From the NCBI GenBank assembly GCA_021234155.1, contig JAJEKV010000011.1:13679255-13743254 (forward strand): a DNA stretch of 64,000 nucleotides, written 5' to 3'. Shown here piece after piece: positions 1 through 64,000 of this stretch. Positions within the stretch are counted from its first letter, which is position 1; the number at the start of each line of letters is the position of its first letter. Position numbers and translations under genes: made by a program. Source of the DNA: Isoetes taiwanensis. Taxonomy: Eukaryota; Streptophyta; Lycopodiopsida; Isoetales; Isoetaceae. The notes beneath the pieces were generated by a model. The model did no database searches, was not told the origin of the DNA, and saw only the letters and a list, made by a program, of their open reading frames with translations.

Positions 1-599
1 ACAAGAAGCTTTCAAAAACAAATATCCTCTGAAAACCTTTGATTTGCTGCACAAAAATCGCAGAGCAAGAAGATGCTATCCATAATACACTGCAGCTGCA
101 CTGCCACCGAAATAGCTCTCCAGATACCATATTGTGGCTTCAAGTCACTTGTTCTGCCATTTTGACATGGCCAGTGATCTGCTCCTGGCTAATGTCTGTC
201 GCAGGACCCCACCCAAGCCACGCCGGAATGGCATTCCAAGTGCCTTGAAGCCATACATAAAAGTTATGAGCTCTTTGGAGCAAGTATAATTTGAGGCTGA
301 GGCCTACAAGTAAGTTGAGGAATTATATGTTTCTAATCTTCATGGCCTTGAATCCATGCATGAACATGATTGCATATGAGCTAATGATTACGTAATAGTG
401 TATATTTTCAAGTTGAGGCAAATTTGATATCAGTGTGGTAGTTAATGTGACAAATCTTCATAAACACGTTGGGTCAGTATAAGATGAGAACATTTGCCAA
501 AGACATGCATTTATATGTACGCTATGACTACAATTACCTAGAGAGGCGAGATTATATGAAAGTTGCTAGCTACAGGTGCTTAAAGATGAATACCATTAT

Positions 600-1338
600 A
601 GGAGGTGAGTGTAAAACTTGCGCCGCAATTGAGACATAAGGCGGGGGAAGTTGGCAGTATTGTTAAAGTCTAAGACTTTTAAGTCAAAGCCAAGGCCGGT
701 CAAGATGACAAACTTGACATATTTAAGGAAGGAGAGTCAATTTTGACACGGCCCTAAGTGAGACCAACTTGAGCATGGGTGTAGAAGTCATGGATATTGG
801 GAAGTATAATATGATAGTTGGTATGGAGTTCTTGAAGCCGGCGAAAGCAATGATCGACTATGATAAGCATGAGATATCAATCATGGCACCCAATGGCAAT
901 TGTTTTGCGGTCAAAGGAAAGGGAATTGCTTCTATAATGCAGTGCATGTCTTTAAAGCAGCTGCATAAATGCATCATAAAGGATGAGGTTGAACACATCT
1001 CTAGGCTAGAAGCCATTGGCACAAACCTTAAGCACGAGAAGGAGGATGCAAATTCAAAGTTGGTGAGGAATTTCAGGACCTCCTTCTGGAAGAACCGTGA
1101 GTTACCACCCTATAGAGGCATGGAGTATGAGATCAGCCTCGTACTGGATGCTAAGCCAACTAGCAAAGCTCCCTATAGGATGAGCACTCCAGAGCTAGCA
1201 AAGCTAAAGAAGCAATTGCAGAAATTGCAAGAACTTATATTCATTCGGTCAAGTGTATCGCCCTTTGGAGCTCCCTTTGTTTTTGTGAAGAAGAAAGACG
1301 GAAGTCTAAGAATGTGCATTGAATATGTAGCATTATGA
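600..1338 (+). pseudogene. Ty3/gypsy pol fragment: end of protease and N-terminal reverse transcriptase
   Basis: The open part (from 769) reads first as the tail of a retropepsin-like domain ([14 protein letters not shown], the IIGMDFL-type motif) and then as the start of a Ty3/gypsy reverse transcriptase: [13 protein letters not shown], then [17 protein letters not shown], then [23 protein letters not shown]. The last segment is RT motif 1-2. The frame ends exactly where the YRALN motif should follow, and that motif reappears near 3,864, so this copy was cut by an insertion. Upstream of 769 the same strand has stops and weak gag-pol similarity only; nothing is recognisable from 1 to about 600. 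It belongs with the pieces at 3,866-4,490, 9,040-9,704 and 13,090-13,768. Confidence 0.85.
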
Positions 1339-3864
1339 CAGGGGGTTTCTTTTGAATTTTTTATACGTTTTTTATTAAGGTTTTCCTATGATTTGAACAA
1401 TGTATTCACTTCGATGTACTAAACAGTATTTCTAGAGTGCATCCCTTTCTCAGCCATTGATTTTGATTGAGAAGGAGAAATCGTGTGGTTTTTATTAGTG
1501 GCAGTTCCTATTTCTGTAACCAATGTTTCTTGCATGCAGGGTTAGGTGTGGCTTGGAGGAGTTGAAACCTCCTACCCCTGCTTCGAATGGGTTAGTATTG
1601 CTTGCATACAAGCATTAACTATGTCAAAGATCCCTGATACAACGATTAACTGTGTCAAAGATCCCTGGATAGTCTTCTGACGCCAAATTCGTGCATGGCA
1701 GATAACTTCATACAGCCTTGTTGAGACATATTTCGGATTTAGGGCTTCATAGAGCATTGATACGGATTCCAAATTTAGGGATGTAGTTGCTTCTGTTGCT
1801 GCATCCTCAATTGTTTGGAGCATGGCATTGCAGATGGGCAAGCTTTGATCTCTTCGCACACAATGGTGCAGAAAGCAGAAAAGGTGCAGCAGTAGTTCCG
1901 TCCCAGGCATGGCTTCGTGCTTTTTTTTCGGACCTGTGCCAGCCCACGAGTTCTTCACAAATGAGTGCATCGACTCTTACATTATATTACAAGGGTGTCC
2001 AATTCTTCTCTCTTATTTTTCAGTTTTGAGGTGAAATGTTTCATTCTCTATTGCTCTAAAACAAATGTTTGCAGAGCTCATCCAAAATCGTAGCTCCAAA
2101 ATCTACCTACTTCAAAAATCTTGCTTAAGCTGTAAGCACACAGATCAATTCCACTTTGTTTATGCAATCAGGGTGGGATGATGTTTTGTATTGCCCCAAC
2201 ACAGGCTTCTGCATGGCTTATCCAAAATCTAGCTCTAAAATCTGTCTACACTTTTATAAGCCCATGTAGTCACCGGGAAGATGCGGGAAGGGACGTCGAT
2301 GATCAGGATGTAAGGTCGAGAGTTCAGCAGGTTTAGGAAGTGGGTTAGAAAATTTTGCAAAAAAGATCTGCCTGCATTGCCATTTGCCGCAGGAAGAGCT
2401 GGGATCGATGCCCTTATTTGCAAAATTAAGAAGAGGACAGGGCATGGAAGGATGAATTAGACAGAAACGGAGCATTTTCGATTTAGCACGAAAATGCATG
2501 CATGCAGAGCACAGAGAAAATAGTTCTAGCCGCACACCTGGTGTACGGCTTTCCAGAATCCTCATGTTGCACAGGGTAGTCTTGTTATCAATATTGGAGA
2601 TTTTATTTCAAATCACCATAGCTGAATTTTAAGGATGAACTATTATCCTCCTTGTTTAAATCCTGCTCCACTTGGCATTAGGGCCATTCATTCTGGAGGT
2701 GTAATAATTTTTTAGCACAACATTATGGCTGGAAGTTTTGCACTAGGGCCGTTGACCAAACTGTGGAGCATAGAGTTATTGTGAGCACTAGTGCAACTAG
2801 AATTTCAGTTGTCTTCTTTTCCAGTCCACCTTTGGATGTTTTAGTTGTTCCACTAGATGAATTAGTAGACATCCTGCTATGTACAGGCTATTAGATTATG
2901 CCAAGAGTCTACTACACAACAGGCTTGGTGGAAAATTTATTTCCATACTATACTCTCAAAATCAGGAAAGCTGAAGCATAAACAGTGATTAGTTTTTCAT
3001 ATATGTTGACCTTCACGTCAGCTTTTCAGTTATCAATTGCCATATGAAGTAAGGGGCATAAAATATGAGGTCATGAAGATTGTTGTTAAAAGATATGATG
3101 AACTTTATTTAAAAGAAAATTGAGTTTCTTCATGGCAGCCTTCAATGGCCACCCTGGTATTCTAGGGGGTTGCCACCTCAGCCCTGGTGGTACCGTTACC
3201 CCCTCCACTTTGAGACCTTGGCAACCGACTAAGTTTTCCATATAGATCTTGTTGGGCACACGTTGCCATATCACATCATAGCCATTGAAATTGTTTACAT
3301 GGTTGTGGTTTTAGTTTTGCCCTTAAGTGCGCAGCCAATGGTTGTGATGTGTTGGTGTTGCCATCTCTTTGTTTCCCTAAGGGCCCGAAGGGCCCAAAAT
3401 TTTTTTTAATACAACAACCAACACATAACTACCATTAACATTAATTAACTTAAACCATTGCATCTAACATTTTTAAATTATAATCCCCCTGAACCCCCCT
3501 TTGGTTTGGGTGTATATTCACACAGGGGGTTACGTAGGGCAGCGAGAGCCCCTAAGAACTTACAATACTTGTACAAAATTAACACCATTAAGTATATTCC
3601 CTCAAACCTTATAGTATTTTATAAACTTTAATATACCGTGTACAAAAACTTGTACAGGCATACCCCATAAACGAGGATCGCTATGTATGGTCCAGATCAA
3701 GGAATAAAGGGCAAATATGCCCATCCGACAGCTCTCGGTGTCCGGAGTAACCCCCCGTGTGAATATGCACCCAAACCAAAGGGGGTTTCAGGGGGATTAT
3801 AATTTAAAAATGTTAGATGCAATGGTTTAAGTTAATTAATGTTAATGGTAGTTATGTGTTGGTT
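1339..3864. mobile_element. Uncharacterised 2.5-kb insertion splitting the Ty3/gypsy RT
   Basis: The gypsy RT stops at about 1,335 and resumes in register at about 3,865, so this whole block is younger than the gypsy element. I see no convincing coding sequence in it; the ORFs are short and unlike any family I know. Its last 450 bp is a large foldback (3,416-3,864). Whether the block is one transposon or several is unclear, because I find no terminal repeat at its left end and no clean target-site duplication. Confidence 0.5.
3416..3864. repeat. Foldback element with 118-bp inverted arms
   Basis: Bases 3,416-3,533 and 3,747-3,864 are near-perfect inverted copies of each other. Arms begin AACCAACACATAACTACC and include an inner pair CACAGGGGGTTAC / GTAACCCCCCGTG. 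The central loop is about 210 bp with no ORF. The structure is that of a MITE or foldback transposon. The gypsy RT resumes immediately after the right arm. The G-rich inner sequence (GGGGGTTTCAGGGGGATTATAAT) resembles the start of the tandem units at 60,971-62,007. Confidence 0.8.
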
Positions 3865-3865
3865 A

Positions 3866-4490
3866 TCGTCAGCTTAATAAGCAAAGAATAAAGAATGGAT
3901 ATGCATTGCTAAGGGCCGATGCCCTAATGGATCAGCGCCAAGGAGCAAGAGTCTTCTCTAAACTCAATCTAAGGCTGGGCTATCACCAAATTCACATCAA
4001 AGAAGAAGACATTCATAAAACCACCTTTAGAATGCGGTATGGGCACTATGAGTGTACATTTATGCCCTTTGGTCTATCAAATGCTCCTACTTTCATGCGC
4101 TTGATGAATGACATCTTCAAGGATTTTTTAGATGAATTCATCATAATATTTTTGAATGACATTCTAGTCTCTAGCAATTCTATAGAAGAGCATGTGATAC
4201 ACTTAACGACGGTTCTAGAAAAATTAAGATAGTATCATCTATATGTTAAATTCTCCAAATGCCATTTTTCAAAAGGTAGAGTGGAATATTTGGAGCATGT
4301 GTTCACAGCAGAGGGAATCTCCACTGACCAGCAAAAATAGAAGCTACGGTATATTGGCCTCCACCAAAGAACGTCCCCGCAATGAGAGCTTTCTTGGCTT
4401 AGCAGGCTACTACCAAAAGTTTGTAAAGGACTTTGCCAAGTGGGCATCCCCTTGACAAACCTCACTAAGAATAAGAAATAAAGGATTGGG
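3866..4490 (+). pseudogene. Ty3/gypsy reverse transcriptase, central part
   Basis: This continues the fragment that ends at 1,338. It opens with a YRQLNKQ-like stretch, then QGARVFSKLNLRLGYHQIHI, then TFRMRYGHYECTFMPFGLSN, then FLNDILV in place of the catalytic YVDDILV. The first D of the YxDD pair is therefore N and the polymerase would be dead. After 4,232 the frame shifts; FLGLAGYYQKFVKDFAKWASP (the RT thumb / RNase H junction) is read at 4,390-4,455. Multiple indels show that it is an old copy. Confidence 0.85.
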
Positions 4491-5156
4491 TGGCATATTG
4501 GCTAGAGAACCTTCAGAGGTGAAGATAATATTCAAACTTTTATGCAATCAAAGCAAGCAAGTTAGCACAATTCGAATAAACAACTTGAGCCTAGAGCAAC
4601 CTTTTGCAAAGCAATTTTAGACCATTAAAAATCATACTGAGCACTATTCATATTGATATGATTCATTTTCTGTAGCAATCATATCATTGTCTTTATAATG
4701 TACATCCGAGAGCCCAAGCGTTCAACCACACACCCAAAGGTTTCGTCTGCTCCAGCACACACTCAATTCGTGTCTCACTTCCTTAAATCCCATGATCCGT
4801 CGGTGCTGCAGATCGGCAAGCCGGATTTCATGGACTTACTATTTTTCTTTCAAGCTCAACAATATCCCACAGTCAATTTAACACGAACGAGCTCAACTGG
4901 GTTTTTTCAAATAATATCCCACATACGAAGTTTTGATTTTCAAACCTCAAACCATTGAACTGAAATAACTTAATTACTATTTCCTTATCTCTCGTTCACC
5001 ACTTGAACCCTAAGTATAACTGTGTTGTTCGATCTGCAAATGGATTCTCCTGAGCACTTCAACATTTATGATCCTGCTACTTGGTGTTTAACTTCAACAT
5101 GCATGATCCTTAGATTAGATCAATTTGCTAGCAACTTCCAACACAATATTACATGA
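4491..5156. other. Non-coding gap: end of gypsy fragment and possible copia 3' LTR
   Basis: No gene is visible. On the minus strand the copia pol stop (5,157) is followed by a purine-rich tract (AAGGGGGGAATGAAGG), which is the expected position of a polypurine tract. A 3' LTR would begin just beyond it, perhaps at TGTAATATTGTG (reverse complement, near 5,155). No second LTR exists in the window to confirm the boundaries. Confidence 0.35.
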
Positions 5157-6067
5157 TCATTTTCCTTCATTCCCCCCTTCATGTAATATTTCAGATTGAA
5201 TCATGTTTCTCAGTTTCTGAAACCTATATATTGGTAGAGCTTTTGTCATAATATCTGCTACCTGCTCTTCAGTGCTTATGTAGGTGAGATGTATCAGTCC
5301 TTTACTTACAACATCCCTTATAAAATGTATTTCTAGATCTATATGTTTAGATCTTTCATGCATTACAGGGTTTTTAGACATAGCAATGCAGCTGGTGCTA
5401 TCACAGAATATTACTGTTGGCTTGTTCTGAAGCACATTTAACTCATTTAATAATCTTCTCTCCCAAACTATCTCCTTTGCAACTAAGGTTGCTGAATTGT
5501 ACTCTGCTCAGCACTTGACAATGCCACACTATTCTGTTTTTTACACTTCCATGCAACAGGGGCTCCTCCTAAGAATGTTATGTACCCTGAAGTTGATCTC
5601 CTATTGTCAAGATCTCCTCCCCAATCAGAGACACAATAAGCTTTCAAAATCAAGTCACTTGAATTATAGCAAACTCCAATTTCCATTGTACCCTTAAGAT
5701 ATCTCAGGATCCTTTTTGCAGCAATCCAATGACCTTTTCCTAGATCACCATTATACCTACTGAGAATATTTACAGCAAAGGAGATATCTGGTCTGGTACA
5801 GTTTGCAATGTATAATAAACAACCAATCAGAGATCTATAGGGAATGTTCTCCATTTGTTTTCTTTCTTCTGCACTTTGTGGACACATGAGCTTTGAAATT
5901 TTATGTCCAGGAGCCATGGGAGAATTTGCAACATTGCAGTTCTTTATGCCAAACCTTTCAAGCATGTTTTCAACATGCATTTTTTGATTCAACAACAAGG
6001 TCTTGCTCTCCCTATTTCTGTAAACTTCTATACCCAAGAACCTCTTTAACTCACCAAGATGTGTCAT
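5157..6067 (-). pseudogene. Copia RT thumb and RNase H
   Basis: The first part (6,067-5,483) contains the THLGELKRFLGIEVYR and IPYRSLIGCLLYIANCTRPDI motifs that follow the copia YVDD box, then SDWGGDLDNRRSTSGYITF, which starts RNase H. A frameshift near 5,480 replaces the usual ALSSAEAEY. The frame then resumes at 5,435 with IFCDSTSCIAMSKNPVMHER and SKHIDLEIHFIRD. The stop is at 5,157. A purine tract for plus-strand priming follows directly. Confidence 0.88.
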
Positions 6068-6660
6068 CTAAAATCTTTTATTCAAAACATGCTTGCACTG
6101 ATTCAAAATCTTTTTTCCTTTTGCCACCATAATTTTATCATCAACATAAAGCCCAATAATGCACCAATCTTGCTGATCTCCAAACCTGTATAGATTTCCA
6201 TCATAATTTAGTTTCTCAAAACCTTGTTTTTGCAAATAATCATTCATGCATTTATACCATTCCCTTGGTGATTGCTTTAAACCATAAACTGCTCTTTTTA
6301 ACTTCCACACTTTTCCATTTCCAGTCTCAAAACCAGGAGCTTGTTTCAAATAAATTTCTTCTTCAAGTTTAGCATTTAAGAAAGCTGTACTTACATCCAT
6401 ATGGTGTATTTCAAGATCATGAGAATTTGCAATTGCTAGCAACATTCTCAAACTGTTTATCTTGACTAGTGGAGAAAAGGTTTCATCATAATCTCGTCCT
6501 TTCTTCTGAGTGAATCCTTGAGCCACAAGTCTGGCTTTGAATTTATCTGGCTTTCCTTCGATTCCTTGTTCGATTCTGAATACCCATTTGTTTCCAATAA
6601 CATTTTTGCCTGTAGGTCTGTCTACTATCTCATATGTATCTACTCCTTTGGAATGCCTTC
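6068..6660 (-). pseudogene. Copia reverse transcriptase
   Basis: The frame is open from about 6,660 (TYEIVDRPTGKNVIGNKWVF, KARLVAQGF) to 6,068. Typical copia RT blocks are present: DYDETFSPLVK, HHMDVSTAFLNAKLEEEIYL, WKLKRAVYGLKQSPREWYK and the catalytic box GLYVDDKIMV with both Asp residues intact. A single in-frame amber codon (TAG, just upstream of 6,067) separates it from the RNase H part; the sequence on both sides is in the same frame. Catalytic residues are preserved. Confidence 0.9.
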
Positions 6661-9011
6661 ATTTCTTCTTGCATAGCAGCCAACCATTGTTTAACATATT
6701 TCCCATTTACTGCCTCATAATAGTTCCTTGGTAATTCAGCACTTTCCAAACTCAAAACATCAAACACACTGTGGATTTCACCTACATGAGGCTGAATCCT
6801 TTTACTTCTTCCTTCTTTATTTCTGCCATGATATTCCATTAGTTTTTTGTTTTCATCCTCCAACATTTGAGCTTCAGTTCTCCTTGCTTTTCTTTTTGGT
6901 TTTTCTGGAACAATGGTGTCCATTTGTTCATCAAAAACTTCTTCTCTATGAATGACCTCTTCTGCTTCACTTTCATAACCTGAGTCATCACTGGAATATT
7001 CCATAGCTTCCATCATGTCATTCTTTGTTTTTTCTTCCAATGTTTCAAGTTTAACTTCTGGTCTCTCTTTTAGAGATTCAGTCTCAACAGTTTCACATTT
7101 GTCTGAGGTATTAACCTTCGGAATTAACTTATAGAATTGTGTCTCATCAAACAATACATCTCTGCTAACAATGATTTTCCTTTGTGCAGGGTCATACAAC
7201 CTATAGCCCTTGGAGTTTTCATCATAGCCTACTAAATAAGTGATGTATGCTCTATTGTCTAGTTTTTTCCTCAATTCTTCTGGTACATGTGCAAATGCAA
7301 GGCAACCATAAGCTCTCAATTTTTCAAAGCACGGTAACTTATCTGACCATAGCATTTCAGGGGCAGCTCCATTAGTACTTGTTGTTGGCAGCAGATTCTG
7401 AACATAGACAGCAGTCTTAACTGCTTCATCCCAAATATAATTTGGCAGACCTGAGTATTTTAACATGGACCTAACAGCATTAAGCAGAGTCCTATTCTTT
7501 CTTTCTGCTACTCCATTCTGCTGTGGCGAAAACCTGCAGGTCAATTGCCTTTTGATTCCAAGTTTACCACAATAGTCTTTGAATTCCTTGGACAAATACA
7601 CACCACCTCGATCAGACCTCAAACATTTTAGTTTTCTTCCTGTTTCAAGTTGTACTTCAGCAATAAATAATTTTAAAGCATCAAAAGCTTGATCTTTAGT
7701 TTTCAAACAATAGCATTTTGTTTTCCTGCTAAAGTCATCTATAAAAGTCATGAAATATCTATGTCCAGTCATGCTTGTTACATTTATTGGTCCACATAGG
7801 TCAGTATGCACGAGATCCAATATTCCTTTAGCTCTTTTGGTGGATTTCTTGAAAGGCTGCCTTGTTTGTTTCCCTAGAATGCAACCTGCACATAATTTGT
7901 TTTCAGATTTGTCCTCCTTTGCTTTTATCCATTTCTTTTTTGCCACCATCTCAACATTTGTCATATTTGTATGACACATTCTGTTATGCCAGACCTTCAA
8001 GGATGGATACTCTACAATGTTCAAATTTGGCATTTGCTCAAGATCAAAACCAAACAAATTACCAACTCGTTTGCCAATAAACTTTACTTCATTTCCCAAA
8101 ATGATTTTACATTCAAGTTTCTCAAAATTGACCTTATAACCAAGGTCAACTAACTGACAAACAGAAATTAAATTTCTGACTAATCCAGGTACACAAAAAA
8201 CATCCTTGAGTTCTACAGCCTTTCTATTTAGGTCAAATAATTCCAAAACACCAGAGTCTTCTATCTCTTGCAAACTCCCATCCCCTAGTTGCACATGTCC
8301 AGCTCCTTTCTTCTTGCACTCCTTGAGCAATTTTGAGTCACATGTCACGGTTTTCTCAGCTCCTGAATCTATTACCAAGAATTTGTTATTTCTCCTTTTC
8401 AAATCACTTGAAATAGACAGAATGCAATTATCTTTTACCTCAGTTGTTTCATCAATCTCCTCCTTTTCAGCAGATTTTGATTCCTGAACAATATTCATGG
8501 CTGGATTCCCCCTTTGATTTGTTTTTCCTCTTCCAAATCCTCTTCCTTTGCCAGAAATTGTTTTTCCTCTGCCTCTCCCAAAGTTTCCCTTTAAACTAGG
8601 GCAGCTTGCTGCCACATGACCTTTTCCATCACAGTTATAACACCTTATTATTCTGCCCTCATTCGGACATTCTGCCTTAAGACGACCAAACTGATTGCAA
8701 TTATAACATGGCCCCACTTTATCTTTATTAGTATTTCCACCCTTTTTAAATTTTCCAGCAAACAAGACCTCAGCAGAATTTTCCTCTTCATCAAACTCAA
8801 CTCCTCTTTGCTCAAACTCTGTTCTAATCATCTGAACAGCATGCTCCTTAGATCTTGCAACATTTCTTATTAAAGTAGACAATTGACTATTATAGGAAAC
8901 TGACCTAGCCAATGACAATATCTGATAGTGTTCATTCAGAATAATTCCTGCCCCATCAAGGTCAGCTATGATAGAATCAAATTTTTCTAAAAATTCTGTT
9001 AGACTGTCTTT
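6630..9011 (-). pseudogene. Copia Gag (C-terminal), protease and integrase
   Basis: The reading frame is open from about 9,011 (Gag, KFDSIIADLDGAGIILNE) with no start codon of its own. Two zinc knuckles follow: CYNCNQFGRLKAEC, in which the His is Arg, and CYNCDGKGHVAASC, which is canonical. The protease active site is VIDSGAEKTV. The integrase has an HxxxxH...CAGC zinc-binding region (HNRMCH to CAGC) and DDE residues in HTDLCGP, LRSDRGGVY and GVAERKNRT. The tail is Glu/Asp- and Lys-rich, as usual between copia IN and RT. It ends in a frameshift close to 6,640, where the RT begins in another frame. Confidence 0.9.
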
Positions 9012-9039
9012 TGAAGATAGAAGAAGCTATTCCTTCTAG

Positions 9040-9704
9040 CAAGGAATTCAAACATGTATGGGCTAGTCTTTGCCAAGAACATAAGGACGAATAAGGAAAG
9101 AAAGACCTTCAAAGCTCTGCAAGAACACAAGGATGGATAAGAGAAGAGAGGCCTTCAAACATTTTAAAAAGGAAGGCAATCTTTTATATCACAAGAACAA
9201 GTTATGCGTACCTGAAGCATCAGGTGTAAGGAAGCGTTACATAACATGCGTACTAGCCCTATTGCCGACATTTCAAGATTAGAAGTAGCTACTTCTGGCC
9301 GGACATGAAAGAACAAATAGCCAGGTATATCCAGGAATGCCAGTTGTGTCAGCAAACAAAGGCGGAACAACTTCGAATCCTGGAAGCTTTAAAACCTTTG
9401 GCAGTGCCACACCAAGTGGGAAGCTGTCAGCATGGAGTTTATAACGAGCCTTCCAAGGACAACAAGGGGCTTTGATGCCTCGATGGTTGTGGTAGATAAG
9501 TTATCTAAAATGAAACATTTCTTGCCATGCCGCAACACAGGCACAACTTTGGATACAACCTTGTTGTTTACCAAAGAGATTTTTAGATTGCATGGAATGC
9601 CTAGGGCGATCGTCTCCGATAGAGATCTGAAGTTCATCAGTGCCTTTTGGCAAGACTTTTTTCAACACGAAATGTACCACGTTGTGGATAAGTTTCACTT
9701 ATAA
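9040..9704 (+). pseudogene. Ty3/gypsy integrase, N-terminal and first catalytic part
   Basis: This is the continuation of the host gypsy element after the copia insertion. Fragments in shifting frames read GNLLYHKNKLCVPE, then YFWPDMKEQIARYIQECQLC (the HHCC zinc domain with its CxxC), then from 9,432 MEFITSLPRTTRGFDASMVV (first catalytic D region degenerate, as E) and AIVSDRDLKFISAFW (second catalytic D). The frame is cut at about 9,704, before the catalytic Glu, by the TIR element that starts at 9,703. Confidence 0.85.
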
Positions 9705-10209
9705 CAAGATTGCATACTAAACGGGAGTGTTGCAGCACTCCCGTTTGAAGATTCCCTTCTAAAAAACAGATTAATTATTTGAAATGGCCATTTTGTGGGT
9801 TAAGTCCAAAAACACATGGTGATTACAATTTAATGTGTGCTATTTTGGCCCCAATTTTTTTTCTTTACGATAGCGTCAAGATATCAACCATTTAAAAAGT
9901 CAATTTTAGGGCTTAAGTTCAAAACATTATGGTGATTATGATTTAGTATATGCTATTTCAACTACATTTTTATTTTTTTCCACCGAGTTATTGTGAACAT
10001 ATACAAAAAAAGGTTTAATTTATAATAGACCATAGGTGAAATTACGAATATTAAACAGAAAGTGCAAGGTGTGATCACAGGTTAAATTACGAACATTAAC
10101 CTGAAAGTGTAAAGTGTGAAAAAGAAGTAATCATGGAGTTTTGTGGTGTAATGAAGAATTAAATCACTAGAACATGCCAAATCTGTCTAGAGAGGTTGCC
10201 CGTGAATAC

Positions 10210-10395
10210 CTATATTATTCCAGAATAGAATATTGCGCACTCCTATGTTATTCAGAAATAGAACCTTGCACTCTTATTGTATTCCGGAATACAAGCGTGC
10301 ACTCCTATGCTATTCCAGAATACAGACGTGCACTCTTATTGTATTCCGGAATACAAACGTGCACTCTTATGCTATTCCAGAATACAAACAAGGAG
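10210..10395. repeat. Tandem array of about 31-33-bp units centred on a palindrome
   Basis: Five or six imperfect units, each with a palindromic core (ATTCCGGAAT or ATTCCAGAAT) followed by ACAAGCGTGCACTCTTAT-like sequence. Because the unit length permits it, all three forward frames stay open and look like ORFs, but the encoded peptide is only a translation of the repeat. The same core recurs at 12,176-12,210 and 12,405-12,500 in the same transposon. Confidence 0.85.
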
Positions 10396-11149
10396 CCATA
10401 TTTCGGATCACCAATGCCATATTTCGGTTCTGAAAGCCTCACTGGCCACTTTGGATTGATTTCCCTATGAGCAAACCCTTGTGTAGGCAATAAACCCTAG
10501 GGAAACATACTCCATATACCCTCCCCGGGTCTAGCAGATCACCAAAATGCTCATCATGTGTCCTATATAAATGGCCTGGTCTAATGCTACTTGCCAGGGC
10601 ACTAGGCCATCCTTGCCTTCAATCCATCAAATTGAAGTACAATAATAGCCTATTTCAAGCTTAGTCATTTTAGCACTTTCTATAGATCATAACCTTTGGT
10701 GTATCTATGTTTTTTCTTGTAGAAACAATTAAAGACGCGTTTATCTATATGTGCTAACGGTTCTGTCTCCAGCTTGCTTCATGTCCTCTTTTGCTGTTCT
10801 TCAACTAGCAACAATAATGTGTGTGGCTAATATTGTACTTCAATTTGATGGGCTTGTATTGTTGTCTTATATTTTATTGTTTTGTTGTCTTCATTGTATA
10901 TGTGTGGCTAAGAATTTTATCTCTGGTGATATACAGGCCATCCTTGCCAACCATCCTTGCCAACGACATCGGTGTAAGCAACTCCAATATAATATTTTCA
11001 TTTTCAAGTCAGATGATATTAAGCAAAATGAGTGGAAGTTTTGCACTTTCACAAAACCAGGCCAATGTTGGTATCGGCATGTTAACTTTAACATGGTTAC
11101 AAAGACCAAACAAATGCATCTTCTAACATTCCTTCTGCCTTCCTTCTGC

Positions 11150-11322
11150 CTGTGCATTTATCCACCTAAGACTAGCAGATTCGTGCATTTATCCACCTTC
11201 AGACTAGCAAATCCACAACATTATCCGCCTTGAGACTAGCAAGTCAGTGCATTTATCCATCTTCAGACTAGCAAATCCACGTGCATTTATTTGCATTTAT
11301 CCACCTTCAGACTAGCACCTTC
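11150..11322. repeat. Short tandem repeat, about 36-41-bp unit
   Basis: Four to five copies of a unit close to GTGCATTTATCCACCTTCAG followed by ACTAGCAAATCCAC, with small differences in length. It lies in the 3.37-kb TIR element and has no coding sense. Confidence 0.8.
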
Positions 11323-12175
11323 TCAGCTGACAAATGAAGAAGTTCCTAAATTTCCTGTATTATTGAAGATAGTTAGGCCAAGAGCTGATCGACATAGATA
11401 ACTTAATAAAATAATTCAAAAAACTTACAATCTCAGTGACAGTGACCATTTCTGCAAGCTCGGGTCTCATTTTTAAATTTCTGTCAGCCAGTAGGGATCT
11501 GCAGTTTCCAATCAGAATCAAGTTAGTAACTTGTATCATTTAGTAACCAATTGTTATGGATTAATTTACCTTCACAATCTGAGATATAACTCCAAAGACG
11601 ATAAGTATTAGGAGCAAATGTCAAACAAGAATTGCAATGCACATGTTTCGTCATCCAAAACCCTGTGCACAAAGTCTGAGATAAAACCTTGCATCCAAAA
11701 CCCTGTGCTAGAAGCATTCCTATAGAAGCATTCCCTGTATTGCCTGAAGCAGCAAAAAGTCGTCTCTAAATTGGGCAGTGCAAAAAGCCCTACCCGTTGA
11801 GATGCAGCACATGCCCTAAATAGTTGCTGAACCATGTCGGATAGCTGCTGAGTTGCTAAAGATCAGATAGTTGAAGATGAATGGTGTTGAGACCGGATAG
11901 CTGCCAAGACCCTAAATAACAAACCCCGATGGTGCCGAAGACCGGATAGTCAGGCCAAGACCCTACATAACAAACCCGATGGTGTCAAGACCCTAAATAA
12001 CCCGAATAACCTGAATCCCTAAATCTAAGAACTTGTGCCATACCAAAGTCGCCGATCACCATGCGAGCCGGGCAGCCCGTAATGCCGTGAGCCGAGGTAG
12101 AGCCGAAGAAGATCGCTCGATCCAGCCAAAGGAGGCGGAGCAAAAATTCGCCCCCTCTCCCGTTGAAACTAAGAT

Positions 12176-12500
12176 GTATTCTGGAATACAAAGTGTATTC
12201 CAGAATACATTTCCCACTATTATTTGGAGCCTAAATCCCGTATCCCTGCCTTATACAAAACAAACGAACAAATCCTTTTATTATTTGGAACCACAATCCT
12301 GTATCCCTGCAAAACAAAAAAATAAATAAATCGCATGGCTCATTGAAATAAACTAAAAATGCGGAAAAACCTAGTTGATCTTGCTTCGTTTTTTCCTTTC
12401 TCTATTCTAGAATAAGAAGTGTATTTCAGAATACAAAAAAGTTGTAATTTTTTTTTCTGTTTCACTATTCCGGAATAGCAAGTGTATTCCAGAATACATT
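12176..12500. repeat. Dispersed palindromes GTATTCNGGAATAC
   Basis: Pairs of the palindromic core occur about 15 bp apart: 12,176-12,210, about 12,405-12,440 and about 12,466-12,500. Each pair has the form palindrome, AAGTGT or similar spacer, palindrome. They match the core of the array at 10,210. The spacing inside one TIR element suggests transposase-binding or transcription-factor sites, which is inference. Confidence 0.6.
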
Positions 12501-13089
12501 AAGGGTTTCACGTGTTCGAACACAATATCATTTGTTCGCTACTATCTCCACTATTTAAATAAGAGAAATTTGATAATTTCTAAGGCATATGGAAAATCGA
12601 TATTTATTGGTCTTTTAAATCAAAGAACTCTAATCGTTGTTTTTTTGTGCTCGATCCTTCTCTCATCGCTCCTCACACCTTTGCACAAAACTGAGTACTT
12701 AAAAAATACTGTAAATTTTGCATGTGAATATCAAGATTCTATCATCAATTTTTTAATATACTACAATTTCAGTTACTATTTCACTTCTATTTTTGAATAA
12801 AAGTTATGTGTTCTTAAAACATGAGTTCTCTCTGAAAACATAATTTGGGAAAAATTCTAGTTGATTGAAAAAGTGTCATTTTGACACAGTCAATTCCCTC
12901 TTCGCACAAAGAAATGGGCTATTTTTGGGGGGGCAAAATACAGTTTTATGTCCTTTTTTTGTATTTTACCTCAATTTAGCCCCTTTTTGGGAAAAAAAAG
13001 GGAATCTTTGGGGAATATTCCTTCTGCTCCCGTTTAGATGATTTGCTCTCGTTTAATATGCAACCTTGTTTTATCATCTTGAACTATGT

Positions 13090-13768
13090 TTAGAACAAGC
13101 AATCCAAACGGGTTGATTAAATCCATCTAGTCGAGTTTGCGTACGATAGTACTAAGCAAGAGTCATCGAAGATATCTCCCTTCATGATTAACTACGGTTA
13201 TCAATGCTTGACCCTAGATACGTGACAATCCAGTGTCCAAGAAGTTTCTCAAGAACTTCTGGCAAAGATACAACAACTTGTGGTAGAAGTGCAAGAATAT
13301 CTTTTAGCAGCAAGAGCATGTCAAAAGAGTCTAGGAAATAGACATAGAATTTCCCCAGAGTTTGTAAGTGGGAGATAAAATTTGGCTCAAGATAAAGGTG
13401 AAGCAAATCGAAAAGTGTAAGAAACTTGCTCCAAGATGGGTGGGGCCTTTTAAGATTGTCAAGCGAATAGGGAGCCAGCCGTACCGCTCATCTAAAAGTT
13501 CATAAGGTCTTCTACGTAAGCTTATTAAAGAAACATACCCAAACACGGAGGAAGTTTTGGAGACTCCAACCTTGTTGGAAATGACAGAGAAACAAATTGA
13601 GATTGTTCCTGAGTTACTTCTTGACAAGACGACGAGAAGGTCAGAGTTCCTTCAATACCTGGTCAAGTGGAAACACTTGCCAGTGGAAGACACAACATGG
13701 GTCGACAGCCAGATCGCCACCAACTTAGTCGACACTGACCAGTTAGGTAAGTGTAGTAGTTTAGTCTA
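13090..13768 (+). pseudogene. Ty3/gypsy integrase C-terminus with chromodomain
   Basis: This is the last piece of the host gypsy element. After degenerate stretches with a PF(M)INYGYQ-like segment, the frame from 13,557 reads PELLLDKTTRRSEFLQYLVK, then WKHLPVEDTTWVD, which is the chromodomain pattern (LVKWKHLP..ETTWE). This places the element among the chromoviruses. The stop is at about 13,768. Several indels precede the chromodomain. Sequence similarity to gypsy ends shortly afterwards; no LTR was identified. Confidence 0.85.
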
Positions 13769-14216
13769 GTGCATGGAGCCTAAGGAAAGGTTTTGATGGA
13801 ATATCGAGCATCTATACGGCTTTGTTTTATGTTTTAAAGGAACAGATCGCATAGAGTCACCAACTTTTTGCCAAACATCTCTATTCCATCGGGACAGAGA
13901 TGACCTTCATCTAAAAGGCCTCCCATATTAACAAAAATCCAGAATCATAATAAGTCATTTGCCAGCTTCAATTGTCTTCAAAAATGACAAAGGCTTCGTA
14001 CCAAATGGGACACAATGTATGAGTAGTCAGAGCCTCCAAATGAATTTAGAAATTAGAACTTTATGTTGTGAGTGGAAAACCCATGATCCCTAGTAGATTT
14101 TGGCTTGTTAGACTTAAACCAATCAATCTTAACCACAAAAAACTGCTTCATTACCATCCTAAACAAGTTTTCTATAACAATGCGAACAAATGGATTTACT
14201 GCATTCAGATGGTTAG

Positions 14217-14936
14217 GAGCCAATTCCTGTTCAGCCTATTTTACCTTCAACAAAATCTCAGCCTATTCCTAAGCCCTTTCAAAAGGATTTCCTTGATCTC
14301 ATAGACCTATCCTCCCCTGAAGACTCCTTCAACTGCCATGACCATCATGCTATTATCTCTGATAAATTTGTAAATCAGCTGGCTACAATTGACTTCAATA
14401 AGGTTCAGATACCCTCAAGTCAGACAAGTCAAGACACAAGTAAGTTGGAAAAACAGATGTGTTCACAAGGTTCGGATTCAATTCAGGATTTAAATACAGA
14501 TATAGAGTGTGGCATTGATTATGTCCCAGAGACTCCAGAGTGTGCTGATGTGCAGATCCTTGAACCTGCAAAGGCTTCACAAAGGCAAGTTCTCGAACCA
14601 AAAAATAATAATAATTCTCCTAATTCTGATTTAAATAAAATGGCTATTAATGACATGTCTGTTAATAAGCTATTTGAGTTTATTCCTGGAGGGATTTCGT
14701 CTGATGAGTGTGACAGTGATAAAGAAAATTCTGGCATTAGGGAGAAAGATAACAATTGGGAGTTGGAATATTACCTTAATTCTTCCACTATAGCTACTTC
14801 TGATAAGAGACAGATCAGTAAGTCTAGGGCTAATAGGAAAAAAACTATTCCAAGCATTTCTAATACCCCTGCCAATAACACCAGAAGTAAAAACAGAAAG
14901 GAAAGAAAAGGGAAAGCTAAGGCCAAGTGCAGATAG
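14217..14936 (+). pseudogene. LINE ORF1, C-terminal part
   Basis: The frame is open from just after a TAG at 14,214 to the stop at 14,934-14,936, without a clear initiator near its start. The protein is Pro-, Ser- and Asp-rich at first (EPIPVQPILPSTKSQPIP) and ends in a strongly basic tail (NTRSKNRKERKGKAKAKCR). That is typical of the low-complexity C-terminus of plant L1 ORF1 proteins, which bind RNA. The DUF4283 and CCHC parts expected upstream are not visible. ORF2 begins 34 bp downstream. Confidence 0.6.
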
Positions 14937-14970
14937 ATTCCTCTTATTTATTTTTTATCTACCTTAATCC

Positions 14971-17900
14971 ATGAAGATCCTATCTTGGAATCTAAGGGGT
15001 ATTAAGGGAGCTCTAAAAAGAAGGAGAGCTATTTCCCAAATTAGGTCCTACAAAGCTGACATAATTCTTCTCCAAGAATTAAAACTTCAAAAATTTGAGT
15101 GTGCTAATTTAGGAGAATGGATACTGCCTGGTAGTTCTTCTATATGGATTGAGGCTGAGGGTACTTCTGGGGGTATATGCATGATTTGGAGTAATTTAAA
15201 CACAGACTTCTTCTATAACAGTCCAAGTAGAATGTGGCAGTGTACTATATTTATGATCAAGGATAAACCCTTTGGTCTCATAAATGTCTATGCTTCAACT
15301 AATCCTAAAGAAAGAGAAGTTCTATGGATGGAAATCAATAATTGGATGAGAGCTCAAAACATTATTGATTGGATTGTTGCTGGGGACTTTAATAACACTC
15401 CAAATTGGGATCAAAAATTGGGCAACAAGATTAACATGTCCAGACTGGAAAAAACAAGATGGAATAACCTTATTGATGATAATTCTTTGCTTCAAATTCC
15501 TTCCTCTTCTGCTAAATTTACCTGGTCAAACAAAAGAAAAGGAGATGCAAGAGTTTTCTGTGCTCTTGATAGATTTTATCTGAATATCTCTAGCTCAAAT
15601 TTTTGGGATAATGCCTATGTTTTCAGTGATGAGTCTGTTGCTATTTCAGATCATCAACCTCAATTCCTGTCCACTCAGCATCAAATATCTGTCCCTCGAT
15701 CTGGAAATATCCCTTACAAATTTAACTCTAGCTTGCTTCATAATAATTCTTTCTGTAATGACTTCAGAGAATTTTATTCTAAGCTAAATAGAGTTTCTGA
15801 TCATATGTCCATGAAGAGCTTTTACTCCAACCTTAAGGCTTCCAAATCTTGGATAAAGGAGTGGACTAAAAAGGTTAATACTGAAAGAATCAAGGAGAAA
15901 AAAATTCTTCTCCAACATATGAGAGATATCAGATTGGCTTTGCTTGATGACCCCCTTAATCCTAATTTGCATCTTCAAGAAGAAAACCTTGAGAGAAAAA
16001 TCAGAACCATTGAGGAAATTGAAGCCAAAGGGGCTGCCATTAGGTGCAAGGTTAAATACTTGAATGATATGGATTCTGGTAGCACCAAATTCTTTTTTAG
16101 AGTTGCTAAAGCTAGGCAGATGAAAAACTCTATCTCTGAAGTCAAAAGTGACTCTGGGGATATTCTAAATAACCCCTCAGATATCTCAAATTTCTTCTAC
16201 TCTAAATATTCTGCTCTGTTCTCTAAGCAAAATAATTTGGATACTACTGGCTTTTACTGATTTGATTGATGCCATTATCCCAAGTGATCATTGCCAAATG
16301 GATATTTCTCTATCTAATGTTCCAAGCTCTGATGAAGTCTTATCTATCTTAAAAAGTTTCAAACATGAAAAATCTCCAGGGCCAGATGGCTTTCCCCCTG
16401 AATTCTTTCTTATGTTCTGGGATTTAATGCAAAATGACATTATGCATTTTATAAAGGGATTTTGGGAATCTAATCATCTTCATCCCTCGATTGCTAGTGG
16501 TTTTATTTCCATGATTCCTAAAGTTGAGAGACTTTCTGATTTCTCAGATTGGAGGCCTATTTCCTTAACAAATTCTACATACAAGATTTGTGCTAAAATC
16601 ATTGCCTCAAGAATTAAGGATTATCTGCAAAAATGTATTAGTGGAAATCAGTGTGCTTTTCTTCCAAACAGATTCATTTTAGAAAATTACATTGCTGCCA
16701 TGGAAGGATTGCATTGGAATAAAATATCAAGCCAAAACTGTATTCTGCTTCAATTGGACTTCAAAAGGGCATTTGACAATATTAGATGGGATTTTATTGA
16801 GTTTGCTATGAAAAAGCTAGGCTTCCATGACAGAATGATTCAGCTAATTATGGGCTTAAATCTCAGATCTAACTCTGCTGTTCTCATCAATGGCTCTCCT
16901 AGTCCCTTTTTTCCTCTGGAGAGAGGGGTTAGACAAGGTTGTCCACTGGCACCTTATCTATTTATTGTGGTGGCTGAATTGCTTACTAAAGCAATTAAGT
17001 ACCATCAAAATATTGGCAATATTTCTGGTCTTAAACTCCCGAACTCCCCTGAAACTCTCTGTATTCAACAATATGCTGATGATACCTTCTCCTTTCTTGA
17101 AAATAATGCTAAAAACATTGCCTTCTTCATGGAATTCAGTGCAGCATCAGGAGTGGATTTAAATTTATCTAAGTGTGTTATGATAAGTGACAGTGACAAT
17201 TCATATGTGGCAGGAATTAAAATTATCAAAACTTCAGAGGTTACCAAACTTCTTGGCATGCCTTTGTCTCTGAATCCCAACATCTCTGGTCTCTGGTCCC
17301 CAATTATTGAAAAGATCAGAGCTAAGCTTCATATCTATAAAAATACTTTATCCTTGGCAGGCCGAGTTGTAATTGCCAATCAAGTTCTTACCAGCTCTCA
17401 TATCTATTTCTCTACTGCTTTAGTTGCTCCAGCCTCTGTTTACAAGCAGATTGAGAAAATTATTAGGAACTTCATTTGGAATGGTAATAATCTAGTCAAT
17501 TGGAATACTATCACCAGGCATAAAAAAGAGGGTGGTCTTGCTTGTAAAAATATTCATAAACAGGCCCAAGCCCTTGCAGGGAAATTTGTTTGGAAAGCTT
17601 TAAATGGCTCAGACAGTGTAGCATCTAAATTCATCAGATACTGGCTCACAAAAAGCTCTCCTTCTGGTCATCCATCAATTCCTCATGATTTACCAAATTC
17701 TGCTTTTTGTGAAGTCTCCTTAGCAACCAATATGTCCCCTCTTATGAGAAACATTATTAAGGCCTGGAATAATATCTATTTAGCTTTCAAATTTGATCAG
17801 AGCCAAAATTTTCATTTGGACATGTCTATTTTCTGGTCTCCTACTTTCAAGGATCATCCGAACCATGTGCTGGCCTTGAAACATCCTCAGATTTACAAGA

Positions 17901-18890
17901 AATGGTACCTCAAGGGCTTTAATAATTTAGGTGATCTGTGGCACAATGGTAGATGGATTACTTGGTCAAATCTCAAGATCAAAATAAGGGGAACACATAC
18001 TGACAAAAAGGTTTACAAACACATCAGGAACATTGTTGGAAATTCTGTCCCTTCTCGGTTGCCCAATAGCGGCCTTAGCTGGATGCTTAATAAAAAATCA
18101 AATTACAAGGTCAAGGATATATACAATTTCTTAGATCAAAGGCCTGATCTTCCTAAGTCATCCATTGCTTGGAACATAAACTCTGATGTTACCAAATCTT
18201 TAATCAGAAATGTATGGAGCTCCTATGCTTCAAGAAAGGTTTCCTTCTTTGCTTGGCTGATTGCAAATAAAAGTGTTCCCTGTCTTCAAGTTGTGGCCAG
18301 TAGAAATCCTAATGTCTCACCAAACTGTCCTCTTATCTGTAATAATGTTGAGGATTTGGAACATATTTTCTTTTGCTCAAAATTAGATCCCCTTTGGTTG
18401 TGGTTTAATAGATACTTTGACAATTATGATACCTCTTCCATCCTTAATTTCATACAAGGAAATGATAACTACAAGAATACTATTGCATTTCTAACTCTGA
18501 AGAGGTCAAGAAAACAGCTGAAAGGTTATGGGCAGAAATATTCTCAAGGGAAGTTATGCAAATGGTCTTCATGTTCAGGTTCATTGAGAAGCACAATCAG
18601 GATTTCACTGAAAGGCAGTTTCTAAGATATAGAGAGTTATACTACACTCACAGAATGCTTGCTGATGGTTATGGTACGCTTATACTGCTTATGGTACAGT
18701 CAGATTACTACAGATTGATCAGAGATGAGCTATGGCATGCACCTTCCTATATTCTTGGCACTTCCTCAAATTTCACAAATCGTTTTAATCTGCTTTTCTT
18801 CTCCAATGATCCAGATGACACAAAAATTCCTACTATCCCTTCCACTTCCATCATATCAGAAATTGACAGCATTGGCTCCTTTTGAATGCA
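14971..18890 (+). pseudogene. LINE ORF2: endonuclease, reverse transcriptase, zf-RVT
   Basis: The start ATG at 14,971 opens with MKILSWNLRGIKGALKRRRA, the hallmark N-terminus of plant L1 ORF2. The AP endonuclease follows (LLQELKL, GDFNNTP, and SDHQP at the end). A +1 frameshift at about 16,250 leads into the RT at 16,262: KSPGPDGFPPEFF, DWRPISLTNSTYKICAKI, LLQLDFKRAFDNIRWDF, GVRQGCPLAPYLF and the catalytic YADD. The zf-RVT region (VSFFAWLIANKSVPC to CPLICNNVEDLEHIFF) lies near 18,240-18,370. A second frameshift at about 18,500 moves the last about 120 residues to another frame, ending at about 18,885. The catalytic residues seen are intact, so only two indels separate this copy from a coding ORF2. 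Confidence 0.92.
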
Positions 18891-19284
18891 GTAACTCCTT
18901 TTGTGAATGCAGGTCAATTAGTACTTTTAGCAAAAGGATTGGCATGAAGAATTCGTGGAGAACTGTTTTCAAGACTATTTTTGGGATTCCTACACCGGAA
19001 AGCTCTGACATTTGCCTTCAATTATCACATATCTGGAAACTACTGAAGATCTTCTATATCAGATGTCACATTCTAAGGGATTTTAGCTGCTGCTTACTAT
19101 TTACATCATATCCACAGTATTTTCGGGACTACTTCTGCTACATAAACTTGTTATTATAATTTCCTGTTCATCAGTTCACATTTTCTATTGTTAAGTCTTC
19201 ATGGGACTTAACTATATTTTGTATGTTTTTCCTTAATTAATGAAAAAATCATCTCGTACCTTCAAAAAAAAAAAAAAAAAAAAC

Positions 19285-20583
19285 ATTGACTTATAAAGCA
19301 AGAAGGTAAAAGCCATATATAGATGAGCATTGCCTAAGACATGTTTAGCAACTAACATCCTCTCAAAGAAATAAAGCTTAACGGTATTCTTCTCGAAGAG
19401 GTGCTTTGTCAACCCCTTGATTTAAACATCACAAGCATCATAAACAGAAATATGAATGCCCACAAGAGTGCCTAGAACTTGGCTGCCTCACCATGAAGAA
19501 GCACCAATGATAAACAAGAACACATGGCGTTGTGGAGCAGTGGAGGGATGCTCATATCATTGTTTGAAGCTAAAAAAAGTTCAGGATAGGTTGTTCCAAA
19601 ATGACATTATGGAGTTTAGGATATTTTCATCCAGTTTGGATCATTGAATCAAGGGCTAGGGACGCTTATTGTTGTTATGAAGAATGATTCTATGTGTTTG
19701 CTCTTGTGAAAACCCCTTTGTCATCAACTAGTAAATCAAATCCTCTAAAGACTACTAAAAAATGCAAGGTATTCAAGGATATACTATTTCATTGCTTTCT
19801 TGATACTATGGGGCGATTTACATATGTCGTTGAGCCAGAGTTATCCACAAAAAATGGCTGGTAGTTATTCACCACCGTCAACACCTCTCTTTAGGTAAAA
19901 CAGGGCACCGTCGTGACAATGCTGGTGCATGTAAATTGCGCCAAAGGACTTTAGACAAAGTTGACAAACCTTGATCGATCTTGTTAAAGAGTTTGGGGGT
20001 ACATTTTGTCCTGTGCAACTACCATTGCCGTAGTTTGTCAAGACATGAAGTTGATCTAGAACAATGTGCACATTTTGGAGCATATAAATAATGTGCCCTT
20101 AGTATTTTTGTATTGCTTCTATATAGTAACAATTTAAGGGCACACAAATCCCCAAGAATATCTTTCTCCTAGAAACCATTGGTTGGTTGTGTTCCCTCTC
20201 CCTCCCGTCCAAGAAACCATTCATTACTTTTGGTTAGCTTCATATCCTAAGAAGGTGATAAACCTTAATTTTCTTCAAAGGATCTTTGGTAATTATCTGC
20301 CAGTGGCATATGCCTGATATACGGCTTCAATTGTCCTTCCACATGCCACTTAGCGCATTAAGTGGCCCAATCAACTGCCATGGGCTACTCGTGTCCTGCA
20401 TATTCTTCTTTTTGGATTCAGCCTAGTGCCATGAAGTATGGAAGATTATCATTTTTGGGTCGCCTGTTGATTTGCTCAAAACCATAAAATGCAGCTTCAA
20501 TGCATAGTAGCCTGACTGAAAGAAGAAAAAAATTTCTTCTTGGGAGAACTTATACAGCTTGAGTTATTCGGTGCTTGGCAGAA
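19285..20583. other. Intergenic, no gene recognised
   Basis: This 1.3-kb stretch lies between the LINE poly(A) tail and the LESV start codon. ORFs are short and on both strands without family resemblance. It should contain the LESV promoter and 5' UTR, but I cannot point to a convincing TATA box. An in-frame TGA at 20,560-20,562 lies upstream of the chosen LESV start. Confidence 0.5.
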
Positions 20584-23163
20584 ATGATGAAATCACCGTG
20601 TTTGCCATTAGGACCTCAAGCTCCTTCATTATGTTCTCCAGCACTGGGATCAGTTTCTGAGTTACAAAAAAGAAGCCAACCTTCTGGATGCCAGCGCAAA
20701 ATTGAGGTAACCTATTTTGGTTGTACTGTGCATGCTAGGTATGATGAATCAGGAGGTGGGAAGTCTTACCTTCAGATGTGGAAAAGAGCCAAGGAACGGC
20801 AGGAGGAGGAACAGCTGCAAAAATGGGCAGAAGGGGAAAGGGCATCAATTGATAAACATTCCCTTAAAAAAAAGGAAGAAGATTTTAGTCGAATTTTGCA
20901 GGTGCCAAATAGGGAACGTGATCATGCACAACAAATGCAAGTTATAGAAAGGGCTGCAGCAGCTTTAGCTGCTGCAGAAGCGTTATTGGCTAGCAGACCT
21001 CCAGTTTCAGTAACTGCTACAGATATAAAATGGAAGGAGGCAGTTTCTAGAGGTTGGGGATCAAGCAAGGAAGATAATATTTTGGTTCCAGGTATGTCTT
21101 ATTTCCTGGTTGCGGTATTTATGGTTTCATCTTCTCTAATTTTGTTGTATTCTTGTTCCTGAAAGAGTGTGGTCATTATATGTTGTCTATCATCCTGTTT
21201 AAGAGATACAGAGAAATGCATAGCCAGTCATGTTATCTGTCTGAAAGCAGTTAGTCTTATAATTGACAAAGAGATTTATTTGAAAGAAGTGAGTTAGTAT
21301 GGTATTGAAAGTCTTTAGTCTTGTTTCACTTGGAAATATGAATTTTGATTTTTTTTTCCTAAAGAACAAATGGTTTGAATATCTTAATATTTTTTTCCCT
21401 CTAAAGATAATGGTGATTTTCCAGAAGATGCATCAATTAAGGGCGGAGAAATCCTGGCAACTGTAGTTGCTCAGACACCAGGGCCAAGTTTCTGGTCCTG
21501 GTCCCCTCCTGCTGCTGCCCCTCCTGATGTCGATAACAATAACACATCAAATCTCAAGCTCAAAGCTAAAGAAGCCACATTGCCTAAACCAAGAGTTACA
21601 ACTGAGTTGCTGGAATTAGATAGACCATCAGAAGATCTGAATATTGCCTTTGAAAGCATAATGACTGATAAAAAGCAGGATACTGTCTCTTTGCCATACA
21701 TTTTTGAAAGTAGTATAATGCCTTCTCTTCCACCTCTTCAGTCCCTTATGGAGGTAAAACAAAACGATTCGATTACTTCTGTGTCAACTGATATTGCTGT
21801 TCCTTCTCCAAAATTCTCTGAGTTGAAAACAGCATCTTTGAAATCTCAGTTTGATGTTAGCAGTAAGGCTGCAAGTGGGACAAATCCAGATGGGTCTAGG
21901 TGGTGGAAAGAATCAGGAGTAGAAAATCGGGGAAATGGAATCACATGTAATTGGACGGTAACTAGAGGTGTCAGTGCTGATGGAACAGTTGAATGGGAGA
22001 ATAAGTTTTGGGAGGCCAGTGACAGGTTTGATTACAAAGAGCTTGGTGCTGAGAAGTCGGGTCGTGATGCAGTTGGAAATGTCTGGAGGGAGTTTTGGAA
22101 AGAAGCAACCTGGCAGGTATGTTCTGATATACTTATTATGAGCAATTTTTTTCTCTTTAATGCTCTGGTCACCAATCAACGGGATGAAGTGATTATTTAT
22201 GTGGAAAAAATTTAAATAAGAGAAGCAGATGATGGCATAGGTTTGTGTATGTTATTCACAAATCTATACATGAGAAGCAGTAGACTAAAAAGGAATGCAC
22301 GTCTTACAAATTTCCACCAAAAAGGAATGTATGTGACTTAAAATGGCTGTGTTGCAGGATGCAAATACAGGTCTTATGCATATTGAGAAAAGCGCAGAAA
22401 AATGGGGTCGCAATGATGTTGGGGGCGAGTGGCTTGAGAAATGGCTAGAGCATTACGATGCATCAGGATGGGCAGAGAAATGGGCGGACAAGTGGAGCAG
22501 GATTGATCCAGCAACCCCACTGGATGCTGGCCATGCTCATGTTTGGCATGAAAGGTACATTTTAATGTCTTTAATCCAGTTATACTGCTAACCCTGTTCC
22601 ACAGGGATTTCTTTCTACACCTATTTAGTCATAATTTGATGGTATATGGTATCCTTAAGAGAGAAGTGATTTGTGTGTAAATTACTTATTAGACATACTC
22701 ATTAACTGGAGATATGCAGATGGGTGAGAAATTTGCATGTAACTTACTTATTCGACATACTCATTAACTGGTTATTTGCAGATGGGGTGAGGAGTTCGAT
22801 GGCAAAGGTGGTTCTATGAAATACAGTGACAAGTGGGCAGACAGAGCAGAGGGCGATGGGCGATGGACAAAATGGGGAGACAAGTGGGATCAACGTTTTG
22901 ATAAGAATGGACATGGAACAAAACAAGGAGAAACATGGTGGGCAGGTGAGAATTGTGAAAGATGGAACAGAACATGGGGAGAAGGCCATAATGGAACCGG
23001 TTGGGTGCATAAGTATGGTCAAAGTTCTAGCGGTGAACACTGGGATACATATGAGCAAGAAGAAACTTGGTATGAAACAAAGCCACATTTTGGCTTCTAT
23101 GACTGTCTCAACAACTCACAAGAACTACTCCGTGTTGGCAAGAAGAGAGATCAGAGTCTTTGA
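20584..23163 (+). CDS. LESV: LESV-type starch-binding protein (LIKE EARLY STARVATION), four exons
   Basis: Exons: 20,584-21,091, 21,407-22,116, 22,358-22,554 and 22,782-23,163. All three introns are GT-AG and join in frame, giving 598 residues, close to the family's usual length. LESV and its paralogue ESV1 are plastid proteins that bind starch glucans; LESV promotes ordered packing of amylopectin when granules form. Visible features: a Ser/Pro-rich N-terminus fitting a transit peptide; KSYLQMWKRAKERQEEEQ at about 60-80; a GPSFWSWSPP motif near 195-204; and from about 335 to the end the Trp-rich repeat region, with GNVWREFWKEA, KWGRNDVGGEWLEKWLEHYD, TPLDAGHAHVWHERWGEEFD, KQGETWWAGENCERWNRTWG and SSGEHWDTYEQEETWYE. 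The start is the first ATG after an in-frame stop; a second ATG follows directly. The gene has no frameshift and sits between a LINE and a retroelement array. ESV1 is the alternative, but the N-terminal motifs favour LESV. Confidence 0.93.
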
Positions 23164-23949
23164 ATTGTATTCCTCTTAGGCGCACCAGTTGTAAAGATGT
23201 GCACCCTAGTAAACATTATATCCTCAATTTTGCTATTTTACTTTCTGGTTCTTTGGAATGGAAAATCACTGCTCCATTTACATTGTTGTCAATACAGCAA
23301 TCGGATGAAACAATCTGTTGAACTTTTGCTCATAGTGAGTGCTGTCAGGTGTCAATCTCTCCCTCATGTGTCCTCCTAGATCTTGAAGTGCACATGTGTC
23401 ACAAGGGATCACCTGAAATGGTGGTTTTTGCAAAGATAAATCTGAAAGGAAATGATTTATTCCACCTATAAAGCGGACGATAAACCTTCTAGTATTGGTT
23501 TCGTGTTGGGGAAGCGCTATTATATTATATTCTCCAATAAGCTGCACTCTATCTTCCTATTTCTCATGTGCACCGTAGATGATTTTTAGGGAAATTAGCA
23601 GAGCAGCTTAATGCGTTCAACCTTAGGATTAATAATAACAATGTAGAAGACGTGCTTCTCTAAAGACCATGTCCGAAGTTTGCTATGAGGAGGTTAACCT
23701 CCTCCTCGTCGCGGTTATGAGAAATAACCCTCACGTCGGCATGACCCCCGAGAGGAGGATGTTGACCGGCCCTGAGGGTTATTTCGCATGACCCCCGAGA
23801 GGAGGAGATTGACCTCTCTTAACCACTTGTTCGAGCAGATTGAATCAAACTGAGGAAGAACTCGGCTTATGAGGAACTCCGCTGATGAGGAAGAACTCCG
23901 ATTATGCAAATGAGGAAGCTTCAAGAGCTTAACATTATAGTAGAAAGCA
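23164..23949. other. LESV 3' flank with short duplicated segments
   Basis: No gene is visible. The LESV 3' UTR must lie in the first few hundred bases. At 23,700-23,890 there are local duplications: ATGACCCCCGAGAGGAGGA occurs twice about 50 bp apart, each next to GAGGGTTATTTC or its complement, and GAGGAAGAACTC occurs twice. This may be the decayed outer part of the retroelement that follows. Confidence 0.45.
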
Positions 23950-24381
23950 GAGTAGTAGCATTGTATTCTGTGTACAGATATATGCCTCCAAGAGGCATGA
24001 ACAGACACAGGCGCAACCCATAGCCGAGTCACGATTATGGCTCTTGGGTGGATCAGTGAGGTGTGCATGCAGTGCCACCTGGATATGCCACGTGGGCATA
24101 TATTTTAACACTCCCATTGCACTAATGCACACCTACTAACCAAAATTCTTCACAGAAAAATTAAAAATTGTACTAGATTATAATACTAACCATGAAGAAC
24201 CACTCAACACTTAGAACTCCCACTCAGAACTCCCAACTCAGTTTAAAACAGCCTGCTATTGTGCTTGGCGTCAGCATGATTTTCATCTTCTTTCTTCTTC
24301 CTTTCTCTACACATGGCAATGAGATGACTTGGTTTCTTGCAATAAAAACAGATTCTCTCTCTTTTAACTTTGATGGTGCCA
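23950..24381 (-). mobile_element. Gag-only LTR element, leftmost unit (part left of the giant insertion)
   Basis: From about 23,950 the sequence matches the 3' two-thirds of the 225-bp LTRs found at 43.7-46.2 kb (CAGATATATGCCTCCAAGAG onward, ending TTTTAACA at 24,110). The region internal to the LTR follows: CTCCCATTGC (polypurine tract on the minus strand) and, on the minus strand, a zinc-knuckle segment. The match stops abruptly at 24,381 (GATGGTGCCA) and continues at 42,921 (CAAAAGCTGATGCTGC). The first part of this LTR is diverged or replaced. Confidence 0.85.
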
Positions 24382-24413
24382 CATTAGGGCGGATTTGGGG
24401 TCTGAAAATGGCC
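24382..24413 (+). repeat. Left terminal inverted repeat of the giant element
   Basis: Thirty-two bases starting CATTAGGGCGGATTTGGGGT and ending AAAATGGCC are the exact reverse complement of 42,889-42,920. Weaker similarity (TTCCACGTCA) continues for about 30 bp on each side. Confidence 0.95.
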
Positions 24414-25072
24414 CTTATCTTGGGTTAAAGATTTCCACGTCAGATTCCCCAGGACCAATCAGGTTTGCGCCTTTTTTACGAAAGTCAGTATTACTTGGCA
24501 GGTAGAAGGATGAGCAGGCTTACTTGGCATCCACATGGCGTATTTTCATAGGGGATGCCCAAGCTTTTATTGCAACCATTTTAATGGCCTCAGTATTTTT
24601 TAGAGTCGCCACCCGCCCAAAATAATGGTGACTTTGACCGCCCTCTTGTCGGCGTCACCAACTCCCTTTTGTAAAATTTTGGCGCCAAACTTCAGATTTG
24701 TCGGTCCCCAGCCTCGTGCATCCTCTCCTTCCTTCACTCCTCATCCGCAATCCATGTCTCCTGTAATTTCGTGTTCTTGCCCCATTTACGTAACTCCCAA
24801 GGTCAAGAAGTGGGAGGTTTTGTCTCAATAGGTTCAGGGTGAGTATGCCGCCATCAACGAGGGGCGAGCATAGAGTTAGCGACAAAAGCGATCGGGCGAT
24901 GCGGACACATTGGATAGGTAGGATAAAAGAGTTCAAGTTGAATTCTAGCGGTAGGAAAGTGGAAAGTATAACAATACGACATGCATATACCCTTTCGATA
25001 TGGCCAAAGAGCTAATCTCCACCAAAAACAAACTTTCCCAAAATTGCCCGCAAATGGTAACCACCTTAATCG
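24414..25072. other. Left subterminal region of the giant element
   Basis: No recognised gene. A short ORF on the + strand starting near 24,753 (MSPVISCSCPIYVTPKVKKW) stops after 27 residues; it could be a first exon but has no family resemblance. The region reads as GC-rich 5' flanking sequence up to the first motif hairpin at 25,073. Confidence 0.4.
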
Positions 25073-25141
25073 GATCACACGACGCCGGGCTAGTCGCCGA
25101 CTACTTAACTGCGTAGAGAGATAGTTTCGCGTCGTGTGATC
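25073..25141. repeat. Inverted motif pair (cassette boundary 1)
   Basis: GATCACACGACGCC at 25,073-25,086 and TTTCGCGTCGTGTGATC at 25,125-25,141 are inverted arms around a spacer of about 40 bp. The same motif, as pairs or single copies, recurs throughout the giant element and not outside it. Confidence 0.85.
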
Positions 25142-25383
25142 TCCTTTTCATTTCTTTCGTTGACACGTGTTTACAAACAAATTTATTGTGCAGGTTTATG
25201 TTTATCAGACGTCGTGGATGACGTCGTGGATGTCATTCCGGCCGAAAGTATTAGTAGTGTACTTGTCGTGTATCACATAGACATCGGAATTGTCCTTTTC
25301 CAAGGTATGGATGCCGTGACCTTGCGGGTATAGGCATCCGGTTTTACTGGACATGATTATAACGTAAAGGTCGAAACCGAAGT

Positions 25384-26058
25384 TTGAGGCCGGTTGAATT
25401 GCCCCCTTTAAGTGAACTTTGTAAGCCACAGACTAATGAGAACAATGTAATTGCAATGAAGAAATGCATGGATGACGAGGTGCAAGCGGGAATGTCTGAA
25501 AACAGAGGCGTGAGGATGAGTTTCAAAATCTTCACACCGTTTGAGGTATTTGCTAACATATTCGGATATGGCGCAGAAGTTCAAAAAGCTCAAAGACATA
25601 TACGTGCTTTCTCCCCCACGATTTTGTGGATGGCTTATTTTTGGTTCCGACTGGATGTTCGATTCCACGAATCATCCGGTCAACTAACAGAGGTCCGCGT
25701 AGTTAAGTCCTCCTTTAAGTTCGGGATACTTTCTTCCAAAACAATATTTATAATGTTAATTGTCAACTAGAACGAAGGAAACAGAAAAAGAGAGGTCGCA
25801 CAACTTTTTGGGAGCCGTTTGAGGACCATAACAGACACTTCGAGCGGTGGATATTCGAGTATGGAGAGGGAGGAAGTCATTTATCAGCCACCATGGAAAG
25901 CGAATGGCCATTATCGAGCTAAGAGTGCTAATGGAGACGAGGGAGATTGGCTTGGCGACTTCCATTATTTTATTGATGGCATTAGGGTTGGTTACAGGCA
26001 AGAGGGAAATGTAAAGTTTAGTGAGTTCGCGATCAACAAGAAATTGTCTATCGCCTAA
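25384..26058 (+). pseudogene. Unrecognised cargo gene 1
   Basis: Two open stretches in different frames probably belong together. The first (25,384-25,690) includes PVELPPLSELCKPQTNENNV and SFKIFTPFEVFANIFGYGAE. The second (about 25,819-26,058) includes EREEVIYQPPWKANGHYRAK, DEGDWLGDFHYFIDGIRVGY and a stop after INKKLSIA. A frameshift or a short intron between about 25,690 and 25,800 could join them. I do not recognise the family and see no signal peptide or membrane segment. It lies between motif pair 1 and the histone-like gene. The true start may lie further upstream, toward 25,140. Confidence 0.45.
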
Positions 26059-26268
26059 CGCTTTGAATCTCGGTTTTTTATTTGTGTTTTTGTCCGATGT
26101 TTTTTTAGAGTTCCGTATTTTGTCCGATATTTTTTTAGGGTTCCGTACAATTATTTAAAAACGTTACTATCATCTTTTACTTTAACTTCTGTTTTTTACT
26201 ATTTATCTCTTGCCAGTTGTCTATTTTTGTCAGTGTTCATAGTATAAAGCGCCATCCGCTGAGAAGCC

Positions 26269-27091
26269 ATGGCAAGAACTAAGCAAACTGCAAGGACCCA
26301 TCCAGGTGGTGTAAGGCCGGTGATTACATTAGTCGCCTTCTTCATCGACTCTGAAGTCTCGATAGAGATTCTCCTCCTCCGACCATGCCTAACGTAAGAC
26401 CCGGAAAGAAATCCGCATGACGACGGGAGGGAGAAGCAGCCCGAGTAAGTAGGGAGGTGCATTCCTGTTGGAGACAGAGGATGAAAATGTGAGAGACCGG
26501 GCGAGCGTAATATGACGGATTAATTATTGGGCAGCCGCCTCTTCTTGCTCTTCCCGCTCCTCCCTCCTCCCCGTGGGCGTGCGGGACCTTCAAATCAAAG
26601 GAGGAGGCCCAACGCCGAAAAGGGAAGGCGACCCGGGAATGTGAGGAGACGACCGGGAAGAGTCGGTAGGAACAACCGCAAATGCTTGGGTGAGGAGGCG
26701 GCCGGAAGAGTCGGGCCGAACAAATGTGCTCCAAATTTGGGGTGGGTGAGGGTAGTGGCCGAAGCGGAAGACGAAGCCTCGGCATTAAAGCCTTCCAGGA
26801 GATTAAGAAGTATCAGAAGAGCACTGAGATGGTCATTCCGCGTCTCCCATTTGCCAGACTCGTGAGAGAGATTCTGCAAGAGTGTGGTGCGATACATCAT
26901 ACCAGTTACAGAATTCAAGCAATTGCCTTAAATGCTCTTCAAATGGCTTCGAAGCGCTTGGTGTCGGGCCTGTTCGAGGACTCGCAGCCTTTGCAATACA
27001 TGCCAAGCGGGTGACCTGCATGCCCAAGGACATGCGCCTGCGTCTTACGCATAAGGGATCCCGAGTACTATGGTCAAAATTTTATGGCTGA
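26269..27091 (+). pseudogene. Divergent histone H3 gene carried by the giant element
   Basis: The ATG at 26,269 (CCATGG context, TATAAAG about 18 bp upstream) starts MARTKQTARTHPGG. The first nine residues equal the canonical H3 tail, including K4; K9 is T and S10 is H. A GT donor (GGTG|GTGTAAGG, near 26,309) and an AG acceptor near 26,696 would join it to a frame containing GIKAFQEIKKYQKSTEMVI, LPFARLVREILQE, IQAIALNALQMASKRLVSGL and FED. This is the H3 histone fold (alpha-N, alpha-1, alpha-2). One missing base near 26,985 moves the end to another frame, where AIHAKRVTCMPKDMRL (loop 2, start of alpha-3) is read to 27,091. A ubiquitous H3 would be nearly identical to consensus, so this is a diverged variant. 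The splice sites are inference. It may be a functional variant with a base error, or a pseudogene. Confidence 0.85.
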
Positions 27092-27264
27092 ATACAACAA
27101 GAAGAAAGACCCCCGAGAAAAAAGGCCGTGAAGTGCCTTTGTGTTTTTTTCATATGTATAATATTTCTTAATGTAATGGCTTTATAAGCTGAATCTCTTA
27201 GTCCATTTCTTTCTTAGAAGCCTAGCTTCAAGACTTTGTATTTTTTTTAATGTTATAACGTGAG

Positions 27265-27332
27265 GATCACACGACGCTTGTGCAAGCATTGTGCTTTTTG
27301 TTGCACATAATAGTCTTCGCGTCGTGTGATCC
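27265..27332. repeat. Inverted motif pair (cassette boundary 2)
   Basis: GATCACACGACGC at 27,265-27,277 and CTTCGCGTCGTGTGATCC at 27,315-27,332 flank a spacer that itself contains a small hairpin (TGTGCAA...TTGCACA). It follows the histone-like gene and abuts five telomere-like hexamers. Confidence 0.85.
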
Positions 27333-27362
27333 AACCCTAACCCTAACCCTAACCCTAACCCT
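27333..27362. repeat. Five copies of CCCTAA (vertebrate-type telomere motif)
   Basis: Thirty bases of perfect AACCCT repeats, equivalent to TTAGGG on the other strand. The usual plant telomere unit is TTTAGGG. It starts directly at the end of the motif arm at 27,315-27,332. Confidence 0.9.
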
Positions 27363-27490
27363 GGAATGTACGGACAAATCTCCCCACAACGGCTGTGTCC
27401 CCTTTCATAATCGACAACGGCTACTTGAGTTCAAAAGTGACAAATACCTTTACCGCTCCTAAACATCTTGTTTTCGTCGTTTGCTTCGCC

Positions 27491-28546
27491 ATGGATTGTT
27501 ATGTGAAGTTCCTGGAATGGTATGCATCCGCCCCTCATGACAACGAGGAAGTTGCGCCGACTGCGATTTATCCGTTCTATTGCAAGGAGTTGGACATCAT
27601 GGCAAACAAGAGTAAGCTTGATGCTATCGCGAGGTTGCCTTAGCTTTCACCCGAACCGCTTGGTCTCAGCGCACGTCCTTTGCAGATGTCCCTGGCTCGT
27701 GGATTCCAAAACCAGCTCTAGAGGAGGCGGCTTCCCATTTGCAAACAGGGAAGATGTTTTTCAAGAATGCTGCGCAACGGGCTCCTCCTGGTTGCGTCCT
27801 TGTGCTTAAGAAGGTATCTTATTTCTCTTTGCCCTTTGCATTTGCTAGTTATTGCATTCTCTTTCGGCCAAACCCAAGATACACCGAAATAATGAAATCT
27901 TTAAGCCAAGGGGGGTTATTATGTGTGATGATGTGACTATGACGTAGAAATGGAGATAGATCTACAAGAAGAAGAGGAAGAATGTAGGAGTTTTAGCTTC
28001 GACGACCGGCCTTGGGGTGAACCAGAGGAGGGAGATGATTCAAGGTGATGAGGATGGGGATGAGAGTGAAAAGAAGTTGTCCTGGACATAACGCCAATTT
28101 TAGTGGAAGGCAAAGAATACCTATTGCTAAGTGATATACTGAGGAACCCGTCTTTGTTACGAATGTGTGCTAGGGAAGACGAGCTTATCAGTACCTTGGC
28201 CGAATGGGTAAACTTAGGCCTAGATTTTGAAGAGGATTTGGACAAAGAGATGTTTGAAGTGTCTAATTATACCGGCAATGCTATAAAGCTTAAAGAAGCC
28301 TATGAGAGGTCGGAGTCTCGATTTGCTCAAGATGAGGCGAATCTACCAACGGAAGAAGAATTCCAAATCTCCGTGCAAAAAAGTCGCCAACAGGATCTGC
28401 TGTTTTGGCGTGCCCTTCACCAATCAATGGCAAAGATAAGCCTGGTAGATGAGGATAAATGTGAAGAAGATAAGCTTGAGGGTTCTTATTTGTGGGAAGT
28501 AGATGATTTTTCTTGCCGACATGCACGCGGGGACAGGAAAGATTGA
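27491..28546 (+). pseudogene. Unrecognised acidic cargo gene 2
   Basis: The ATG at 27,491 opens MDCYVKFLEWYASAPHDNEE and is open for 50 residues. A second segment in another frame (about 27,685-27,810) reads WIPKPALEEAASHLQTGKMF and ends at a GT that could be a donor (AAGAAG|GTATCT). A third (27,951 on) is very acidic (MEIDLQEEEEECRSFSFDDR). The longest (28,103-28,546) has LLLSDILRNPSLLRMCARED, LGLDFEEDLDKEMFEVSNYT and FQISVQKSRQQDLLFWRALH. Most likely this is one intron-containing or frame-shifted gene. I recognise no domain. The bounding motifs suggest that it is one cassette. Confidence 0.4.
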
Positions 28547-29052
28547 AGGACTCTACATTGTTACGATATATCTCAAGATTCGTTAATGGGGAGATAATCG
28601 TCTTCAGCAGAACTTTCAGTCCAAAAGGTGCAGAGTTTGTCTATTACATCCGTGCATTATGCATGTTCGAACTATTCCCAATTGGCATCAAACACCGAAA
28701 GGGTGATAGCAATTCGGGGGGATGTTGTGCTACAATATTTTGACGACCAAGCGGTCTCATGGCGAGCAATATGTTAAATTTTTTAGTCACCGGCTTGACT
28801 CACCCAAGGTTGGAAGTCGGGTCGATAACATGGAAGTCATTGCCTTGTTGGATCATCGGTCTGTGGGGATTGAAAGAGCATAAAATTGACGCATTTAAGC
28901 TTGAGAAATTGGAAGTTATATATTTTCCAACTTGTATCGGTAAAATTATTTATGTACGTATTGTTCTTCCAAATTCCTAATAAAAATTATTTTATTTGTA
29001 TTTATTCACATCACGCCAAATACATCACCCCGATTTTTCTGTCATATCTAGG
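28547..29052 (+). other. Possible further coding remnant, unassigned
   Basis: Two short overlapping frames (28,513-28,743 and 28,759-28,980) contain FVYYIRALCMFELFPIGIKH and VTGLTHPRLEVGSITWKSLP. They might be the C-terminal part of the preceding gene in shifted frames. No family was recognised. AT-rich sequence with AATAAA follows, consistent with a 3' end, up to the motif at 29,053. Confidence 0.3.
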
Positions 29053-29140
29053 TTTTCGCGTCGTGTGATATCTATCTCAAGAAATGAAATATTATTGGAA
29101 AAAACAATTAATTTATTTATTCCTCACACGACGCGAGAAG
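29053..29140. repeat. Inverted motif pair (cassette boundary 3, arms reversed)
   Basis: TTTTCGCGTCGTGTGATA at 29,053-29,070 and CTCACACGACGCGAGAAG at 29,123-29,140. The arms are in the opposite order to pairs 1 and 2, so they point outward. A TATAAATA box follows at 29,159. Confidence 0.8.
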
Positions 29141-29252
29141 CAACTCGTGTGACTCATGTTATAAATAGAAGACCGATGTCCACGCCGACCTCCGACGCCT
29201 TCCGCCTTCTGCTCATCTTCTACTTCCGGCCCGCCTTCCACCTTCTCTCCCG

Positions 29253-29635
29253 ATGGCATCATCATCTTCCTCAGCAAGCGACCACGCCAAGATAGCACTC
29301 CCGCCTGTAGCCGCTGCCGCGGACATCACCCTTGCAATGGTGATGAAGAGATTCAAGGAGATCCATGATGAAAACAACCGCCTCGCCGCCGGTGAACAAT
29401 GAGGCGGTTGGACAGATTAGCCTTTACGAGGGAGCCGCCGCACGAAGCGAGACGTTGAGCTCGTGGAAACATTCGCCCATGTACCAAGAGGCTTAACGAG
29501 CCAGCAGGCCGGCGGTAGCTTGAAACCGCCACATGATTTCGCAGCCTTAGAAGATATGGAGAAGAAGCTCCGAAATGCGGAGGATGAGAACGCGACCTTT
29601 ACGGCTTCAAATGCGCAGGACATGAAAATCAGCTA
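29253..29635 (+). pseudogene. Small coiled-coil protein gene, family copy 1
   Basis: A TATAAATAG box at 29,159 precedes the ATG at 29,253. The protein starts MASSSSSASDHAKIALPP and continues ADITLAMVMKRFKEIHDENN. The first frame stops at 29,402. An indel appears to separate it from the rest, where LEDMEKKLRNAEDENATF is read and the frame stops near 29,633. The expected protein is about 120 residues, Ser-rich at the start, then mostly helical with heptad-like charged repeats. The same layout is seen in the next gene and, more distantly, in the small genes of the 2.49-kb units. Function unknown. Confidence 0.55.
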
Positions 29636-29755
29636 GAGGATCATGAAGATACCTAGCCGTTGTATCTATCTATTTTTTGCTTCAAAGAAAAGTTTTCTCT
29701 ATTTTTTGCTTCTATCTATCCTCTTGTTCCAATGTATGTTCTGTTTTATTAAAAT

Positions 29756-30048
29756 ATCACACGACGCGAAATGCCTTGCTTGCAATTAGGTAGCAAACAA
29801 TGGATTTCAAGGCCGGTGATCTCCATGCCGCTTCTATTTTGCTTCAATGAGAAGTTCTATCTTTAGTTATGTATCAAGAAAATTACTTATGTATAGATTG
29901 TATCACCGAAATTATCAATAAAAATTATCACACGAGCTTTCTCTGGAAGAAAAGACGTTAGAAGAAGTAACGGTCCTTTTTCCTCACACGACGCGAGAAG
30001 TAACGGTCCATTTTCCTGACCCACGGCATCCTTCGCGTCGTGTGACTC
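29756..30048. repeat. Cluster of boundary motifs between the two coiled-coil genes
   Basis: ATCACACGACGCGAAAT at about 29,756, CCTCACACGACGCGAGAAG at 29,982-30,000 and CTTCGCGTCGTGTGACTC at 30,031-30,048, with a degenerate copy (TATCACACGAG) near 29,928. The last pair is inverted. A TATAAATAG box follows at about 30,070, as in copy 1. Confidence 0.8.
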
Positions 30049-30171
30049 AAGCTGCTACGAAATCCCTGTTATAAATAGAAGACTTTCTATCTTGCCTTCG
30101 ACCTCCGATCCTCTTCCTCCTTCCGCCTTCTGCTCATCTTCTCCGCCTTCCGCCTTCCGCCTTCTCCTCCG

Positions 30172-30500
30172 ATGGCATCATCATCCTCCTCCAGAAGTTT
30201 ATCACGCCCAGGCCGCCCGCGGACATCACCCTTGCTGTGGTGATGAAGAGATTCAAGGAGGTTCACGACGAAAACAAAACGCCTCGTCGCCGCCGAAGAT
30301 GGAGGCGGTGGACAGGTTAGAATTCACGAGGCGAGACCTTGAGCTCGCGGCAACATTAACCAGGTACCGAGAGGCCAATAGCCGTAGGGTCGAGGCAGTT
30401 TTAACTGCACACAATATTTCACAGGCGCTAGAAGATATGGAGAAGAAGCTTCGAAGCCGCGGAGGATGAGAACGCAGCTTTTCACGGCTTCAGCCTGAGG
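30172..30500 (+). pseudogene. Small coiled-coil protein gene, family copy 2
   Basis: This paralogue of the gene at 29,253 has the same promoter sequence (TATAAATAGAAGAC, near 30,070). The ATG at 30,172 gives MASSSSS; the frame then breaks, and the helical part is read from 30,300 (MEAVDRLEFTRRDLELAATL, then ALEDMEKKLRSRG). Nucleotide similarity to copy 1 is high over the whole transcription unit, including the 3' flank (ATCAATGGATTTCAAGG). It carries several indels relative to copy 1. Function unknown. Confidence 0.5.
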
Positions 30501-31125
30501 ATCATGAAGATCCGTAGCCATTGTATATATATTTTTTGTTTCAAAGAAAAAATTTGCTATGTTTCTTGCTTCTATCCGTTTCTCTTGTTTTGTTTTATTA
30601 AAAGATCACGACGACGCCAAATGCCATTCTTGCAATTAGGTAGCAATCAATGGATTTCAAGGTCAGATGATCTCCACAACGCATACACCTCGTTGTATGT
30701 ATAAATTCCTAATTTATTAATGGAAAAGTATATGTAACACAAATATCTAGCTAGATTATGTGATAACTTGCGTGGTAAATGCTAATTTGCATGTGGATGA
30801 CAACGCTATTCACATATGTGGCTTCGGATGACAACGCCATGCCAAGGACGTGGCATGCGCCGCCACAATAACATCGTTTTTGTACGGCCTCGCATACAAG
30901 ATGGGCTAGGGATATGACGGATCCCATGATGCTAACATAGGCTACCATTGAATTTTGCCTCGTGGGATTATTACACAACTTTATCGGTACTTTCGCAACC
31001 GTAGATTCCAACGTATTCCTAGTTTCTATATAAAACGCCCGGGGCCTTTGTCTTCTCCTATCCGCCATCTCTCCGTTTCTACCACATCCGCCCTCACCAT
31101 CTCTCCCGTTCTCCCATCACTTTCA

Positions 31126-31540
31126 ATGGCCTCCAACTCCGCCCATCCCCGCCGAGATCTTGTCTCAAGTTTTGGTCAAGGAAATTCGTAACATTCGTGG
31201 CTTTGGGTTTTTAGGAACGGATCCGCCTTCTAAAAGAAAAAAGAATGATGAAGACGCCGCTGTCGGGTTAAGGCGGCAGGAAAAAGGCCGCCTTCTACGG
31301 GAGGTGATTTTAGTGCGCTGACAATCACGGGGCTGCCTTTAGACCGCTAATTGCGCGCCACCACGATATATAACCTCCAAGAGAGGCTTAGGGCCGCAAT
31401 CGGCTGGAGAGGCTGCCCCGAGCTCAACTCGATGAGCGGAAGATAAGGTTGGCGAATATGAGAACGTGGTTGGTTGGGGCAGCAATCATGTTGGAGGAGC
31501 AGAAAAATTATCACCGCCCTCCGTGAAGAGCTTGCCCGGC
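31126..31540 (+). pseudogene. Small gene A, copy 1
   Basis: The ATG at 31,126 (ATGGCCTCC) starts a Ser-rich N-terminus, as in the other A copies, but an early indel shifts the frame to a stop. The remaining sequence parallels copies 2 and 3 to the conserved TTATCACCGCCCTCCGTGA end. Predicted family: about 120-residue helical protein. Function unknown. Confidence 0.5.
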
Positions 31541-31674
31541 GATCATAGGCATCGGCTCCTCCTAGAGGGGCCCGCTTTTTTAATGTTTGTAATGGTTTTA
31601 TTTCCTCAATGGGAAAAGTTTTTGACAAATGTGCCGTAATATTACGCTTTCTCGGTAGAGAGAATGACAAGACA

Positions 31675-31738
31675 GATCACACGGCGAAACCCTTCATAGG
31701 GTTTTAAAGCTCGTGTGCGATTTCAAGGTGGTGTGATA
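31675..31738. repeat. Motif pair between genes A and B, unit 1
   Basis: AGATCACACGGCGAAACCC ... GGTGTGATA brackets an inner hairpin (AACCCTTCATAGGGTT). Equivalent pairs lie at 34,195-34,259 (unit 2) and 36,676-36,745 (unit 3). It sits after the A terminator hairpin and before the B promoter. Confidence 0.8.
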
Positions 31739-31967
31739 TAAATGCGATTAGAATAGTTATTAATGTGTTCCAAATGACAAGACCATTAATGTGTTCTAGC
31801 GGACAACCGACGTAATCCGCCGACACGCATGCGACAAAGGCGGCCGTGTGTTTAATATGTTCAAGCGCCAATATGTATAAATTGAGGTCCTTGCATTGTG
31901 CTCCTTCCGCCGGTTAGAGTCTTTTCTCCTCACTTCTATAATCTTAACGCCCTCCCATTTGTCATCT

Positions 31968-32436
31968 ATGGCCTCCACATCCTCAACCGCCGATAAGGGA
32001 AAACGAAGAGGATAGAACTCCCTTCCTCACATAGTGTTGGGTGTTCTAATGAAGAGGTTGAAGGAGCAAGATGATCTTCTAAAGGAAAACGCCATACAAT
32101 TCAGCGTAAAAGAAGAAGAGAATGAATTCAACCTTCTCATGCTTCAGAGCCGTGAGAGGCAAATCAAAGCGTTGAATAGAAGGTCGGACAGATGACATGC
32201 CCCAACAACTGCACCGAGGTGGTTATGACGGCAACGAGGATGCTAATTCAGGCGTAAGAACACGCTTGTGCTATTGGGACAGGAGCGGGACATGTACAAA
32301 GAGATGGTGGACGATTGGAGGAACGCTTGATAGGGTGATTGCTCGCTTGAGGGGAAGAGATGAAGACGAAGACGAGGACGGAGCTGATGATGATGATGAA
32401 GATAATGAAGAAGAGATCGCGACCGAGCAACAATGA
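31968..32436 (+). pseudogene. Small gene B, copy 1
   Basis: The ATG at 31,968 follows a TATAAATTGAGG box by about 95 bp. It starts MASTSSTADKGK and then breaks; the C-terminal frame from 32,197 ends in an acidic tail (RGRDEDEDEDGADDDDEDNE) and a stop at 32,436. Family as in copies 2 and 3. Confidence 0.55.
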
Positions 32437-32517
32437 GTCGTTGTATTTTGTTTTTCAATGTAACATCTTTCACAACTTTAATCAAAAGTAACCCTTTTTA
32501 TTATTATCTTGTAAAGC

Positions 32518-32659
32518 TTCACACGACGTGAAGCCACATAAATGCAAGCAATAGCGAACTCCACTCGCTCGCTACCAGATGATACAAATAAGATCACACG
32601 ATCACGGCTACGCTTGTGCAAAACAAGGTTGGAGGCAAGTACTTCAGCGTCGTGTGAAC
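32518..32659. repeat. Motif cluster between gene B and the transposase 3' end, unit 1
   Basis: CTTCACACGACGTGAAG at 32,518, GATCACACG at 32,592 and CAGCGTCGTGTGAAC at 32,645-32,659. The equivalents in units 2 and 3 are cleaner: 35,024-35,040, 35,099-35,112 and 35,148-35,164; then 37,516-37,532, 37,594-37,607 and 37,645-37,661. It separates two convergent genes. Confidence 0.85.
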
Positions 32660-32669
32660 ATGCTACACA

Positions 32670-33445
32670 TTACAAGTATACTTTTACCGATTCTTTGTCT
32701 CTTAGATCTCCACCGCTATTCTTGCGATGCTAGTGGGGCCCTAGAATTTTGCCAAGCAACTTTCCGTTTTCTTCAAAGATTATGCCAATGGTGTTTACGA
32801 CTTCGGGTTGCTCCTTAAAGCGACCTTCTTGTCGTGATTTAGCCATCGCCCTTCTATAAAACCACTCATCATCCTGTCTTAGAGGGTTGGTTCCCACATT
32901 TCCACCCCCCTTTGAGTGTTACGATGAAAGGCTATTTTAGCTTGTTTATGCGACTTCTCCATGCCTTGTGCACTCCACAATCGCTAGGCTTCCATACTTC
33001 CTAAAAACCAAGGTGCATGAGCCCAAAAGATGTGCAAGTAGTGCGTGACTTCACTCTCTCCCCATGCGCCTATGAAAGCTTTAATAAATTTGTTATTCGC
33101 TTGCACGAACATTTCTCGCATCTTCTCTTGTGAGGTCCATTCTCCGAATGTATGGGAACAATTCGCACAATGCATCCCATGCTTTTTTTTTTCCCTCAAT
33201 GCCGAATCGAACGCCATCTCAGGCGGTCCCCGCTCCGCATCAACCAAAGAATTTTCCAAATTCATAGATCTTTTCTCCCATCCGGTTTCCGCTCGTAGCC
33301 TCTCTATGATTCTTTATGAAGCATCGAAGCTTTCCCCTCCAATTGACACCTTTTACGAGGCACACTTGTTCTTCCCCGCCTGCTTTCTCATCGAGCTCTA
33401 ATCTTACATTGCCACCATGCAAACCTCGCTTCGATAGAACATGTT
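32670..33445 (-). pseudogene. Truncated transposase C-terminus, copy 1
   Basis: The minus-strand stop is at 32,670-32,672. Frames with indels give SEVTHYLHIFWAHAPWFLGS and upstream VQANNKFIKAFIGAWGE. It is the same sequence as copy 2, ending at the unit border. No start codon of its own is supported, so it is a by-product of the tandem duplication. Confidence 0.75.
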
Positions 33446-33627
33446 CAACTCCACGAATTCCTTCCTCTCTTCTCTTCTTGTCCAAATGTACTGCGCAACC
33501 CGTAGATTCCAACGTATCTCTAGTTTCTATATAAAACGTCCGAGGCCTTTGTCTTCTCCTATCCGCCATGTCCTGTTTCTACCACATCCGCCCTCGACCA
33601 TCTCTCCTATTCTCCCATCACTTTCAA

Positions 33628-34022
33628 TGGCCTCCAGCTCCGCCTTCCATCCCCGCCGAGATCTTGTCTCAAGTTTTGGTCAAGGAAATTCGAACATTCG
33701 TGGCTGGGGCGGAGGAACGGATCCGCCTTCTAAAAGAAAAGAATGATGAAGACGCCGCCAAGCCGGTTAAGCGGTAGAGGAAAAGGCCGCCTTCTACAGG
33801 GGAGATGATTTTAGTGCGCGACAAATCACGGGTTGCCTTAGACCGCTAATTGCGCCACGAGAGATATAACCTCCAAGAGAGGCTTAGGGCCGCAATCGGC
33901 GGAGAGGTCTGCCCGAGCTCAACTCGATGAGCGAAGAAGATAAGGTTGGCGGAATATGAGAACGTGGTTGGCGGGCAGCAATCATGTTGGAGGAGCAGAA
34001 AAATTATCACCGCCCTCCGTGA
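33628..34022 (+). pseudogene. Small gene A, copy 2
   Basis: The ATG near 33,628 (ATGGCCTCCAGCTCC) lies downstream of TATATAAAACG. The coding sense, seen across shifting frames, includes EILSQVLVKEIRTFVAGAEE and RIRLLKEKNDEDAAKPVKR, a charged helical stretch. The end is marked by the shared sequence before the hairpin AGAGGGGCCCGC. The separation of frames by single bases suggests recent indels or consensus error. Confidence 0.5.
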
Positions 34023-34473
34023 AGAGCTTGCCCTATGATCATAGGCATCGGGCTCTCCTAGAGGGGCCCGCTTTTTTTTAATGTTTGTAATGGTTTTATT
34101 TCTGAATGGGAAAAATTGTTTTTGACAAATGTGCCGAATATTACGCTTCCTATTTTAATTTTCAATATCCGTGGTAGAGAGAATGACAAGACAGATCACA
34201 CGAAGCGAAACCCTTCATAGGGTTTTAAAGCTCGTGTGCAAATTTCGCGTGGTGTGATATACAATTAATGTGTTCCAGCGGACAGTACCATTAATGTGTT
34301 CTAGCGGACAACCGATTTAATCCGGCCGACACGTCCGACGCTGCTGAAAGTGTGTTTAATATGTTCAAGCCGCCAATATGTATAAATTGAGGTCCTTGCA
34401 TTGTGCTCCTTCCGCCGGTTAGAGTCTTTTCTCCTCACTTCTATAATCTTAACGTCCCTCCCATTTGTCATCT

Positions 34474-34942
34474 ATGGCCTCCACATCCTCAACCGCTGAT
34501 AAGGAAAAACGCAAGAGGATAGAACTCCCTTCTGACATAGTGTTGGGTGTTCTAATGAAGAGGTTGAAGGAGCAAGATGATCTTCTAAAGGAAAACGCCG
34601 TTACAATTCAGCAGAAAGAAGAAGAGAATGAATTCAACCTTCTCATGCTTCGTAGCCAAGAGAGGCAAATCAGCAGCTTTGAATAGAAGGTCGACAGATG
34701 ACATGCCCCAACAACCGCACCGAGGTGGTTATGACGGCAACGAGGATGCTAATTCAGCGTAAGAACACGTTGTGCTATTGGGACAGGAGCGGGACATGTA
34801 CAAAGAGATGGTGGACAGATTGGAGGAACGTTTGGATAGGGTGATTGCTCGCTTGAGGGGAAGAGATGAAGACGAAGACGAGGACGGAGCTGATGATGAT
34901 GATGAAGATAATGAAGAAGAGATCGCACTGGAGCAACAATGA
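34474..34942 (+). pseudogene. Small gene B, copy 2
   Basis: The ATG at 34,474 opens MASTSSTADKEKRKRIELPS, then DIVLGVLMKRLKEQDDLLKE and EEENEFNLLMLRSQERQI. The first frame stops at 34,684 after an indel. The remainder reads MVDRLEERLDRVIARLRGRD and an acidic tail, with a stop at 34,942. The predicted protein is about 155 residues: Ser-rich start, basic patch KRKR (possible nuclear signal), long coiled coil, acidic C-terminus. Such a layout suggests a nuclear protein-interaction role, which is inference. Confidence 0.6.
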
Positions 34943-35174
34943 GTCGTTGTATTTTGTTTTTCAATGTAACATCTTTCACAACTTTAATCAAAAGTAACCC
35001 TTTTTTATTATTATCTTGTAAAGCTTCACACGACGCGAAGCCACATAAATGCAAGCAATAGCGAACTCCAATCGCTCGCTACCAGATGATACAAATAAGA
35101 TCACACGACGCCGGCTACAGTTGTGCAAACAAGGTTGGAGGCAAGTACTTCGCGTCGTGTGAACATGCTACACA

Positions 35175-35975
35175 TTACAAGTACACTTTACCGATTCTTT
35201 GTCTCTTAGATCTCCACTGTTGCGATGCTAGTAGGGCCCTAGAATTTTGCCAAGCAACTTTCCGTTTTCTCTTCAGCATTATGCCAATGGTGTTTACGAC
35301 TTCTAGGTTGCTCCTTAAAGCGACCTTCTTGTCGTATTTAGCCATCGCCCTTCTATAAAACCACTCTATCATCTGTCTTAGAGGGTTGGTTCCCACATTT
35401 CCACCCCCTCTTTGAGTGTTACGATGAGAGGCTATTTTAGCTTGTTTATGCGACTTCTCCATGCCTTGTGCACTCCACACTGCTAGGCTTCCATACTTCC
35501 TAAAAAACCAAGGTGCATGAGCCCAAAAGATGTGCAAGTAGAGCGTGACTTCACTCTCTCCCCATGCGTCTATGAAAGCTTTAATAAATTTGTTATTCGC
35601 TTGCACGAACATTTCTGCATCTTCTCTTGTGAGGTCCATTCTCTGAATGTATGGGAACAATTCAGACAATGCATCCCATGCTTTTTTTTCCCTCAATGCC
35701 GAACGAACGCCATCTGTGCGGTCCTGCTCCGCATCAACCAGCAATTTTCCAAATTCATAGATCTTTTCTCCCATCTGGTTTCCGTTCAGAGCCTCTCTAT
35801 GATTCTTTATGAAGCATCGAGCTTTCACCCCTCCAATTGACACCTTACGAGGCACACTTGTTCTTCCTGCCCGTTTCTCATCGAGCTCTAATCTTACATT
35901 GCCACCATGCAAACCTGCTTCTGATAGAACATGTTCAACTCCACGAATTCCTTCCTCTCTTCTCTTCTTGTCTGA
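35175..35975 (-). pseudogene. Truncated transposase C-terminus, copy 2
   Basis: The cleanest copy, open for 245 residues: KARCFIKNHREALNGNQMGE, then LREKKAWDALSELFPYIQRM, then YLHIFWAHAPWFFRKYGSLA, then VWSAQGMEKSHKQAKIASHR, NTQRGGG, and a basic tail (KRKRKVAW, SKRQRIGKVYL). The pattern Y-x-H-hydrophobic-H-x-P...GSL...Q-x-x-E-x-x-H is like the last catalytic block (the Glu of DDE) of several eukaryotic cut-and-paste transposases. Its 5' end is at the duplication junction, so it lacks the other catalytic blocks. Confidence 0.8.
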
Positions 35976-36114
35976 AATGTACTCGCAACCGTAGATTCCA
36001 ACGTATCTCTAGTTTCTATATAAAACGTCCGAGGCCTTTGTCTTCTCCTATCCGCCATGTCCTGTTCTACCACATCCGCCCTCAGCCATCTCTCCTATTC
36101 TCCCATCACTTTCA

Positions 36115-36510
36115 ATGGCCTCCAGCTCCAGTTCCATCCCTGCCGAGATCTTGTCTCAAGTTTTGGTCAAGGAAATTCAGAACATTCGTCTTGGAAGCGA
36201 GGAACGGATCCGCCTTCTAAAAAAAAAAGAATGATGAAGACGCCGCCAAGCTGGTTGGCGGTAGAGGAAAAGGCCGCCTTCTACGGGAGGTGATTTTAGT
36301 GCGCGACAATCAATCGGTTGCCTTAGACCGCGAATTGCGCCCACGAGATATAACCTCCAAGAGAGGCTTAGGGCCGCAATCGGGGCGGAGAGGTCTGCCT
36401 GCCAGAGCTCAACTCGATGAGCGAGAAGATAAGGTTGCGTAATATGAGAACGTGGTTGGGGCGTGCAATCATGTTGGAGGAGCAGAAAAATTATCACCGC
36501 CCTCCGTGAA
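36115..36510 (+). pseudogene. Small gene A, copy 3
   Basis: The ATG at 36,115 gives MASSSSSIPAEILSQVLVKE and then IQNIRLGSEERIRLLK in one frame. A run of ten A then shifts it to an early stop. The rest of the gene matches copies 1 and 2. It carries the best-preserved N-terminus of the A group and shows that the A group resembles the B group (PSDIVLGVLMKRLKE) and the 29-kb genes (ADITLAMVMKRFKE). Confidence 0.55.
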
Positions 36511-36979
36511 GAGCTTGCCCGGCGATCATAGGCATCGGGCCCCTCCTAGAGGGGCCCGTTTTTTAATGTTTGTAATGGTTTTATTTCTGAATGGGAAAAG
36601 TTTTTGACAAATGTGCCGAATATTACGTTTCCTATTTTTAATTTTCAATATCCGTGGTAGAGAGAATGACAAGACAGATCACACGAAGCGAAACCCTTCA
36701 TAGGGTTTTAAAGCTCGTGTCACTTGATTCAGCGTGGTGTGATATACTGTCACGCTTAGAATAGTTATTAATGTGTTCCAAATGACAAGCACCATTAATG
36801 TGTTCTAGCGGACAACCGATGAAATCCGCCTTCGACACGTCGCGGCGCCAATGAAAGTGTGTTTAATATGTTCAAGCGCTAATATGTATAAATTGAGGTC
36901 CTTGCATTGTGCTCCTTCCGCCGGTTAGAGTCTTTTCTCCTCACTTCTATAATCTTAACGTCCCTCCCATTTGTCATCT

Positions 36980-37434
36980 ATGGCCTCCACATCCTCAACC
37001 GCTGATAAGGGAAAACGCAAGAGGATAGAACTCCCTTCTGACATAGTGTTGGGTGTTCTAATGAAGAGGTTGAAGGAGCAAGATGATCTTCTAAAGAAAA
37101 ACGCCGTTACAATTCAGCAGAAAGAAGAAGAGAATGAATTCAACTTTCTCATGCTTCGTAGCCAGGAGAGGCAAATCAGGCGGTTGAATAGAAGGCTGGA
37201 CAGGATGACATGCCCCAACAACTGCACTGAGGTGGTTATGACGGCAACGAGGATGCTAATTCAGGCAGAAGAACACGTTGTGCTATTCTATACAAAGAGA
37301 TGGTGGACAGATTGGAGGAACGTTTGGATAGGGTGATTGCTCGCTTGAGGGGAAGAGATGAAGACGAAGACGAGGACGGAGCTGATGATGATGATGAAGA
37401 TAATGAAGAAGAGATCGCACTGGAGCAACAATGA
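36980..37434 (+). pseudogene. Small gene B, copy 3
   Basis: The longest uninterrupted copy: ATG at 36,980 and open to 37,336 (118 residues), reading through the coiled coil, then RRLNRRLDRMTCPNNCTEVV, then a frame change caused by a 15-17-bp deletion relative to copy 2 (GGGACAGGAGCGGGACATG is missing). The acidic tail survives in another frame to 37,434. Upstream TATAAATTGAGG at about 36,887. Confidence 0.6.
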
Positions 37435-37671
37435 GTCGTTGTATTTTGTTTTTCAATGTAACATCTTTCACAACTTTAATCAAAAGTAACCCTTTTTTAT
37501 TATTATCTTGTAAAGCTTCACACGACGCGAAGCCACATAAATGCAAGCAATAGCGAAACTCCAATTGCTCAAGGCCATGATGATACAAAATAAGATCACA
37601 CGACGCTTGAGGTACAGTTGTGCAAACAAGGTTGGAGGCAAGTACTTCGCGTCGTGTGAACATGCTACACA

Positions 37672-40418
37672 TTACAAGTACACTTTACCGATTCTTTGTC
37701 TCTTAGATCTCCACTGTTGCGATGCTAGTGGGGCCCTAGAATTTTGCCAAGCAACTTTCCGTTTTCTCTTCAGCATTATGCCAATGGTGTTTACGACTTC
37801 TGGGTTGCTCCTTAAAGCGACCTTCTTGTCGTATTTAGCCATCGTCCTTCTATAAAACCACTCTGTCATCTGTCTTAGAGGGTTGGTTCCCACATTTCCA
37901 CCCCCTCTTTGAGTGTTACGATGAAAGGCTATTTTAGCTTGTTTATCACGACTTCTCCATGCCTTGTGCACTCCAAACTGCTAGGCTTCCATACTTCCTA
38001 AAAACCAAGGTGCATGAGCCCAAAAGATGTGCAAGTAGTCGTGACTTCACTCTCCCCATGCGTCTATGAAAGCTTTAATAAATTTGTTATTCGCTTGCAC
38101 GAACATTTCTGCATCTTCTCTTGTGAGGTCCATTCTCTGAATGTATGGGAACAATTCAGACAATGCATCCCATGCTTTTTTTTTTCCTCAATGCCGAACG
38201 AACGCCATCTGTGCGGTCCTGCTCCGCATCAACCAGCAATTTTCCAAATTCATAGACCTTTTCTCCCATCCGTTTCCGCTTCGAGCCTCTCTATGATTCT
38301 TTATGAAGCATCGAAGCTTTCACCCCTCCAATTGACACCTTACGAGGCACACTTGTTCTTCCCCGCCCGTTTCTCATCGAGCTCTAATCTTACATTGCCA
38401 CCATGCAAACCACGCTTCCGATAGAACATGTTCAACTCTACGAATTCCTTCCTCTCTTCTCTTCTTGTCCGAAATGTTCCACACGAATCTGCTTCAAAAA
38501 TATCATCTTGTCGATGATTCTCACAAAGCCGTGCAAAGTGCAGATATGAACCCTCTCTAATGGAATGGGGAAAATGCCATGGAACTTGGGATCTTCTTCT
38601 CCTCTATTAGGAGCATTTGCTTGGTTAAGGGACAAGGTTGAAACAGTCTTCCCAGTACTTGACTTCCTTGCATGATTGCAAAGATGCATAACTTTTTGCA
38701 TGTTCCTTGTCCTCCTCCACTTATGTTGTACATTGCTTTCTCGGTTTTTAAATCGGGCGCCAAGTGAAAAATTACTTTGTAAGATCCATAGTGATCTACT
38801 TGCAATTTTTCCCCTCCCTCGAATCTAGATATTAGACTCGGGATGTCAGTTTGATTGAACACCCATTTCAATACCTCGTGGGTTTCTTTCTGAACTTTAA
38901 AGAGACCTAACCACCAGGTGTCATCTTCGATTGACATGAGAACCATTTTTCCATACGCTTCTTCTCCTCGTCCCCACCTCTACATCTTTTTATTATTCTT
39001 GTTGCTCTTTGATTTAGCATGTGCAATTGCATTCTCAATTGCTCTATTTATGATGACAACGGATACCCTCTCATACTTCTCAAACTTGGTCGGGTTCCAT
39101 TTCATCCAATTTTATGCAAACTTCAATCTCACCATATTAGTTTCTCGCAATCTGTTAAGTCATAATATTTGACAAGGAATTGTAAGAGAGTAAACCAGTC
39201 AACCCAAAGATTATTATGCGTTCATTCATTCCAACTATATCACAACAATCCTTGCCATTCTTATCTTTTTTATGGCTATGGCGGGACCAAAGACATTCAA
39301 CGTGGTGCATCTCTCCTAATATGGCATACACCATCTTTGTCCTAGTAACCCTTGTATTCTCGACAATTTGTGGACGTGGAGCTAATACTTTTTGTGCCCA
39401 TTCTTTTCAACGCTTCGTGGAATGGCTTGAATAGAGAACGGTAACCAAGCCTACTGATGCCTACATCATCACAAACAGTCTGTACATCTGTCGCTTCTAA
39501 CTTCTTGTAGATCTCCCCTAGTACCATTTCCAATACCATCTTCTTGAGAGGAGAGTTGTAGGGCTGACAAATCATGTCCACTATCTCCCCGCTCGTCGCT
39601 AGGTTCTTCACTACACGTAACCAAGATTGCTTCTAGTTTTCCCAAATCTTAACGGCCTTTGCTAGTGTTGTAAACGGACCTTGTGGCCGTGACCCTGCGT
39701 CTGAATGCACCTGATCCAAACTTCAGTTCCTCTATCGATCGATAATGCTTCTTCCTTTCTCGCAAGCCAAGGGGTGTTTTCTTCAAATTCTTTAACCTAC
39801 ATTGAAGCCCAAAGTTTGCTCTTTTTCGAGCTCTTGGATCTTTTCTTGCAGCTGCCCTATCACCAATTTGGACTTGTCCACTTCGTATCTCAAAGAAGTT
39901 TCCCTCCCCAAGCCGTCATTCCTTTCCTTCATCACGATTGGAGTAATGAAGCGAGAGAAAAAAGAGTCTGCTGGTTTAAGTTATAATTCACTTGTGACAA
40001 TCGGAAGCGGCTCATCTCAAGGAACTCATTGATTCGATTCAATGCCTTCATCCTCTCAAATCTCTCACAATATCCCAAGAGGCCAGAGTTACCGTCACCA
40101 CAAAATCGGACTAAACTTGAAACGTCCCAAATGACGGTTTCTTGCCACTCAACGGATCCAATGGATATAAACCGCCATCCGCCCGGATGTCGACACTTTT
40201 TGAGCACGCAAGGACGCAACATGTCGAGGTCTAAGTTCTTATTTTTAGACCTCCTTTTTGCGATTGAAGACTGGAGCATATTCCCTCGAGTCGGTTGGAT
40301 CCTTATCCACACATCATTTGGAGCTTCCATACAAGCGTGGATCGCACGGCTTGAAATGAATGTGTACAATTTGTATGCCCCAAAGACATTAAACCGTTTG
40401 AGGCTCAAATCAGACTAA
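37672..40418 (-). pseudogene. Full-length but frame-shifted transposase-like gene of the giant element
   Basis: On the minus strand from about 40,418 down to 37,672 the open stretches line up as one gene of about 900 residues. N-terminal part (40,408-39,932): RPCVLKKCRHPGGWRFISIG and WDVSSLVRFCGDGNSG. Middle (39,611-39,342): MVLEMVLGEIYKKLEATDVQ. Then 38,946-38,557: LQVDHYGSYKVIFHLAPDLK, KTEKAMYNISGGGQGTCKKL and CIF, followed in another frame by CNHARKSS and ERVHICTLHGFVRIIDKM. Last the C-terminal block shared with copies 1 and 2. A DLK...GGGxG...CxxC block followed by a Q-x-x-E-x-x-H block is the order expected for a DDE transposase. I cannot place it in a named superfamily. At least five indels interrupt it. 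Confidence 0.7.
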
Positions 40419-40930
40419 CCTCGTTTTTGAAATTTCCAACGTGCATATGGAATCGAAAAGTCCATTCTCACACAATCCATGCTTTTATACAAAAGCAAAT
40501 TCAAAATTCGAATTGTAGGGGGGGGAAGCCCAGGGGATGAAGTAAAGATCCCGATTCACGAACTTTTAAGGCGCAATCGCAGCGCCCTCGAAAACGAAAA
40601 GTCTAATACAAAGCTTCAACCTACACATTCAAATTTTGAAATGTAGAAGGAATGGACTCTAAATGAAAATAGGGCAAGACAAGAATCGGTGATGCGCATG
40701 ATTGGTATCTGACAAACCAAGAGACACCGTCATGAGTTGCCGGTACTATAATGCAAGAGGCTTTTAGAAGCGCCACGTGTTAAGGCCAATGCAATCGACA
40801 ACCAACGAATTAAATACATATGGCGCCATAGATATCACGATTCCCTTTTCCGTGAGAATATTCCAAGCAAATCGGACGGGAAAAAAGGGGCGGAAATAGG
40901 GCGGGAATGGTCGATAGGAGGCCATTTTAG
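40300..40930. repeat. Internal copy of the right-end sequence (direct repeat, copy 1)
   Basis: This stretch is repeated in direct orientation at about 42,290-42,900. Shared blocks include CCATGCTTTTATACA, CAAAGCTTCAACCTACACAT, CAAGAGACACCGTCATGAGT, TTAAATACATATGGCGCCAT and GAATATTCCAAGCAAATC. It covers the presumed promoter and 5' end of the transposase gene and stops just short of the TIR (GGCCATTTT is present, the terminal 22 bases are not). Confidence 0.85.
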
Positions 40931-41038
40931 TTCATAAAACATAATATAACTTGGAATGATAGATATTTTATATGCAAATGGGAGACTATTGATGAGGGAC
41001 TTGTGTTTAATTTTAATTTGACAACAAATAAGAAAGTG

Positions 41039-41105
41039 GATCACACGATGCGAATTTAGTGTGTTCCATTTTTGTTGCATATGTACTATTCGCTTGGTGT
41101 GATCC
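41039..41105. repeat. Inverted motif pair (rightmost boundary)
   Basis: GATCACACGATGCGAA at 41,039-41,054 and ATTCGCTTGGTGTGATCC at 41,089-41,105, both slightly degenerate. It separates the transposase promoter region from the acidic protein gene. Confidence 0.75.
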
Positions 41106-41403
41106 TTGAAAAATAATATGCTCTTTGAAAAGGAATAATGACTTATGTACTTAAGAGTGGTAACACATGTACAGTAAAAAAAAAGTTAGGTATTCAAATG
41201 GAATTAGAAGCAAAAACGTTTTACATTCAAAATTTTTTATGGCCGTATGGATTTACATCATTTTGTAAATTTAAATGCCCGGAGGCTTCAACTATTCACA
41301 ACAAAAAAGCCCGGAGGTTGCAGTCATATGGTAAGAAGCTGGAGGCAAGCTGGAGGCTAAGAACAAGGAAAAAAAAATAAGAGGTGCTCTGCCCTAACAA
41401 ATT

Positions 41404-41826
41404 TCATTCATCTGCTTCACCATCTGCAAAAAAAAAAATAAGAAATAATCGTTAGTTGAATGCTTAAGAAAAGAAAGAAAACATGCATGTACCATGAACT
41501 AACGCCATGAGCTCCTCGAAGTCAGCGGATTCGTCTTTGACTTCTTTATCTTCTTCATCATCTTCGGCTTCTTCTCCGTCGGTAGACCACTCATTTTCTG
41601 AAGAATCTCCTATCCAGCCTTCAAGAACACCTGTGATGAACTCCTGCTCCGAAATTTCCTCTGATTCCTCATTCTCTGATTCCTCGTCAAAGGAATCAGA
41701 GGAATCAGAGGCATTCAGAGCAAGAACCGTGGGCAGCGGAGGGAACTGCGGAGGGAACACCTCTTCCAGCCGTAATAGGCGCCTCTTGGAGGACACCTCT
41801 GGCTCTTCCGTAGCTGCTCTCTTCAT
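41404..41826 (-). CDS. Acidic nuclear-type protein of the giant element, two exons
   Basis: Exon 1 is 41,493-41,826 and exon 2 is 41,404-41,423, joined by a 69-bp GT-AG intron with a strong polypyrimidine tract (GTACATG ... TTTTTTTTTGCAG). The splice is in frame and gives 117 residues ending in HDGEADE. The start is MKRAATEEPEVSSKRRLLRL, with two basic patches that could act as a nuclear signal. Then VFPPQFPPLP and a long acidic stretch (FDEESENEESEEISEQEF; EEAEDDEEDKEVKDESADF). Without the intron the ORF reads on to 41,464 with a less plausible tail. No family was recognised; the composition recalls histone chaperones or transcription activators, which is only a compositional remark. It is the only cargo gene here without a frame break. 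Confidence 0.7.
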
Positions 41827-42012
41827 GGCGATGGACTAGAGAAATTGGGCGGAGGATCTAGCGAAGATTGGGCGGAGATTGGGGGGGCGCCAATCTAGGC
41901 TGGAATAGATCTAGGCTGGATTAGACGTGAAAATCGTAGGAATGATTCGTATTCCAGTCCTATCAACCATCATTACATGCCATTATGTGCATATCTCGAA
42001 GTTTGAGCCATA

Positions 42013-42118
42013 TCTAATATCTTCCTTTTTTAACCTTATACCTAAATATCCAATATCTTCCTTTTTTAACCTTATTCCTAAATATCCAATATCTTCCTTT
42101 TTTAACCTTATTCCTAAA
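42013..42118. repeat. 36-bp tandem repeat, about three copies
   Basis: Three near-identical copies of CCAATATCTTCCTTTTTTAA followed by CCTTATTCCTAAATAT. Not coding. It lies near the right end of the giant element, upstream of the acidic gene. Confidence 0.9.
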
Positions 42119-42289
42119 CCTATATGATTTGAGTTTAATCTGAAAATGAACACCGATATAATTCGAATTTAACATACTATTTAATACCAAGATGCTACGT
42201 CACACTATGTCGATAATTGGGATTTAAAAAAAAACATTCCAAACCCTCCTCGAGAAAACCACGTAAGTGCCGACCTCACTTGTGTTTAA

Positions 42290-42900
42290 GTTTAATTTGA
42301 CAACAAGCAACTTCCATATCGTAGATCGTGACGGTGCCAAAATCAAGGTGTGGTATTTTTATGCCCCAACACAATTAAACCGTGTGAGCCGAACGTCCGT
42401 ATTAACCGTTTTGAAATTTGCAACGCGTGCATATGGAAATCGAAAAGTCCATTCTCCTACAATCCATGCTTTTATACATTAAGCAAATTCAAATTTCGAA
42501 TTGTAGGGGACGGAAGCCTGTATTAGGATGAAGTGAAGATCGGTTAAAGCGCGCGCCCGGCCCTCGAAATGAAAGTCCGATCCGATACAAAGCTTCAACC
42601 TACACATTCAAATTTTGAAATGTAGAAGGCGGACGCCAAGACGACGCTTACCAAGAGACACCGTCATGAGTTGCCGGTATGCTATAATGCAAGTGGCATT
42701 TTAGAAGCGCCACGTGTTGCATCAGTCCGTCTGACAACCAACAGAATTAAATACATATGGCGCCATGAATGTGCAATCCCCCTTATTCCGGAAGAATATT
42801 CCAAGCAAATCTGTAATTATGAGAGATTGGTATCCTAGGTGGCATGGGAAAAAGGGAGCGGAAATATGACGTGGAATGGCTGATAGGAGGCCATTTTCAG
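42290..42900. repeat. Right-end sequence (direct repeat, copy 2)
   Basis: Second copy of the block at 40,300-40,930, running into the terminal inverted repeat. Copies have diverged by many small indels. A stretch near 42,350 still matches the N-terminal coding region of the transposase. Confidence 0.85.
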
Positions 42901-42920
42901 ACCCCAAATCCGCCCTAATG
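42889..42920 (-). repeat. Right terminal inverted repeat of the giant element
   Basis: Exact reverse complement of 24,382-24,413, ending CCAAATCCGCCCTAATG. The gag sequence of the interrupted retroelement resumes at 42,921. Confidence 0.95.
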
Positions 42921-42921
42921 C

Positions 42922-43700
42922 AAAAGCTGATGCTGCAGGATCTTGCTTAGTCTTCTGCCTTGCATCTTCTTTAAGAAGAGCTTGGATGACATCTTGAGGT
43001 TTCAAATCTTTAGTGCTCAACAGATTAAAGGATACTATATCATAGATGCTTGGAAGCTCTCGTAACAATATTGCCACTCCTTTATCATCACCAATAGGCG
43101 AACCTGTAGCTGCTATTGTTGTTGCAAAGAATTATATTCACTTATAAAAGTCACAATATTGCTACCTGTCATTCGCAAATCCAAGAGCTTGCTGCGAAGG
43201 AACACCATAGTTGATTTGCCCTTGTCTCCATAGATGCCCTCCAGAAAATTCTAGATCTCCTTCGAAGTCTTGCAATCTAATACAGTTGGGGCCAGATTAT
43301 CACTAAGGCATTGTTGAAGTATATCTCTTGATCTTGCATCTCGAATCTCCCACTTAGTTGATGCATCCGCATCGACTGGCCTTGCTTCACTGCCATCCAC
43401 TATCTTTATCAAATCTCTCTCCAGCAATAGAGATTTGAAAACCTTTCGAGGCAGGGGTTTTTTAATCCTAGTAGTAATGATTGTACTAGCCCATTGTATG
43501 GGTCCCATGACCTATTGGTCTCCGTGGACGTTAAAAACTATTCTATTCTATTCTATTCTATTCTATTCTATTCTATTCTATTCTATTCTATTCTATTTCG
43601 TTTTCCCTAAAGGATGCTTGCTTCACAGGAAGAACACCAAGATCGCTGCTCCCACTAAATCCCTAAATTTCAAAGCTTATTGCTAAGCCTTGGATTGCTG
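42922..43700 (-). pseudogene. Copia-type gag, unit A (interrupted)
   Basis: Minus-strand frames read SLLLERDLIKIVDGSEARPV, DADASTKWEIRDARSRDILQ, DNLAPTVLDCKTSKEI and, in another frame, STKDLKPQDVIQALLKEDAR. These are the UBN2-type Gag motifs of Ty1/copia elements. The zinc knuckle lies on the far side of the giant element. A 5'-truncated LINE tail with a TATTC microsatellite is inserted at 43,434-43,600. In-frame stops occur. Confidence 0.85.
43434..43600 (+). mobile_element. 5'-truncated LINE 3' end with (TATTC)n tail
   Basis: About 165 bp ending in about 12 units of TATTC interrupt gag unit A, which continues cleanly in unit B. The sequence TTGGTCTCCGTGGACG and the TATTC tail match, on the opposite strand, the 3' end of the LINE at 58,236-59,985. 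A LINE fragment with a pentanucleotide tail instead of poly(A) is therefore dispersed here. Confidence 0.8.
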
Positions 43701-43730
43701 CCGAAAATTAGCCTGAAGGCTCTGATACCA

Positions 43731-43955
43731 TGTTAGATTTAGGGAATAGAGAAGAGATAAGACAATAAGAATGGATGGGACTGATCTTGGTGAAAATAGC
43801 CCTCACTGTAGCATTACAGATATATGCCTCCAAGAGGCGTGAATAGACACAGGTGCAACCCATAGCCAAGAGTCACGATTGTGGCTCTTGGGCTGGATCG
43901 GTGAGGTGTGCATGCACTGCCACCTGGATATACCACGTGGGCATATGTTTTAACA
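43731..43955 (-). repeat. LTR 1 (225 bp)
   Basis: Begins TGTTAGATTTAGGG and ends ATGTTTTAACA on the + strand. The primer-binding site lies directly at 43,718-43,730 (minus strand TGGTATCAGAGCC, complementary to the 3' end of initiator tRNA-Met). The tract GCAGTGGGAG (minus strand, 43,956-43,965) is the polypurine tract of the next unit. Confidence 0.93.
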
Positions 43956-44126
43956 CTCCCACTGCACTAATGCACACCTACTAACTAAAATTCTTCACAG
44001 AAAAATTAAAAACTGTACTAGATTATAATACTAACCACGAAAAATCACTCAACACTTGGAACTCCCACTCAGAACTCCCATTCAGTTTAAAACAGTCTGC
44101 TATTGTGCTTGGCGTCAGCATGATTT

Positions 44127-44870
44127 TCATCTTCTTCCTTTCTCTACACATGGCAATGAGATGACTTGGTTTCTTGCAATAAAAACAGATTCTCTCTCTT
44201 CTAACTTTGATGGTGCCACAAAAGCTGATGCTGCAGGATCTTGCTTAGTCTTCTGCCTTGCATCTTCTTTAAGAAGAGCTTGAATGACATCTTGAGGTTT
44301 CAAATCTTTAGTGCTCAACAGATTAAAGAATAATATATCATAGATGCTTGGAAGCTCTCGTAACAATATTGCCACTCCTTTATCATCACCAATAGGCGAA
44401 CCTGTAGCTGCTAATTGTTGTTGCAAAGAATTATATTCACTTATAAAAGTCACAATATTGCTACCTGTCATTCGCAAATCCAAGAGCTTGCTGCGAAGGA
44501 ACACCATAGTTGATTTGCCCTTGTCTCCATAGATGCCCTCCAGAAAATTCTAGATCTCCTTCGAAGTCTTGCAATCTAATACAATTGGGGCCAGATTATC
44601 ACTAAGGCATTGTTGAAGTATATCTCTTGATCTTGCATCTCGAATCTCCCACTTAGTTGATGCATCCGCATCGACTGGCCTTGCTTCACTGCCATCCACT
44701 ATCTTTATCAAATCTCTCTCCAGCAATAGAGATTTGACTCTTATCTTCCATTTCGTTTTCCCTAAAGGATGCTTGCTTCACAGGAAGAACACCAAGATCG
44801 CTGCTCCCACTAAATCCCTAAATTTCAAAGCTTATTGCCAGGCCTTGGATTGCTGCCAAAAATCAGCTTG
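44127..44870 (-). pseudogene. Copia-type gag, unit B
   Basis: This is the most complete unit. The 126-residue frame 44,507-44,127 reads KLLDLRMTGSNIVTFISEYN, GVAILLRELPSIYDILFFNL and LSTKDLKPQDVIQALLKEDA. A shifted frame encodes a canonical CX2CX4HX4C zinc knuckle (CFYCKKPSHLIAMC) near 44,150-44,195. N-terminal Gag is at 44,520-44,750. No pol domain is present before the polypurine tract. Expected product: about 240 residues. Confidence 0.88.
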
Positions 44871-44885
44871 AAGGCTCTGATACCA

Positions 44886-45110
44886 TGTTAGATTTAGGGA
44901 ATAGAGAAGAGATAAGACAATAAGAATGGATGGGACTGATCTTGGTGAAAATAGCCCTCACTGTAGCATTACAGATATATGCCTCCAAGAGGCGTGAATA
45001 GACACAGGCGCAACCCATAGCCAAGAGTCACGATTGTGGCTCTTGGGCTGGATCGGTGAGGTGTGCATGCACTGCCACCTGGATATACCACGTGGGCATA
45101 TGTTTTAACA
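44886..45110 (-). repeat. LTR 2 (225 bp)
   Basis: Same length and ends as LTR 1 and nearly identical to it; I noticed only single-base differences such as CAGGCGCAACCC for CAGGTGCAACCC. The same primer site and polypurine tract adjoin it. Confidence 0.93.
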
Positions 45111-45281
45111 CTCCCACTGCGCTAATGCACACCTACTAACTAAAATTCTTCACAGAAAAATTAAAAACTATACTAGATTATAATACTAACCACGAAAAAT
45201 CACTCAACACTTAGAACTCCCACTCAGAACTCCCACTCAGTTTAAAACAGTCTGCTATTGTGCTTGGCGTCAGCATGATTT

Positions 45282-45943
45282 TCATCTTCTTTCTTTCTCT
45301 ACACATGGCAATGAGACGACTTGGTTTCTTGCAATAAAAACATATTCTCTCTCTTCTAATTTTGATTGTGCCACAAAAGCTGATGCTGCAAGATCTTTCT
45401 TAGTCTTTTGCCTTGCATCTTCTTTAAGAAGAGCTTGGATGACATCTTGAGGTTTCAAATCTTTAGTGCTCAACAGATTAAAGGATAAGATGCTTGGAAG
45501 CTCTCGTAACAATATTACTACTCCTTCATCATCACCAATAGGTGAACCTGTGGCTGCTAATTGTTGTTGCAAAGACTTTTATTCACTTGTCACAACATTG
45601 CTACCTGTAATTCGCAAATCCAAGAGCTTGCTGCGATGTCTCCATAGATGCCCTCTAGAAAATCCTAGATCTCCTTCGAAGTCTTGTAATCTAATACAGT
45701 TGGGGCCAGATTATCACTAAGGCATTGTTGGAGTATAGCTCTTGATCTTGCATCTCGAATCTCCCACTTAGTTGATGCATCCGCATCGACTGGCCTTGTT
45801 TCGCTGCCATCCACTATCTTTATCAAATCTCTCTCCAGCAATAGAGATTTGACTCTTATCTTCCATTTCATTTTCCCTAAAGAATGCTTGCTTCTCAGAA
45901 AGAACACCAAGATTGCTGCTTCCACAGAATCCCTAAATTTCAA
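45282..45943 (-). pseudogene. Copia-type gag, unit C
   Basis: Same Gag as units A and B, with a deletion in the middle (the SIYDILFF stretch is shortened, and the MVFLRSK-encoding sequence near 45,630 is partly lost). The N-terminal frame 45,943-45,665 reads MKWKIRVKSLLLERDLIKIV, then CLSDNLAPTVLDYKTSKEI. Confidence 0.85.
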
Positions 45944-46000
45944 AGCTTACTGCCAGGCCTTGGATCGCTGCCAAAAATTAGCCTAAAGGCTCTGATACCA

Positions 46001-46225
46001 TGTTAGATTTAGGGAACATAGAAGAGATAAGACAATAAAAATGGATGGGACTGACCTTGGTGAAAATAGCCCTCACTGTAGCATTACAGATATATGTCTC
46101 CAAGAGGCGTGAATAGACACAGGCGCAATCCATAGCCAAGAATCACGATTGTGGCTCTTAAGCTGGACCGGTGAGGTGTGCATATACTGCCACCTGGATA
46201 TGCCACGTGGGCATATATTTTAACA
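46001..46225 (-). repeat. LTR 3 (225 bp), outer 5' LTR of the array
   Basis: Same ends as LTRs 1 and 2, with more substitutions. The sequence outside it (46,226 on, TGCAATGAG) no longer matches the internal region, so this is the array's outer border. Confidence 0.9.
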
Positions 46226-47031
46226 TGCAATGAGTGCCAAAATTGAACCTTAGCTTTCATAAAAGCAAATCTCCCAAAGTATAAACCAATGGGCCTCTGC
46301 ACTTTTGCCCTTCAAATGGATTTTCTTAGATATTGCAACACTCTCAGTTTCCCAGGGTATCTCAGATATTGCAACACTCTTGAGCTTCCCTGATTACTTA
46401 AGTATTGCAACATATTTAGCTTCCCGGATTATCTATCTTACGTGTCTTACGTATTGCAATACCTACCAAAAGCCAGATTCTGTCGGTTCTTCAAATCCAA
46501 TCTTGGCAGAAAGGTCTTGGATCAAAATCCTTTCCAGAAGAGCAGGGATCCGCATGAAATTCTGCTAGATATCTGCTTACTCTTTCCTATGAGCATAGCA
46601 ATTTACGGTTGTTTCCGATACAAATCGATGCCTTTCAAGATCGATCTATTGATCTTGTTTATCCCTGGTTCTTCAACATTGTATTGGGGAATGCCATATA
46701 CATCTGATGTACATTTAACGGATTTTGGAGATGTACATATAGTGTGCATGTACATAACTGTACATAGAATGTACGTAAATGTACATGGAATGTACATATC
46801 TTAAAGCTTTTTGGCTTCATTACCTGAAAGTACATTTAAGTATAAAGGGATGTAAATCTAATAGGCAGGTACATGTTAAATGCAGGTGCTAATGACATTG
46901 TAACTGTAAATGGATTCACATCTAAGAAGTAGCTAATGACATATCACTGCAAGATTTCTGCTGCCATGTAAACAATGTAACAAACATTGTTGCAATACAT
47001 GTCATGACAACCATGTGCATTCATTAAGAGG
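46226..47031. other. Intergenic with short repeats, including a TGTACAT cluster
   Basis: At 46,320-46,460 there are four imperfect copies of AGATATTGCAACACTCT-like sequence about 50 bp apart. At 46,705-46,870 the core GTAC occurs about nine times, mostly as TGTACAT. No coding sequence is evident. It is the 3' flank of the minus-strand ORF that follows. Confidence 0.5.
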
Positions 47032-47889
47032 TCACTGGGAAAATGTACCGCAATGTACACAAGAAGACCATGAAAGAATTGAGAAGAAAATATAAGATTC
47101 CAACGATTCAATTGCAGATTCTTTGGTATTATCAAGCCAAAATTCATGAACCTGAATTGAGTCATCGATTCTATTTGATCTTGGCCTCCTCCCTGCCAAA
47201 GCCCACATGTTTGCTCCACTTAATGACATTATCTTCCTTCTTGCTGCAGCTTTAGATAAATTTGTTGGTTGTATCTTTGGTAATTTTGAAGAAACAGTCT
47301 TGTTTATATCGCCTTTTTTTCCAACAATCATTGATAACAGCGAATGTTTTGCAGCCAACTTGTCTTTGCTATTAGCAAACTTTACATCTTGAAGCCCATC
47401 TTTCAAGTTCCCGATCATTGATTTCATAACAATAATTTCAGAAGGATTTCCAATCATAGGTTCGAAAAAAGAAAAAAGCCTGTCATCCTGCAACAAACGA
47501 GCACGAAAGACTACTCTTTGATCTGGACGAAGTGGTTGCAAACAACTGAGAATGCAATCCACTGACCTATCAACACGCTGCTTTATTTGTTTTGTGGCGT
47601 AACACAGCCCAATATCGGAATACCTGCGTTTAGAACCAACAATTGCAATGGAGTTCTCACCCTCCATCTGTAAAAATGAAATTGATTGGAATTCTTTGTA
47701 GAATTCTTGTGAAATTCTCCATCTTTCTTGCGGGATTCTTGTTTGGTTAACGTTATGGGAAGGGGAAAATTTTGAAAAGAGAGGGACAGATTCATTCAAA
47801 CTGAGTTCGATTCGGTGCGCCAAGAATTCTGGCGGTGGGTTGTCAGGGGATGTTCTCGCAATCATTGCAGACCTGCCACAAAAAGACAA
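47032..47889 (-). CDS. Unassigned 285-residue ORF, perhaps N-terminal part of a transposon protein
   Basis: Open for 285 codons on the minus strand. The real start may be the internal Met of MEGENSIAIVGSKRRYSDIG (near 47,665), because it directly follows TTTCATTTTTACAG, a good splice acceptor. Segments: KQRVDRSVDCILSCLQPLRP, RARLLQDDRLFSFFEPMIGN, KHSLLSMIVGKKGDINKTVS, KAAARRKIMSLSGANMWALA and VHEFWLDNT. A V-x-x-FW-x-x-NT segment after a helix rich in A and R is something I associate loosely with N-terminal regions of large transposon ORFs, but I cannot name a family. No transposase core follows. It could equally be a host gene exon. Confidence 0.45.
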   Translation of the reverse strand: MSFCGRSAMIARTSPDNPPPEFLAHRIELSLNESVPLFSKFSPSHNVNQTRIPQERWRISQEFYKEFQSISFLQMEGENSIAIVGSKRRYSDIGLCYATKQIKQRVDRSVDCILSCLQPLRPDQRVVFRARLLQDDRLFSFFEPMIGNPSEIIVMKSMIGNLKDGLQDVKFANSKDKLAAKHSLLSMIVGKKGDINKTVSSKLPKIQPTNLSKAAARRKIMSLSGANMWALAGRRPRSNRIDDSIQVHEFWLDNTKESAIESLESYIFFSILSWSSCVHCGTFSQ

Positions 47890-48299
47890 ATTGGAATATC
47901 ACGCTGTACACCCAAAATGTAGCCCAAAAAAGCACGAATTCGTCCTTCAATTCAGTACGATGTACGTACACCCTTTCATGCTTTTACCCCTGGGTCAAGT
48001 GCAATGCATTTGAACTTGCTAGCCTCCAAGTGAGACCATTCTGTCAATAGCCGGGCTAGATCATAAATCATGTTTGGTCATTTCATGTGTTCCCCCATCC
48101 TTGCATGTAGTTATCAACCAATCAAAAGTCATTTAGTAGTAGTAGGATAGGATGTTAAGGTCCTGACGTAGTGGCCTAAAACTTAGCGTTGTTATAGTCA
48201 AATTAAATTGATTTACGCTGTTGCTAAGCACTAAATTGGAGATTTCATTTTTGCTTGACCTGTAGGTGTTGTTGCTGTCATCTGCATATAGTCGTGGAG

Positions 48300-48537
48300 C
48301 CCGGGGGATTCACACAGAAGACCCCTATAAACCTAGTGAGTGTGTGGAAGGGGGTTTTTTCTCGATGTTTTCGTACGTATACTAGGGGTTTAAATCCCCT
48401 CTTACTGACATTCTAGTGTATTTTCTCCACGGAAGGGGTGTTTTTCCAACACTTTTGCGTACGTATATAGGGGTGTTTCTTCTCACCTTAAGCACGCAGG
48501 TGGCATATTCTCATGTGATAAAGGTGAATCCCCCGGG
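48300..48537. mobile_element. hAT-like MITE, 238 bp, copy 1
   Basis: The ends CCCGGGGGATTCAC and GTGAATCCCCCGGG are perfect 14-bp inverted repeats. An 8-bp target duplication, TCGTGGAG, flanks it at 48,292-48,299 and 48,538-48,545. An 8-bp duplication fits the hAT superfamily. The interior holds GTACGTATA sequences and T-rich tracts, with no ORF. It lies about 50 bp upstream of the small ORF at 48,589. A related copy is at 56,874-57,109. Confidence 0.92.
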
Positions 48538-48588
48538 TCGTGGAGTTGCATTTTGCTAGCTATCTAGACAATGCCTTAGACAAGCAGC

Positions 48589-48759
48589 ATGGCTTCAAAA
48601 GAGAAAGCAAAAGTTAACTTAGTGGCAGCAAAGGCATTAGTGTCTCAAATAGAGCCGCAAATAGAGCCGCAACCAGTAGAGGCATTGGTATCTCAAATAG
48701 AGCCGCAATCCGAGTCATCTTCTGCACCACTGCACAGAAAAAGAAGTAGACCACAATAA
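48589..48759 (+). CDS. Small ORF, 56 residues, with repeated VSQIEPQ
   Basis: ATG at 48,589, stop at 48,757-48,759. The protein begins MASKEKAKVNLVAAKALVSQ, carries IEPQ repeats (QIEPQIEPQ, QIEPQSE) and ends PLHRKRSRPQ, a basic cluster. No family was recognised. It may be the first exon or N-terminus of the kinase-like pseudogene downstream, as the two lie on the same strand with about 500 bp of decayed coding-like sequence between them. Confidence 0.35.
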   Translation: MASKEKAKVNLVAAKALVSQIEPQIEPQPVEALVSQIEPQSESSSAPLHRKRSRPQ

Positions 48760-48869
48760 GCATAGTCTGCTTTGAGACCAGAATTCATGAATTGGTTATG
48801 AAATCGATTTTGCAATGTCTCACTCCAGGATCTGGAATTGATTACGAACAGCGAGGAAGGGTGGCTAGA

Positions 48870-50204
48870 CTATCATGCAGTACTTGTTAACAATGCCTGA
48901 GAGGGCTTTTAAACCTCGAATGATAGCTCTAGAGCCTGAAAAGGGTGAGCAAGAGAGGTACACATGGATAGTGGGCAATATTAGCCGCACCACTGGGAAT
49001 ATGATCACGGAAGTTGCAAATTTGAATAGTCATTGTTTGAGGCTAGAGTTAAAAGAAAAAGCCATCACGTGGAATGCGGCTTGGAGCAACAGAAAGTGAA
49101 GAAAGAAGCCCACCAACTCCCTCACCTTGTTAAGAAAGTGTTAGCGCAAACAATAAGAGCCAAACGTCCTAGTGAGACGGATATAGAATGGGAAGCTCGT
49201 AGAAGAGCGAATGCTAAGACAACCTAGTTTGCAAAAGTAGATTCATCGCAAATAATAAATAGACAAAGAATTAGTTCTAGTTCATATGGGACGGTGCATA
49301 AATGCAATATTCTGGGTTCTAGTTTTATTAAAGATGAACCATATTGTGTAAAGTTTTAGAACAATAATTTACAGCCAGGTACAGATCCTAATAAACTAGT
49401 GGAAGCTATGTTGAAAAACATGAGGGAGTCTGGGATGCAGGTTAGGTATGGATGTATAATACGCTGCATTGGTAGCACTACCGGCTTAGAGAGGCAGGGC
49501 TTAATTTTTCCTTTTTAGAATGGAGGTTCTCTGGCAAGCATTTTTACAAGCCATGGGTGCAATGCTTTTGCTGAGCTTGCGTTTAAAAAGTTAGGAGCTG
49601 TCCCAGAGTTGAGACCAACTTGACGCACCTTGAGGAGCACAGAAGAAAAGAGTTATTTGTTGCCTCCAGGGTTGGGGACTTGGCTATGTCATTCTGTAGC
49701 GGCCTGCAAAAACTTCATCAAGAAAGGTATTTGCATATGGACTTGCATCCAGGCAATGTGCTGCTTCATTTTGAGTATGGAAAGAAGAAGGGATGCATTG
49801 ATCCTCAGGCTTTTTATATTGGCATTTATGATTGGGGTGAATCTAGGCTGATGGGCGAGATAGTGGAAGTGAAACAGTGGCATTACAAGGGTTTGGATGG
49901 CGAGGGTAAGAAAAGAATTGAGATTGAAAAGGTGAGGCATCCATATATGCACGACGATCTTTATTATGGTAATGGCTCAAAGACGGAGGCTGCAAGGGTT
50001 GACTTTGACTTACACGGGGCAGCGTATATTGTGTATTACTTGGCTGATTTTGCTAGTAAGCACTCCTACATGCAGTCGATAGGTGGCGTCGAGCAGCAAG
50101 CTAGGCACCGAAGAGTGTGCGACTATTTGAAACATTGCGTTGAGTCGCCAATGAGAGACAGGATGCGAAAATTTGATTCGATCCAGCTACTTGACACCAT
50201 GTAG
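48870..50204 (+). pseudogene. Protein-kinase-like pseudogene
   Basis: The C-lobe is open from 49,620 to 50,204 (194 residues). It contains GLQKLHQERYLHMDLHPGNV with the catic HxD motif (HMD at residues 39-41 and the paired Asn at 46), then IYDWGESRLM in place of DFG, then HDDLYYGNG, and a helical end. Upstream, in frames broken by stops (49,358 and 49,517), N-lobe elements are visible: ISSSSYGTVHKC (Gly-rich loop with the first Gly lost), YCVKF (the ATP-binding Lys) and a hinge-like LIFPF. Still further upstream (about 48,870-49,230) a Lys-rich region reads KKEAHQLPHLVKKVLAQTIR. The catalytic residues are present, but stops and a frameshift make it a pseudogene. The kinase family is not identified. 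Confidence 0.7.
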
Positions 50205-50574
50205 AGCAGTTGGCATTGCTCTCCAGTGCTGTGCACGAGGCCACAATTGGAATCAGATTGGATTTTTTAACTTGGCCACAGGGGGGACGATGTAGATCAA
50301 GCTGGTCCTAGTCACGTTTAGCGTGCATGTCCTGTTACTTACACGACACCTAAATCCACATTCAACATTTATGTATATAATATTCGAAAGAAATTCATTG
50401 AATGCTTGCTTTTTTTCGTATTTTCGAATTGTGAAATTGCTTGCAAGTTGTTTATTGTATGCTTTTTTTTATATGTCGCAGCTAACAAAAATTATAAAAA
50501 CAAGAAGTCAAAGCACATCTCGACAAGTCAGCACCATTATGTCTCATCAATAGCATAACGAGAATGACCACAGC

Positions 50575-51160
50575 ATGGACACACTGCAGCAGCAGGAAAT
50601 GCCTTCGCATTTATTTTCAGTGCGTTCGCATTTGAGGACCCCCTCTCCTTTCTTGCAAAACATGGAAGGCGAGTTAGAATTGTCAGCTGCTCGGCAAGTG
50701 AAGAGAGCAGCGGAACATGCAAAAGCGAATGAGTTTCACACGACTGAGCTATTAAGGTTGCCGTGCGATGGAACACTGTCTAAGAGAGAAAATTGCACCA
50801 TCACAGAGGTGTATAACATCATCCGCATGGAGAGGACTGCGAGGATGTGATGACAAATTTGGACAAGAATGAGTTTGAAAGGGATTGGCCCAATAAGAGG
50901 GGTAAGTATAAAGCTCATGAGTGTAAGATTGATGTGGTGTGAGAAAAAGCAGTGGAGCGGCATGTCCAAGTGAAAGGACACCTACCCCACAATGGTGAGT
51001 TCAGTAAGAGTTTTGCGCAGCAAGTATACTATGAGCTTGTGAAGGAAGTGCCTGTAAATTATGCCAGTAGAAAATGAAGGCAAGGAAGCGATAGTGGCAG
51101 CGGCAAGAGGGTTAAGCATACGGAAGATAGCGAGAGCGGGCCATATACCTACTTGCTGTA
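50575..51160 (+). pseudogene. Unassigned ORF remnant downstream of the kinase-like gene
   Basis: The open frame 50,575-50,850 reads MDTLQQQEMPSHLFSVRSHL and ARQVKRAAEHAKANEFHTTE. It runs into a shifted frame with NEFERDWPNKRGKYKAHECK, VKGHLPHNGEFSKSFAQQVY and SGSGKRVKHTEDSES. A GK-RVKHTE tail suggests a nuclear or DNA-associated protein. No family was recognised. It may belong with the kinase-like remnant as parts of one decayed element. Confidence 0.35.
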
Positions 51161-51241
51161 AGCTGAAACTGAAAAATGAAAATGTAGAGGTCAGGATTGT
51201 CTTTATAGGATCTGATCCTGTATGCTGATTCCTGAGATCTT

Positions 51242-52450
51242 CTAAGAATCTTCTTCATCCACAGTATGCATTGTGGTATTAAAAAGATCTGCACCTTTAG
51301 TAACCATAGAGAGGTGACAGTAAATGCATGGGCAAAAACGAGCCTTGATAAAATTGAATCTGCCTGAATCGTCTCTTGCTTGACATATGAATTTCCTTTT
51401 GAGGTCTAATTCTGGTGCACAAGAGCAGATACAGTCACAGTCTGCTTCAAAGTGATGGGAACCAGTTCTTGGGAGGAAGTTCGATGCCCATTTCTCGATG
51501 TCTTTGAACTTCTTGTCTGGAAAGGAGATTCTTTTGCATAGAAGGAATATTTTCCCTAAACAGGATAGAGCATGAGTAAACTTGGTGGATCTAATTAACA
51601 TCATATTGGACCTATGATAGAATAGCCTGAGACCAAATGATTTCTTCATTGAAGACCAATTGGTTTCTGACTTTCCATATTCTCCAGAGACAGATGTAAA
51701 AGCTCCAATGCCTGGGTTGAGTGGGCATGAAGAATTCTTGCTCAGAGCAGTCCAAGGACAAATTTAGATCTAGTTTTGCTGAGGCAATCTCAACTATCCA
51801 TTGAGACCAGAAACAAGATATGAATAGGTGCCCTTCTGTTTCAGCAAAAGGAAGGCATCTGGGGCAAGCGTCTGAAATTGCGAATCGGTATCTATAACAC
51901 TTTCTGTTGGTGGCAAGACTTTTGTGCCATAGCTGCCAAATGAATGCCTTAATCTTCGGGTTAATAGGGGATTTCAACAGATGCATGATCTTGACTTTGC
52001 ATCTCTCCTCTGATGTCTGCCATTTATTGTGGATGACTATTCTTTGATTCCTTGTTAGAAACTTGTAGGCATCTTCAACTTTGAAAATGAATAAACCATT
52101 GAGATGCCATGTTATAGGGTTGTCACTCCATTCTACCGTTGAGATGTATTCCAAAATTGCATTATACAGTCTCCTATTTGCTTCTCTTGATCCCTGATAA
52201 CAGAAATTGGCAGGGGATGGGGTTCCCTTGGTTGAAAAGGTAAAAAAATATAGATAAGACCCTTGTCTTGCCAGAGCTTGGCTTGATCAGGAAAGTTCCG
52301 AATCAGACAATCAAAGTTGTTCCTCCCTAATAGATAGAGATTTCAAAAAATATTCTGATAAAGAGAAATAACTGGATTCCAAGAGAACATATACTTTACC
52401 TGCTGCCAAGCTTTGATTCATTTTCGAATAAGGGGAGGGACTAGATATAC
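51242..52450 (-). mobile_element. L1-type LINE 3' fragment
   Basis: The minus-strand frame 52,154-51,612 encodes the zf-RVT region of a plant L1 ORF2: INPKIKAFIWQLWHKSLATN, CPRCLPFAETEGHLFISCFW and WSFYICLWRIWKVRNQLVFN. A second frame (51,649-51,242) continues it. Upstream to about 52,450 only degenerate similarity is left. It is 5'-truncated and older than the LINE at 14-19 kb. Confidence 0.8.
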
Positions 52451-52896
52451 ATTTGTGTCTGACATGTTTTGTTTGGCAATATGAGTAGGGTCTTTGGTCT
52501 AATTTTCATATTGTATTTCAGAATAGTGTTTCTACTTGGTGGTGTAGTTAGAGAAAAAAGCATTATTGGAAAGAACTTAATTCATTATCCTTATCTAGGA
52601 TGGCTATTCAGCTTAATTAAAGTGGAAATAGTGTGTTATCTTTAAGTGATTGTGCAGATGATATGATTTCCATTCCTTTTGTGGTGGAGTATAGGTTATG
52701 AAATGTTAGCTAATTTGCCTAGCACTATTATGTACATTTGTGAGGCAGCTAAGCGACCTTAGATTTATATGTGTGAGTAGGCTTGGACTTCATGACAAAC
52801 ACATGCTATCATGACAACCATAATTTAATTTAATTTAATTTATGTCTATTGCTCTCTTGGGCCTTGAGAGGCCATGGAGCCAAAAAACAGAGCTAT
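52451..52896. other. AT-rich spacer, nothing recognised
   Basis: No ORF or repeat that I can identify, apart from a short ATTTA repeat (TTTAATTTAATTTAATTTA) near 52,825. Confidence 0.5.
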
Positions 52897-53148
52897 TTAC
52901 ATCTTGAATGACAATAAGAAGGATCGGTGTGTGTCTACCGCCTTCAGATATGATCCCAGTACTATGGGTGGCACTGTTAACAATGAGTAAAAATCATGTG
53001 CTTGTATACCATAGCTCTCTCTAATATGTGCATAAGCCGAACATTGCAAGAGTGCATGACACTCATCTTCTACACTACCTGATGAACATAATTTACAGAT
53101 TCTTTCTTCAGCAGGGATCCTGAACCATCTCCCAGTTTCAATCTCCAA
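52897..53148 (-). pseudogene. LINE C-terminal zinc-finger fragment
   Basis: Minus strand, 83 residues: MEIETGRWFRIPAEERICKL, CSSGSVEDECHALLQCSAYA. This is the ETGR...ERxCxxC...EDExHxLxxCxxY pattern found at the end of many LINE ORF2 proteins. It is an isolated fragment of a different LINE lineage from the L1 elements in this window. Confidence 0.7.
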
Positions 53149-53783
53149 TCTGTGTGAACTCGTTCAATGTTAAAAGTCTTCACAAGGACAAGAATGATCT
53201 TTAAGTAGTATTTGGCATTGGTTGACTATTTTGATGAATGTGGATGGATATGTTCTTTAAAATAATACGTGATATTATATGAAGCTTAAGCATTTTGTTT
53301 GTTTATATCAAGTATTACGATTTGAATGTGAATCAAACTTGCAATGGAATAATAGGGACTTGCACACGTGATTTGATATGTGGCATTGTTCTTGTTGGAG
53401 TTGTTTCATCAAATGACTAGAATTTTTTTTGGCATCAAATTTCAATTATCATTGTAGAATCCTTGAAGAGCTCAGTTAAAGCGCCTGCCCTATTTTAGGT
53501 AGGGGCATTGTGTTGAAGTATTTTTAAGTTTTTTAGACCTAGGATGCATAATGAGCGGGCTGGAGTTAAAGGAGTTTGGTTGATAGCAAGTTTACAAATG
53601 CTATTAACAAAATAAAAAAGTGCAATTTTGTATGGTACAATATTTTTGAAGGCTTTCCAGTTACAACATTACCAGAAGTACTTGAAATTTAATCAAATGA
53701 AATAAATAATAACATTAAGTATATAATAATTTTAGTCCAAAGTATGTATGACATAGTATTTCTTATGTTCCACTGAGTTTACA
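53149..53783. other. Intergenic, 3' flank of the BAHD gene
   Basis: AT-rich. No gene or repeat recognised. The 3' UTR of the minus-strand BAHD gene should lie near 53,700, where AATAA-type signals are present on both strands. Confidence 0.4.
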
Positions 53784-55191
53784 TCAAATCTTATAAAATA
53801 GATGGTCAAATTTTTGCATTTGATAAGGCTCTAGAGCTAGGCAAATATTGATACCTCCATCGTCTTTGTCTTTGTCGTTGGGAAGCATGAGAACATACTC
53901 TACTCTTTGACAAACAGGTCCAGCAAACAAGGGCTTTCCCCATCCAAAATCGAATTCATAGAACGGTAGTCTCCACCATGTCGAGAGGAAAAATCCTCCA
54001 AAAACTGATGGGACACCATGATAAATCTCAAGCCAATCTAGCGTTGATTTGATATAGTCATTTGTTACAATGCTAATGGCTTTCTGAACCTCTCCAACAC
54101 AAAAGGATAATGGTTTTTCATGTAAGATCTTTGATTTTAGGCTTGCAAATGCCCCAACAATACCATTTCCTGCGAAACCTTTTGGCAAAGGAGGAACCAA
54201 TCTATCTCTAATGTCCACAACCATAAACATTTTTGAGTCTTGATCCTCAGCCATTTCTACAGATTTAGTCCTCACTTGCCATATGTGGGCTGCCAAAGCC
54301 TCAAAAGCACTACATTTTGTTATGTACTTGTCAGCAAGTACTTGGCTTTTTAAAGAATTCATCATTTTCTTAGAAATATGGTACACTTTGTGAATATATT
54401 TCTTTGGAATTTCATATCTCCACAAACTTGAAACATCTATATCCTCTTTAACATCTTGAAGCTTCATAAGCTCTGGATGTTCATATGTTGGGTGGGGAAT
54501 ATCTCTTGCTCGTAATGAACTTTTATCAATAGTAGGGATTATTTTTAGTCCCTCACTGCGACAAATTGAGCCAAAGTTTGTTAGAAAATCACCAACAGCA
54601 AGGCCATCCATTAAAGCATGATTTGTAATAAGTCCAAAGGAGAAACCACCGCATCGAAAGTGTGTTACCTATGTAGAAATAATATGAGTGTTATATATAA
54701 TACATGTATATTATTTACAAATAGAAAACAAAAATTGTGAATAATTTGCGTACTTGTATGGTTAAGAGTGGTATTTCGGATGGCTTGGAGTCACGTTCAA
54801 CTTGAAATATTAATTCTCTAAAAAGAGGGTTTGGAAAAGAAAGATCTCCAAGCTCACTGATATTCAATGGAGATGATGCTTCCACAAATGGAACTCCAGC
54901 ATTGTTACAATTTACTTCCATACGTTTCTCGACAGCATTAAGGTTGAATCTTCCAGCCATGAAATAATAATGAACCAAAAGCTTGCTCAAACTCTTCTTT
55001 AGCTCTTCAATTACGTCACCAGTGTTTGAACCACCATTAGCATCATAGAAAAATATTGTCTCCACATTATAAGGAAGCAATTGATCTATGTTAGATAGAA
55101 ACAAGCTGCTTTTTGCCATTTTAGTGGAAGGGACAATGTTACATGATTTTTCTAACACAACATGAAGAGATGTTGGTCCTTGGGAACCCAT
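53784..55191 (-). CDS. BAHD acyl-CoA-dependent acyltransferase, two exons
   Basis: Exon 1 is 54,754-55,191 and exon 2 is 53,784-54,668 (minus strand), with an 85-bp GT-AG intron in phase 0. The product has 440 residues, normal for the family. BAHD enzymes move an acyl group from CoA to an alcohol or amine of a specialised metabolite in the cytosol. The catalytic HxxxD is HALMD at 163-167 (GLITNHALMDGLAVGDFL) and the structural DFGWG is at 386-390 (FYEFDFGWGKPLFAG). Other family marks are YYFMAGRFNLN near 82-95 and VVDIRDRLVPPLPKGFAGNG. The intron after the Gln of LLTIQ, just before VTHFRCGG, is the conserved BAHD intron site. The start is the first Met, MGSQGPTSLHVVLEKSCNIV. No frame breaks are seen. 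The substrate cannot be read from sequence; a hydroxycinnamoyl-type donor is a reasonable guess. Confidence 0.93.
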
Positions 55192-56873
55192 TCTCTAAAA
55201 TTAGCAATACCAAAGCCAAACAAATAACTTTATACAATCTACAACAGATGGCATAAAGATTGCACGAAATAACAAGAAGCCTTTAACAATGCCAATCATT
55301 CACTATGCATGTTTGTTGTATATGATCATCTTGTAAGCATGGCACAATTTCAATATATTTATAGTACAAAATTAAGTTAGTAATTACATATATTACATGA
55401 TAACACAATGTCGTCATAAAATTTACACACTTGCCAACTTGTTGTGCTTTCTTTAACAAGACAATAAGTGTTACTAGCATTAGGGTGAGCTTGGGTCAAA
55501 GGGTTAGGGAAGACTAGATGCAAATAGCATGAATATTCAAAAAACAAAGAATATAAGGTGTCTATGCACAGAGGGTTGTACCTGCTCGTTTAATGTTATC
55601 TGTGTTTCAAGCCAATATATGGTGATTTTTATAATACCTCTTTCTATACCACATTTTAACTCCTATTAGGCTGATGCCCAAGACATTGGGTGTTCATAAG
55701 ATGTGGTGGATTGTCTGTATCAATTGGGTTAATCAAGTACACTAAAAAGAGGATGCTTTTACATAAAGTGTGAAAGTAATGTCGCTATATATCATAGTTT
55801 CTTTGGTATTATCATATGTTACAATATATTCAAATTCAATAATGGACATAACTCTACATGTGTTTATGAAGTTAGAGCTATATTAATTGGGGTACATCAC
55901 GAAGATAATGAACTTTCAAGCTAGGCTATATTCAAGATTAAGTAATTATAAAAACACGCAATCAAGGGCATAATGGTATAAACACTCTTTCGTCCTTATG
56001 ATTAATCCACCCTTATCCCCCAATTCAGGACGTGCATGACATTTTCATTTTATTAGAAAACATGTAAATGATGATCCAATTGTTTCTTCACAATGTTTTC
56101 TTAGCAACTAGTAGCCCTTTCAAGGTTTAAGACATCGTTAAGCTTCAATGGCCATTCTTTGCTCATGTGTCCACGTGATGTTCGTTGGCATCTCCACATC
56201 GATACATTTACCAAATCAAAAAGTGATCTATGAGTTTTTGTTCTATGTAATATGTTGACTTGAGACAAAATAATAAGCATCCCTGCGCCGATCATAGAGA
56301 AAGAAATATTTAATTGAGAAGCCTGCACAAGCTTCAGCAATCTACCAGCCAGAACCACTCCAAAAAAAGCCCACAACTTTTGCTTGGTACAAGCCAGTCT
56401 TTCTAGCACTAAAATACGATCAGCCTGCTACTTAAAATAAGTAGTAACTTGATGAGATTCTTTGTTGTTGTACGTTTCTTCTTAGAAGTAGCAGAAAATT
56501 CTTTTTATTCCATAACAGAGTATCAAAGACCAGATTGATACGTTAGAAACTCTGAAACCAACTTTCATGCTTTCAATCTAACATTCATATAAGAGATGAG
56601 CATCCATACATTTTTTGTAATTTACCGCATAAATCTCTTCCACACACGCATCAAAGTTAAGATTAGCCATGTGTTTATTACTACAAGGAAAATATTGAGC
56701 ATATGCCAAGCTTACTACTTAAATGGATCACATCCAATAATGTGTTCCATTATCACGAATATCGAAGCACTCCACCATATTATACACTCGTTTACATGCA
56801 TTGACTAGGATTATCCAATCGCCTATATTTGGTTGTGTCATGGCATGTATATAGATCCTTTGGTTCTTGGAAG
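55192..56873. other. BAHD upstream region and intergenic DNA
   Basis: AT-rich sequence that should hold the BAHD promoter at its left edge. The short minus ORF at 56,101-56,409 has no family resemblance. No mobile element was recognised until the MITE at 56,874. Confidence 0.4.
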
Positions 56874-57109
56874 CAAGGGGGGTTCACATAGTTGTATCCA
56901 TACAATATAGGTAAGTGACCCAAAAAGGTTTTTTTTGGGCTTGAACTATACATATACTCTTACCTAGGGAGGGTTTTTTAGGTGATTCTAATACAATAGA
57001 TGGCTGAAATGGGGGGTTTTGGGAAGATTTCTAAGGTGTATACAAGGGGATTTGGTGACCTTTGGCATACACATGAGGTAACCCCTATATGATAAGTGCA
57101 CCCTCAGGG
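56874..57109. mobile_element. hAT-like MITE, 236 bp, copy 2
   Basis: Ends CAAGGGGGGTTCAC and GTGCACCCTCAGGG correspond to those of the element at 48,300-48,537. The flanks CTTGGAAG (56,866-56,873) and CTTGGTAG (57,110-57,117) are an 8-bp target duplication with one mismatch. Length is within 2 bp of copy 1. No coding capacity. It is more diverged, so older than copy 1. Confidence 0.8.
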
Positions 57110-58235
57110 CTTGGTAGTAACTAGCGCTTTCAAAAGATCGAATGTCATTGATTTAAAATACTTTTGGCCCTCATCAATGACCTGCTCGACCACATATACT
57201 GCTCAACTATATACAATGAGTATGCTAATGACGGCCAATGAATGTCATATTATCTAGCTTAGTACCCCTAAAATTGCATATTTTAAGGGAATTCAGAGCT
57301 AGCAGATATCTCGAAGCTAGGTACATGGGTAAAAGCACGTTGAATTGTATCAAAACGTGCTTCTTTCGCTACATTTTTATGCCATACTTGTAGGGGACTT
57401 GTAGTGCATAGTATCAATAGTATGGGCCAAAAGTTACAGAAGAGGTAGTTATGTGATGATGTAGGTTGATTAAGCAAATGGAAGCAAGGTTGGGTACCTG
57501 AGAAGGCCCTGAAAGCAGCATCACTGCACTGAGGCATGCATCTGCTCTAATCTAGAGCATGCCATTTGAAAGCACTCAGAACATTGCTCAAATATCCAAG
57601 TTTCATCATTGTATTGCTTAACTAATAACCGTTCTTAGATCTCCATGAAAAGTAATCATCAAATCCTTCACGTCCTTGCGAAGCCCATGCTTGAATTGAT
57701 CCATTGGCGCCTCTTCATCTCTAGGCGTACTACATGCAAGAAGGAAAAAATCTGCCGTGTAGACCGAGGCAGGGATATCTCCTTACCGCAATCTTCAAAC
57801 ATTATTAATTGCCGACCTTACAGTATCAATATCTCCAAAGCATGCTTGAAATTCCTTAATAAAGTCGTCAAGACCCTTCAATAATGACAAATTCTTCTCT
57901 AACAATGGTGCAAACCATGCTCATGCTGTACTTAACCAATAAGGTTCCAAATAACCGAACTCGACACGTGCCAGTTTATCGAGTCAGATGCATCTGAACC
58001 ACTAGACGCACTTGATTTAGAAATCCTTAAAACTGAGACCCAGTACTATCAAACTTTACTGGGAGATTGATTTTTGGCTCTTTTGGAGAGTTTTGTGTTC
58101 CTGAAGTCTATTGCCTCGGGTTCATGAACACGCTGAGATAATGCGTCATGATGCTATGCCACTTGTTGCGATTCTGGGAGCAACCTCTGATTCGCTTGCT
58201 CTAGTGCTGCACATTAGGATCTTAGGCACTCCAAA
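57110..58235. other. Intergenic, nothing recognised
   Basis: No convincing ORF on either strand and no repeat that I can name. Confidence 0.4.
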
Positions 58236-59985
58236 TTTGAGAATAGAATAGAATAGAATAGAATAGAATATGATTTTATCGTCCACGGAGACCAACTGGC
58301 CTATGGGACCCAAGTACAAAGAGAGAGCAAAGAAGCGATACTACCGTGATTAAAAACCCCGCCCGGCGGGTTTTCGGGGAAAAACCTTAGTAGCAATAAG
58401 GATGTTTGACATACCGCATTATATACATAATCACAAGTACAAATGAGGTTAATGTCGGGACGGGGGGCATAACTGGTCCGCAGATCCATTACCTCCCGAG
58501 GTACGATCCCAACAAGCCTACAGAGGTCGTGCTCGGTAGCTCATGCAAGGCCCGATGGGGCACAACTAACCGAAAGCATACCAAGCCCTGGATATGCTCG
58601 TGCGGACGGGACACGGAGGGCGTGACTTTCATCCTCAATGGCACCCCTGTTGACAAAGACGGCGGACTCTGGCCCTCACGCTGCCCCGAATCCATCTCCC
58701 CGCCTCAATGTGGAGGTGGTGTGCACTGCATGCGAATGGAAGCAATCACCCCGCGCTTTTTTCATGGGTAGATGGGTGCGCAGTAGTGGTGTGGACCCCT
58801 CGTGAGCATGGGATTAACCTGTTGTCGATAATTTGCCATCTTGACATGTGACAGGGCCTCATCCCAAAGCTTGGCCATGAAGCAAGCATCCAAGCACGCT
58901 TCAAGGGCCGTTCCTTCGGTGTATGCACCGGTCCACATCCGTGTGCATGCACATTCCATAGCGAAACCACTGGGCTTGCTTGTCTTTCCAAAGAAGCTTT
59001 GAGTCGCCGGGCCCCATCGCCACCGCCAAAGCAAGGTTAGGCAGCCGGGGCTTCATCCATAGCCACCACCTTCTGGAAGTAAATAATGTGACGTTCTAGC
59101 GCAGCCCTCTGTAATGGAAGGAAGCCAATCTCCTGGAGCAAGATCTGATATGGGACCGTGGATTTCACTCCCAATTACCCGCCAAGAAGGCCTTCTGCAC
59201 TGCTCTAGATCGCTCCAAGTGGTGAGGGATATCACCGGCCCCCACACTTCGCCCCATAGAGGAGGACCGATTCAACCAAGGCCCCCTGAACAAGTGTGCC
59301 CGGTGACCCCATGCATACAGACTTTTGTGATTGTTGTTTTGCATTGCATACAGGGGCTTTCCAAACTGCGGGACCCGTAACGATGGATGCATCCCAAAGA
59401 TGTGGTAGTAGAAAACTCAATGCCCAAATACTTATAAGATCGAGCCACCTCCACTACCCCGCCCGTAAGTGAATGAGGGAAGGTGTGGGTGCCGGATGAT
59501 GGGACCAGCAGCACCCTTTGTCTTAACCAAGTTAACTCTCATGTCGCTGAATTCCTCGAGAAAGTGTCCAAAGCATCCGTGTGGCGCTGCATGTCCTCCG
59601 GGGTATATGCGCGGCAGGTCAACATCATCAGCATATATGAGTTGCCGGATTATGTGGTGCATCAACTAAGCGCCTCTTCCCCGTTTCAGCTAGCCATTCT
59701 TCTAGCTGGTCAATGTACAAGCCAAGAGCTGCCGGGATAGAGGGCAGCCCCGCACACCCCAATGCTACTAACAACGGGCTCCCCGACAGTGAGATGACCG
59801 AGCAAGCCTCAGATAGTCTCAGATATAGCATTCGCAAAGTCGACGGGGTCCCTAGTCATCTCTCAATCTGTCCCACAACTTATCCCGAGGCACTGTGTCA
59901 AAAGCCTTTGCGAAATCCACAAAGCAACAGTACAGATTCTGGCGTCGATTCCGTCGTTGAGAGAACATGCATGTATTCTTGTTGA
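58236..59985 (-). mobile_element. GC-rich LINE fragment with (TATTC)n tail
   Basis: Read on the minus strand. Frames broken by indels give GLYIDQLEEWLAETGKRRLV (after the RT QGCPLSP position), then QLIYADDVDLPRIYP with the catalytic YADD at about 59,630, then FSDMRVNLVKTKG, VARSYKYLGIEFS and ERSRAVQKAFLAGNWE. The 3' end at 58,236-58,270 carries about six TATTC units on the minus strand and the block TTGGTCTCCGTGGACG. It is 5'-truncated. The clade is unclear; it is not the L1 type seen at 14-19 kb. Its high GC and CpG content contrasts with its surroundings. Confidence 0.75.
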
Positions 59986-60970
59986 TTAACTGAGGCCATA
60001 ACTACTAGAAGACTCCACAAGATTCTCTAGAAAAGGATTGCAGTTCAATCTGTCAAGGCCGAAGCCGGAAACAATACTGAATTGGAAAAGGAAAGGAATC
60101 TTTATTTACAACACAAGAAATACAACAACCCAAGAGCAGGTTCGAACGTTTTTTTACCGAAGACTGATGTTGAACTGGAATGGTTTCACAGAACTGGACG
60201 CTCATTATGCATAGTCTAAGCCAACGTGCATGCTCGCAACGCGGCTTAATTGCATGGTTGCTACGCGGCATCAAAGCATGTTCGCCACTTGGCGTCCATG
60301 CATGCTTGTCACCTTGTTTAACATGCATGTTGCCATTTGCTAATATAAAAGTTTGATGAATATTGTTATAGTAAGGTCTTTGTCTATGACGGGAGAGCTT
60401 ACAACTTCAAATCCATTTTATGCTTGAATATTTTGTATATATGGATATAAATATTTTGTATATATATTATATGCGTATGATAGTTGACAGAAACATAAAA
60501 AAAGTCCTTAAAGTTATGATTGTACAACTATTTCTAAATAATTTGCCATTCTTTAACTATTTTCTACCAAAGTTGAGATGTTAAACTCTGTAATAACGTC
60601 ATCATCTTGACAACAAATGTAACCTTTACATTATCACCAATTCCCAGTTCCAAGAGGATCGGACATGATAACCACATAATGTCATTCTAGTTATGAAGCA
60701 AGAAACCTAGGGCTACAATACAAGCATGTCCAAATAATAGTGAATAGGAACGGACATGAAGTGCTAGACAGAAACATAAGTATTCCAATGTCCGTGACTA
60801 ATATCCATCCTTGAACTTTGATGCAAATGTGCCAAGATTTTGTGGTAGTTTATGTTGGCCGTGTATAGCAAGTTGAACACAGCCTTCACTAGCACAGATA
60901 GCATCAAAATGTTTGTGACCATTACGGGGTCATGTTAAAAGATTCAACAAATCTGCACTTCACAAAATCA
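59986..60970. other. Intergenic, nothing recognised
   Basis: No ORF with family resemblance. Short related blocks (GCATG and CATGCATG-rich) occur at 60,220-60,335. Confidence 0.4.
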
Positions 60971-62007
60971 ATATGTAGCAAAATAACAGGGGTTCCAGGG
61001 GGATTTAATATGGATGTAAAAATAACAATTTTTGAAACCATAGACCATATATCCCTAAAACAATTGAATAAATTATTATAAAAAAAACATAGATTCAAGA
61101 TAAAAAATAATCACATTAGCTCACTGGATATATTGGTTAAAGTAGTCTTATTAGAACATTGAGTTATTTTGGTAGAGGTTCCAGCCCCCGTATTTCATAT
61201 TCTAAAAATCTTAGGCAAAGCCGTATAGAGGTTCGATATTCCCGCAAAACCTTATGCGAAGTCATATTTCATATTTCAAAATCATAGGCGCCTCCAATGA
61301 TAAATGACTATAAGCGAAATGAGAGGTGCCCAGAGGCCCCAACATACGATCTGGGTCGTAGGATCGACAGATTCGACGACTGTGGTAGTCCAGAGTGCAC
61401 CTCGTTTAGAATATGTAGCAAAATAACAGGGGGTTGCAGGGGGATTTAATATGGATGTAAAAATAACAATTCCTGAAACCATAGAAAAACAATTGAATAA
61501 GTTGTTATTAAAAAAATATAGATTCAAGGTAAAAAATAATCACATTAGTTCATTGGATATATTGGTTAAAGTAGTCTTATTAGAACATTAAGTTATTTTA
61601 GTAGAGGTTCGAGTCCCCGTATTTCATATTCTAAAATCTTAGGCAAAGCCATATAGAGGTTCGATATTCCCTCAAAACCTTACGCGAAGTCGTATTTCAT
61701 ATTTCAAAATCATAGGCGCCTTCAATCATAAATGACTATAAGCGAAACGAGAGGTGCCTAGAGGCCCCAACATACGATCTTGGTCGTAGGATCGACAAAT
61801 CTGACGACTGTGGTAGTCCAGGGTGCACCTCATTTAGAATATGTAGCAAAATAACAGGGGATTGCAGAGGGATTTAATATGGATAACAATTCCTAAAACC
61901 ATAGACCATATATCCCTAAAACAATTGAATAAGTTGTTATTAAAAAAACATAGATTCAAAATATAAAAAAATAATCACATTAGCTCACTCGATATATTGG
62001 TTAAAGC
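60971..62007. repeat. Tandem repeat, 430-440-bp unit, 2.4 copies, with tRNA-like promoter boxes
   Basis: Units start at ATATGTAGCAAAATAACAGG: 60,971, 61,411 and 61,839 (periods 440 and 428). The third copy is cut at 62,007. Each unit contains TAGCTCACTGG (A-box-like, 61,117-61,127; TAGTTCATTGG in unit 2 at 61,546-61,556) followed about 50 bp later by GGTTCGAGTCC in unit 2 (61,606-61,616), a close match to the RNA polymerase III B box; unit 1 has GGTTCCAGCCC. This is the layout of a tRNA-derived SINE head. The rest of the unit has no coding sense. Confidence 0.75.
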
Positions 62008-62230
62008 CCGGGGGGTTCACCTAGATTATGGGGTATGAAACATGTGAGTGCACCAAATGGGTTTTTTTATTGCCTCTCTGGTACCGTATACGTAAGAAAA
62101 ATATAAGGTTTTTATAGTTTGAATGTCGTACGGATACCAGAGGGAGTGCGGTGGCGCCAGTGTTCGATCCGTATTCATACTGTAAGGGTCCGTCATTTTT
62201 GGTGAGCTTCTACTGTTGGGGATTCTGTGA
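62008..62230. mobile_element. Truncated hAT-like MITE, left end only
   Basis: CCCGGGGGGTTCAC at 62,008-62,021 matches the left terminus of the MITEs at 48,300 and 56,874. No matching right end or 8-bp duplication is visible near the expected position (about 62,244), so the element is truncated or rearranged. It interrupts the third tandem unit. Confidence 0.55.
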
Positions 62231-62239
62231 TAATATGAT

Positions 62240-63841
62240 ATGACTATGATAATATATATTCTATATTATTTTGCCATGGAACATGAGGCGCTTGAACTCA
62301 TCTTCTGTGTACAGATGTTCTGTCATTATTTGTTGGGCAACAAAGTCAAGTTCTTTGTTAATTATCAAGTTCTACTCTATTTGATCAACAAAACCCATGC
62401 CCACGGGACGCATTGCCCGCTAGGTACTGCTTCAAGAGTTTGCTCCCTCCGAAATCATTATAACACTGGCAAATCACATGTTGTGCCTGATTATCTTTCA
62501 CGTATTCACATGGATGACCCATCCACGGGTGTTTCTGATGCTTTTCCCGATGCTCAACTCTTCTTGGTCACAGCCATGCCCCATTGGTTTCACGACTATC
62601 AGCAATATCTGCTCTCTGGTGCATTACCATCAGAAGACCCCACGCTCTCTCCTGAGAAGCTCCCTCACGCTGTCAGCAGTTCCTCCGTGAAGTCCGTGAC
62701 TATACCATGCTTGAAGGACACCTTTATAAGCATGGCAAGGATATGGTTTTGCGTCGGTGTGTTCTTCCTCATGAACTCCCGGAGATTGTTCGCCAAGCCC
62801 ATGAGGGCCTTGGTGGAGGATATTTTAGTGATACCACGGCACGGAAAATTCTTCTAGCTCGCTATTTCTGGCCCACGCTATTCAAAGACGCCCATGCTCA
62901 TATGCGCATCTGTGATGTCTATCAGCACGTGGGACGACCCACGACCCGTGATGCTCTATCCTTAACTCCATTTGCCATGCCGTTACCCTTCAGCAAATGG
63001 GGAATGGATTTTATTGGGCCAATGGATCCACCTGCGCAACACTCCCGTGCTCGCTATATACTTGTTCTCACTGATTATGCCACTAAGTGGGCAGAAGCCT
63101 GTGCACTTCCTGATAACACTGCTGCCAGCACGGCAAAGGTACTTTACACACATGTCATTATACGCTTTGGCTGTCTCACGGAACTCGTCAGTGACCGAGG
63201 TGTTCATTTTGTTAATCAGACAATCAAAAAATTGACGGATTATTTGCATATTCATCATCGGGAGAGTACTCCTTATTATCCCCAAGGAAATGGCCTTGCT
63301 GAAAGTACCAATAAGACACTCATCAACATTCTGAAGAAACTTTGTGGCTTCAAGAACTGATTGGCCAGACAAAAATTACCTATTGTTCTTTGGGCCTACA
63401 ACACTAGTTGGTTTATGGTCAAGAAGCCTTAATGCCTTTTATGTTTGTTCTCCCATCTCTTTTCCAACTTGTTACTGTGCTACTCTCCAAGAACGTGTTT
63501 ATCAATTACAACAATTAGATGAGCTTCATACAGATGCCTATCTTCGAGTTCTTGCTGGACAACAGTTACGAAAATCCTGGCATGACAAACACATCAAAAC
63601 AAAAACATTCAAGGAAGGAGATTTAGTTGGTCTTTATGATTCCAGGTATAAAATTTTTCCAAGGAAGCTGAAATTTTGGTGGCTTAGCCCTTATCAAAAT
63701 TTTCAAGTGATCCAACCAAGTGTGTTTCAACTTTCAGAGATAGATGGCACTCCATTACCCACTCTGGTTAATGGTTTTCATCTCAAACCTTTTCACACAA
63801 ATAACACAGATACAATTCAAGACACAGAGACGCATGATTGA
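62240..63841 (+). pseudogene. Ty3/gypsy RNase H end and integrase
   Basis: The frame from 62,240 gives the RNase H tail, with NYQVLLYLINKTHAHGTHCP and NHYNTGKSHVVPDYLSRIHM (the NxxADxLSR-like end). From 62,707 the integrase reads HKHGKDMVLRRCV-like, then QAHEGLGGGYFSDTTARKIL and ARYFWPTLFKDAHAHMRICD (zinc domain, with the second His and last Cys replaced). The catalytic Asp residues lie in GMDFIGPM and LVSDRGVHFV, and the Glu in NGLAESTNKTL. A TGA at 63,358-63,360 and a frameshift follow; the C-terminal domain is in 63,344-63,841 (RKSWHDKHIKTKTFKEGDLV, FQLSEIDG). No chromodomain is seen. 5' parts are missing. This is a different gypsy lineage from the one at 0.6-13.8 kb. Confidence 0.85.
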
Positions 63842-64000
63842 GTCCACTATCTTACTTATATTAAAGGAGAAGAGTTACATAAAATTTTGGGCATAGCCCT
63901 TACTTAATCGCAAGGGCCTTACCCTATATACAAAATCCTACTCTAAAAATCCTGGCTACTCCGCATTTGGAGTAGCACAGACCCGCAGAATCACATAACT

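Follow-up and report, generated by a model that had tools for sequence, protein, structure and literature searches.

The lycophyte Isoetes taiwanensis (a quillwort) carries a mobile, high-copy family of cut-and-paste DNA transposons of ~13.5 kb, one copy of which lies in the 64,000-nucleotide stretch analyzed here (hereafter, the window). We consider it likely that this copy represents a giant family of the RAG1/Transib class that inserts without target-site duplication (TSD).

Structure and mobility of the element family

The initial annotation of the window described perfect 32-bp inverted repeats 18.5 kb apart, placed in a retroelement with intact tandem copies adjoining, and proposed a giant cut-and-paste plant transposon. 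Both observations hold: the arms at 24382-24413 and 42889-42920 are 100% complementary and separated by 18,475 bp, and the uninterrupted retroelement site is found at about 44.2 and 45.4 kb. The following features delimit the window copy:

24382..24413, plus strand: left terminal inverted repeat (TIR), starting CATTAGGG; 564 exact genome copies, control 0
42889..42920, minus strand: right TIR, 100% complementary to the left arm
24433..24442, plus strand: second subterminal 10-mer TTCCACGTCA, common to both ends; its start lies 52 bp in from the left terminus
42867..42876, minus strand: right-side copy of TTCCACGTCA; its start lies 45 bp in from the right terminus
30999..38480, no strand: tandem array, three units of ~2.5 kb
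44206..44230, plus strand: empty site in the adjoining retroelement copy (GTGCCA/CAAAAG), by comparison with the filled site

A genome search with the TIR, named beforehand as the test of mobility, returned 564 exact occurrences in the 1.66-Gb genome and 0 control matches, which rules out a TIR by chance. Among the 100 of these 564 places that were listed, at least 20 inward-facing pairs were counted by hand; 15 of 20 span 13.2-13.8 kb, the shortest 5.4 kb and the widest 24.3 and 29.8 kb, and no short MITE-like derivatives were seen among the same 100. Other loci with both TIRs in inverted orientation, together with clean empty sites, support a mobile family and bear out the annotation's proposal.

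Ten copies besides that in the window were read through (n = 11 in total), the 24.3- and 29.8-kb pairs being left out. The ten 13.5-kb copies align to a single 2.5-kb unit, which holds two small plus-strand genes as well as, on the minus strand, the 3' portion of the transposase gene; the threefold array is present in the window copy alone. The 18.5 kb originally taken as the element's size thus does not stand for the family; the window copy consists of the ~13.5-kb element and two additional units, which we infer were gained through tandem duplication. The 10-mer TTCCACGTCA is exact at the left end in 8 of 11 copies and at the right end in all 11; the probability of any shared 10-mer by chance is ~0.02.

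No TSD of at least 3 bp flanks any of the 20 pairs. Flanks agree over 2 bp in four pairs against 1.6 expected, so that a short TSD is possible at some sites, and no fixed target motif was seen across the 20, which were retrieved by the terminal sequence CATTAGGG and all show it at their ends. The two empty sites in the window, the second at about 45.4 kb in the second tandem retroelement copy, are base-exact and exclude a two-base TSD 'CA' at this insertion; a third empty site is near-exact.

A candidate RAG1/Transib-class transposase

The minus strand of the element carries a gene that seems to encode a RAG1/Transib-class transposase, judging from the predicted fold of a relative, the DDE residues and the zinc residues:

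37672..40330, minus strand: RAG1/Transib-like transposase gene, interrupted in the assembly; from ORF pieces, relatives and a relative's predicted fold
35178..36008, minus strand: transposase C-terminus in tandem unit 2, open over 277 codons; from the ORF list and PDB alignment

Five relatives with intact ORFs (L031-L035) lie elsewhere in the I. taiwanensis genome and carry a long N-terminal coiled coil. The protein folded was one of these, L031, rather than the broken gene of the window; its predicted core has the RAG1/Transib fold, with an RNase H-like core of that type, and aligns over RAG1 residues 460-1008. A structure prediction from 5 sequences reached a pLDDT of 40.5 and was set aside. 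In a 23-row alignment the catalytic residues are conserved (D 16/16, D 20/20 and E 13/14 of residues present), as are the CxxC and HxxxxH zinc residues (C 21/21, C 19/20, H 14/15, H 14/17). The second Asp lies at 38754-38752 of the minus strand, and the Glu, within QGMEKSH in the unit-2 C-terminus, at 35459-35457. PDB alignment equates this Glu with RAG1 E962; the two Asps we take, through RAG1 residue numbering, to correspond to D600 and D708. Spacings are 5 residues from His to His, 20 from His to Glu and 21 from Asp to Cys, those of RAG1 being 5, 20 and 19.

Sequence similarity to RAG1 is marginal (PDB, E 0.18; Pfam PF12940, E 0.095, below the cut-off), and RAG1 was not retrieved when profiles built from the relatives were run against PDB sequences. 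A homologue search with the window's transposase C-terminus produced 1911 candidates, none at E <= 0.001, and searches with the relatives yielded at least 18 distinct proteins (best ~8000 candidates scored). For the relatives' own element, one shared boundary was located (L055:3333), with no inverted partner in the stretch examined.

Cargo genes and an H3-like histone without Lys9

The remaining interior contains the following genes and an intergenic motif:

25075..41092, no strand: intergenic motif TCACACGACGC / GCGTCGTGTGA, 16 exact copies, frequently as inverted pairs between genes
25307..26055, plus strand: cargo gene, no Pfam match, interrupted frame, approximate limits; from ORF pieces
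26269..27130, plus strand: histone H3-like gene, interrupted frame, end approximate; from Pfam, PDB and the 11-copy alignment
27491..28880, plus strand: cargo gene with acidic middle, no Pfam match, interrupted frame, approximate limits; from ORF pieces
29253..29640, plus strand: small protein 1, opening with MASSSS and by eye resembling a coiled coil; from the ORF list
30172..30510, plus strand: small protein 2, coiled-coil-like by eye, resembling protein 1; from the ORF list
31126..31550, plus strand: small protein 3, by eye resembling a coiled coil, repeated three times in tandem (first copy given); from the ORF list and repeats
31968..32437, plus strand: small protein 4 with an acidic C-terminus, repeated three times in tandem (first copy given); from the ORF list and repeats
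41464..41826, minus strand: small acidic protein of 120 aa, no Pfam match above cut-off

The CpG-rich interior and single shared boundary motif noted by the initial annotation were both recovered: CpG o/e is 0.93 in the element against 0.34 and 0.53 in the left and right flanks (CAG o/e, 0.54 against 0.93 and 0.77), and 16 exact matches to TCACACGACGC lie inside on the two strands together against 0 outside, where 2 occur at two mismatches. The TATA boxes were recovered in part, TATA-like hexamers lying within 150 bp upstream of five of seven predicted plus-strand starts and not of the other two. Differences between copies concentrate at CG/CHG contexts; this variation, and part of the odd composition, is probably nanopore sequencing error, which would account for the many frames broken in the assembly, so that interrupted frames are no sign of dead genes. 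A literature search on nanopore basecalling error at plant CHG methylation found nothing, which does not imply absence from print.

Pfam scans covered six frames of the element apart from plus-strand 35783-36999 (1.2 kb, in repeated units). Polymerase, helicase, tyrosine-recombinase and herpesvirus-like families had no match in these broken frames, which is weak evidence, and the same holds for RAG2 or kelch-type families; the scans found the histone despite the breaks.

The H3-like protein, whose gene follows a TATA-like box at 26243, matches Pfam PF00125 (E 5.2e-13) and PDB H3 (E 5e-14). It begins with MARTKQTAR, followed in the window copy by Thr and His-Pro, a long linker and the H3 fold. 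The tail thus retains ARTKQTAR, with Lys9 replaced by Ile in the 10 other copies and by Thr in the window copy. H3K27M, and more weakly H3K27I, inhibit H3K27 methylation in animal cells. A K9-replaced histone would be unable to accept H3K9 methylation, and it may likewise inhibit the plant H3K9 methyltransferases that uphold CHG methylation, an anti-silencing role that is speculative. Tentatively, and with greater doubt than attaches to the class assignment, the family could represent a land-plant lineage of RAG1-fold transposases combining zero-stagger integration, a giant element and its own anti-silencing H3 lacking Lys9. By titles and abstract openings, a literature search found no plant transposon with histone cargo, without implying absence from print.

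Alternative explanations and relation to known systems

In the explanation we favor, a RAG1-class transposase would excise the element at its 32-bp TIRs and insert it with a 0-bp stagger; it may recognize the second subterminal motif as well, whose distance differs between the left and right ends. The H3-like histone and small proteins would provide the element with chromatin and accessory factors of its own. It is unlikely that the element is instead a non-autonomous giant whose RAG1-like gene is cargo or decayed, moved by a transposase of another family using the same TIRs. Such a reading would fit the interruption of the gene in 11 of 11 copies read, the relatives with intact ORFs in the same genome and the lack of a TSD, in contrast to RAG/Transib. 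However, the clustering of inter-copy differences at CG/CHG is as expected of sequencing error; one further family copy, outside the 23-row alignment, is open over 544 codons, though its second Asp reads Glu; Pfam found no other transposase or recombinase family in the element; and blastn against 22.5 kb around one relative gave matches confined to the gene, the window TIRs not being seen there. We assign a similarly low probability to the capture of blunt excised ends by end joining at chance breaks in place of a 0-bp-stagger transposase. RAG leaves blunt signal ends, which can be joined again, and 0-bp TSDs are, to our knowledge, rare for DDE enzymes; yet end joining usually brings small losses or gains, whereas the empty sites are exact or nearly so and the exact 32-bp ends recur 564 times.

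An endogenized large DNA virus, or a virus-derived Polinton/Teratorn-type element with TIRs and its own histone, is far less probable. Compact genes with TATA-like boxes and mostly unrecognized gene content would suit it, and passages of PMC9145170 report histone genes in some DNA viruses; a giant virus or Polinton was nevertheless rejected, as DNA polymerase, capsid, packaging ATPase and integrase families had no Pfam match in the broken frames scanned (plus-strand 35783-36999 uncovered) and a 6-bp TSD is absent. Slightest of all is the chance that a repeat misjoin set the TIRs 18.5 kb apart. The assembly is a long-read draft with many apparent errors, and the threefold array is unique among the copies read, but at least 20 pairs occur at different sites, 10 copies besides the window were read through, and the copies on other contigs refute a misjoin for the element.

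Adaptive immunity owes its existence to RAG1, which rearranges our antibody genes; the transposons related to it are best documented in animals. A plant branch that spread recently to high copy number, and that has intact relatives in the same genome, would offer a new comparison point for RAG1, and a RAG1-fold enzyme apparently without TSD would be a natural case in which the structural basis of stagger length can be tested. Were the histone of the element to resist or block H3K9 methylation, a new type of weapon would be added to the contest between transposons and plant silencing. The annotation's remark that it knew no such kind from the literature stands in part: the element departs from the RAG1/Transib class in size, absence of TSD, termini and cargo with a divergent histone H3, but its gene's relatives are predicted to have the RAG1/Transib fold, and Transib-like proteins are already on record from plants.

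With RAGL, ProtoRAG and Transib the quillwort element shares the predicted transposase core fold, the DDE residues, the CxxC and HxxxxH zinc motif, whose second His precedes the Glu by 20 residues, the delimitation of the DNA element by TIRs and a second motif common to both ends but unequally far from each. It differs from RAGL and Transib in its ends, which in the 20 pairs retrieved by CATTAGGG are CATTAGGG and not a CAC-type heptamer, in its 13.5-18.5 kb with several extra genes including the divergent H3, in the long N-terminal coiled coil of the transposase's relatives and in sequence similarity that falls below significance; no RAG2-like gene of the RAGL sort was recognized by Pfam in its broken frames. 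Passages of PMC4411706 and PMC9435367 give 5-bp TSDs for RAG and Transib elements, in contrast to the TSD-less quillwort element, and PMC9435367 also describes Transib-like proteins from plants, by sequence.

Spy elements of the PHIS superfamily, like the quillwort element, are TIR-bounded and TSD-less (passages of PMC4482050 and PMC11304231). Their transposases are of PIF/Harbinger-ISL2EU type, unlike the predicted RAG1/Transib fold here; the quillwort element is far larger, shows no fixed target motif in 20 pairs, and has no DDE_Tnp Pfam match in the scanned frames or relatives. The giant KDZ, EnSpm and Sola-1 families of the brown alga Ectocarpus are mostly >10 kb and up to >30 kb, with KDZ and EnSpm present in many copies, but belong to different transposase superfamilies, RAG1 and Transib being absent from the main text (PMC12477816). 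Polintons, Teratorns and Starships are likewise large and cargo-bearing; in line with the annotation, which saw none of their hallmark genes, the quillwort element has no polB, herpesvirus-like or tyrosine-recombinase Pfam match (frames broken), and, unlike Polinton/Maverick, no protein-primed polymerase B or retroviral-type integrase in the six-frame scan and no 6-bp TSD. Helitrons are set apart by its perfect TIRs and lack of a helicase match. Among plant DNA transposons, Arabidopsis VANDAL already provides an example that encodes an anti-silencing factor (passages of PMC10398659); its VANC is a sequence-specific anti-silencing protein, whereas the quillwort candidate is an H3-like histone.

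Copies and ends of the giant element

The 32-bp terminal inverted repeat (TIR) of the element occurs as an exact match 286 times in forward and 278 times in reverse orientation in the 1.66-Gb genome (1,658,258,908 bases, 1110 contigs), in which the same pattern read backwards occurred 0 times. Among the first 100 places listed, at least 20 inward pairs no more than 30 kb apart were counted by hand, and 60 places were without partner. Fifteen of the 20 pairs listed span 13.2-13.8 kb; the others measure 5.4, 15.5, 18.5 (the window copy), 24.3 and 29.8 kb, and the two widest may each be more than one element, because their junctions alone were read. Ten of the fifteen were fetched whole and proved to be one and the same element of 13.4-13.7 kb, found in both orientations, each aligning to a single 2.5-kb unit that the window copy carries three times; for nine further pairs, the junction sequences alone were compared. 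A separate search yielded seven more left ends with different flanks, matching the element's first 0.8 kb or more. The initial annotation had proposed looking for other loci with both TIRs inverted, and with these pairs the giant element is a mobile family.

Its perfect 32-bp repeats, insertion into a retroelement, CpG-rich interior and shared boundary motif, all described initially, were borne out in the window. The two arms are:

24382-24413, left TIR: 32 bp, exact complement of the right arm
42889-42920, right TIR: 32 bp, exact complement of the left arm

The host retroelement has tandem neighbours without the giant element, and the joined flanks align to two of them without a gap at the junction, which reads GTGCCA|CAAAAG in these empty copies. 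CpG observed/expected is 0.93 in the interior vs 0.34 and 0.53 in the flanks, and the motif TCACACGACGC has 16 exact copies in the element and 0 elsewhere in the window. One boundary motif is adjoined by five telomere-like AACCCT units (27333-27362). Near the right end, a stretch at ~42310-42640 is repeated 2 kb inward at ~40330-40650 (77-82% identity when other copies are compared by blastn), and GGCCATTTT, from the inner edge of the TIR, occurs again at ~40920. A 139-bp foldback element at 3411-3549 / 3731-3869 has a relative inside a different giant-element copy (L003, 504-764).

Differences between copies

The element (24382-42920) and its other copies are depleted in CAG/CTG and differ from one another at CG/CHG sites. 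Across 11 copies, the minority-base rate was 0.16-0.22 within one base of CAG/CTG, CCG/CGG or CG and 0.03-0.04 at six or more bases from them. The control word CAT/ATG was nearly flat (0.074-0.088 near vs 0.062-0.077 far), and a second control, GAC/GTC, was likewise elevated (0.127 vs 0.05-0.06). The rate was flat in the retroelement flank (CAG/CTG 0.138 vs 0.145, CG 0.121 vs 0.143) and rose mildly in the ORFs of three transposase relatives (CAG/CTG 0.104 vs 0.057, CG 0.132 vs 0.054). Changes like CAG to CGT, seen between tandem units, are not of the deamination type. The assembly is probably the published one made from R9.4.1 nanopore reads with racon and pilon (1658.30 Mb in 204 scaffolds plus 909 contigs; PMC8566536). 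The clustered differences are probably nanopore basecalling errors at putatively methylated cytosines, a signature that could mislead gene annotation of this assembly; because they are taken as such, broken frames here are unreadable as decay. The family looks young, because copies differ by ~1.5-2.1% on average outside these CG/CHG-type contexts.

An H3-like histone among the cargo

One Pfam family exceeded the cut-off in the element frames scanned, namely the core histone family (E 5.2e-13, within 26269-27130 on the + strand), with H3 nearest (PDB E 5e-14). The protein starts MARTKQTAR (Thr codon altered in one of 11 aligned copies), followed by Ile (10 of 11 copies; the window copy has Thr), then His-Pro, plus Gly-Gly where the frame is intact, in the position of the KSTGG that follows ARTKQTAR in the H3 tail. 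The predicted protein thereby retains K4 and has K9 replaced; its tail is joined to the fold through a linker about 150 codons long. H3K27M is reported to lower H3K27 methylation dominantly, and H3K27I likewise, less strongly (PMC6562757); by analogy, we infer that a K9-replaced H3 would impair plant H3K9 methyltransferases.

The remaining genes encode two proteins of no assigned function, four small coiled-coil-like proteins and one small acidic protein; pieces of all non-histone cargo except small protein 2 gave no Pfam match above cut-off. A core-histone search of the genome scored at least 150 matches, many in open frames of ~450-490 codons. One full frame (L056, 479-1936) combines an unrelated N-terminal part with a C-terminal H3 fold, and a close copy of it lies at L057 335-1756; these frames are perhaps a second mobile family carrying H3.

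Target sites and relation to RAG1/Transib

Target-site duplications (TSDs) of 3 bp or more were found in 0 of 20 pairs. With mismatched pairs as baseline, flanks agreed at 1 bp in 6 of the 20 pairs vs 6.1 expected and at 2 bp in 4 vs 1.6 expected. Empty sites, also proposed initially as a check, were recovered: two are base-exact, and in a third (E09 vs L034) the left side agrees to the junction and the right side has 1-3 ambiguous bases. A fourth candidate, 66% identical, is too diverged for a junction call.

The predicted transposase has relatives with intact frames of 864-930 codons (L031-L035, L054, L055), one adjoined by a divergently placed ORF. One boundary of a relative's element lies at L055:3333, and no inverted repeat partner of it was found in the fetched stretch. 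A stretch at this boundary (L055 ~3333) is near-identical to the start, AATATGTAGCAAAATAACAGGGGG, of the 428-bp unit of a tandem array at window 60970-62006.

In addition to the TIR, both element ends share the 10-mer TTCCACGTCA (chance ~0.02). On the left it lies 52 bp (once 53 bp) from the end and is exact in 8 of 11 copies; on the right the distance is 45 bp, and it is exact in 11 of 11. RAG substrates have two-part, unequally spaced ends, which this arrangement recalls, without proof.

Giant DNA transposons of other superfamilies have been described in a brown alga (PMC12477816), and published Transib-like proteins number 39 in plants, 20 in fungi and 42 in bacteria (PMC9435367). For RAGL/Transib elements, 5-bp TSDs are reported (PMC9435367, PMC4411706). 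The giant element probably works as RAG/Transib elements do, and we file its predicted transposase under the RAG1/Transib fold class. Two defining features of such transposons, the TSD and the terminal heptamer, fail in the giant element, which is therefore kept apart from Transib and filed as a new variant.
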